From assembly GCA_026224805.1 (NCBI GenBank), contig JAMFRN010000045.1, positions 1 through 37,605 on the forward strand: a stretch of DNA of 37,605 nt, read 5' to 3'. The notes below the pieces were generated by a model that ran no database searches, was not told where the DNA came from, and was given only the letters and a program-made list of their open reading frames with translations. The DNA comes from Nevskia soli (lineage in GTDB: Bacteria > Pseudomonadota > Gammaproteobacteria > Nevskiales > Nevskiaceae). Below are positions 1 to 37,605 of this stretch, piece by piece; the first letter of the stretch is position 1; each line of letters opens with the position of its first letter. The position numbers were made by a program, and so were the translations under genes.

Positions 1-977
1 CCGCCGCCCATGATGCCGGCACCGAGCACGCCGACGCGCTGCACCCGGCGCGAAGATGCGGCCTGATTCCTGTTCTTCTTTTTCAGCTGCTGGCCGGCGA
101 GGAAGGTGCCGACCAGGGCGCGGGCCGCCGGTGTCTGGATCAGCCAGGCAAAGACCTGTGCCTCCTGGGCTAAGGCGGCGTCGCGCGACAGCGGGGCGCA
201 GTCCTGCAGCAGGTCGACCACTGCCAGTGCGGCCGGCTGGTTGCGGGAAGCCTTGCGGGCCTGTTCGCGTGCGGCAGTGAAAGCGGCTTCGTCAACCGTG
301 AAGCCGGATTTGCGCTGCTCGCGCACGCCCTTCCAGTCGTGCTCGCCGGCGATGGCGCAGCCGAGCCAGTCCAGCGCCAGGGAGCGGAGTTGCGGGGGCT
401 CGCCCACCGCGTCGACCATCCCTGCCTTGAGGGCTGCGGCAGCCTTGTAGGTACGGGCGCCGGTGATCCATTCCAGTGCGGTGGTGTCGCCGGCGAGGCG
501 TGGCGTGCGTACGGTGCCCCCCGCGCCGGGCAGGATGCCCAGGCCGACTTCGGGAAAGCCGACCTGTCCGTCCTCGGCCAGCACGCGGTAGTCAGCGCAT
601 AGTGCCACTTCCAGGCCGCCGCCCAGGGCGTAGCCGTTGATCATGCAGGCGACCGGCACCGGTAGTTCGCCGATGGCGGTGAGCGAGCGCTGCATGCCGC
701 CGCAGAATTCCAGCAATTGCTGCCGCGGCCATTCCAGCATGGACCAGAGCACGGCGATATCGGCACCGGCGAGGAAGGCGTCCTTGTCAGAAGCGAGCAA
801 TACGCCGCGCAGGTCGGGATGGGCGCGCAGCTGTTCCAACACCAGGTCCAGTTCTCGCAGCAGACGCGCGTCGAGCTTGTTGACTGGTTCGTTTTTGCGG
901 TCGAGCCGAATTTCGACGATGCCGTGTTCGAGCGCGAGCGCCTGCAGGCAATCGCCGCTGTAGAGGTTTGTGGTCAT
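1..977 (-). CDS. FadB/FadJ-type enoyl-CoA hydratase/3-hydroxyacyl-CoA dehydrogenase, partial (3' end outside window)
   Basis: Read from an ATG at 977 and running off the left edge after about 325 residues. The visible part is a full crotonase domain: an oxyanion-hole segment AFLAGAD (67-73), then INGYALGGGLE with the first catalytic Glu at 123 and FPEVGLGILPGAGG with the second at 143, so hydratase chemistry is expected. After a lysine-rich linker (KKKNR) the NAD-binding Rossmann fingerprint GVLGAGIMGGG begins exactly at the window edge, showing that the hydroxyacyl-CoA dehydrogenase half follows outside. It starts 14 bp after the preceding multifunctional gene and is the third gene of the minus-strand operon led by the thiolase at 4367. 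It would hydrate and oxidise 2-enoyl-CoAs in the cytoplasm. Family call is secure; substrate range is unknown. Confidence 0.93.
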   Translation of the reverse strand, partial: MTTNLYSGDCLQALALEHGIVEIRLDRKNEPVNKLDARLLRELDLVLEQLRAHPDLRGVLLASDKDAFLAGADIAVLWSMLEWPRQQLLEFCGGMQRSLTAIGELPVPVACMINGYALGGGLEVALCADYRVLAEDGQVGFPEVGLGILPGAGGTVRTPRLAGDTTALEWITGARTYKAAAALKAGMVDAVGEPPQLRSLALDWLGCAIAGEHDWKGVREQRKSGFTVDEAAFTAAREQARKASRNQPAALAVVDLLQDCAPLSRDAALAQEAQVFAWLIQTPAARALVGTFLAGQQLKKKNRNQAASSRRVQRVGVLGAGIMGG

Positions 978-991
978 GGCGGCTTCGGGTT

Positions 992-3161
992 TCAGGCCGC
1001 GGCCGACAGCGGCGGGTGAAAGGTCTCGCCCCTGCGTGCCTTGGCCCTGAGCCAGTCGGAAGGCTGGAAGCGCGGTCCGTACTGTACGGCGAGCCGTTCG
1101 CATTCGACCACGAAAGGCGGCAGGCCCAGGGTGTCGATGAAGGACAGAGTGCCGCCGGTCCAGGCGGGGAAGCCGATGCCGAGGATAGCGCCGAGGTCGG
1201 CGTCCGCCGGCTCCATCACCACGCCGGCTTCGACGCAGCGCGCCGTCTCCAGCGCCTGGATGTAGAGCAGGCGCTTCTTCGCTTCCTCCACATCCGGCTG
1301 CTGCGCCGCCAGGGGGAAATGCTGCGACAGCGCCGGCCACAGGATCTTGCCCTCGGCCGGGTAATCGTAGAAGCCGCCGCCGCCGCCGCGCCGGCCGCTG
1401 CGCTTGAGGTCGCGCACCATGGTCCTCAGCACCTGGAGGATGCGTGGCAGCTGCGCCGTCGGCGCCTGGCCGTCCGCCAGGTTCTGTTCGATCACCTTCA
1501 GCTGCAGTTCCAGGGTCACTTCATCGCTGACCGCGAGCGGTCCGATCGGCATGCCGGCCATGCGCGCGGCGTTTTCCACCAATGCCGGCGCAACGCCCTC
1601 CTCCAGCATCAGGATGCCTTCCTGGAAGTAGGTGGCGAAGACGCGGCTGGTGTAGAAACCGGGGCTGTCATTGACCACGATGGGCGTCTTGCGGATCTGC
1701 GCCACGTAGTCCATGGCCCTGGCCAGCGTCGCTGGGCCGGTGTCGCGGCCCATGATCACTTCCACCAATGGCATCTTGTCCACCGGCGAGAAGAAATGCA
1801 GGCCGATGAAGTCGGCCGGGCGGGAGAACGTCGCGGCCAGGCTGGTGATCGGCAGGGTTGAGGTGTTGCTGGCAAAGATCGCGGTCTTCGGAATCACCGC
1901 ATCGGCTCGTTGCGTGACCTCGGCCTTGACCGAGCGGGATTCGAACACCGCTTCGATCACCAGGTCGCAGCCCGCCAGATCGGCGTAGTCGATCGTCGGC
2001 CAGATGCGCTCCAGCTGCGTATCGACCTTGGCCTGCGTGGTCTTGCCGCGCTCCAGCGCCTTCTGCAGCAGCGTGACCGACAGTTGCTTGCCCTTCTCCG
2101 CCATCTCCTGCGTGCTGTCGAGCAGCACCACTTCGATGCCGGCAGCCGCCGAAACTTGGGCGATGCCCGCGCCCATCATGCCGGCGCCGAGGATGCCGAG
2201 CTTCTTCACCTTGCTGGCGGGTACGCCGTCCGGGCGCCGCGCCAGCTTGTCGGCGGCATTCTTGTTGATGAACATCGTGCGCATCAGGTTGCGCGCCACC
2301 GGGCCCGACAGGAGCTGGCCGAAATATTTCGACTCCACCTTGAGTGCGGTATCGATCGGCAGCAAAGTGCCCTCGTACAGGCAGGACAGGATGGCCAGCG
2401 GCGCGGGGAGGTTGCGTTGCGTGCTCTTCGCCGTCACCGCCGTGCCCATGGTGAAGCTGATGGCGGCGTGGCTGGCCGCCGGGCCGGCGCCGCCGGGAAT
2501 GCGATAGCCCTTCTCGTCCCAGGGCTGCACGGCCTTGGGTGTTTCGAGCAGCCACTTGCGGGCCAGGCCGTGGAGTTCGGCTGCGGGCGCCACCGCGTGC
2601 GCCACGCCGAGCTTCAGCGCATCCGCCGCCTTCAGCGGCTGGCCGCCGAGTAGGATCGGCCCGGCTTTCTCGATGCCGATCAGGCGCGGCAGGCGCTGCG
2701 TCCCGCCGGCGCCCGGCAGCAGGCCGATGTTCACTTCGGGCAGGCCGACGCTGGCGTCCTGCGCCAGCACACGGTAGTGGCAGGCCAGCGCCACTTCGAA
2801 GCCCCCGCCCAGGGCCACGCCGTTGATAGCGCAGGCCACCGGCTTGCCGCAGGTCTCCAGGCGGCGCAGCAGGCGGCTCAACTTCTGGCTCAGCTCGGCG
2901 CCCTGTTTCGCGCTGATGCCGGCGGCGAAGCTGTTCACCATGTCCTTGATGTCGGCGCCGGCGATGAAGGCGCCGGGCTTGCCCGAGGTGATGATGGCGC
3001 CCTTGACGGCGGCATCGCCGGCCAGGGATTCCACCGCAGCGGCGAGGTCGTTCTGGAGCTCCGGGGTGATCACGTTCATCGGCCGGCCGGGAACGTCGAT
3101 GGCGATGGTGGCGATGCCGTCCGCATCCACCGTGTAGGTCAGGGTCTTCATGCTGGGGAGG

Positions 3162-3169
<8 letters not shown>
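992..3169 (-). CDS. FadB/FadJ-type multifunctional enoyl-CoA hydratase/3-hydroxyacyl-CoA dehydrogenase
   Basis: A complete 725-residue bifunctional beta-oxidation protein. The N-terminal crotonase domain carries both catalytic glutamates (GGGFE, E125; LPEV, E145). The NAD-binding domain begins near residue 325 with GILGAGMMGAG, followed by HFFSPVDKMPLVEV and NDSPGFYTSR, typical of the 3-hydroxyacyl-CoA dehydrogenase fold. The longest frame starts at a GTG at 3169 that overlaps the thiolase stop; an in-frame ATG at 3151 gives glutamates at 119 and 139, the positions known for E. coli FadB, and may be the true start. It lies directly after a thiolase, so the pair resembles a FadBA-like complex (inference). 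A second paralogue follows at 977, so this operon encodes two such enzymes in tandem, perhaps for different chain or ring intermediates. Confidence 0.95.
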
Positions 3170-4367
<1,198 letters not shown>

Positions 4368-4439
4368 CGGGCATTCCTGGAATGGCGGGAGAGGAAACCG
4401 CCGCGGCCCTGTCGCGGGCCGGATTGCGGACTGCCGATG

Positions 4440-4483
4440 AATCTAGAATCTAATGCTTGCGTCTCAATCGTCGGAAGCGACGA
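4440..4483 (-). promoter_or_regulatory. Regulon box 1 and promoter of the thiolase/FadB-like operon
   Basis: The perfect inverted repeat TCGTCG-N4-CGACGA occupies 4468-4483. Read on the minus strand, the N4 is CTTC and a TAGATT -10-like hexamer lies 22 bp downstream (4445-4440), so the box would be centred near -42.5 with transcription starting around 4433. In gene orientation the box and next two bases are identical to box 4 at 21716. Confidence 0.75.
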
Positions 4484-4494
4484 AACTGCGACAG

Positions 4495-4659
4495 CTACTC
4501 TTCGACCAGCTCGTAATCGCTCTTCGCGGCGCCGCATTCCGGGCACTGCCAGTCGTCCGGAATGTCCTCGAAGCGGGTTCCCGGGGCGATGCCGCTGTCG
4601 GGGTCGCCCAGCCTTTCATCGTACACGTGCGAGCAGTAGCGGCATTGGTAGCGGCGCAT
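4495..4659 (-). CDS. Rubredoxin
   Basis: A 54-residue rubredoxin, a small cytoplasmic one-iron electron carrier. The four iron ligands are visible as CRYC (C6, C9) and CPEC (C39, C42), with the conserved [10 protein letters not shown] and DIPDDWQCP segments. The frame is open for another 29 codons upstream, but the ATG at 4659 gives the normal family length and has GAGGAG upstream. It follows the desaturase-like gene by 40 bp on the same strand, so the two are probably cotranscribed from box 2, and rubredoxin is the likely electron donor to that di-iron enzyme, as rubredoxins are for AlkB alkane hydroxylases. No rubredoxin reductase is encoded in the window. Confidence 0.96.
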
Positions 4660-4699
4660 GCGCGGTGAATCTCCTCGTATGGCGGGTTGGGGCCGGATC

Positions 4700-5596
4700 T
4701 CAGGCGTCGCGCGCGGGATATACCACCGGCACGATGCGGAAATCATGCTGGATGGCGAGGTCGCGCTTGCGCAGTTCCGGCTCGATCAGCTGCCACACCT
4801 TGTAGTTGTTGTAGAACGGCGTCATCGGAAACAGGTGATGGATCAGGTGGTAGTTCTGGTATTGCAGCACCGGGCCCAGCAGCCATTCATAGCCCTGGCG
4901 CACGGTGGTGGCGCGGGTGAAGTTCTGTTCCTGCTCGGTGTCGTGCGGCACGTGCGGCAGCCAGAAGAAGCTGAATCCGAGCACCAGGAGGATCAGGCGC
5001 GACGGCAAGAACCACAGCATCAGCACCTGCAGGCCGTAGCCCTTGGCGATCAGCGCCGCCACCACGACCGCCACCACGGCGGCCATCATCAGGGCGGTCC
5101 GCAGGTAGGGTTTCGATACCTTGTCGCCGTGGCGCAGGGCATAGACGAAATAGATCGCATCGATCGCCATCCAGCGGAAGGGCAGGGTCCACCAGGCGCC
5201 GTGCAGCACTTTGTCCGGGTCGCGCTCGCCGCTGGCGAAGCGGTGGTGCAGGATGTGCGCCCAGCGGAACAGGCGGACGTCGACATAGGGCAGCACCATC
5301 AGCATGCCCAACTGGCCGATGCCGTCGTTGACCCGAGTATTGGACGAGATGGCGCGGTGGATCGAGTCGTGGATGACGCTGAAGGAGACATAACCGACCA
5401 GCGAGTTGAGCAGGGTGCCGACCCACAACGGCACCTGCCCGGTGCCGCAGTAATAGTAGGTGCCGAGGAAGGTGATGGTCAGCAGCACCCAGGAGATCGC
5501 CGTGGGCCAGGAAATCGCCGGGGCGCTGGTCAGTTGCTTGAAGCGCGCTCGCTGTTCCAGGGTCAGCGCGTCGAGGGGTACGATTGCCTTGCTCAT
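4700..5596 (-). CDS. Membrane fatty-acid-desaturase-family hydroxylase/desaturase
   Basis: A 298-residue integral membrane di-iron enzyme. Three histidine boxes are visible: HDSIH (76-80), HILHH (114-118) followed by DPD, and HLIHHLFP (250-257), with an extra PHVPH at 214-218. Hydrophobic segments lie near 30-50, 55-75, 165-185 and 190-215. The pattern fits the fatty-acid-desaturase superfamily, closest in style to CrtR-type carotenoid hydroxylases; the boxes differ from AlkB alkane hydroxylase. The ATG at 5596 is preferred over the one at 5605, because AGGAG lies ten bases before the former but almost abuts the latter. The adjoining rubredoxin is the probable electron donor. It probably hydroxylates or desaturates a hydrophobic substrate at the membrane; the actual substrate is not visible. 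Confidence 0.88.
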
Positions 5597-5623
5597 GGGG
5601 GACATTCTCCTGACGATGCCGGA

Positions 5624-5667
5624 ATTCTAGGTTTGCCGTCCAATACGGAAGTCGTCGAAAACGACGA
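5624..5667 (-). promoter_or_regulatory. Regulon box 2 and promoter of the hydroxylase/rubredoxin pair
   Basis: The perfect inverted repeat TCGTCG-N4-CGACGA lies at 5652-5667, directly abutting the tetR stop codon. On the minus strand TAGAAT lies exactly 22 bp downstream (5629-5624). This gives a leader of only about 20 bases before the hydroxylase start and gives the pair its own promoter, separate from tetR. Confidence 0.78.
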
Positions 5668-6342
5668 TTAAAGGCCTTGCCTGCGTGCGCTTTGCGCGCG
5701 CGGCGCGGCTTGCGCCCTGGGCCGTGCCCCGCGGTTCTGCGCACTCGCCGGACCGAGGCCGGACATGCGCTCGATGATCGGCCACACCAGTTCATCTAGC
5801 GTGTAGCCATGTACCAGCTGGTTGGCCACGTGCAGGCTCATCAGGCCGTGCAGGGCCACCCAGAAGCCGTGCGTGACCTGGCGCGCTTCGCCTTCCATCA
5901 GGCCCGCGTCGATGCAGGCCTTCACCGCTTCGACCAGGTGATCGAACAGGTGGCGGCGCGCGGCCAGCAGGTCGGGATAGCGGTCAGGCGGCGGCTGGTG
6001 CGTCGAGAAGATCAGCAGGTAGTCGCTGGGGCGTTCCTTGACGAAGTCCACCACGCCGGTGATGAGCGTATAGAGGCGTTGTTGCGGCAACTCGCCCGCG
6101 ACTTCGCGATCGCGCAGAAAGGTGTCGAAGCGGCTCAGCGCGTCCTGGCGCATCCGCGCCAGCAGGGCTTCCTTGTTCTCGAAATAGAGATAGGGAAGGG
6201 TGTGGCTGAGGTTCACCATGTCGGCCAGCTTGCGGAAGCTCACCGCTTCCAGGCCCTGGTCCTGGTAGATCTCGTTGGCGGCGGCGGACAGGCGTCGCCG
6301 CATGTCTTCGCGTTCGTCGGTGCTGAGTAGTGCCTTGGCCAT
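5668..6342 (-). CDS. TetR/AcrR-family transcriptional regulator
   Basis: A 224-residue regulator. The N-terminal region (about 10-58) is a TetR DNA-binding domain: AAANEIYQDQGLEAVSFRKLADMVNLS followed by LPYLYFENKEALLARM. The C-terminal ligand domain is all-helical and not diagnostic of a ligand; the last 25 residues are arginine- and alanine-rich and probably disordered. The ATG at 6342 begins the conserved region and lies next to a 26-bp palindrome that probably is its own operator. The gene sits between the Rieske operon and the hydroxylase/rubredoxin pair, so it may repress part of this catabolic region in response to an acyl-CoA or pathway substrate. Role as repressor is inferred from family. 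Confidence 0.92.
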   Translation of the reverse strand: MAKALLSTDEREDMRRRLSAAANEIYQDQGLEAVSFRKLADMVNLSHTLPYLYFENKEALLARMRQDALSRFDTFLRDREVAGELPQQRLYTLITGVVDFVKERPSDYLLIFSTHQPPPDRYPDLLAARRHLFDHLVEAVKACIDAGLMEGEARQVTHGFWVALHGLMSLHVANQLVHGYTLDELVWPIIERMSGLGPASAQNRGARPRAQAAPRAQSARRQGL

Positions 6343-6351
6343 GACTGGACA

Positions 6352-6377
6352 TTAACACTGTATATTTACGGTGTAAA
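6352..6377. promoter_or_regulatory. 26-bp imperfect palindrome, probable TetR operator
   Basis: Two 13-bp arms meet without a gap: TTAACACTGTATA and TTTACGGTGTAAA. The first matches the reverse complement of the second at 10 of 13 positions. It is AT-rich compared with its surroundings, begins ten bases upstream of the tetR start, and is unlike the six regulon boxes. Autorepression of tetR is the natural reading; effects on the divergent Rieske promoter about 135 bp away are possible. Confidence 0.6.
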
Positions 6378-6509
6378 GTAATGGTGAAGTTGGCGCATCA
6401 GTGTTGCGACAGAAGCAACACGATGAGCGCCGATGCATTGCGTAGGCTTCCATGGGTTGCCGCTCCAAGCCGTTGTATAAGCGTAGATTCCGCTTCCGTC
6501 CCGGCAAGA

Positions 6510-6553
6510 TCGTCGAAAGCGACGATGAAGTGGTGTTGTTCTCAAAGCACCAT
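6510..6553 (+). promoter_or_regulatory. Regulon box 3 and promoter of the 15-gene Rieske operon
   Basis: The perfect inverted repeat TCGTCG-N4-CGACGA lies at 6510-6525 with N4 AAAG. A weak -10-like CACCAT lies 22 bp downstream (6548-6553), which predicts transcription from about 6560, some 20 bases before the Rieske ATG. The poor -10 and the lack of a good -35 suit an activator-dependent promoter. Confidence 0.7.
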
Positions 6554-6579
6554 GCGTCCAGCATCGACGGGAGCGGAGC

Positions 6580-7824
6580 ATGGTGACGGCGAGTGAAATG
6601 GTGCGGACGGACAGCGTGCATGGCGCGCTGTATTCGGACGAGGCGATATTCCAGGCGGAGCTGGAGAAGATCTGGTACCGCACCTGGGTCTATGTCGGGC
6701 ACGTCAGCGAGGTGCCCAAGCCGAACGATTTCGTGATGAAGGTCCTCGGCCCGCAGCAGGTGCTGATGACCCGCGACCGCAAGGGCGAGATCAATCTGCT
6801 GCTCAACCGCTGTGCCCACCGAGGCAACCAGTTGTGCATGGAACAGAAGGGCAACCGCAGTTCCTTTACCTGCCCCTATCACGGCTGGACCTTCAGCAAC
6901 ACCGGCCAGCTGCGCGGCTTCCCTTTCGCCAGCGGCTATGACGGCGCGGACCGGTCCAAGCTGGGACTGGGCCATGTGCCGCGCGTGGCGCAGTACCGCG
7001 GCTTCGTCTTCGGCTCCTTCGCCGCCGAAGGCCCGAGCCTGGAAGAGCATCTCGGCGCGGCGCGTGATGCGCTCGACCGGCTGTGCGAAACGTCTCCCTC
7101 GGGCGAGGTCGAAATCACTGCCGGCTTCCTGCAACACCGGGCCAAGTCCAACTGGAAGTTCCTGGTGGAGAACGAGACCGACGGCTATCACCCGCAGTTC
7201 GTTCACGCCTCCATCTTCAGTGTCGCCAAGAGCGGCATCGGCGAGCTGTACGGGCCGCAGTCCACCGCCGTGGCGCGCGACCTTGGCGACGGACATACCG
7301 AAAACGACCTGCGGCCGGAGTTCCGGCGCATCGGCAAGCCGATGAACTGGTTCGGCACCAATGCGGAGCGCCTGCCCGAGTACGTCGCCAGCATGAAGGC
7401 GGCTTACGGCGAGGAGAGGGCGACGCAGATCATGATCGACGGCACGCCGCACGTCATGATTTTTCCCAACCTGTTCATCGCCGAGATCCAGATTTTCGTG
7501 ATCCAGCCGCTGGCGGCAAACGAAACGGTGCAGCACGTCACCGCACTGCAGTTCAAGGATGCGCCGGACCTCAACCGGCGCCTGCGCCAGCAGACTATGG
7601 GTTCGGTCGGGCCGGCGGGTTTCCTGCTGGCGGACGACGCCGAGATGTACGAGCGCACCCAACGCGGCGTGACGGGAGCGAGCAAGCCGGAGTGGAACTA
7701 CCTCGGCCGCGGCCTGCATCGCGAGCGGCGCGACGAGAATGGTTTCCTGGTCGGCGACGCCACCGACGAGGTGACCTCGCGCGGCATCTGGCGCCATTAC
7801 CGGTCCTTGATGGAGGCCGGCTGA
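6580..7824 (+). CDS. Rieske non-haem iron oxygenase, alpha (catalytic) subunit
   Basis: A 414-residue aromatic-ring-hydroxylating-dioxygenase-type large subunit. The Rieske [2Fe-2S] motif is complete: C78-A-H80, 17 residues, C98-P-Y-H101. The mononuclear iron site is seen in NETDGYHPQFVH (D201, H204, H209), with the later GPAGFLLADDAEMYE segment likely supplying the carboxylate ligand. The ATG at 6580 has GGGAG/GGAG just upstream. The beta subunit follows with a one-base overlap, so an alpha-beta hexamer-type enzyme is expected. It should add O2 to an aromatic ring or hydroxylate an alicyclic compound, using NADH-derived electrons, but no ferredoxin or reductase gene accompanies it. It heads the 15-gene operon driven from box 3. 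Confidence 0.95.
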   Translation: MVTASEMVRTDSVHGALYSDEAIFQAELEKIWYRTWVYVGHVSEVPKPNDFVMKVLGPQQVLMTRDRKGEINLLLNRCAHRGNQLCMEQKGNRSSFTCPYHGWTFSNTGQLRGFPFASGYDGADRSKLGLGHVPRVAQYRGFVFGSFAAEGPSLEEHLGAARDALDRLCETSPSGEVEITAGFLQHRAKSNWKFLVENETDGYHPQFVHASIFSVAKSGIGELYGPQSTAVARDLGDGHTENDLRPEFRRIGKPMNWFGTNAERLPEYVASMKAAYGEERATQIMIDGTPHVMIFPNLFIAEIQIFVIQPLAANETVQHVTALQFKDAPDLNRRLRQQTMGSVGPAGFLLADDAEMYERTQRGVTGASKPEWNYLGRGLHRERRDENGFLVGDATDEVTSRGIWRHYRSLMEAG

Positions 7825-8312
7825 TGATCGAGGCACAGGATTTGTTGCTGTTCAAGGAAATCGAGCAGTTCGTCTATCGCGAGGCGCGCTTGCAGGACAG
7901 CCACGAGTACGACGCCTGGGAAGCGCTGTGGACCGACGATGGCATGTACTGGATCCCGGCCAACGGCGACGACATCGATCCCGAGTCGCAGATGTCCATC
8001 ATCTACGACAACCGTTCGCGCATCGCGTTGCGCATCAAGCAGTTCCACACCGGCAAGCGCCATACGCAGACGCCGCGCTCGCGCTTGTGCCGCGTGCTGT
8101 CCAACGTCGAACTGCTGGAGAGCACGGGCAACGAGTATCGCGTCACCGCCAACAGCATGATCTTCGAGTCCAATGCGCGCGGCGATACGATCTGGGGCGC
8201 GAGGACCGAGTACCTGCTGCGCCGCGAGAGCGACGCGCTGAAGATGGCGAAGAAGAAGGTGATGCTGTCGAATAACGATAAGCCCTTGTACACCTTGTCC
8301 TTCCTGGTCTGA
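7824..8312 (+). CDS. Rieske oxygenase beta (small) subunit
   Basis: A 162-residue protein of the ring-hydroxylating-dioxygenase beta family (NTF2/SnoaL-like cone). The N-terminal LFKEIEQFVYREARLQDSHEYDAWEALW pattern, the YDNRSRIALRIKQF segment and the terminal LYTLSFLV are characteristic. Beta subunits carry no metal; they stabilise the alpha trimer and can affect substrate choice. Its ATG shares the A of the alpha-subunit stop (TGATG), implying translational coupling. Length and position directly behind the alpha subunit support the call. Confidence 0.93.
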   Translation: MIEAQDLLLFKEIEQFVYREARLQDSHEYDAWEALWTDDGMYWIPANGDDIDPESQMSIIYDNRSRIALRIKQFHTGKRHTQTPRSRLCRVLSNVELLESTGNEYRVTANSMIFESNARGDTIWGARTEYLLRRESDALKMAKKKVMLSNNDKPLYTLSFLV

Positions 8313-8322
8313 GGGTACAGCC

Positions 8323-9150
8323 TTGGAATACGCACTGCCGGCCGAAGCCGAAGCCCTGGTTGCCGAGGGTCCGGCGCTGCTGCACTTGGTCGGCCGCGTC
8401 GGCCTGGTGCGGATGAACCGGCCGAAGGCTTCCAATGGTCTGGACATGGAGATGCTGGAAGCGTTGCGCGCGGTACTGCGGCATTGCATGGGCGAGCCAC
8501 GCATCGGCGTGGTGCTGCTCAGCGGCCGCGGGCCCAATTTCTGCGCTGGTGGGGACGTGCATGCCTTCGCCGCTAAAGGCGAGCAGCTGCCGTACTACAT
8601 CCGCCGGGCCACGTCGCTGCTGCAGGAGGTGATCGGCGCCTTGATCCACCTCGATGCGCCGGTGGTTGCCGCGGTGCAGGGCTATACCGCGGGCGGCGGC
8701 GGCATGGGTCTGCTCTGCGCCAGCGACCTGGTGCTCGCCGCCGATAACGCGAAATTCCTGGCCGGTGCCACGCGCGTGGGCATGGCGCCCGATGCGGGGC
8801 TGTCGGTCACCCTGCCGCGCCTGATCGGCGTGCGTCGCGCCACCGAGATGCTGCTGACCAACGACACGATGGACGCGGCGGAAGCGTTGTCGCTGGGCCT
8901 GGTCAATCGCGTGGTGACGGAAGCCGATCTTGCCGCGGCCTCGCTGGACTACGCCGCGAAGCTCGCCGCGGGGGCACCGCTGGCGCTGGCGGCGACCAAG
9001 CGCCTGCTGTGGTCCGGTGTGGGCCTGGGTGTCGATGCCGCTATGCCGGAGGAGAGCCGCACCGTGGCGGACTTGTGCCATACCGCGGATGTACACGAGG
9101 GCCTGGCTGCCGTCATCGGCAAGCGCGCTCCCCGCTTCAGCGGGAAGTAG
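8323..9150 (+). CDS. Crotonase-family protein (enoyl-CoA hydratase/isomerase) without the two hydratase glutamates
   Basis: A 275-residue crotonase. The oxyanion-hole segments are present (NFCAGGD and VQGYTAGGGGMG), as is PDAGLSVTLPRLIG. Both positions that hold catalytic Glu144 and Glu164 in rat enoyl-CoA hydratase are lost: the first is Gly in GGGMGLL and the second is Ala in the AGAT segment. It is therefore more likely an isomerase, hydrolase, ring-cleaving or decarboxylating member than a classical hydratase. The start is a TTG at 8323 with GAGGG upstream, ten bases after the oxygenase beta gene. Its place directly after the oxygenase suggests it acts on an early CoA intermediate (inference). 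Confidence 0.9.
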   Translation: MEYALPAEAEALVAEGPALLHLVGRVGLVRMNRPKASNGLDMEMLEALRAVLRHCMGEPRIGVVLLSGRGPNFCAGGDVHAFAAKGEQLPYYIRRATSLLQEVIGALIHLDAPVVAAVQGYTAGGGGMGLLCASDLVLAADNAKFLAGATRVGMAPDAGLSVTLPRLIGVRRATEMLLTNDTMDAAEALSLGLVNRVVTEADLAAASLDYAAKLAAGAPLALAATKRLLWSGVGLGVDAAMPEESRTVADLCHTADVHEGLAAVIGKRAPRFSGK

Positions 9151-9152
9151 GC

Positions 9153-9890
9153 ATGGCCGACAACCTGAACCTGCGAGGCCGGCGCGCCTTCGTCACCGGC
9201 GGCTCCAAGGGCATCGGCGCGGCCATCGTGCGGCGCTTGTGCATGCAGGGTGCGGAGGTGGTGTTGAGCGCACAGGACATGCCGCTGGCGGAACGGCTGG
9301 CGGCCGAAACCGGCGCCCGCGCGGTCCGCCTGGACCTCACCGATCTGCGCGCCGCGCAGCAGGTCGTCGCCGAACAGGGACCGTTCGACATCCTGGTCAA
9401 CAACGCCGGCCAGGATCAGCACGCCTACTTCACCAAAACGACCATCGAGGATTGGCGTTACCTGCTGGCGGTGAACCTGGAAGCCGTGCTGGCGACCACG
9501 CATGCGGCGCTGCCCGGCATGCAGGGGAAGAAATACGGCCGCATCATCAATATCGGTTCCGAGGCGGGACGGCAGGGTTCGAAGGGCGGCGCGGTCTATG
9601 CGGCCGCCAAGGGCGGCGTCATCGCCTTTACCAAATCCATCGCCCGCGAGAACGGCCGCTTCGGCATCACCGCTAACGTCATCGCGCCGGGTCCAGTGGA
9701 TACGCCATTGTTGCGCAAGGCGTTAGAGGACGGTGGCGACAAGCTGCTCGAAACGATGAAGGGTGCCACCTTGCTCAATCGCCTGGGGACGCCGGAAGAA
9801 GTCGCCGCCGCGGTGACGTTCCTGGCCTCGGAAGAAGCCGGCTTCATCACCGGCGAAACCCTCGGCGTATCCGGGGGCATGGGATGTTGA
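9153..9890 (+). CDS. Short-chain dehydrogenase/reductase
   Basis: A 245-residue classical SDR. The NAD(P)-binding TGGSKGIG motif is near the N-terminus, NNAG follows at mid-length, and the catalytic set is S136, Y149 and K153 (YAAAK). PGPVDTPL and the C-terminal VSGGMG are also typical. The ATG at 9153 is two bases after the preceding stop. Possible jobs are oxidation of a cis-diol made by the Rieske oxygenase or of a 3-hydroxyacyl-CoA; the sequence resembles FabG-like members and cannot distinguish these. It overlaps the next gene by seven bases. Confidence 0.94.
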   Translation: MADNLNLRGRRAFVTGGSKGIGAAIVRRLCMQGAEVVLSAQDMPLAERLAAETGARAVRLDLTDLRAAQQVVAEQGPFDILVNNAGQDQHAYFTKTTIEDWRYLLAVNLEAVLATTHAALPGMQGKKYGRIINIGSEAGRQGSKGGAVYAAAKGGVIAFTKSIARENGRFGITANVIAPGPVDTPLLRKALEDGGDKLLETMKGATLLNRLGTPEEVAAAVTFLASEEAGFITGETLGVSGGMGC

Positions 9891-10813
9891 GCGCGCCGAA
9901 GTTACCGATGCGCTCCGCGCCGTCCGCGGTCGATCACGTGGTGGCGCGCATCCGCACGGTCTATGGCGGCTGGAATCGCCACACGCCGATCCAGCAGATG
10001 CGCCGCGATTGGGACGAGTTCCTCTGGTTCGACGCACTGGCGCCGCATACCGAGGATGTGGACATCGATGGCCTGCGGGCGCGCTGGATCGACGCCAAGG
10101 ATGCGCGTCCCGACTACGTGCTGCTGTATTTCCACGGCGGCGGTTACAAGATGGGTTCGGTCAGATCCCACCATGATCTGATGAGCCGCCTGTCGGCCGC
10201 GGCGGGCTGCCGTGTGCTGGGCCTCGACTACCGCTTGCTGCCGGAGCATGTGTTTCCGGCGCCGGTCGAAGATGCCTGCTGTGCTTACCGTTGGCTGCTG
10301 CAGCAGGGTTATGCACCCGACCACATTGCTTTTGCCGGCGATTCGGCCGGCGGCGGCATGGTGGCGGCCGCCTTGTTGAGCTTGCGCGACCAGGGTGTGC
10401 CGTTGCCCGCGGCAGCGGTGCTGCTGTCGGCGCTGACCGATTTCGAAACGCGCGGCGCCAGCTACGAGACGCGCGCCGCCGTCGATCCCATCCACAGCCG
10501 CCAACTGATCCAGGCCCTGGCAACGCAGTACCTGGGACGCGAAGGCGATGTGCGGCAGGCGCTGGCCTCGCCCCTCAACGGCGAGTTGCATGGCTTGCCG
10601 CCGCTGCTGCTGCAAGCGGGTGACCGTGAGACCGGCCTCGACGATTCGGTGCTGTTTGCCGCAAAGGCGGCCGCGGCGGGCGTCGACGCCACCCTCCAGG
10701 TGTGGGAGGGAATGATCCATGTTTTCCAGCAGTTTCCCGCCGAACTGATCGAGGCGCAGGACGCCATCGACCACATCGGCGTCTTCCTCAAATCCAAATG
10801 GAGCATTTCGTGA
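9884..10813 (+). CDS. Alpha/beta hydrolase of the hormone-sensitive-lipase (HSL) esterase family
   Basis: A 309-residue serine hydrolase. The HSL signature HGGGY (84-88) forms the oxyanion hole, the nucleophile is S154 in GDSAGGG, an acidic residue lies in GDRETGLDDS (247-256), and the catalytic histidine is H279 in MIHVFQQF. There is no signal peptide, so it acts in the cytoplasm. It would hydrolyse a carboxylic ester or lactone of moderate size. Its ATG lies inside the last codons of the SDR gene. In this operon it may open a lactone or remove an acyl group from the imported substrate; that role is inference. Confidence 0.93.
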   Translation: MLSAPKLPMRSAPSAVDHVVARIRTVYGGWNRHTPIQQMRRDWDEFLWFDALAPHTEDVDIDGLRARWIDAKDARPDYVLLYFHGGGYKMGSVRSHHDLMSRLSAAAGCRVLGLDYRLLPEHVFPAPVEDACCAYRWLLQQGYAPDHIAFAGDSAGGGMVAAALLSLRDQGVPLPAAAVLLSALTDFETRGASYETRAAVDPIHSRQLIQALATQYLGREGDVRQALASPLNGELHGLPPLLLQAGDRETGLDDSVLFAAKAAAAGVDATLQVWEGMIHVFQQFPAELIEAQDAIDHIGVFLKSKWSIS

Positions 10814-12279
10814 ACGTTGGCATCGTCGGTTACGGCGCCTATATCCCGCGCCTGCGCCTGTCGCGCAAGGCGGTGGTGGAGGCCAACGCCTGGTTTGCGC
10901 CGCAGCCCTCGCGCAGCAAGGGCACACGCTCGATGACCAACTGGGATGAGGACAGTATCACCATGGCGGTGGCCGCGGCGCGGGATTGTCTGGGTGCTAT
11001 GGACCGCACCACCGTGCGTGCAGTGCTGCTGGCCTCCGCCACCCTGCCGTTTGCCGAGCGCCTCAATGCGGGCGTTGTTGCCGGGGCGCTCGACCTGGAT
11101 GAATCCGTGGCCGCGCTCGATCTCACCGGCAGCCAGACCGCGGCACTGTCCGGCTTCGCCCAGGCGGCGGCGCTCGCGGCCGTCGGCAGCGGACCGGTGC
11201 TGCTGACTGCGGCCGATGCGCGCCGGACCCGCGCGGCGAGCAGTTCCGAACTCGACTATGGCGACGGCGCCGCCGCCTTCCTGCTCGGCAAGGACCGCCC
11301 CATCGCGGAAATCCTGGCGCAGGCGTCGATCACGGTGGATTTCGTCGATCGCTTCCGGCTCGCCGGACAGGACATCGATTACCACTGGGAGGAGCGCTGG
11401 GTACGCGACGAGGGCATTAGCAAGATCATGCCGCGCGCGGTCGCTCAGGCACTGGCGCAAAGCGGCGTCGAAGCCGCCAGGGTCGACCGTTTTATCTTTC
11501 CCAGCACCTTCGCCAAGGTTGATGCCGTGTTGGCGAAGAAATGCGGCATTGCCCCCGAGGCGGTGGTCGCCAACCTGGCCGACACGATTGGCGATACCGG
11601 CGTTGCCCATGGTCTGCTGCTGCTGGCGCAAGTGCTGGAAACGGCCTCGCCCGGACAGGTCATCGTGCTGGCGCAGTTCGGCAGCGGCGCGCAGGTGCTG
11701 GTGCTGCGCGTTACCGAGCGCATCAAGTCCTTCAAGCCACGCCTGGGCGTGGCCCGCTGGCTCGATCGCGGCGTCATCGAAAACAGCTACACCCGCTTCC
11801 TGGTCTACAAGGACCAGTTGCAGGTGGAGCGTGGCATGCGCGGCGAGCAGGACAAGAAGACGGCGCTGACCACCGCTTACCGGCACCACCGCGCCATCCT
11901 CGGCCTGGTCGCCGGGCGTTGCAGCGTCACCGGGCAGGTGCACTATCCGCCCTCGCGCTATTCCTATACGCAGGGTGCGCCGGCGCTGGATACGCAGGAG
12001 CCTTACCCGTTGGCGGAGCGGCAGGGCACGGTGCTGAGCTGGTCGGCGGAATTCCTTTCCTTCCACCTGTCGCCGCCGCACCAATATGGGCAGATCGACT
12101 TCGACGGCGGCGGGCGCATCCTGATGGACTTCACCGACGTGGCGCAGGGCGATATCGCCACCGGCACGCGGGTGGAGATGGTGTTCCGCATCAAGGACAC
12201 AGACGAGGTGCGCGGCTTCAAGCGCTACTTCTGGAAGGCGACGCCGGTTCCCGGCCAGCCGGCGCCGGAGCGGACATGA
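10810..12279 (+). CDS. HMG-CoA-synthase-like thiolase-fold protein fused to a C-terminal OB-fold (DUF35) domain
   Basis: About 489 residues. The first 340 resemble the hydroxymethylglutaryl-CoA synthase branch of the thiolase superfamily (GIVGYGAYIPRLRL, FPSTFAKVDAVLAKKCG, LAQFGSGAQVLVL). The last 120 form a DUF35-type OB domain (TGQVHYPPSRY, LSWSAEFLSFHLSPP, FTDVAQGDIATGTRVEMVF) that keeps only one of the usual zinc-ribbon cysteines. The catalytic cysteine expected in the D-x-x-N-A-C region is replaced: the sequence reads DLTGSQTAAL with Q109 at the cysteine position. The GTG at 10810 is preferred, because GGAG lies six bases before it and it overlaps the hydrolase stop as GTGA; an ATG at 10798 is possible. 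It may be a decarboxylating or non-condensing enzyme, or a partner of the next thiolase. Confidence 0.82.
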   Translation: MNVGIVGYGAYIPRLRLSRKAVVEANAWFAPQPSRSKGTRSMTNWDEDSITMAVAAARDCLGAMDRTTVRAVLLASATLPFAERLNAGVVAGALDLDESVAALDLTGSQTAALSGFAQAAALAAVGSGPVLLTAADARRTRAASSSELDYGDGAAAFLLGKDRPIAEILAQASITVDFVDRFRLAGQDIDYHWEERWVRDEGISKIMPRAVAQALAQSGVEAARVDRFIFPSTFAKVDAVLAKKCGIAPEAVVANLADTIGDTGVAHGLLLLAQVLETASPGQVIVLAQFGSGAQVLVLRVTERIKSFKPRLGVARWLDRGVIENSYTRFLVYKDQLQVERGMRGEQDKKTALTTAYRHHRAILGLVAGRCSVTGQVHYPPSRYSYTQGAPALDTQEPYPLAERQGTVLSWSAEFLSFHLSPPHQYGQIDFDGGGRILMDFTDVAQGDIATGTRVEMVFRIKDTDEVRGFKRYFWKATPVPGQPAPERT

Positions 12280-12713
12280 AGCGCTCGCCCGAACAGGAGC
12301 TGGTGCGGCGCTTCTTCGAGCGTTGGGCGGTTTCGTTCGACGAGATGTGCGCGGCCTTCGGTGAAACGTTTTCGGCGGACTGCTACTGGGACCAGCGCCC
12401 GCTGGCCGCCACCACCGGGCCGGAGCCGGCGCTGCGCTTCCTGCGCCGCGCTCGCCTGCTGATGGGGCTGGAACGGGTCGAGGTCGAGTTGCTGAGCATC
12501 GCCAGCACCGGCGCGATTGTGCACACCCAGCGCATCGACCGGCTGTATGCGCGCAGTGGCGCGCTGTTGACGGAGGTGCCGGTGAGCGGCGTGCTGGAGA
12601 TCGCGGACCAGCGCATCGTCGCCTGGAAGGAATATTTCGATTCGGCGCAGTTCGTGGGCAATACCCTCGCGCTCGGTGCGCGCCGGCTGGCCGCGGCCGC
12701 GCTGCGGCGCTAG
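12276..12713 (+). CDS. Limonene-1,2-epoxide-hydrolase-like (SnoaL/NTF2-fold) protein
   Basis: A 145-residue NTF2-like protein. The segment HTQRIDRLYARSG ... VPVSGVLEIADQRIVAWKEYFD follows the limonene-1,2-epoxide hydrolase family; its catalytic Arg-x-Asp pair appears as R86 and D88 and the third acid as D122. The Tyr-x-Asn that positions water in the family reads Tyr-Trp-Asp (Y37, D39), so activity as an epoxide hydrolase is plausible but not certain. The ATG overlaps the previous stop as ATGA. If active it would hydrate an epoxide without a covalent intermediate, which would fit a monooxygenase product in the pathway. It could also be a ketosteroid-isomerase-like protein. Confidence 0.72.
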   Translation: MKRSPEQELVRRFFERWAVSFDEMCAAFGETFSADCYWDQRPLAATTGPEPALRFLRRARLLMGLERVEVELLSIASTGAIVHTQRIDRLYARSGALLTEVPVSGVLEIADQRIVAWKEYFDSAQFVGNTLALGARRLAAAALRR

Positions 12714-12747
12714 TTCCGCAGCGCCGTCACTTTATTGGAAATCAGAC

Positions 12748-13944
12748 ATGGCAACAGGCATCAAGGACAAGGTCGCCATCCTCGGCATGGGATGCAGCAA
12801 GTTCGGCGAACGCTGGGACGCCAGCCCCGAGGACCTGATGGTCGAGGCTTATACCGAGGCGTTGAAGGATGCCGGTATCTCGCCGGAGCAGATCGACGCC
12901 GCCTGGTACTCGACGCATATGGATGATGTGGGCACCGGCCGCGGCGGCACGCCGATGGCCATCGCGCTGCGCCTGCCCAATATCGGCGTGACCCGGGTCG
13001 AGAATTTCTGCGCGGGCGGCACCGAGGCGGTGCGCGCGGCGGTGTATGCCGTGGCCGCCGGTGCCTGCGACATCGCCCTGGCCCTGGGTGTGGAGAAGCT
13101 CAAGGACACCGGCTACGGCGGCTTGCCGGTGGCGACGGTGGGCACCTACATCCCGCAGTGGTATCCCAATGCGGTGGCGCCGGCCAATTTCGCCCAACTC
13201 GCCTCGGCCTACCGTGCCAAGCATGGCGTGGCGCCGGAACTGTTGAAGCGGGCCATCGCCCACGTCTCAGTGAAGAGCCACGCCAACGGCGCGAAGAATC
13301 CGAAGGCGCACTTCCGCCAGGCGGTGACCGAGGAGCAGGTACTGAAGGCCCCGATCATCGCCGAGCCGCTGGGCCTGTACGACTGTGCCGGCGTCTCCGA
13401 TGGCGCCGCCGCGGTGATCGTGACGCGGCCGGATATCGCGCGCAGCCTGGGCAAACGCGGCCTCGTTACCTTCAAGGCGCTACAGGTGGTGGTTTCCAAC
13501 GGCTGGGAGATGCATTCCAACGAGTGGGACGGCAGCTACGTGCACACCGCGCGCATCGCGGCGAAGCGCGCCTATAGCGAGGCCGGCATCAGCAAGCCGC
13601 GCCAGGAGATCAGCCTGACCGAGGTGCATGACTGCTTCTCCATCACCGAGCTGGTCACCATGGAGGACCTGCAACTCTCCGACGAGGGCGGCGCGGTGCG
13701 CGATGTGCTCGACGGTGTGTTCGACGCCGAAGGCCGGATCCCCTGCCAGATCGACGGCGGCCTCAAGTGCTTCGGCCATCCCATCGGGGCCAGCGGCATC
13801 CGCATGCTGTATGAGCTCTATCTGCAGTTGCAGGGGCGCGCGGGCGCGCGTCAGTTGCCCGATCCGCGCATCGGGCTGACGCACAATCTCGGCGGGCAGC
13901 CGTCGCAGAATGTGTGCACCGTCTCCATCGTAGGTCTGGAGTAG
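12748..13944 (+). CDS. SCP-x-type thiolase/acetyl-CoA acetyltransferase-like
   Basis: A 398-residue thiolase of the sterol-carrier-protein-x type. The active cysteine is C88 in VENFCAGGTEAV, HDCFSITEL (294-302) replaces the NEAF motif of ordinary thiolases, the histidine is H344 in KCFGHPIGASG, and a second cysteine (C390) follows NLGGQPSQN. Thiolases and aldolases of this type commonly work with DUF35 partners, and a DUF35-containing protein is encoded two genes upstream. It begins after a 34-bp gap, the largest inside the operon. It should cleave a branched or cyclic 3-oxoacyl-CoA; retro-aldol activity as in Ltp2 is an alternative, less likely because the thiolase Cys/His/Cys set is kept. 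Confidence 0.9.
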   Translation: MATGIKDKVAILGMGCSKFGERWDASPEDLMVEAYTEALKDAGISPEQIDAAWYSTHMDDVGTGRGGTPMAIALRLPNIGVTRVENFCAGGTEAVRAAVYAVAAGACDIALALGVEKLKDTGYGGLPVATVGTYIPQWYPNAVAPANFAQLASAYRAKHGVAPELLKRAIAHVSVKSHANGAKNPKAHFRQAVTEEQVLKAPIIAEPLGLYDCAGVSDGAAAVIVTRPDIARSLGKRGLVTFKALQVVVSNGWEMHSNEWDGSYVHTARIAAKRAYSEAGISKPRQEISLTEVHDCFSITELVTMEDLQLSDEGGAVRDVLDGVFDAEGRIPCQIDGGLKCFGHPIGASGIRMLYELYLQLQGRAGARQLPDPRIGLTHNLGGQPSQNVCTVSIVGLE

Positions 13945-13953
13945 GAGCCTGTC

Positions 13954-14739
13954 TTGAGCGATCAGCCCATCCTGCTCGATGAGCCCGCGCCGCAGGTGGC
14001 GCGGCTGCTGCTCAATCGTCCCGACAAGCGCAATGCCATTGATCATGCGGTGCGTGAAGCGCTGACGCAGGCGCTGGAGACGCTGCAGGGAAAAAGCCGA
14101 ATCCGCGCGCTGGTGCTCGGCGGGGTGGGCGGTTTCTTTTCGGCGGGCGGCGATACGCCCAGCATGGTCGGGCTAACGCAGGCGCAGGCGCGCGAGCGCA
14201 TGCGGCATATCCACCGTCTGTGCCGGGCAGTAGCCGGCTTGCGCATTCCGGTGGTGACGGCCATCGAAGGCATGGGCGTCGGCGCCGGTGTCGGCCTGGC
14301 CCTGCTCGGCGACGTGATCGTGGTGGGGGCGGGGACGAAGATCTATTTTCCTTTCCTCAAGCTGGGGCTGATTCCGGACTGGGGCAGCCTGCTGACCTTG
14401 CCGCGCCGTGTCGGCTGGCCGCAGGCGCAACAGTTGCTGGCGCAGAGCGCCACCATCGACGGCGCTCGTGCCTGCGCCATCGGGCTGGCCGACGAACTGG
14501 CCGCGGATGGCGCGGTGATGCAGGCCGCGATCGACAAGGCGGTGGAACTGGCGCAGTTGCCGCAGGGGGCGTTCGCCGACATGAAGCGCCTGCTCAAGCC
14601 CGCGCCGGCCGAGTTCGCCCAGGCCTTGCAGGCGGAGGAGGATGCGCAGGCGGAGTTGCTGCAGGGCGCGGATTTCGTCGAGGGCTATGCCGCCATGCGG
14701 GAGAAGCGCAAGGCGGACTTCGTCCGGAGCGCGCCATGA
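13954..14739 (+). CDS. Crotonase-family protein lacking both hydratase glutamates
   Basis: A 261-residue crotonase starting at TTG (13954) with AGGAG seven bases upstream. LNRPDKRNAID, the oxyanion-hole FFSAGGD and GMGVGAGVG are present. The residues matching rat Glu144 and Glu164 are Gly (GAGVGLAL) and Phe (YFPFLKLG), so a classical syn-hydration mechanism is not expected. Isomerase (PaaG/ECI-like), hydrolase or C-C-cleaving chemistry is more likely. It is followed with ATGA overlap by a crotonase that does retain both glutamates, so the pair probably does successive, different steps. Confidence 0.9.
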   Translation: MSDQPILLDEPAPQVARLLLNRPDKRNAIDHAVREALTQALETLQGKSRIRALVLGGVGGFFSAGGDTPSMVGLTQAQARERMRHIHRLCRAVAGLRIPVVTAIEGMGVGAGVGLALLGDVIVVGAGTKIYFPFLKLGLIPDWGSLLTLPRRVGWPQAQQLLAQSATIDGARACAIGLADELAADGAVMQAAIDKAVELAQLPQGAFADMKRLLKPAPAEFAQALQAEEDAQAELLQGADFVEGYAAMREKRKADFVRSAP

Positions 14740-15521
14740 GTGACGCTACCGCCGACAGCCTGGTACTGATTCAGCGTGAAGCGGCGGTCGGGCTGATCGT
14801 GCTCAACCGTCCGAAGAAGCGCAATGCCCTGGACCTGGCCATGCGCGCGGCGATCGCCGAAGCGGTGAAGGACTTGAGTGCGGACGAGGCAATCCGTGTA
14901 GTGATCATCAGCGGCGGCGCCGAAGTGTTCGCCGCCGGGGCGGACCTGAACCTGCTGGTGGACAAGGATCCGCAGGGCGTCGCGGATCTCGACCTGTTGG
15001 CTTACTGGGCGCCCTTGCAACATTGCCCCAAGCCGGTGATCGCCGCCATCAACGGCGTGGCGCTGGGCGCCGGCTGCGAGCTGGCCATGATGTGCGACAT
15101 CCTCATCGTCGATCGCAATGCGCGCCTGGGCCAGCCGGAAGTGCGTGTCGGCATCATGCCGGGCGCCGGCGGCACGCAGCGGCTGGTGCGCGCGGTTGGG
15201 CGGCCGGTGGCCAGCCTGATGCTGATGAGCGGCGAGCCGCTGAGCGGTGAGCGTGCCTGGCAACTCGGCCTCGCCAGCGAACTGACCGAGGCCGGCAAGG
15301 CACTGGATCGCGCCAGGGAACTCGCCGCGACCATCGCGCAGATGCCGCCGAAGTCCCTGGCCGCGGTGAAGCGGGTGCTGCTCCAGGGCGCGGACCTGCC
15401 GCTGGATGCGGCACTGGCGCTGGAGAACCGCGAGTTCCTGCTGCTGTTCGGCACGCAGGACAAGAGCGAGGGCATGCGTGCCTTCCTCGACAAGCGCAGT
15501 CCGCAGTTCACGGGTCGATGA
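14736..15521 (+). CDS. Enoyl-CoA hydratase
   Basis: A 261-residue crotonase with an intact hydratase site: LNRPKKRNALD, the oxyanion hole in VFAAGADL and INGVALGAG, the first glutamate in GAGCELAMMCD and the second in GQPEVRVGIMPGAGGTQRL. It should add water to a 2-enoyl-CoA to give a 3-hydroxyacyl-CoA, which the next gene would oxidise. The ATG overlaps the preceding stop as ATGA. Of the three crotonases in this operon it is the only one with both glutamates. Confidence 0.95.
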   Translation: MSDATADSLVLIQREAAVGLIVLNRPKKRNALDLAMRAAIAEAVKDLSADEAIRVVIISGGAEVFAAGADLNLLVDKDPQGVADLDLLAYWAPLQHCPKPVIAAINGVALGAGCELAMMCDILIVDRNARLGQPEVRVGIMPGAGGTQRLVRAVGRPVASLMLMSGEPLSGERAWQLGLASELTEAGKALDRARELAATIAQMPPKSLAAVKRVLLQGADLPLDAALALENREFLLLFGTQDKSEGMRAFLDKRSPQFTGR

Positions 15522-15531
15522 GGCGCTCCCG

Positions 15532-17055
15532 GTGAATGCATCCAAACCCGTCGTTGGCGTGGTCGGCGCCGGCACCATGGGGCGCGGCATCGCGCAGCTG
15601 TTCGCGGAAGCCGGGCACGAGGTGCGGTTGTTCGACACGGTGGACGGCGCGGCCGTGCGCGGCCACGGCTTCATCGCCGAGCTGCTGCGCCGCGCCGTGG
15701 AAAAGCAGCGCTATACGGAGGCGCAGGCGCAAGCGGTCATGGCGCGCATCCGGCCGGTGGTGGCCTTGCAGGACCTTGCCGGCTGCGCGGTGATCGTCGA
15801 GGCGATCATCGAGGATCTCGGCGCCAAACGGCAGTTGTTCGGCGCACTTGAGGCCTTCGTGGCCGATGACGCCATCCTCGCCAGCAACACATCTTCCCTG
15901 GTGGTTGCGGAGATCGCCGCCGACTGCCGCAAACCTGGGCGTGTCGCTGGACTGCATTTCTTCAATCCTGTGCCGCTAATGAAAGTGGTGGAAGTGATCG
16001 CCGCCGTGCGCACCACGCCGGATACGGTGGAGCGCTTGCGCGGACTGGTGACGGATGCCGGGCATCGCGCGGTGGTGACGGCGGACCAGCCGGGTTTCCT
16101 GGTCAACCACGCCGGGCGCGGCCTCTACACCGAAGGCCTGCGCATCCTGGAAGAGCAGATCGCCGCGCCCGCGCAGATCGATACGCTGATGCGCGAGGCG
16201 GCAGGTTTTCGCATGGGGCCGTTCGAACTGCTCGACCTCACCGGTTTGGACGTGTCCGGCAAGGTGATGGACTCGATTTACGAACAATTCCAGCAGGAGC
16301 CGCGCTTCCGCCCGTCTTCGCTGATCAGGCCGCGCATCGCCGCCGGTTTGTATGGCCGCAAGAGTGGGGAGGGCTGGTACCGCTACGAAGGGCAGACGCG
16401 GTTGTCGGATAGCGGTGCAGCGCGCGGCCTGCCGCCGCTGGGCGCCGGGCTGAAAGTGTGGATCAGCCGCGAAGCGCCGCAGCGCGAGGGCATCGTCGCG
16501 CTGGCCCAGGCCGCTGGCGTGGAAGTGGTGGGCGAGATGCCGGAAGCGGACCTGATCGTGCTGCAGCCCTGGGGGCGCGACGCCAGCAGCGCCTGCGTCG
16601 CGCAGTGCCTGGACGCCAGCCGCACCGTCGCGCTCGATCCGCTGCCCGGCCTGGACAAGCATCGCACCCTGATGCTGACGGCGGTGACCGCGCCGGCGGC
16701 GCGCGATGCCGCGCTGGCGCTGTTCGGCCGCGACGGTGTGCCGCTGACGCTGATCGGCGACAGTCCCGGCTTCGTGGTGCAACGCATCCTCGCCATGATC
16801 GTCAACATCGCCGCCAACATCGCGCAGCGCGGCATTGCCCAGGTGCAGGACATCGAGGATGCGGTGAAGCTCGGCCTCGGCTACCCGAAGGGGCCGCTGT
16901 CACTCGGCGACGCTATTGGCGGCGCGCGCGTGCTGACCATCCTGCGCAACATGCACGCCCTGACCAACGATCCGCGCTATCGCCCCAGTCCGTGGCTGCA
17001 GCGGCGGGCGACGCTTGGTGTGTCCCTGCTGACTCCGGAGGCCTCGCGATCATGA
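15532..17055 (+). CDS. 3-hydroxyacyl-CoA dehydrogenase (long, PaaH/PaaC-like)
   Basis: About 507 residues. GVVGAGTMGRGIAQ near residue 9 is the NAD-binding fingerprint. ASNTSSL, GLHFFNPVPLMKVVEV and DQPGFLVNHAGRGLYTEG mark the first catalytic unit, and a second dehydrogenase C-terminal unit (DSPGFVVQRILAMIVN ... GLGYPKGPLSLGDAIG) follows, as in the roughly 500-residue PaaH-type enzymes. The start is a GTG at 15532, eleven bases after the preceding stop, with GAGG upstream; no in-frame ATG fits. It should oxidise 3-hydroxyacyl-CoAs, probably dicarboxylic or branched ones, using NAD+. Translationally coupled to the next gene (ATGA). Confidence 0.94.
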   Translation: MNASKPVVGVVGAGTMGRGIAQLFAEAGHEVRLFDTVDGAAVRGHGFIAELLRRAVEKQRYTEAQAQAVMARIRPVVALQDLAGCAVIVEAIIEDLGAKRQLFGALEAFVADDAILASNTSSLVVAEIAADCRKPGRVAGLHFFNPVPLMKVVEVIAAVRTTPDTVERLRGLVTDAGHRAVVTADQPGFLVNHAGRGLYTEGLRILEEQIAAPAQIDTLMREAAGFRMGPFELLDLTGLDVSGKVMDSIYEQFQQEPRFRPSSLIRPRIAAGLYGRKSGEGWYRYEGQTRLSDSGAARGLPPLGAGLKVWISREAPQREGIVALAQAAGVEVVGEMPEADLIVLQPWGRDASSACVAQCLDASRTVALDPLPGLDKHRTLMLTAVTAPAARDAALALFGRDGVPLTLIGDSPGFVVQRILAMIVNIAANIAQRGIAQVQDIEDAVKLGLGYPKGPLSLGDAIGGARVLTILRNMHALTNDPRYRPSPWLQRRATLGVSLLTPEASRS

Positions 17056-17897
17056 GCGCGGTCGATGCCAAGGCCTTGCAGGTATGGGTGGGACGGCAGA
17101 ACACCGCCCACGATGAGCTGCGTGCGTTTCCCGCACAGGGACTCGCCGCCGCCCTTGAGCGCGGCAAGTCGCCCACCGCCGGTGATCCGCTGCCGCCGGC
17201 CTGGCAGTGGCTGTATTTCCTCGACACCCCGCTAGCTTCCGTCACCGGCAGCGACGGTCATCCGAAGGCGACGGCCCTGCTGCCGCCGCCGCCCCTGCCG
17301 CGTCGCATGTGGGCGGCCGGCGGGATGCGGATCGAAAAGCCGCTGCGCCTGGGATTCCCGGCACAGCGCCGCTCCACCATCCAGTCGATCGAGGCGAAGA
17401 GCGGAAAATCCGGCTCGCTAGTGTTTCTCCATCTTGCGCACGAGTTCCTACAGGACGGCAGCGTGTGCATCCGCGAGGAGCAGAACCTGGTCTACCGGGA
17501 GATGCCCGCGGGTCCCGCCGCGGAAGCTGTCGGGGAGCCGGCTCCGGCAGCCGCGGACTGGACGCGCGAGATCATGCCCGATCCGGTGCTGCTGTTCCGC
17601 TATTCGGCGCTCACCTACAACAGTCATCGCATTCACTACGATCGGCCGTATGCCACCGAGCAGGAATTCTATGCAGACCTGGTGGTGCAGGGGCCGCTGC
17701 TGGCGACACTGCTGCTGGAACTGTGCCAGGCGCAGCTCCCGCATGCGGCAATCAGAAGCTTCGAGTATCGGGCGGTTCGCCCGACTTTCGTGTCGCAGCC
17801 ATTCACGGTGAGCGGCAGCCAGGACGGCAAGGCCCTGAGTTTATGGAGCGCGCAGCAGGGCCAGTTGTGCATGTCGGCCAAGGCGACGCTGGCATGA
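17052..17897 (+). CDS. FAS1-like/HTD2-type (MaoC) hydratase, probable mesaconyl-C4-CoA hydratase
   Basis: A 281-residue double-hotdog hydratase. The N-terminal half is the FAS1-like dehydratase region (PPAWQWLYFLDTP, GGMRIEKPLRLG). The C-terminal half carries the hydratase signature FRYSALTYNSHRIHYDRPYA and VVQGPLLATLLLEL. This is the family of the mesaconyl-C4-CoA hydratase of the 3-hydroxypropionate bicycle. The specific substrate is inferred from neighbours: a CitE-like lyase, a methylsuccinyl-CoA-dehydrogenase-like enzyme and a probable 2-methylfumaryl-CoA isomerase follow without gaps. Expected reaction: mesaconyl-C4-CoA + water to citramalyl-CoA. Start and stop overlap both neighbours as ATGA. 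Confidence 0.82.
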   Translation: MSAVDAKALQVWVGRQNTAHDELRAFPAQGLAAALERGKSPTAGDPLPPAWQWLYFLDTPLASVTGSDGHPKATALLPPPPLPRRMWAAGGMRIEKPLRLGFPAQRRSTIQSIEAKSGKSGSLVFLHLAHEFLQDGSVCIREEQNLVYREMPAGPAAEAVGEPAPAAADWTREIMPDPVLLFRYSALTYNSHRIHYDRPYATEQEFYADLVVQGPLLATLLLELCQAQLPHAAIRSFEYRAVRPTFVSQPFTVSGSQDGKALSLWSAQQGQLCMSAKATLA

Positions 17898-18793
17898 GCG
17901 CCGCGCTTTCGCTGTGGCGCTCCATGCTGTTCGTGCCGGCGCACGTGGAGAAGTTCGTCGCTCGCGCGCACCAGCGCGGCGCCGACGCCTGCATCCTCGA
18001 TCTGGAAGACAGCGTGCCGATGGCGCAGAAGGCGGCGGCCCGCGGTGCCCTGCGGTCCGCCGCCACGCTAGTGTCGCAATCCGGGGCCGCGGTGCTGGTG
18101 CGCCTCAACCGGGCCTGGGAATTGCTGGGCGAAGACCTGGAGGCCGCCGTCCTTCCCGGTATTGCGGCGCTGGTGCTGCCCAAGGTCGATGATCCCGCCT
18201 TTGTGCAGGAGGTCGCCGCGCGGCTTGATCGCCTGGAAACCGCGCGCGGTCTGGAAGCGGGGACGATCCGGCTGATCGCGCAGATCGAGGATGTGCACGC
18301 CTTGCCGCGCCTGGATCCGATCGCCGCGAGTTCCGCGCGCCTGCTCGGCATGATTCTCGGGTCCGAGGATTTCTCGGCTTCGGCCGGGATGGAGCCGGTG
18401 CCCGAGGTACTACTGTGGCCGAACCAGCAGATCGTGTTCGCCTGCCGCCGCGCCGGCATCCTGCCGCTGGGTTTCCCCGGCTCGATTGCGGAGTTCGCCG
18501 ACCTGGAAGGTTTTCGCCGCATCGTTCGCCTGGCGCGGCAGCTCGGCTTCGTCGGCGCCTTCTGCATCCACCCTGACCAGGTCGACATCCTCAACGAAGA
18601 GTTCATACCCTCGCCGCAGGCCGTTGCCGAAGCGCGGGGTGTGCTGGCTGCTTATGAGGCGGCGCTGAAGAGCGGCCAAGGCGCCGCCTCCTACCAGGGC
18701 AAGATGATCGATCCGCCGGTGGCGCTGCGCGCGCAGGAAGTTCTCCGCCGTGCCGGCGCCGCGGCGCAAGCCGGCAAGTCCGGCACTCCTTGA
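17894..18793 (+). CDS. CitE-like CoA-ester lyase, probable citramalyl-CoA lyase
   Basis: A 299-residue HpcH/HpaI aldolase/citrate-lyase-beta family protein. RSMLFVPAHVEKFVARA, ILDLEDSVP, LIAQIEDVHALPRLD, LGSEDFSASAG and GAFCIHPDQVDILNE are the family motifs; the Glu and Asp of LEDSVP and GSEDF probably bind Mg2+. Relatives cleave malyl-CoA, beta-methylmalyl-CoA or citramalyl-CoA. Placed between the hydratase and the methylsuccinyl-CoA-dehydrogenase-like gene, it most likely splits citramalyl-CoA into pyruvate and acetyl-CoA. Exact substrate and stereochemistry cannot be read from sequence. Confidence 0.85.
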   Translation: MSAALSLWRSMLFVPAHVEKFVARAHQRGADACILDLEDSVPMAQKAAARGALRSAATLVSQSGAAVLVRLNRAWELLGEDLEAAVLPGIAALVLPKVDDPAFVQEVAARLDRLETARGLEAGTIRLIAQIEDVHALPRLDPIAASSARLLGMILGSEDFSASAGMEPVPEVLLWPNQQIVFACRRAGILPLGFPGSIAEFADLEGFRRIVRLARQLGFVGAFCIHPDQVDILNEEFIPSPQAVAEARGVLAAYEAALKSGQGAASYQGKMIDPPVALRAQEVLRRAGAAAQAGKSGTP

Positions 18794-18806
18794 ACGGCCA
18801 GTCGGC

Positions 18807-20477
18807 ATGAGCGAGATGATTTCACTGATTCCACAGGCGGGCGCAGTGCTCGGCCGGCTGCGCTTGCATACCCACGCCGCCACGCGCGCCCTGGCACAAA
18901 GCTGTTCGGCCGGGGGCGGGCTTGATGCGCTGCGTCTGGACCAGGAGCAACTGGCCAGCTACGAGCTGGCGCTGGCTAGCGCCGAGCTGCTGGCGGCGGA
19001 AGCCGTACTCGAAGATTGTTCTGACGCTTCGCCGCTCGACCAGCGGCTGGCATTGACCTATGCCGTGGATGCAGTCCTGTCGGTAGGCGAACGCCTGCAG
19101 GGCATCCTGCTCAATGTCGATGCCGATGCTGCGGGAGTACATGAACTGCTGGGCGGCGGCGATGTGAAGATCCTGCGCAAGGCCGTGCTCAACGGCCGTG
19201 CGCTCGACGAGACCGGGCGCTGGCTGGTCGAAAGTGGTGGCGAGATCGCCTACATCCCGCTCGGCAATGAGCTGGCGATGGCGCAGCAGCAGTTCCGGCG
19301 CATCGCGCGCGAAATGGTGGCGCCGCTGGCGGAGAAGATCCATCGCCACGACCTGACCGTGCCGGAAGAGCTGCTGCAGCCGCTGCGCGAGATGGGAGTG
19401 TTCGGCCTGTCGATCCCGGAGCGCTTCGGCGGTACCGCCCCGGATGATCGCGAAGACAACCTGATGATGATCGTCGTCACCGAGGCGTTGTCCGAGGCGT
19501 CGCTGGCTGCGGCCGGCAGCCTTATCACGCGGCCGGAAATCCTGTCGCGCGCCCTGCTGGCGGGCGGCACCGAAGAGCAGAAGCGGAGTTGGCTGCCAAA
19601 GATCGCCCGCGGCGAGCCGCTGTGCGGCATCGCCATCACCGAGCCGGACTACGGCTCTGATGTCGCCGGCTTGCAGCTGCGCGGCACCAGAACCCAGGGT
19701 GGCTGGCTGCTGAGCGGGGCCAAGACCTGGTGCACCTTCGCCGGCAAGGCGGGTCTGTTGATGGTGGTGGTGCGCACCAACCCGGACAAGGCACTGGGTT
19801 ACAAGGGTCTCAGCATCATGCTGGTGGAGAAGCCTTCGTATGACGGACACCAGTTCAGTCATGAGCAGGCAGGCGGCGGAAGACTCACGGGCCGCGCCAT
19901 TCCCACCATCGGCTACCGCGGCATGCACTCGTTCGACCTGGCTTTCGAAGATCTGTTCGTGCCGGACGCGAACGTCATCGGCGGCGAACCCGGGCTCGGT
20001 AAGGGTTTCTACTTCACCATGGCAGGCATGATGGGTGGGCGTCTGCAAACCTCCGCGCGGGCCTGCGGCATCATGCGCGCGGCCCTGCTCGCGGCAATGG
20101 CGTATGCGGCCGATCGCAAGGTGTTCGGCGCGCCGCTGGCGGACTATGCCTTGACGCGGGCCAAGCTGGCGCGCATGGCGGCGCGCTTCCTCGCCTGCCG
20201 CCGGCTCAGTTACGCGGTGGGGCGGCTGGTGGATGGCGGCGGTGGCCGTATGGAGGCCAGCCTGGTGAAATTGTTCGCCTGCCGCTCGGCGGAATGGGTG
20301 ACGCGCGAGGCGCTGCAGATTCATGGCGGCATGGGCTATGCCGAGGAAACGCCGGTCAGCCGTTACTTCGTCGATGCGCGCGTACTGTCGATTTTCGAGG
20401 GCGCGGAAGAGACGCTGGCGCTGAAGGTGGTGGCGCGCAGCCTGCTCGAAGCGGCACTGCCGGCAGAGGCTGCATGA
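18807..20477 (+). CDS. mcd: Acyl-CoA dehydrogenase, probable (2S)-methylsuccinyl-CoA dehydrogenase
   Basis: A 556-residue FAD-dependent acyl-CoA dehydrogenase. About 150 residues precede the usual fold, a length typical of methylsuccinyl-CoA dehydrogenase of the ethylmalonyl-CoA pathway, whereas ordinary members have about 380 residues. ITEPDYGSDVAGL, WLLSGAKTWCTFAG, IHGGMGYAEETPVSRYFVDAR and the catalytic Glu (E531) in SIFEGAEET are visible. The ATG at 18807, 13 bases after the lyase stop, is chosen over an open upstream extension that would overlap the lyase. Expected reaction: methylsuccinyl-CoA to mesaconyl-C1-CoA, electrons passing to ETF. The C-terminus overlaps the next gene (ATGA). 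A different branched acyl-CoA remains possible. Confidence 0.82.
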   Translation: MSEMISLIPQAGAVLGRLRLHTHAATRALAQSCSAGGGLDALRLDQEQLASYELALASAELLAAEAVLEDCSDASPLDQRLALTYAVDAVLSVGERLQGILLNVDADAAGVHELLGGGDVKILRKAVLNGRALDETGRWLVESGGEIAYIPLGNELAMAQQQFRRIAREMVAPLAEKIHRHDLTVPEELLQPLREMGVFGLSIPERFGGTAPDDREDNLMMIVVTEALSEASLAAAGSLITRPEILSRALLAGGTEEQKRSWLPKIARGEPLCGIAITEPDYGSDVAGLQLRGTRTQGGWLLSGAKTWCTFAGKAGLLMVVVRTNPDKALGYKGLSIMLVEKPSYDGHQFSHEQAGGGRLTGRAIPTIGYRGMHSFDLAFEDLFVPDANVIGGEPGLGKGFYFTMAGMMGGRLQTSARACGIMRAALLAAMAYAADRKVFGAPLADYALTRAKLARMAARFLACRRLSYAVGRLVDGGGGRMEASLVKLFACRSAEWVTREALQIHGGMGYAEETPVSRYFVDARVLSIFEGAEETLALKVVARSLLEAALPAEAA

Positions 20478-21697
20478 ACGGCCTGGTTCTCGACGGCTTC
20501 CGCGTCATCGAGGCCTCTGCGTTCGTCGCGGCTCCTTCCGGCGGCATGGCGCTGGCCCAGCTTGGCGCGGAAGTCATCCGCATCGATCCGCCCGGCGGCG
20601 GTCTCGACTACCGGCGCTGGCCGGTGACGCCGGACAACACCAGCCTGTTCTGGGCCGGCCTGAACAAGTCCAAGCGTTCGGTGGTGATCGACACCGCTTG
20701 CGATGAAGGGCGGGAACTGGCCATGGCCCTGGTCTGCGCGCCGGCCGAGGAGGGCGGGATGTTGCTGACCAATCTGCCGCCGCGCGGCTGGCTGTCCTAC
20801 GAGCACCTGCAGCAGCGGCGTTCGGACCTGATCCAGCTGACCATCCAGGGGACGCGGCAGGGCGGCCCGGCGGTGGACTACACCGTCAATCCCTCGCTGG
20901 GCATTCCCAACATCACCGGCCCGCTGGACGCCACGGCTCCGGTCAACCATGTACTGCCGGCCTGGGATCTGATCACCGGCCAGATGGCCGCAGTCGGGCT
21001 GCTCGCCGCCGAGCGCTACCGGCGGCGGCATGGCCTGGGGCAGCATATCCGGCTGGCACTGGAAGACGTGGGGCTGGCAGTGATGGGGCACCTGGGTTTC
21101 ATCGCCGAAGCGCAGCTCGGCCAGGCGCGGGAACGCCACGGCAACGATCTGTTCGGTGCCTTCGGCCGCGACTTCGTTTGCGCCGATGGGGCGCGAATCA
21201 TGCTGGTGGCGCTGACGCTGAAGCAATGGAAGGCTCTGGTCGAAGCCACCGGCACGGCGGCGGCGATGGCGGCTCTGGCGCAGGAGCTGGGGCTGGACCT
21301 CAACCGGGAAGGCGACCGCTTCCGTACGCGCGAGCGCATCGCCACCATCGTGCAGACGTGGATCGCCGCACGCAGCCTGGACCAGGTAGCACCGTGCTTC
21401 GATCGCGCCGGCGTCTGCTGGAGCCGCTATCAGAGCATTGCACAACTGGCAACCGGCACGGCGGTGGATCCCGATCACAATCCGCTGTTTTCGCGGGTCG
21501 TGCAAGACGGCGTGGGTACCATTTCCTCACCCGCGACGCCGCTGCAGTTCGGCCTGGCCGGGCGCAAGCCGGCCGAGGCCGCCCCGCTGCTGGGCCAGCA
21601 TACCGAGGAGGTTTTGTGCGGTGTGCTCGGACTCAGCGCGCAGCAGTTCGGACGCTTGCACGACCGGGGCATGGTCGCTACCGCCACGGCGATCTAG
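20474..21697 (+). CDS. mct: CaiB/BaiF-family protein, probable 2-methylfumaryl-CoA isomerase (mesaconyl-CoA C1-C4 CoA transferase)
   Basis: A 407-residue class III CoA-transferase-family protein. The N-terminus (EASAFVAAPSGGMALAQLGAEVIR, GGGLDYRRWP, FWAGLNKSKRS) and mid-region (VDYTVNPSLGIPNITGP, APVNHVLPAWDLITGQ, HGNDLFGAFGRDFV) follow the family members annotated as 2-methylfumaryl-CoA isomerase, which move CoA within mesaconyl-CoA from C1 to C4. The length is about that of the Chloroflexus enzyme, as recalled. It is the last gene of the operon and completes the set needed to turn methylsuccinyl-CoA into pyruvate and acetyl-CoA. The family is certain; the specific activity is strongly suggested by motifs and neighbours. 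Confidence 0.85.
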   Translation: MNGLVLDGFRVIEASAFVAAPSGGMALAQLGAEVIRIDPPGGGLDYRRWPVTPDNTSLFWAGLNKSKRSVVIDTACDEGRELAMALVCAPAEEGGMLLTNLPPRGWLSYEHLQQRRSDLIQLTIQGTRQGGPAVDYTVNPSLGIPNITGPLDATAPVNHVLPAWDLITGQMAAVGLLAAERYRRRHGLGQHIRLALEDVGLAVMGHLGFIAEAQLGQARERHGNDLFGAFGRDFVCADGARIMLVALTLKQWKALVEATGTAAAMAALAQELGLDLNREGDRFRTRERIATIVQTWIAARSLDQVAPCFDRAGVCWSRYQSIAQLATGTAVDPDHNPLFSRVVQDGVGTISSPATPLQFGLAGRKPAEAAPLLGQHTEEVLCGVLGLSAQQFGRLHDRGMVATATAI

Positions 21698-21715
21698 AGG
21701 CTCTCGGCGGGGGCT

Positions 21716-21760
21716 TCGTCGCTTCCGACGATTCAGGGCGCGGAGCCGGGTTTCCATAAT
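21716..21760 (+). promoter_or_regulatory. Regulon box 4 and promoter of the thiolase/LuxR unit
   Basis: The perfect inverted repeat TCGTCG-N4-CGACGA lies at 21716-21731 with N4 CTTC. CATAAT, the best -10 of the set, lies 23 bp downstream (21755-21760), predicting a start near 21767. This supports the ATG at 21789, which has GGAGAA upstream, as the thiolase start. Because the LuxR gene follows the thiolase by 112 bp, the box may autoregulate the regulator. Confidence 0.8.
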
Positions 21761-21788
21761 GCCTGTAGACGTGATCGGAGAAATCAAC

Positions 21789-22973
21789 ATGGGCAGGTCC
21801 GTGCATGTGGTGGGAGTCGGCATGATTCCCTTCACCAAACCGGGTGCCAGCGAGTCCTATACGGTAATGGGGACCAAGGCTGGGCGCGCCGCGCTCAAGG
21901 ATGCGCGCCTGGACTACGGCCACGTGCAGCAGGTTTATGTCGGCTATGTGTTCGGCGACTCCTGTTGCGGGCAGGCTGCGGCCTACGGCATCGGGCTGAC
22001 CGGCATCCCGGTGATCAACGTCAACAACAATTGCGCCACCGGTTCGACCGCCCTATTCCTGGCGCGCCAGGCGGTGGAGAGTGGCGCGGTGGAATGCGCG
22101 CTGGCGGTGGGCTTCGAGCAGATGGCGCGCGGCGCCCTGGGCGCGGTATTCAATGATCGCGACGATCCCACGCAACGCATCCTCGACACCATGACCGCCA
22201 TCCAGGGCACGGAATCCCAGGCGCCGCGAGCGGCGCAGCTGTTCGGCGGCGGCGGTCGTGCGCACATGGAACTGTTCGGCACCCGCCGCGAGACCTTCGC
22301 CATGATTTCGGTCAAGGCCCGGCGCCACGCGGCCAACAATCCCCATGCCGTGTTCCGCGATCCGATCACGCTGGAGCAAGTGATGGATTCGCCGCCGATC
22401 TTCGATCCGCTGACGCGCCTGCAATGTTGCCCGCCGACCTGCGGCGCCGCCGCCGCGGTGGTCTGCTCGACGGAATTCGCCGTGCGGCACGGCCTCGATA
22501 CACGGGTGAAAATCGTGGCCCAGGCCATGACCACCGACACCAACTCCAGTTTCGACGAGCTGGATATGCGCAAGCTGGTGGGCTACGACATGAGCCGCAA
22601 TGCCGCCCGCCAGGTGTACGAGGCCGCGGGCGTTGGCCCCGAGCAGATCCAGGTGTGCGAGCTGCACGATTGCTTCACCGCCAACGAACTGCTGACCTAC
22701 GATGCCTTGGGCCTGACGCCGGAAGGCACGGCGGAACGCTTCATCGTCGATGGGCAGAACACCTATGGTGGTCAGGTGGTGACCAATCCTTCCGGCGGCC
22801 TGTTGTCCAAGGGTCATCCGCTCGGTGCCACCGGGTTGGCGCAGTGCGCCGAGCTGACCTGGCAGCTGCGCGGTCAAGCCGGTCCGCGCCAGGTCGAGGG
22901 CGCGAGGTTTGCCTTGCAGCACAACATTGGCCTGGGCGGCGCCTGCGTCGTCACTCTTTACCAGGCTGCGTAA
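21789..22973 (+). CDS. SCP-x-type thiolase
   Basis: A 394-residue sterol-carrier-protein-x-type thiolase (lipid-transfer thiolase). The active-site cysteine is C82 in NVNNNCATGSTALFLA, HDCFTANELLTYDALG replaces NEAF, the histidine is H343 in LLSKGHPLGATG, and C386 lies in GLGGACVVTLY. These are typical of SCP-x thiolases acting on branched or sterol-side-chain 3-oxoacyl-CoAs. It is the third thiolase of the region and has its own box-4 promoter. An open frame extends upstream over the promoter, but GGAGAA seven bases before the ATG at 21789 settles the start. Confidence 0.93.
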   Translation: MGRSVHVVGVGMIPFTKPGASESYTVMGTKAGRAALKDARLDYGHVQQVYVGYVFGDSCCGQAAAYGIGLTGIPVINVNNNCATGSTALFLARQAVESGAVECALAVGFEQMARGALGAVFNDRDDPTQRILDTMTAIQGTESQAPRAAQLFGGGGRAHMELFGTRRETFAMISVKARRHAANNPHAVFRDPITLEQVMDSPPIFDPLTRLQCCPPTCGAAAAVVCSTEFAVRHGLDTRVKIVAQAMTTDTNSSFDELDMRKLVGYDMSRNAARQVYEAAGVGPEQIQVCELHDCFTANELLTYDALGLTPEGTAERFIVDGQNTYGGQVVTNPSGGLLSKGHPLGATGLAQCAELTWQLRGQAGPRQVEGARFALQHNIGLGGACVVTLYQAA

Positions 22974-23085
22974 TCCGGACGCCCGCGCTGACCAGGGTTA
23001 CTGTTTGGCTCCTGTTGGCGCTGGTGCAGTACCATGCGCGCAGCAAAGCCACACCAAAAAAGTGGCAGCGGGCGCGGAGGAGACG

Positions 23086-25812
23086 ATGAGCAAAGTTACT
23101 GATTCATCCCGATTCAACCAGGGCCGGCAGACGCTGCCTCTGCTGGGCTCCAAGCTCAACCCTCCCATTGCGCCGCCTTATATGGTGGCGCGTAGCCATA
23201 TCGCGGACCGCGTATTCCTCTCTTTGGGCATCAAGCTGGTGCTGGTGAGAGGGCCGGCGGGCTTTGGCAAGACCACGGCGATGCTGCAATTGCGCAGCCG
23301 CTTCAACCATGAAGGTGTGCCCAATGCCTGGCTCAATCTGGATGAGGCGGACAACGATACGCCGCGCTTCCTCGCCTACCTGGAGGAAGCGCTGCAACCG
23401 CTACTTTCCGGGAAGCCCGGCCGGCCGAACCGAGGCGAGCACCGTAGCGGCTCCGAACTTGCAGTGTCGATCCTCGATCGCATTTCCGCGCAAAGCGGCC
23501 CTTTCGTGCTGTTCCTGGATGAATGCGAGAACATCCGCAATCCGGCCGTCTCGGCTTTCGTGACCCAGCTGATTGACAGCCTTCCCGTGGGTGCCCAGCT
23601 CGTCGTCGGCACGCGCACTGTGCCGTCCATGGGCATCGCCAAGCTCCGCGCGCGTGGCCAGTTGCTCGAGATCGCCCCGGATGAGTTGCGCCTTTCCGCG
23701 GACGAAGCATCCGATTTCCTGACCAAGCAGCGTCGCCTGGTGCTCAAGGCCGAGCAGATCCGGCGCCTGCACAACACCACCGAGGGCTGGGTTGCCGCCC
23801 TGTGGCTGGCCTCGGTGGCGCTGGAGAAGCGGGCGGATATCGACGAATTCATCGCCGGCTTTGCCGGTTCCAACGCCGATATCGCCGATTACCTGGCCGA
23901 GGATGTGCTGAGTCGGCAGAGCGAGTTGTCGCGGGAGTTCCTGCTCAAGACCAGCATCCTGGACCAGTTGACTCCCGAGTTGTGCGACACGATATGCGGC
24001 CGCGACGATAGCGCGGAGCAACTCAAACGCATCGAGCGGGCCAACCTGTTCCTCATTCCGCTCGATGAGAGCCGCAGCGCCTACCGCTATCACAGCCTCT
24101 TTTCGGGATTTCTGCGCGGCCAGTTGCGGCGCCTGAAACCAGAGTGGCATGCATCTCTGCATCGCGCCGCTTCCGATTGGTATTTCGCGCAGAACCGGCC
24201 GATCCCCGCCATCACCTACGCCCTGAAGGCGGGAGACGCGCAGCGGGCGCTGACCATGATCGAGGCGCAGGTGGACGTGATGCTCGGCGAAGGGCGGCTG
24301 CGCCAGCTCAACAAGTGGTTCGAAGCGCTGCCGCGGGAAGCGCTGGACTCGAGTCCAAGGCTGAAGCTGATCCAGGCCTGGGCGGTCAATCTTACCTATG
24401 GGCCACACGAAGCGCTGGCTCTGGTCGAACGCCTGGAAACGCAGCAGATGGCGGATGCGGAGGGTGAGGCGCAATTGCTGGCGCTACGCCCCATGTTGCT
24501 GGGCATGAGCGACAGGATCGATCAATCCCACGCTTTGGGCCGGGAGCGGCTGCCCCTGGTCAAGCCGGAATTCGCATTCGCCCGCAGCATGCTGGCGCAG
24601 ACGCTGGCCAATACCAGCATGATCCTGGGCAACCTGACGGAAGCGCGCAGCTATGCAGACGAGGCGCGCCAGTTGCAGACGTCGAAGGCGTCCCGGCTCA
24701 ATTTCGCCCTGGCCGATTCGGTCGATGGCGCCATCGACCTGATGCAGGGACGCCTGAAACAGGCCACGGTGCGGCTGCGCCGGGCCGCCGGCGTCAGCGG
24801 CGAGGACATCGTCAATAGTACCAGCCGCAACGCCTATTCCGGCGTATTGCTGGCCGAAGCCCTGTACGAGGCGGGCGATGCCGAACGGGCGGAGCGCCTG
24901 CTCGGCGTTTTCGTGCCGATGCTGCAGCAGTTGGGCTTGCCCGATCACCTGATCATGGCCCATGTATTGCTGGCGCGCATCGTCGGCGATCGCGGCGACC
25001 GCGGTCATGCCCTGCAATTGCTCGGCGACCTGGAGAGTGTCGGCCACCGCTTGACCCTGCCGCGCGTAGTGGCCAGTGCCCGACTTGAACGCGCCAGGGG
25101 CCTGATCATGCGCGGCGACCACGCCGCCGCGCGCGAACAGCTGGACCGGGCAGGGGACTCCGCCCTGTGGCAGCAAATGGCCGCGCGCTCCCACGTGGCG
25201 AACGATTTGCTGAACCATCCGCTCGGCATGCTGCGCTGGATGATTCACAGCGGCGCCATTGCCGACGCCATTCCACAGATCAAGCAGAGGCTGGAAGAAA
25301 CCGAGCACGCCAACTTTCATCGACGCGCCCTCAAGCTGCGCATCCTGCTGGCCGAGGCGTTGAGCCGTGACGGGCAGCGCAAGCCGTCCATGCGCGTCCT
25401 GGAAAAAGCCCTCGACTATGCCTCGGGTGAAGGCTTCGTCAGCACCTTCCTCGAGGAGGGGCCGGCCATGCAGGGCATGCTCCACGAATTCCTCAACGCC
25501 CGCGAGGGCGCCGCTGCGGAAAACAGCAATGCCGAGCAGTTCCTGCGCCGCATCGCGCAGGAACACCAACCCGCCACCGACCGCGCGGCCGCAGTGGAAA
25601 TGCAGAGCAGCGCCGTCGACGCCCTCACCTCCAAGGAAATCCAGGTACTGGAACTGCTGGCGCAGGGGTATTCCAACGATGCCATGGCCGGCAAGCTCTT
25701 TGTATCGGAGAGCACGGTGCGCACACACCTGCGCAACATCAACGTCAAGCTGCGGGCCGGCAACCGCACGCAGGCCCTGGTCATTGCCAGGCGCCTGAAG
25801 TTGATCGCCTGA
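23086..25812 (+). CDS. LuxR-family ATP-dependent regulator of the MalT/AlkS (LAL) type
   Basis: A 908-residue transcriptional activator. Walker A is GPAGFGKTT (56-64) and the Walker B-like FVLFLDECENI ends near 150. A long TPR-like helical region (about 380-800) would sense the inducer. The C-terminal LuxR helix-turn-helix spans about 847-905 (LTSKEIQVLELLAQGYSNDAMAGKLFVSESTVRTHLRN in outline). The ATG at 23086 has GGAGGAG upstream. MalT and AlkS, which controls alkane oxidation, are the best-known relatives; such proteins form ATP- and ligand-dependent oligomers. It is the most plausible activator of the six boxed promoters, as it is encoded among them and the boxes sit in activator position. 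It may share the box-4 transcript with the thiolase. Confidence 0.93.
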   Translation: MSKVTDSSRFNQGRQTLPLLGSKLNPPIAPPYMVARSHIADRVFLSLGIKLVLVRGPAGFGKTTAMLQLRSRFNHEGVPNAWLNLDEADNDTPRFLAYLEEALQPLLSGKPGRPNRGEHRSGSELAVSILDRISAQSGPFVLFLDECENIRNPAVSAFVTQLIDSLPVGAQLVVGTRTVPSMGIAKLRARGQLLEIAPDELRLSADEASDFLTKQRRLVLKAEQIRRLHNTTEGWVAALWLASVALEKRADIDEFIAGFAGSNADIADYLAEDVLSRQSELSREFLLKTSILDQLTPELCDTICGRDDSAEQLKRIERANLFLIPLDESRSAYRYHSLFSGFLRGQLRRLKPEWHASLHRAASDWYFAQNRPIPAITYALKAGDAQRALTMIEAQVDVMLGEGRLRQLNKWFEALPREALDSSPRLKLIQAWAVNLTYGPHEALALVERLETQQMADAEGEAQLLALRPMLLGMSDRIDQSHALGRERLPLVKPEFAFARSMLAQTLANTSMILGNLTEARSYADEARQLQTSKASRLNFALADSVDGAIDLMQGRLKQATVRLRRAAGVSGEDIVNSTSRNAYSGVLLAEALYEAGDAERAERLLGVFVPMLQQLGLPDHLIMAHVLLARIVGDRGDRGHALQLLGDLESVGHRLTLPRVVASARLERARGLIMRGDHAAAREQLDRAGDSALWQQMAARSHVANDLLNHPLGMLRWMIHSGAIADAIPQIKQRLEETEHANFHRRALKLRILLAEALSRDGQRKPSMRVLEKALDYASGEGFVSTFLEEGPAMQGMLHEFLNAREGAAAENSNAEQFLRRIAQEHQPATDRAAAVEMQSSAVDALTSKEIQVLELLAQGYSNDAMAGKLFVSESTVRTHLRNINVKLRAGNRTQALVIARRLKLIA

Positions 25813-25870
25813 ATCGTGGAGTATCCGTCACTCACCTGACGTGTGCCCTGTCCATGATGTCGCTGCCGCT

Positions 25871-25914
25871 TCGTCGGAGCCGACGAGGCGCCGAAGCACG
25901 CGCAGGGATAGTGT
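25871..25914 (+). promoter_or_regulatory. Regulon box 5 and promoter of the phosphatase gene
   Basis: The perfect inverted repeat TCGTCG-N4-CGACGA lies at 25871-25886 with N4 GAGC. A weak -10-like TAGTGT lies 22 bp downstream (25909-25914); GATAGT two bases earlier is an alternative. The predicted start near 25921 lies downstream of the earliest in-frame ATG (25854), arguing that the phosphatase begins later. Confidence 0.7.
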
Positions 25915-25967
25915 CATTCCGGGGAATAACCAGCCCGAACGCGAAGCCAGTAATGCAGGATCACGAC

Positions 25968-26795
25968 ATGGACCTCAATTTTCACGGTGCGCAGCCCGCC
26001 TCGGCGCGGCTGCTGGCGGGAGCCCCCAATTTCCGCGATCTCGGCGGCCTCAAGGGCGTGGGTGGCCGTGTCGTGCGCGCCGGCATGGTTTATCGCTCCG
26101 GCGCCCTGGACGAATTGCTGGCTGTGGATTTGTCGCTGCTCGAAACTCTCGGTGTGAGCCTGTGCTGCGATCTGCGTACCGGCTCCGAACGCGCGCTCAG
26201 CCCCAGCCGCTGGCCCGAGGGACGGGTGCCGCGCCTGCTGGAGCTGGAATTCTCCTCCGATGTCCGCGCCTTGAGTCCGGAACTGATGCAACTGCTCAAC
26301 GACGCGCCGAGCGCCGACAACGCCATGCAAATGATGCTGGGCCTTTACCGCAGCATGCCCGCTACCTGCGCGCCGCTGCTGGCACGCCTGTTTCCGGAAC
26401 TGGCTGGTGCAGCCGATGCCTTTCCGGTGGTGATTCACTGCACTGCAGGCAAGGACCGCACCGGATTCGTCATTGCCATACTGCTCTCCGTGCTGGGCGT
26501 GGCGCCAGTCGATATCCGCGCCGACTACCTGTATTCCAACCACAGCTCCGAACATTTGCGGCGCAGCGCCAAGGTGCAGGCCCTGTTGCGGCAGCTGTTG
26601 GGTATGACCCCCGATCCGCATGCCGTGGATGCACTAACCAAGGCGGCACCTGAATATCTGGATGCCGCCCTGACTGAAGTCCGGCAGGGCTATGGCTCGA
26701 TCGAGCGCTATCTGCACGAAGCAGCTGGAATTGACGCAACCATGCAGGCCCGGCTACGACAGCGGCTGCTCGAGGCGACGGCCACGTCAGCCTGA
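25968..26795 (+). CDS. Tyrosine-protein phosphatase of the IphP-like family
   Basis: A 275-residue phosphatase. The P-loop signature HCTAGKDRTG (C158 nucleophile, R164 phosphate-binding) and the N-terminal NFRDLGGL and YRSGAL motifs identify the IphP/Siw14-like tyrosine phosphatase group. There is no signal peptide. The ATG at 25968 is preferred: AGGA lies seven bases upstream and the box-5 promoter is upstream; ATGs at 25953 and 25854 are in frame but less likely. Relatives dephosphorylate phosphotyrosine, phosphoinositides or small phosphoesters. It is a single-gene unit with its own regulon box, so it probably serves the pathway, but its substrate is unknown. Confidence 0.9.
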   Translation: MDLNFHGAQPASARLLAGAPNFRDLGGLKGVGGRVVRAGMVYRSGALDELLAVDLSLLETLGVSLCCDLRTGSERALSPSRWPEGRVPRLLELEFSSDVRALSPELMQLLNDAPSADNAMQMMLGLYRSMPATCAPLLARLFPELAGAADAFPVVIHCTAGKDRTGFVIAILLSVLGVAPVDIRADYLYSNHSSEHLRRSAKVQALLRQLLGMTPDPHAVDALTKAAPEYLDAALTEVRQGYGSIERYLHEAAGIDATMQARLRQRLLEATATSA

Positions 26796-26818
26796 AGCGC
26801 AGCCATCTGCTGTGACAT

Positions 26819-26856
26819 CCAGCCCCCCGTGGCTGGGGCAGGGCAAGAGCGCCCTG
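26819..26856 (+). terminator. Two adjacent hairpins after the phosphatase gene, possible weak terminator
   Basis: CCAGCC (26819-26824) pairs with GGCTGG (26831-26836), and CAGGGC (26839-26844) pairs with GCCCTG (26851-26856), each with a six-base loop. They lie 23 bp after the phosphatase stop and before box 6. No T-tract follows, so intrinsic termination is doubtful. Confidence 0.35.
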
Positions 26857-26908
26857 AATGACCGCATAGGCGAATTTTTCCAGGCCGCGGAGGCTGGAAA
26901 CGATAGTT

Positions 26909-26953
26909 TCGTCCAAACCGACGATACCTCTGCGCTCCATGGCCCCTTAGCCT
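26909..26953 (+). promoter_or_regulatory. Regulon box 6 (one mismatch) upstream of the TonB operon
   Basis: TCGTCC-AAAC-CGACGA at 26909-26924 differs from the other five boxes at one base in the left arm. TAGCCT, a poor -10, lies 23 bp downstream (26948-26953). The next gene starts at 27099, leaving a leader of about 140 bases with pairing potential. The imperfect box and weak -10 make this the least certain member. Confidence 0.55.
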
Positions 26954-27003
26954 GCATCCAGTAGCTTTTGCGGCTGCTTACCCAGCTACCGGAGACGATG
27001 CGT

Positions 27004-27077
27004 GGTGCCGGGGCAAGCAAACAAGATAAAGGGATGGCTGCAACCGCGGCCCCGTCCCGCCGGCACCCTCAGGGTGC
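27004..27077 (+). promoter_or_regulatory. Possible alternative RNA structures in the TonB operon leader
   Basis: GGTGCCGGGGC (27004-27014) can pair with GCCCC (27049-27053) and CCGGCACC (27060-27067). The same GCACCC (27063-27068) can instead form a tight hairpin with GGGTGC (27072-27077) around the loop TCA. The two folds exclude each other and end seven bases before the GAGGAG ribosome-binding site (27084-27089). No known riboswitch class was recognised. Confidence 0.35.
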
Positions 27078-27098
27078 AGTTGTGAGGAGATTTACGCG

Positions 27099-27863
27099 AT
27101 GGTAAAGCATGGCTCGCGGCTTGTTATCAACAGGCTATGGTTGGTCGCCGCACTCGCACTCCCGTTTCATGGCGCCTCGGCCGATTCCGCCCTTTCCGGC
27201 GTTTCGAGCGCCTCGGACAAGTGGTTGGTCGCGCAGGTCGATTCGCAGAAGCGTGTGGACAAGCTGGCCGACGACCGCCAGAGCATGGCGGACGAATATC
27301 GCAACACCCTGCGCGAGTCCGACAGCCTGAAGCTCTACATCGAGCAGCTCAAGAGCCAGCTCCGGTCCCAGCAAGACGAGATGGACTCGATCCGCGGCGA
27401 GCAGCGCGACATCGCCCGCACCAATGTCGAGATCCTGCCTTTGATGCAGGACATGCTCCACACCCTGGGTCAGTTCGTCGATCTGGACGTGCCCTTCCTG
27501 TTGGACGAGCGGCACGATCGGATCAAAAAGCTCAACGACATGATGCCGCGCGCGGACGTGACGGTCTCCGAGAAATTCCGCCGCATCGTCGAGGCCTACC
27601 AGGTCGAAATCGACTACGGCCGCACCATCGAAAGCTACACCGGCAATCTGAATGGCAAGGACGTCGCCTTCCTGCGTGTCGGCCGTGTCGGCCTGCTGTA
27701 CCAGACCCCGGATGGCAAGGACACCGGCTATTGGGACCGCGGCAAGAAAGACTGGGTCGCCGACAACAGCTATGCCGATGGCGTCAAGGAAGGTCTGAAG
27801 GTCGCCCGCAAACAGACCTCGCCCGATCTGCTGATCGTCCCTATCCAGGCCGCAGCCAAGTGA
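27099..27863 (+). CDS. DUF3450 family periplasmic coiled-coil protein (TonB-system accessory)
   Basis: A 254-residue exported protein. A basic start and hydrophobic stretch (LWLVAALALPFHGASA) form a signal peptide, followed by a long coiled coil (about 40-115). The C-terminal part (RRIVEAYQVEIDYGRTIESYTG, FLRVGRVGLLYQTPDG, GYWDRGKKDW) matches DUF3450, found in front of TtpC/ExbB genes in gammaproteobacterial TonB clusters. GAGGAG lies nine bases before the ATG. It heads the TonB operon, twelve bp before the next start. Known members are linked to TonB2-type energy transduction; the mechanism is not known to me. Confidence 0.87.
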   Translation: MVKHGSRLVINRLWLVAALALPFHGASADSALSGVSSASDKWLVAQVDSQKRVDKLADDRQSMADEYRNTLRESDSLKLYIEQLKSQLRSQQDEMDSIRGEQRDIARTNVEILPLMQDMLHTLGQFVDLDVPFLLDERHDRIKKLNDMMPRADVTVSEKFRRIVEAYQVEIDYGRTIESYTGNLNGKDVAFLRVGRVGLLYQTPDGKDTGYWDRGKKDWVADNSYADGVKEGLKVARKQTSPDLLIVPIQAAAK

Positions 27864-27874
27864 GGCCCCCTGCC

Positions 27875-29266
27875 ATGTCCCCCCGTATCCTCCTTGCCAC
27901 ATCACTCCTTGCGGCCCTCTTTTCCCTCACACTTGCACCTGCGCCCGCATCGGCCCAGGCGCCTGCCTCGGCCCCCAAGAGCCTGGACGATCTGCTAACG
28001 CAGGTCCAGCACGCCGACCAGCGCGACGCCGATCTCAACAAACAGCGCGAAGCCCAGTTCGCCGCCGCCCGCGACCAGCAGGCCCAGCTTCTGGCTACGG
28101 CCAAAAAGGACAAGGACAGCCTCGACGGCCAGTCCACCGCCCTGCAAAAGCAATTCGAGGACAACGACAAGCAGATTGCCACGCTGAGCCAGTCGCGTGA
28201 CGCCGCCGCAGGCAATCTGGGCGAATTGTTCGGCGTTATGCGCCAGTCCGCCGGCGACTTCGCCAGTGCGGCCCGTAACTCCATGCTCTCCGTCCAATTC
28301 CCTGACCGCATCGCCGAACTGGATCACCTGGCCCAGACCAAGACCATGCCGCCGATGGAAGACCTGCAGAAATTCTGGTTCGAAATGCAGCGCGAAATGA
28401 CCGAGGGCGGCAAGGTCACCCGCTTCCAGGCCAGCGTCACCGAGCCAGACGGCACCAAGACCAAAAAGGAGGTTCTCCGGGTTGGCCCCTTCGTCGCCAT
28501 CTCCGACGGCAAATTCCTCGCCTACGACACCGGCGCCGACAGCTTCTCGGTCCCGCCCAAGCAGCCGCCGCATCACTTCCGCAGTGTTGCGTCTTCGTTT
28601 GAAGATCAAACCAGTGGCTACCAGAAAATGGTGGTGGACCCCACCCGCGGCGTCCTCATCGGCCTGTTCTCGCAGCGTCCGGAGGTCATCGACCGCATCC
28701 GCCTGGGCGGCTGGGTCGCCTACGTCATCATCACGGTCGGGGTCATCGGTGCCATCCTGGGCGTCTACCAGTTCTTCTTCCTGACTCTGACTTCGGCCAA
28801 GGTCAACGGCCAGCTCGGCAATATGGCGCGCCTGTCGGAGAACAATCCCCTCGGCAGAGTCATGCTGGTTTTCAAGGGTCAGAACGTGCCCAAGGACGAA
28901 GACGCCGAAGTGGTGGAACTGCGCATCTCCGAAGCCGTCCTCAAGGAGTTGCCGCCGATCCAGCGCATCCAGCCCTTCCTCAAGCTGGTGGTGGCCGCCG
29001 GCCCCCTGCTCGGCCTGGTCGGCACCGTCATCGGCATGATCGAGACCTTCCAGACCATCACCGAATCCGGCTCCGGCGATCCCAAGCTGATGGCGGCCGG
29101 TATCGGCCGCGCCATGATCGCCACCGTGCTTGGCCTGGGCGTCGCCATCCCGCTGCTCTTCATGAACTCGGCCCTGGCCTCGCGCTCCAAGCGCCTGGTG
29201 CAGATCCTGGATCAGCAGAGCACCGGATTGCTCGCCGAAACGCTGGAAGCCCGCGCCCATGCTTGA
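27875..29266 (+). CDS. TtpC-like MotA/TolQ/ExbB-family protein with long periplasmic N-terminus
   Basis: A 463-residue protein. A signal peptide ending near ASAQA is followed by a coiled-coil periplasmic region (about 30-130) and a DUF3450-like globular part. Transmembrane segments appear near 285-310, and in the ExbB core at about 370-395 (PLLGLVGTVIGMIETFQTI) and 415-440 (IATVLGLGVAIPLLFMN). This is the architecture of TtpC, the extra component of Vibrio TonB2 systems. The ATG at 27875 is 11 bases after the preceding stop. It should join ExbB, ExbD and TonB to use the proton gradient for outer-membrane transport. Confidence 0.92.
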   Translation: MSPRILLATSLLAALFSLTLAPAPASAQAPASAPKSLDDLLTQVQHADQRDADLNKQREAQFAAARDQQAQLLATAKKDKDSLDGQSTALQKQFEDNDKQIATLSQSRDAAAGNLGELFGVMRQSAGDFASAARNSMLSVQFPDRIAELDHLAQTKTMPPMEDLQKFWFEMQREMTEGGKVTRFQASVTEPDGTKTKKEVLRVGPFVAISDGKFLAYDTGADSFSVPPKQPPHHFRSVASSFEDQTSGYQKMVVDPTRGVLIGLFSQRPEVIDRIRLGGWVAYVIITVGVIGAILGVYQFFFLTLTSAKVNGQLGNMARLSENNPLGRVMLVFKGQNVPKDEDAEVVELRISEAVLKELPPIQRIQPFLKLVVAAGPLLGLVGTVIGMIETFQTITESGSGDPKLMAAGIGRAMIATVLGLGVAIPLLFMNSALASRSKRLVQILDQQSTGLLAETLEARAHA

Positions 29267-29783
29267 TCATCTGCTGGCCCCCCTCGACGCCGTCGAGGCG
29301 CTGATGGGCGCCGGCGGCCAGCTGGTGGCATGGATCTTTGTCGCCGGCGTCACCATGTGGACGTTGATTTTCGAGCGTTTCTGGTTTTTCCGTAACCGTC
29401 TTCCTGGGCTGACGCAAGAGGCGCTCAAGTACTGGAACGATCGTCCCGAACACAAATCCTGGGCCGCGCACCAGATCCGGAAAGCCATCATTTCGAGGAT
29501 CAACGGCGAGATGAGCGCCAATCTGCCCATGCTCAAGGTGCTGGTGCCGTTATGCCCGCTGCTGGGCCTGGTCGGGACTGTCTCCGGCATGCTGGAAGTC
29601 TTCGACTCCATGGCCATCCTGGGCTCGGCCGATGCCAGGACCATGGCCAGCGGCGTGTCCAAGGCGATGAACTGCACCATGACCGGCCTGGCCGTCAGCG
29701 TCTCCGGCATGTATCCCGTTTTTGCTTTTCAAGCCGCGATCCGCCGCCAGACCGAACTGCTGGCCGATCACTTCAAATTCTAG
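29259..29783 (+). CDS. exbB: ExbB-type proton channel subunit
   Basis: A 174-residue MotA/TolQ/ExbB family protein with three membrane segments: about 20-40 (LVAWIFVAGVTMWTLIF), 90-115 (VLVPLCPLLGLVGTVSGML) and 130-160. The GLVGTVSGMLEVF motif is the family core. It is short compared with classical ExbB, as in other TonB2-type systems. The ATG lies eight bases before the end of the TtpC-like gene. Inner-membrane partner of the ExbD proteins encoded next. Confidence 0.94.
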   Translation: MLDHLLAPLDAVEALMGAGGQLVAWIFVAGVTMWTLIFERFWFFRNRLPGLTQEALKYWNDRPEHKSWAAHQIRKAIISRINGEMSANLPMLKVLVPLCPLLGLVGTVSGMLEVFDSMAILGSADARTMASGVSKAMNCTMTGLAVSVSGMYPVFAFQAAIRRQTELLADHFKF

Positions 29784-29793
29784 GGAGAACCCC

Positions 29794-30228
29794 ATGCGGC
29801 TGGCCCGACACTCGGAAGTGGAGGATGACGATGACGATCACGGCATCGACCTGGCGCCGATGCTGGATTTCGTCCTTAACCTGCTGATCTTCTTCATCAT
29901 CACCGCGATCTTCGTCAAAGAGGTCGGCTTGACCTTGTCCAGCCCGCCGCCGAACAACAACGCCAAGAAGAACAACGACGACGCCAGCACCATGTATATC
30001 GCGGTCCACGCCAACGGCGACATTTCCATCGATCAGCGCCTGATCGACGAGGCTGCGGTGCGCGCCAACGTTGAGCGTTTCCACGGCGAGAAGCCCGAAG
30101 GTCCGGTGATCGTGGTGGCCAACACCAAGGCGCCGACCGGTGTGGTGGTCGGCGTGATGGACGAAGTCCGGCAGGGTGGGGTGATGAACGTCTCCATCGC
30201 CCCGTCCGATGCCGGCGGCACGCGGTGA
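29794..30228 (+). CDS. exbD: ExbD-type protein, first copy
   Basis: A 144-residue biopolymer-transport protein. An acidic start (EDDDDDH) leads to IDLAPMLDFVLNLLIFFIITAIF, the single membrane helix holding the conserved proton-carrying aspartate (LDFVLNLL). A periplasmic domain follows. GGGAGA lies upstream of the ATG at 29794. It is very similar in design to the second ExbD encoded 135 bp downstream, suggesting duplication. Confidence 0.93.
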   Translation: MRLARHSEVEDDDDDHGIDLAPMLDFVLNLLIFFIITAIFVKEVGLTLSSPPPNNNAKKNNDDASTMYIAVHANGDISIDQRLIDEAAVRANVERFHGEKPEGPVIVVANTKAPTGVVVGVMDEVRQGGVMNVSIAPSDAGGTR

Positions 30229-30304
30229 GTGATATGACCCATTTAATAATTTTAATGACCTGCCGCTCGCCCTCACCCCACCAATCGCTCCGCGACTGGT
30301 CCCC

Positions 30305-30327
30305 CCCTCTCCCCCGAGGGGAGAGGG
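30305..30327. repeat. Palindromic intergenic repeat (REP-like) between the two exbD genes
   Basis: CCCTCTCCCC (30305-30314) pairs perfectly with GGGGAGAGGG (30318-30327) around a three-base loop. The flanking CCCTCACCCC tract resembles the short GC-rich palindromes often scattered between genes in Gammaproteobacteria. It interrupts an otherwise tight operon. Only one copy is seen in the window, so dispersal must be checked on the genome. Confidence 0.5.
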
Positions 30328-30335
30328 ACGGTAGC

Positions 30336-30354
30336 AGTGTCGCTGCGCGACACT
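30336..30354 (+). other. Hairpin directly before the second exbD
   Basis: AGTGTCGC (30336-30343) pairs with GCGACACT (30347-30354) with loop TGC. Four bases later comes a run of five T, which looks terminator-like, but the AGGA and T-run also form the ribosome-binding site and spacer of the next gene. It may cause partial termination or influence translation. Confidence 0.4.
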
Positions 30355-30363
30355 AGGATTTTT

Positions 30364-30774
30364 ATGCGCGCACCCCGACACGAAGGCAGTGACGACCACC
30401 ACGGCATCGACCTGGCGCCGATGCTGGACTTCGTCCTCAACCTGCTGATCTTTTTTATCATCATTACCTCCTTCGTCAAACAGGCCGGGGTCAAGGTGGT
30501 GGAGCCGGACGCGCTGACTTCCGAACACCGCGACAACGGCAACATCCTCATCGCCATCCGGCCCAACGGGGATATCTGGATGGACCGCAAGAAGGTGACC
30601 CTGCCTGAAGTACGTGCCAATGTGGAGCGCATGCATGCGGAGCGTCCGGAGGACACGGTGGTGCTTCTTGCCGATAAAGACTCCGAGTCCGGTGTGATGA
30701 CCAAGGTCATGGACCAGGTCCGGGCCGGCGGCATTCTGACGGTATCTGTGGCGACCAAAGGCCAGGGCGGCTAG
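30364..30774 (+). CDS. exbD: ExbD-type protein, second copy
   Basis: A 136-residue ExbD. The HHGIDLAPMLDFVLNLLIFFIIITSFV segment gives the membrane helix with the conserved aspartate; the periplasmic part continues to VSVATKGQGG. The ATG at 30364, with AGGA six bases upstream, is preferred over one at 30337 that lies within a hairpin. It is cotranscribed with tonB, which begins three bases after the stop. Two ExbDs may form a heterodimer or be alternatives. Confidence 0.92.
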   Translation: MRAPRHEGSDDHHGIDLAPMLDFVLNLLIFFIIITSFVKQAGVKVVEPDALTSEHRDNGNILIAIRPNGDIWMDRKKVTLPEVRANVERMHAERPEDTVVLLADKDSESGVMTKVMDQVRAGGILTVSVATKGQGG

Positions 30775-30777
30775 ACC

Positions 30778-31404
30778 ATGGGCGCGAACCTAGGTCCCTT
30801 GCGATTCGGTCCGCCCCTGCTGATGGGCGTAGCCCTGATCGTGGGCATGTTTTGGTTGCTGCACGCCTTGATCACACATAGCGGGGCCGGATCGAACAAG
30901 CTTGAATCCCTGCCGACCATCGATTTCGTGCGGTTGAAGAAAAGCTTCGAAGTCGAGACCCGCGAGCGCAAGCCGCCGCCGCAGCTGCCGGAGAAGGAAA
31001 AGGCCCCCGAGATCCCGACGCAGAAAATGCAGGTGGAGGGTCCAAGCGGCAATACCGTCAACATCGGGCCGATGAAGGTCGACAAGGACGTCGCCAAGAA
31101 TACCGGCTTCGCGCTGTCCGCTTCCGACGGCGAATACCTGCCGATCGTGAAAGTGGCGCCGATGTATCCGGAGAGTGCTGCGTCCAGGGGCATCGAAGGT
31201 TATGTACTGCTGGAATTCACGGTGACCGAGACCGGGGCCACAGCGGATCCGTCCGTGCTTGAATCCCAGCCCAAGGGCGTTTTCGACGACGCCGCCAAGA
31301 AGGCAGTGCTGAAATTCAAGTACAAGCCGCGCGTCGAGAACGGCAAGCCCGTCCGTGTCGAGCATGTGCGGCATGTCATCACATTCAAGCTGGACAAGAA
31401 ATGA
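30778..31404 (+). CDS. tonB: TonB-family energy-transducing protein
   Basis: A 208-residue TonB. One N-terminal membrane anchor (about 12-30) is followed by a short charged and proline-rich linker (RERKPPPQLPEKEKAPEIP) and a C-terminal domain with VKVAPMYPESAASRGIEGYVLLEFTVTETG and FKYKPRVENGKPV. The linker is short, as in TonB2-type proteins. It passes ExbB/ExbD energy to outer-membrane receptors, possibly the one encoded at 37084. It overlaps the next gene as ATGA. Confidence 0.95.
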   Translation: MGANLGPLRFGPPLLMGVALIVGMFWLLHALITHSGAGSNKLESLPTIDFVRLKKSFEVETRERKPPPQLPEKEKAPEIPTQKMQVEGPSGNTVNIGPMKVDKDVAKNTGFALSASDGEYLPIVKVAPMYPESAASRGIEGYVLLEFTVTETGATADPSVLESQPKGVFDDAAKKAVLKFKYKPRVENGKPVRVEHVRHVITFKLDKK

Positions 31405-32699
31405 GTGCCATGCATTTCCAGCGCCGTTTTGCCGTGATGCTCGCCGCGGTAGTGATCAGTGTAGTGCTGGGCGGTTCCGCCGGGCTGAGCCGCGCCGACG
31501 ACAAGAAGCCGGAAAAGCCCCAGACCAGGATCACCCAGACCCTGAGCCAGGCGACGTACAAACAGATGGAGGCAGCCCAGAAGGCGTTCGAGGCCAAGGA
31601 CTACAAGGGGGCCGAGTCGGCACTGGATCCGCTCAAGGCCAAGTACGAGAAGCTCAACGACTTCGAAAAGGCTACGCTGTGGAATCTCTATGCGGCGATT
31701 TTCCGCAGCGAGGACGACAACAAGCGGGCTGTCGATGCTTACGTGCAAGTGCTCAAGCAAAATAATCTGCCCGAAGGCCTGCGCGACAATGCGTTGTTTT
31801 CACTGGCCCAGACGCTGTTCCTGATGGAGGATTACAAGCGCTCCGTCGAAGTGATGAAGAAGTGGTTCGGAGTGGTGCAGGACGTGCAGCCCGACGCCTA
31901 CATCCTGATGGCCCAGGCCTACTACCAGATGCAGGACTATGCCGCGGCGAAGGGCCCGATCATCAAGGCCCTGGCCGTCGCCAAGCAGCGCAATCAGCCC
32001 TTCAAGGAGAATTGGCTGGGCCTGCTGCGCGCCGTGTTCTACGAGATGAAGGACTATGCGAACGCCACCAAGGTGATGGAAGTGCTGGTCGCGACTTATC
32101 CCAAGGACACTTATTTCGTGCAGCTCGCCGGCTTGTATGGCCTGCAGGGCGACCAGAAGAAGCAAGCCGAAATGATGCATGTCGCCTATATCGGCGGCTA
32201 CGTCAGCCAGGCCGCCGACATCCTCAACGTGGCGCGGCTGTATATGGCGCAGGATGCGCCGCAGCGCGCGGTGGACCTGCTCAAGGCCAGGCTGCGCGAC
32301 AAGACCCTCGAACTCAACATCGAGAACCTGCAACTGCTGGCTCAAGCGCTGAGCCTGGCCAAGGATATCGACGAATCGATTCCCGTGCTGAACAAGCTGG
32401 CGTCGATGAGCGGCGAGTCCAAGCACTACAACTACCTGGGACAGGCCTATATGCAGCAGGGCGACTGGGCCAAGGCCGCCGGAGCTTTCGACGCTGCATT
32501 GAAAGCCAAGGATGTGGGCAGCGCCGACAGCATGCGCATGCAGCTGGGCACGGCCTACTACAACGACGGCAAGCTGGCGCAGGCGAAAAGTGTGTTCGGA
32601 GCGATTCCGAATTCTTCTCCAAACGGCGAAGCAGCGGCAAACTGGATCAAGTTCATAACGACAGAAATCGACCGTAACAATGCGCTGAAGGCGCGGTAG
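31401..32699 (+). CDS. TPR-repeat periplasmic protein of the TonB operon
   Basis: A 432-residue exported protein. The signal peptide (about 9-34, ending GLSRADD) is followed by many TPR-like helix pairs, such as LMAQAYYQMQDYAAAKGPI and YLGQAYMQQGDWAKAAGAF. Similar TPR proteins close many gammaproteobacterial TonB2/TtpC clusters. Coupled to tonB by ATGA. TPR proteins are scaffolds; here it may link the TonB motor with envelope partners (inference). Confidence 0.88.
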   Translation: MSAMHFQRRFAVMLAAVVISVVLGGSAGLSRADDKKPEKPQTRITQTLSQATYKQMEAAQKAFEAKDYKGAESALDPLKAKYEKLNDFEKATLWNLYAAIFRSEDDNKRAVDAYVQVLKQNNLPEGLRDNALFSLAQTLFLMEDYKRSVEVMKKWFGVVQDVQPDAYILMAQAYYQMQDYAAAKGPIIKALAVAKQRNQPFKENWLGLLRAVFYEMKDYANATKVMEVLVATYPKDTYFVQLAGLYGLQGDQKKQAEMMHVAYIGGYVSQAADILNVARLYMAQDAPQRAVDLLKARLRDKTLELNIENLQLLAQALSLAKDIDESIPVLNKLASMSGESKHYNYLGQAYMQQGDWAKAAGAFDAALKAKDVGSADSMRMQLGTAYYNDGKLAQAKSVFGAIPNSSPNGEAAANWIKFITTEIDRNNALKAR

Positions 32700-32750
32700 G
32701 AACGGCAGTTTCCACCCTGATTGGCGGGAGGAAGCCGGAGGAGGGTTGCA

Positions 32751-33365
32751 ATGTCAAAGGCCCGATATTTTTCCCCGGGAGCATGGTGGCTCGGACTGTT
32801 CGCGGTCGTTGTCACCCCTCTATCGCCTATCGTTCATGCCGCCGCCCCGGTGCAGCAACAATACGAGGAAGAAGGCCCGGTCGTGCCATGGCCGGCCGCG
32901 TCCCGGAAACACGGCATCACCCCCGGCGACGAGCCGGAGCTCCGCTCGCTGCGGGCGCCGCTGCTGCATTTGCGGGTGACATCTCCCTTCGGGGAGCGGA
33001 TCAATCCGGTCATGCGCAGGAAGGTAATCCATAACGGCGTGGACTACGGAGCGCCGACCGGCACGCCGGTGTACGCCGCGCAGTTCGGCACGGTGGAAGC
33101 GGTTGGCATGCAGGACCATTCCGGAATCTATGTGCGCCTGCGGCACAGCAGTCGAGTAGAGACGATCTATGCTCATCTGCACCGCGTAATGCCGGGCCTG
33201 CGGCCCGGCTCTATCCTGCGTGGTGGCGACATCCTTGGATTCGTTGGCTCCTCGGGCTTCACCACCGGCCCGCACCTGCATTACGAAGTGCTGCTGGCCG
33301 GCCTGCCGGTCAATCCGGAGTTGTGCCGCAATCCCCTGCAGCCGGTGAAACACAATGAACCCTAG
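32751..33365 (+). CDS. M23-family (LytM-like) metallopeptidase
   Basis: A 204-residue exported protein with a signal peptide (about 1-31, ending IVHAAA). The M23 zinc ligands are H94 and D98 (HNGVDYGAP) and H177 in GPHLHYEV, with H142/H144 in YAHLHR as catalytic histidine candidates, so the active site is intact. Such enzymes cut peptidoglycan cross-links or activate in trans. GGAGGAGGG precedes the ATG at 32751. It overlaps the next gene by 11 bases. It may make room in the cell wall for the TonB-linked complex, but this is speculation. Confidence 0.92.
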   Translation: MSKARYFSPGAWWLGLFAVVVTPLSPIVHAAAPVQQQYEEEGPVVPWPAASRKHGITPGDEPELRSLRAPLLHLRVTSPFGERINPVMRRKVIHNGVDYGAPTGTPVYAAQFGTVEAVGMQDHSGIYVRLRHSSRVETIYAHLHRVMPGLRPGSILRGGDILGFVGSSGFTTGPHLHYEVLLAGLPVNPELCRNPLQPVKHNEP

Positions 33366-35571
33366 CCGCAAGGTCGGGCCCCGGCGTGTTCCGATAATCG
33401 CGCTATTGCTGTGGCTGTGCAGCTGCCCCGTATTTGCCGACGAAGCGGGTGTCGAGCCGCAAACCCGGACCGACGCGATCAAGCAGGAAGCCCTGCAACT
33501 TGGGGCGAAGGCACTTGGCTTGGAAAGCCGGATCCTGGACCGCTCCGGCCCCGGGACGACGATTTATCTGAGCGCCGGTAATTCCGGTGCCTCCATCGTC
33601 GGCGTGAACCTGGTAATCGATGGCTCTCCGCCGGTCCGCCACCTGTTCGATCCCGATGAAACGCAGGCTCTGCTCCGGGACGGCATGTACCGCCTGGCGC
33701 GAATGGGCCTGAAGGCCGGTGCTCATCAAGTCCATGCCGAAGTTCTTCTGCAATACGCCGGCGACACCGAGCCGCGGACCTTGTCCCTGGACGATAGCTG
33801 CGAGATTCCCGATGCGGGCTCCGAGCTGGTGCTGGTGCCGGAGGGCAAGAACTGGCTTGCATCACCGGCCTTGAAGCTGCATCAACAGTCGGCGGCATCG
33901 GGCGATGTTTCCTCCGCATGGGACTTGCAGCGCCTGTGGAGTGCGGTGAATGGCCCCGCGGTGCGGGACGGAACCTACCGCCCAGGCAGCGATGACGACC
34001 CACGCATCGGCAATGCCCGATTTTTTGCAGAAACCCGGGATTATTTCAAGGCGATCGTCCTGCTGATGCAGATCTCCGCCCAGGCACACGATCTTGCGCT
34101 GCCGCCCGAGTATTACCAGGTGCTGACCAGTGCCTTGATCGACTACGGCACGCTGAGCTGGGCACAGGACACCTACCGGGAAGCCCTGGGGGCCGGCATC
34201 GATGCTGCCGCCGCCGCGGCCTTGCGCATCCGCATCGCCGAGGTCTATTACCAGCGCAACGACTATGCGCATGCACAGCAGGCCTTGGGCGATTCGCCGA
34301 GCCGCCGCGACAAGAAGCAACTGACCGGGTGGCAGGACGTCAAAGCCAGGATACTGATGGCGCAAGGCCGCTTCGACGAGGCCAATGGCCTGCTGAAGGC
34401 GACAGCGATCGGCGCCGACTTCGAATCCTATGTGCGCTACTACAACCTCGGCATCTCCCTGATCACGGATGGGCTGGTGCCGCAGGGGGGCACCGTGCTC
34501 GACCGCGTTGGCACCATCGTCAGCACCGATCGCGACATGCTGGCCTTGAGCGATAGCGCCAACTTGGTCCTCGGCTCATACCTGCTGCAACATGGGCAGG
34601 GCGCGACGGCGATTCCCATCCTGGAGCGGATACAGATCCGCGGCCGTTACTCCGATCGCGCCCTGCTCAACCTGGGGTGGGCCTGGCTGGCGCCGGCGGG
34701 TCAGAAGCAGACGCGCGTGATGCTGGGTGACGAACGCATGGTGGGGCCCCCACCTGAGACGGTCGGCGCCCTGCATGGTCCCTTCGACGACCAGAACCTG
34801 TATCAACGCTATCACCTGCGTCCGTTCATCCGCGCCAGGCTTGATGGCGACAAGGGCGCCAAGACCAAACAGGCGCTCGCCATATGGTCAGAGCTGATCG
34901 GAAGGGATGCATCCAGTGAGCCGGTGCAGGAAGGCTTTTTGGCCGCCGCCCTGGCGCTCGACAATCTCGGTGCTCACCAGGAAGCAACCGAGCTGTACGT
35001 CCGTGCCGCCGCGGCGCTCGAATCCACCAGCCGCTCCCTGGACGATTCCGCAGCCTACGTGCGCGGCGAACAGTGGGTGGGCGATGTACTTTCAGCCGGA
35101 AAGGAGAGCACCCGCTTCGATCACGTCCTGCGCAACCTGCCGAAGCCTGTTGTAGCGATGCAGCTGGATAATTTCATTGCCGGCTGGAGCTTTCAAAGTG
35201 GATTGCAGCGCTACCGGGACCTGGACGCTCTGGCGGTCAACCTGAAGAATTACGACGCCGGCCTGACCAGATATGCCGATGCACGCAACAGCCCGACGCT
35301 CGATGATTCGAAGCCGGCGCCGGTGGCCGGCTCCGACCAGGACACAGCCCGGACCGTGGATTCCGACTCTGAAGAATTACTCGCCACGCGTTCCAGCGTC
35401 GTCGATTTGCGCAGCAGGATCGACAGCTCCAAGAGTCAGGAGGTGGTGGCGCTACGGCAGCAACTGCTCGACGATCTAAGCGGCAAGCAGCAACTGCTGG
35501 CCAAGCTGCTGGGTGGCGCGCAGCTTGAGGTAGCGAGGGCTTACGACGGCGCTATGCAGAGAAGCGACTGA
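33355..35571 (+). CDS. Large exported TPR-like protein, function unknown
   Basis: A 738-residue protein with a cleavable signal peptide (about 10-29, LLLWLCSCPVFADE). The N-terminal 170 residues look beta-rich; the middle (about 220-560) holds degenerate TPR helices (YYQRNDYAHAQQAL, ILMAQGRFDEANGLL, AALALDNLGAHQEATELYVRAA). The last 70 residues are charged and probably coiled coil. Its start lies inside the M23 gene, so the two are translationally coupled and likely work together in the periplasm. I do not recognise a named family. Confidence 0.85.
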   Translation: MNPSRKVGPRRVPIIALLLWLCSCPVFADEAGVEPQTRTDAIKQEALQLGAKALGLESRILDRSGPGTTIYLSAGNSGASIVGVNLVIDGSPPVRHLFDPDETQALLRDGMYRLARMGLKAGAHQVHAEVLLQYAGDTEPRTLSLDDSCEIPDAGSELVLVPEGKNWLASPALKLHQQSAASGDVSSAWDLQRLWSAVNGPAVRDGTYRPGSDDDPRIGNARFFAETRDYFKAIVLLMQISAQAHDLALPPEYYQVLTSALIDYGTLSWAQDTYREALGAGIDAAAAAALRIRIAEVYYQRNDYAHAQQALGDSPSRRDKKQLTGWQDVKARILMAQGRFDEANGLLKATAIGADFESYVRYYNLGISLITDGLVPQGGTVLDRVGTIVSTDRDMLALSDSANLVLGSYLLQHGQGATAIPILERIQIRGRYSDRALLNLGWAWLAPAGQKQTRVMLGDERMVGPPPETVGALHGPFDDQNLYQRYHLRPFIRARLDGDKGAKTKQALAIWSELIGRDASSEPVQEGFLAAALALDNLGAHQEATELYVRAAAALESTSRSLDDSAAYVRGEQWVGDVLSAGKESTRFDHVLRNLPKPVVAMQLDNFIAGWSFQSGLQRYRDLDALAVNLKNYDAGLTRYADARNSPTLDDSKPAPVAGSDQDTARTVDSDSEELLATRSSVVDLRSRIDSSKSQEVVALRQQLLDDLSGKQQLLAKLLGGAQLEVARAYDGAMQRSD

Positions 35572-35575
35572 ACCC

Positions 35576-35606
35576 CGGGCTTGAGATTCAGGCAGATCAA
35601 AGCCCG
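35576..35606 (+). terminator. Inverted repeat after the TonB operon, possible terminator
   Basis: CGGGCTTGA (35576-35584) pairs with TCAAAGCCCG (35597-35606) with one bulged base and a 12-base loop. It starts five bases after the last stop of the operon. There is no T-run, so its strength is doubtful; the rest of the gap to 35650 shows nothing else. Confidence 0.35.
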
Positions 35607-35649
35607 AATCCCACTTCGCTGCAACTGTTACGAAATGCGTCCAGTGGTC

Positions 35650-35853
35650 TCAGGCGGCCTTGGCGAAATGCGGCTGAAGAGCCGTTGCTTCGCGGGTTTT
35701 TGCGCTCGGCAGCATCTGCACGGTAACGGAAGCCTTGTGCCTCAGCCTGGCATCGACCAATGAATCCCAGACGATAAAGCCAGCCAGGGCAGCGAGGGAC
35801 AGTCCGGCACTACCCAGAACAACCACTTCAAACAAGCTCAGCAGAGAATCCAT
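35650..35853 (-). CDS. Small membrane protein, function unknown
   Basis: A 67-residue protein from the ATG at 35853, with GGAG seven bases upstream. One hydrophobic helix (about 4-30, LSLFEVVVLGSAGLSLAALAGFIVW) is followed by a basic, Ala- and Thr-containing tail. The frame is open further upstream, but the ribosome-binding site favours this start. A plausible promoter with an inverted repeat precedes it. No family recognised; conservation would be needed to prove it is expressed. Confidence 0.6.
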   Translation of the reverse strand: MDSLLSLFEVVVLGSAGLSLAALAGFIVWDSLVDARLRHKASVTVQMLPSAKTREATALQPHFAKAA

Positions 35854-35883
35854 GGCAATGCTCCAGAATTTCGTTCTGAGGCA

Positions 35884-35915
35884 TTTATAGGCCAATTGCT
35901 GCGCCGCAACAATTG
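35884..35915 (-). promoter_or_regulatory. Promoter with overlapping palindrome upstream of the small membrane protein
   Basis: On the minus strand TTGTTG (35912-35907) and TATAAA (35889-35884) are spaced by 17 bp. A 23-bp inverted repeat (35893-35915; arms CAATTGCTGCG and CGCAACAATTG, one mismatch, one central base) covers the -35 and spacer, suggesting a repressor site. It is unlike the six regulon boxes. Confidence 0.5.
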
Positions 35916-36022
35916 AGATTTAGAGTCTAGATGAATTAGGAAAACTAAACCATTTCAGTGAACTCCTGGGTTGCACCAGCGATCTCGCCGCTGCAAATCC
36001 GCTTCCGCCGTGCTTCGCGACT

Positions 36023-37087
36023 TCAAGGTTGCGGCAGCCACACATCCGGCGGGCGGTAGGCCGGGATGCCGGGGCCGCCGCAGGCTTCAGGCCGCGTGCG
36101 GTATTGCGGGCACATGGCGGTGAAGTAGGACGGCATGCCGTCGACCCAGCGGTCCGAGTGCAGGCCGGACCAGAGACTAGGCATGCTGAAGCTGAGGAAG
36201 AAGAACAGGTGCAGCGCGCCGGCCAGGGCCAGGTAGCGGACCCCGGTATTGCGCGCGCCCTGCTCGACGAAGCTGCGGCCGTCCTCGCCACGGAAGTGCA
36301 GCACGCTGGCGAAAGACAGGGTCTGCACCGCGCCGAACAGGAATTCCGGCAGGGGGAGCTGGTAGGGCGTGCCCGCGAACAGGGACACCGCGCGCCAGCC
36401 CCCGGGGATGGCATACCAGCCGATGCGGATCGCGCCCTCTTCCACCATCATGTCGAGTGCCAGCGTGAACAGGAACGCATACCACAGCAGCGCCGCCTGA
36501 CTGATGGCGGGCAAGCGCTTGCGCAAGGCATGCATGAAGGTGCTGATCAGTTGCATGCAGGCGAACATCCAGAAGATGTAGCCGTAGAAGGTAACGAAGG
36601 GTTCAAGCATGTTTTCCGGATGCTGCGCCATCCAGCCCGGCATTTCGGCGGCCCAGGACCCCATGTTCCAGAGGTGGGCGTTGTAGGCCATCCAGGTTTG
36701 CGGGTAGGCGAACAGCAGATCCTGGAACCACACCGTCGGCAATGCCAGGCAAAGCAGGCCCTCGGTGGTGAACGTACCGCTGCGCAGGCGCGGCCGCAGT
36801 GTGTAGTGCCACAGACAGTACAGTGCCGCCAGCAGGCCGCCGATCTGCAGCATCAGCAGAACCCAGTACTGCCATTGCGGCAGCGGATCGGGCCCCGGAT
36901 CGACCGGACGGAAATGCGCCGACGCCGCCCAGCGGATCCAGCACCAGGCGGCCACGGCGAGAAAGCCTGCGCCGATCCAGGCGAAGGCGCCGGCCAGGCC
37001 GGAAGGGGGCTTCGCCGGCGCGCCGAATGGATGCGGTGTGGTGGTGTTCATGCGGGTCGGCGCGTTGTCTGGCTTCGCGGGGGTCAT
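36023..37087 (-). CDS. AveC-like polytopic membrane protein
   Basis: A 354-residue membrane protein with about seven or eight hydrophobic segments, near 30-50, 75-95, 108-125, 165-185, 195-215, 250-270 and 285-305. The WNMGSWAAEMPGWMAQHP region and overall layout recall the AveC family, named for the Streptomyces avermectin spirocyclase/dehydratase-like protein and also found in Proteobacteria and mycobacteria; I make this match from memory and with caution. The ATG at 37087 overlaps the receptor stop as ATGA, so the two are translationally coupled. It may modify or move the compound imported by the receptor (inference). An ATG at 37051 is an alternative start. Confidence 0.72.
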   Translation of the reverse strand: MTPAKPDNAPTRMNTTTPHPFGAPAKPPSGLAGAFAWIGAGFLAVAAWCWIRWAASAHFRPVDPGPDPLPQWQYWVLLMLQIGGLLAALYCLWHYTLRPRLRSGTFTTEGLLCLALPTVWFQDLLFAYPQTWMAYNAHLWNMGSWAAEMPGWMAQHPENMLEPFVTFYGYIFWMFACMQLISTFMHALRKRLPAISQAALLWYAFLFTLALDMMVEEGAIRIGWYAIPGGWRAVSLFAGTPYQLPLPEFLFGAVQTLSFASVLHFRGEDGRSFVEQGARNTGVRYLALAGALHLFFFLSFSMPSLWSGLHSDRWVDGMPSYFTAMCPQYRTRPEACGGPGIPAYRPPDVWLPQP

Positions 37088-37605
37088 TTGTATGCGTAGG
37101 AAAGGCGCAAGCCATAGGTGCGCGGCATGCCGGTGAAGCGCGCCACGGTATCGCCGGTATTGATGGTGCCGACGGTGTAGAACTCGTTGAGCACGTTGCG
37201 GCCGAACAGGGTCAGGGTCCAGCCTTCTTCCGAGGCGTAGTCCAGGTGCAGATTAAGCGTGCGGTAGCCGGGGATGGCGAACAGCGGATCCTGAGTGAGC
37301 ACGGCGTTGGTGGCGCTGCGATAGCTGTAGTCGCCGCCGATGCCGATCGTGCGCGAGTCCCCGGCCGGCATGGTGTAGTTCACCACCAGGGTGGTGGACA
37401 CCCGCGGCGCGAAGTTGAACGGCTTGCCAGTCAGGTCCTGCGGCTTGCCGCGGCTGTCCAGCCCGGTGAAGTCGCCGATCACGGTGCGCAGGTAGGTGCC
37501 ACTCAGTGCGACATAGAGGCCTTCCACCGGGCTGGTCTGCACCTCGGCTTCAACGCCCTGAACCTGCGATGTCGGTGCATTGACCAGTACCGGCAGCGGC
37601 CCGAA
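37084..37605 (-). CDS. TonB-dependent outer-membrane receptor, C-terminal part (5' end outside window)
   Basis: About 173 C-terminal residues of a TonB-dependent receptor beta barrel, open to the right edge. Repeating amphipathic strands are visible: YVALSGTYLRTVIGDFTG, PRVSTTLVVNYTM, IGIGGDYSYRS, GYRTLNLHLDYASEEGWTLTLFGRNVLNEFYTVG and the final TYGLRLSYAYK; LFGRNVLNEFY is a typical receptor motif. The plug and TonB box lie outside. It would import a substrate across the outer membrane, powered by a TonB system such as that at 27099-31404. It is cotranscribed with the AveC-like gene. The sphingomonad/gammaproteobacterial style of barrel suggests a hydrophobic organic substrate more than a siderophore, but this is only inference. 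Confidence 0.92.
   Translation of the reverse strand, partial: FGPLPVLVNAPTSQVQGVEAEVQTSPVEGLYVALSGTYLRTVIGDFTGLDSRGKPQDLTGKPFNFAPRVSTTLVVNYTMPAGDSRTIGIGGDYSYRSATNAVLTQDPLFAIPGYRTLNLHLDYASEEGWTLTLFGRNVLNEFYTVGTINTGDTVARFTGMPRTYGLRLSYAYK

Follow-up and report, generated by a model that had tools for sequence, protein, structure and literature searches.

The AlkS/PalkB system of Pseudomonas putida GPo1 is governed by a LuxR/MalT activator of alkane degradation, with inverted-repeat operators adjacent to the -35 element and positive feedback on the regulator gene (review PMC8784404). MalT binds short motifs, GGA[TG]GA, which are contrasted with inverted repeats in PMC9628970. The same paper describes SCO6993 of Streptomyces coelicolor, a LAL protein of 606 aa that acts as a repressor and has been footprinted on palindromes, its own promoter included, although its authors were unable to derive a consensus sequence for binding. 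As for the LuxR-type DNA-binding domain, the NarL C-terminal domain binds as a dimer to two inverted heptamers 2 bp apart, and the 7-2-7 site of napF is given as -40 to -49 (PMC4549865).

The DNA analyzed here, termed the window, is a stretch of 37,605 nucleotides from Nevskia soli, which encodes a LAL (MalT/AlkS-type) regulator of the LuxR family at 23086-25812 on the + strand (908 aa; the start, 23062 or 23086, is uncertain). Our analysis revealed an N-terminal ATPase with a Walker A sequence, GPAGFGKTT, in the translation. Residues 19-426 match the MalT structure 8bob (E 1.5e-49), the best PDB match, and Pfam AAA_16 scores under its cut-off (25.7 vs 32.6). The protein also carries a MalT-like TPR region (TPR_MalT PF17874, 101.5 bits, cut-off 45) and a C-terminal LuxR helix-turn-helix (GerE PF00196, 60.7 bits, with PDB matches including NarL 1je8), and its recognition helix reads SESTVRTHLRNIN. 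Up to 17 matches to this LAL at E 0.001 occur in one genome.

The original prediction concerned six intergenic copies of a palindromic box, and a renewed motif scan of the window recovered the same six. TCGTCG-N4-CGACGA is perfect at 4468, 5652, 6510, 21716 and 25871 and has one mismatch at 26909, and all six boxes lie between called genes, though only 2292 of the 37605 window bases are called intergenic by our home-made codon-usage gene caller. The expectation of about 0.002 perfect copies per window at even base use is likewise borne out, since we computed 0.0022, rising to 0.0044 with the real composition and 0.0054 with dinucleotide content. With up to two mismatches allowed the window yields 15 matches, whereas shuffled sequences average 3.17 and none of 100 shuffles reaches 15.

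Box 1 (4468-4483, - strand, reading TCGTCGCTTCCGACGA on that strand) is followed by TTGAGA and, 22 nt away, by the -10-like TAGATT (4440-4445, -). It marks the predicted promoter of a thiolase (acetyl-CoA C-acyltransferase, 3162-4367, -; NF006090, 647 bits, cut-off 514), a FadB-like enoyl-CoA hydratase/3-hydroxyacyl-CoA dehydrogenase (992-3169, -) and an enoyl-CoA hydratase (3-977), and in G021:C11 and G008:C105 a box likewise precedes this operon. Box 2 (5652-5667, -, TCGTCGTTTTCGACGA on that strand) immediately adjoins the stop codon of a TetR-family regulator gene (5668-6342, -). With TAGAAT at 5624-5629 (-, 22 nt), it is the predicted promoter of a membrane desaturase/hydroxylase family protein (4700-5605, -; FA_desaturase, CrtR-like but under the cut-off) and a rubredoxin (4495-4659, -); in G008 the homologues of the hydroxylase and Rieske genes flank a single box. 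Box 3 (6510-6525, +, TCGTCGAAAGCGACGA), with a weak CACCAT at 6548-6553 (+, 22 nt), is the predicted promoter of the gene run at 6580-21697, which opens with the alpha and beta subunits of a Rieske ring-hydroxylating oxygenase (6580-8312, +). The remainder of the run (8323-21697, +) encodes enoyl-CoA hydratases, an SDR, a lipase-like hydrolase, an HMG-CoA-synthase-like protein with an OB domain and an LEH-like protein, as well as a thiolase, a 3-hydroxyacyl-CoA dehydrogenase, a CitE-like lyase, an acyl-CoA dehydrogenase and a CoA-transferase III. Its gene order is largely conserved in G008, where the Rieske orthologue (74% identity, G008:C105:57884) also has a box upstream.

Box 4 (21716-21731, +, again TCGTCGCTTCCGACGA; CATAAT at 21755-21760, +, 23 nt) is the predicted promoter of a thiolase-like lipid-transfer protein gene (21759-22973, +; NF006102, 678.7 bits, above the cut-off) that by position would be cotranscribed with the LAL gene, so that self-activation is predicted. 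Box 5 (25871-25886, +, TCGTCGGAGCCGACGA; TAGTGT at 25909-25914, +, 22 nt) is the predicted promoter of a tyrosine-phosphatase family gene (25953-26795, +), and the site is also found in G021:C143:4168 between LAL and phosphatase. Box 6 (26909-26924, +, TCGTCCAAACCGACGA; TAGCCT at 26948-26953, +, 23 nt) is the predicted promoter of a TonB energy-transduction system (DUF3450, ExbB, ExbB, ExbD, TonB; 27099-31404, +), whose first gene encodes the DUF3450 protein (27099-27863). Its one-mismatch form, an exact match to the refined pattern given below, also stands upstream of the orthologue in G021:C332:726. Boxes are thus kept in relatives upstream of orthologous Rieske, thiolase/FadB, hydroxylase, phosphatase and TonB units, in line with the conservation on which the original prediction was to be checked. 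The weak points within the window are the poor -10 at 6510 and the missing WW centre at 25871.

Taken together, the sites form a two-fold symmetric 7-2-7 arrangement, (a)TCGTCGS-WW-SCGACGA(t), that is, two inverted heptamers around a 2-bp centre. A symmetrized profile built from 34 sites is informative at positions 1-6 and at the W centre (97%), and the WW centre is present in all 31 sites of a second batch; the window box at 25871, with the spacer GAGC, is the exception and lies one base off the refined pattern TCGTCNNWWNNGACGA (TCGTC-NNWWNN-GACGA). The genome of origin is a MAG, 84% complete and in 267 contigs, and its 3.95 Mb hold 14 perfect copies of TCGTCG-N4-CGACGA, five in the window and nine outside. 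All nine of the latter sit within open frames no shorter than 182 aa and none is intergenic, so the genome-wide check favours the original prediction. With one mismatch the count is near background (179 vs 147 in the reversed control). Exact matches to the refined pattern number five in the 3.95 Mb; none lies outside the window, and 26909 is among them. With one mismatch this pattern is at background (47 vs 51). A scan for distal sites in fetched stretches of this genome returned 43 that match TCGTCNNWWNNGACGA exactly or with a single mismatch (one window locus included). Five outside the window are intergenic, and in three cases nAnnnT follows at 22 or 23 nt in a permitted orientation, preceding abhydrolase, FAD-binding protein and SnoaL-like protein genes; this is too weak a basis for claiming distal targets.

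The spacing between box and promoter proved to be replicable. An nAnnnT hexamer lies 22 or 23 nt downstream of 6/6 window boxes, as originally predicted along with a centre near -42.5, and at this offset pair in 32/34 sites of a first batch from several genomes, other pairs giving 0-5 (the 34 are 38 sites minus three near-identical orthologous G021 sites and one weak G021_C55 site). In the second batch, consisting of sites not used in finding the spacing, the figure was 27/31, with 0-4 for other pairs. The -10 is absent at two and four sites of the respective batches, one of the four having no gene in a usable direction. Among 66 promoters (contigs G021_C143 and G021_C11 omitted), hexamers with at least four matches to TTGACA numbered 0, 4, 2, 0 and 0 at spacers of 15, 16, 17, 18 and 19, against a control rate of 2.2%, and the hexamer at spacer 17 is slightly closer to TTGACA than the control (mean 1.89 vs 1.34). 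Since hardly any -35-like hexamer is left, the box appears to occupy the position of a class II activator (-42.5/-43.5), a placement in the stead of the -35 that is reckoned from the predicted -10 alone.

Box clusters also surround LAL orthologues in other genomes, distant bacteria included. When 33 LALs were placed in a tree, all 16 proteins with nearby intergenic boxes fell into a single clade of 18 members (16/18 vs 0/15 outside the clade), and the box label, based on hand-entered counts, needs 3 changes on the tree against a shuffled mean of 11.3, with 0/500 shuffles as low; the partial LALs G021_C599 and G021_C298 were omitted. The box-bearing clade extends to Cupriavidus (beta) and to a Paracoccaceae plasmid (alpha). 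Clade members G021_C55 (helix TVRTH) and G717_C6 (helix TVRSH) have no boxes in the DNA examined, and the called intergenic boxes are single in G585, in G687 and on the 4.6-kb contig G021_C143. Box and recognition helix go together: when only V is accepted in the helix class, 14 proteins have helix and box, one the helix without a box, two another helix with a box and 16 neither (p 2.1e-6). Both helix exceptions, G082 and G487, read TIRTH, and allowing I changes the counts, by eye, to 16, 1, 0 and 16. Symmetric TCGTCA-N4-TGACGA variants were found in G036 (2 sites) and C. necator pBB1 (4 sites). The idea that one residue sets specificity, prompted by G036, whose helix has C for R and whose box has A for G, is weakened by C. 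necator pBB1, where the A/T box occurs with an unchanged R. The first downstream genes mostly concern CoA catabolism and uptake (64/66 aligned, L077:3-509 and L151:16782-20000 omitted; the DUF3450 gene was taken from 27099, not 27225).

A search for any palindrome that recurs between genes in 14 neighbourhoods, disregarding masked N stretches in G1035, ranked the half-site TCGTC sole top in eight and tied (one copy) in two, and it was absent from four; it was top in none of 10 control neighbourhoods of LALs outside the clade. These controls contain no exact TCGTCN6GACGA between genes, and their four intergenic one-mismatch matches to TCGTCG-N4-CGACGA all lack a -10. Whole-genome counts alone carry no signal, since forward matches exceed the reversed control also in genomes where no clade member was found (G011 23/20, G006 55/28, G037 52/22, G084 24/8); in G036 they are fewer (9 vs 17). 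The spread of matches was judged in G011 and G006, where 12 of 13 exact TCGTCN6GACGA sites in eight chosen stretches fall in called genes and the remaining one, near a contig end and checkable in one direction, has no -10 there.

We consider it highly likely, on sequence grounds, that a single transcription activator, the LAL encoded at 23086-25812, uses all six boxes as its operators. The same data bear on the alternatives. That the palindromes arise by chance or composition, or represent RNA hairpins or terminators, would agree with the abundance of TCG/CGA words in GC-rich coding DNA, with the nine other perfect copies in reading frames and with one-mismatch counts near background. Such an origin is nevertheless hardly credible given 0.005 expected copies per window, the intergenic clustering and the fixed distance to a downstream -10, and both conservation and spacing already speak against it; moreover, transcripts from these promoters would not include the sites, which precede the predicted -10. 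Palindromes close to catabolic genes are frequent targets of TetR proteins, and the TetR gene at 5668-6342, itself among the boxes, adjoins boxes 2 and 3. Control of the boxes by this repressor is nonetheless very unlikely, as the box stands in the -35 place with little -35 left, a layout that fits activation more readily than repression. As their general regulator the TetR protein was rejected: the G008 and La 6 clusters also contain TetR-family genes, but at E 1e-4 these are not homologous to it, and no homologue was detected at that threshold in any other box-bearing neighbourhood, the only other match (28.6% over 105 aa) coming from a control neighbourhood.

Another dimeric regulator encoded elsewhere could in principle bind the boxes, with the LAL a mere passenger of the cluster. 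A regulator in trans is compatible with the sequence evidence, and the presence of a LAL in every neighbourhood follows from selection, as the neighbourhoods were found via the LAL. Against this, neighbourhoods of non-clade LALs have no box (0/10 controls, 0/15 on the tree), box presence tracks the LAL clade and helix, exact refined boxes are limited to the LAL cluster in the genome of origin, and the 7-2-7 geometry fits a LuxR/NarL domain; we therefore regard a regulator in trans as improbable. The original prediction that the LuxR protein activates the six units gains support from the conserved units and the replicated spacing. Its assignment to LuxR and not to TetR is backed by the association of the box with the LAL clade and helix and by the lack of TetR homologues (E 1e-4) in other box neighbourhoods.

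Under control by the LAL, an inducer, probably the pathway substrate or its CoA ester, would bind the protein together with ATP and cause oligomerization. A pair of its LuxR-type domains would then bind each box, centred at -42.5/-43.5, and RNA polymerase would be recruited in the class II mode. The LAL would thereby turn on the oxygenation units (hydroxylase/rubredoxin and Rieske), the CoA-linked beta-oxidation unit, and the phosphatase and TonB energy system for uptake, and, because the thiolase-LAL unit contains its gene, it would also raise its own expression in positive feedback. The boxes very probably switch on a pathway, so far unstudied, for the degradation of some organic compound, because they stand at a fixed distance before six predicted starts and the same sites surround the same kind of regulator in relatives.

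No paper with the literal operator or its close spellings appeared in the open-access literature searched, and the match for Nevskia with LuxR was, by its title and abstract, a bivalve microbiota study; as far as that literature goes, regulon and operator are undescribed. It seems reasonably likely that an undescribed LAL clade carries its own class II operator, TCGTC(G/A)-N4-(C/T)GACGA, across gamma-, beta- and alphaproteobacteria as a portable pair, that the catabolic cargo under its control (Rieske/hydroxylase, differing beta-oxidation sets, uptake by TonB, ABC or TRAP) is exchanged, and that two or more lineages have undergone a symmetric change at position 6 of the half-site. LAL-type proteins are numerous and, to our knowledge, few have a defined operator; for one clade, sequence alone here yields the operator, promoter position, regulon and matching recognition helix. 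Clade members occur in named bacteria where the pair is testable, e.g. Cupriavidus metallidurans CH34, whose LAL gene is at NC_007974.2:2182604-2185273 and whose boxes, at L162:15126, 18624 and 22728, precede three units. Grouping the oxygenase and beta-oxidation genes as one co-regulated set narrows the search for the substrate, and a candidate inducible activator-promoter pair is offered.

Regarding the known systems, SCO6993 shares with the window protein the LAL type and the palindromes, and differs as a repressor of 606 aa. MalT of Escherichia coli has the same domain order, but it uses short motifs rather than an inverted repeat, and the window LAL falls under the NCBI cut-off of the MalT equivalog (NF003420, 392 vs 537 bits). 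NarL resembles it in the 7-2-7 site and the GerE/LuxR-type DNA-binding domain, whereas the half-site sequence is another one and NarL is a response regulator, not a LAL. The alk cluster also has a rubredoxin, and it differs in cargo from the present locus, which combines a Rieske oxygenase, CoA-linked beta-oxidation and a TonB system. With AlkS, as described in the review, the locus shares a LuxR/MalT-type activator, an oxygenase cluster, an inverted-repeat operator and positive feedback, and our best reading is that of a putative new AlkS-like regulator-operator pair, retained while the catabolic cargo changes.

The original prediction placed five perfect copies of the box TCGTCG-N4-CGACGA (4468, 5652, 6510, 21716 and 25871) and one single-mismatch copy (26909) between genes of the window. 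A sequence scan and a gene caller based on the window's own codon usage bear this out, with all six boxes falling in the mere 2292 of 37605 bases called as intergenic. The rarity claimed for the box, about 0.002 perfect copies per window, holds at the lowest background, the computed range being 0.002-0.005 depending on the background model. The window's own genome, a MAG of 3.95 Mb in 267 contigs (84% complete), contains 14 perfect copies, five in the window and nine outside. The genome-wide scan was favorable in that all nine outside copies lie within open frames of at least 182 aa, but not once one mismatch is allowed, the count then being about background (179 vs 147). With a WW centre included in the pattern, all five exact matches in this genome are inside the window, while allowing one mismatch yields a count at background level. 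In the same genome, three one-mismatch intergenic boxes (loci L099, L104 and L113) are followed at 22 or 23 nt by the -10-like element nAnnnT, and lie ahead of genes for an abhydrolase, a FAD-binding protein and a SnoaL-like protein; they are possible distant members of the regulon.

The putative activator, the protein encoded at 23086-25812, combines MalT-like TPR repeats, a LuxR-type helix-turn-helix and a Walker A motif. Its assignment as MalT/AlkS-like (hereafter LAL) is supported by a match to the MalT structure 8bob (E 1.5e-49), but it scores under NCBI's MalT cut-off. A 95% identical protein is found in the Nevskia sp. RYN_593 MAG. Conservation near orthologues, an expectation of the original prediction, was observed in three more genomes of the family (G008, G036 and G021, the last from the window's genus). 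The G008 contig, with a 52% identical LAL at 54.0-56.7 kb, carries eight perfect intergenic copies spanning 47.9-89.6 kb, one separating the hydroxylase and Rieske orthologues, one upstream of a thiolase/FadB operon, and further ones in front of TonB receptor genes, an aldehyde dehydrogenase gene and a gene related to acyl-CoA dehydrogenase. G021 fragments carry boxes ahead of the thiolase operon, the phosphatase and a TonB-system gene; the box of the TonB-system gene repeats the single mismatch of its counterpart in the window. In G036 (LAL 48% identical) both half-sites of two boxes are altered together, to TCGTCA-N4-TGACGA.

LAL relatives of 37-49% identity were also detected in G082, which represents another family of the order, in genomes sampled from the class, from the phylum and from the order to which G190 belongs, and in records of Cupriavidus metallidurans CH34, C. 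necator N-1 (pBB1), Cupriavidus sp. EM10 and a Paracoccaceae plasmid. Boxes are clustered in G082, and in G190 five of the 25 TCGTCN6GACGA matches of the genome lie within ~26 kb around the LAL, four of them between called genes. Among 14 further LAL neighbourhoods of 32-43 kb each, ten contained intergenic matches (31 sites) and four did not (G717_C6, G717_C5, G605 and EM10). An unprompted search for intergenic 5-N6-5 palindromes returned TCGTC as the sole most recurrent half-site in 8/14 and tied in 2/14. No intergenic TCGTCN6GACGA was found in ten control neighbourhoods (LALs at 30-33% identity), nor was a shared recurrent palindrome seen near ten outgroup LALs. Most of the outgroup LALs examined have TVKFHLKN or TIKFHLKN in the helix. 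Single genomes of the window's family hold up to 17 LAL-like matches at E 0.001.

As to which protein binds, a tree of 33 LALs contains a clade of 18 (support 99/99) with all 16 box-bearing proteins, and none of the 15 outside has a box. The box label requires three changes on this tree against a shuffled mean of 11.3 (0/500 shuffles as low), the labels having been entered by hand and two rows (window and G021_C143) being near-copies. Box-bearing members share the recognition helix T[VI][RC]TH[LV]R, while LALs outside have TVKFHLK, TVKSHLR, TVKTHLR and similar. Exceptions are G021_C55, whose helix is right but whose 35-kb contig shows no convincing box, and G717_C6 (TVRSH), with none in the examined neighbourhood. 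A search at E 1e-4 gave no homologue of the window TetR (5668-6342) in the other box neighbourhoods; G008 and La 6 do have TetR-family genes near their boxes, but unrelated ones. The symmetric TCGTCA-N4-TGACGA variant occurs in two separate lineages (L049 of G036 and L163 of C. necator N-1 pBB1) and is perhaps a natural specificity switch. The R-to-C helix change of G036 is weakened as its explanation, since C. necator has the variant with R kept.

The predicted promoter position agrees with the claimed spacing. At 34 non-redundant sites aligned by box alone, nAnnnT stands 22 or 23 nt past the box in 32, in a permitted orientation, and at other offset pairs in only 0-5; in a second batch, not used to find the spacing, the figures are 27/31 and 0-4. 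Taking the first base of the predicted -10 as -12, the box is centred at -42.5 or -43.5, in line with the proposed -42.5. A -35 element is hardly present among 66 promoters from 59 sites, at least four TTGACA matches occurring in 0, 4, 2, 0 and 0 at spacers 15-19 (control 2.2%), with a mean match at spacer 17 slightly over control (1.89 vs 1.34). Class II activators usually bind an element in the -35 place, at a fixed distance from the -10. The symmetrised half-site profile is a-TCGTC-G-S-W, with positions 1-5 near-invariant, position 6 mostly G and W at the centre in 97%; all 31 second-batch sites have WW there.

Families were scanned in 64 of the 66 listed first genes after boxes, where a single protein can match several. 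They include thiolase (10), acyl-CoA dehydrogenase (8), AMP-forming CoA ligase (6), enoyl-CoA hydratase (6) and CoA-transferase III (5); TonB receptor plug (4), the ABC-type binding protein Peripla_BP_6 (3) and the TRAP binding protein DctP (3); and aldehyde dehydrogenase (3), SDR (3), hydroxylase/desaturase (3) and Rieske (2). The common theme is thus CoA-linked breakdown and uptake, with gene sets varying by lineage. In the window, a Rieske oxygenase, with ring-hydroxylating dioxygenases as best PDB relatives, and a membrane hydroxylase family protein with rubredoxin are joined by an unusual series that includes HMG-CoA-synthase-like, CitE-like and methylfumaryl-CoA-isomerase-like proteins, all three below NCBI cut-offs. 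Our guess for the substrate would be a cyclic, branched, hydrophobic compound. A DUF3450-ExbB-ExbB-ExbD-TonB energy module (27099-31404) lies behind a catabolic operator in the window, and in G008 and G021 TonB receptor genes likewise follow boxes. APH-type kinases occur in box clusters of G082 (L084:11198-12208) and G021 (L077:6759-8207) that also hold genes for acyl-CoA dehydrogenase, SDR and CoA ligase, an arrangement reminiscent of 4-hydroxyacid (levulinate-type) catabolism. At the window end, outside every box unit, an AveC-like spirocyclase family protein (PF17198) is encoded on the minus strand (36023-37087).

The one open-access library searched yielded no report of this operator or LAL clade, so both are provisionally regarded as new in print. 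In the box, a 2-bp centre is flanked by two inverted heptamers, the same geometry that NarL prefers (PMC4549865). In the window, box 4 (21716) lies upstream of the thiolase-like gene (21759-22973) and then the LAL gene, and in G021:C599 a box is followed by an acyl-CoA dehydrogenase relative and then a LAL gene. The LAL gene is likely to be under positive feedback. Positive feedback has been described for AlkS (PMC8784404, section 5.1), and the system predicted here from sequence resembles it in having a LAL activator, an inverted repeat near -35 and positive feedback.
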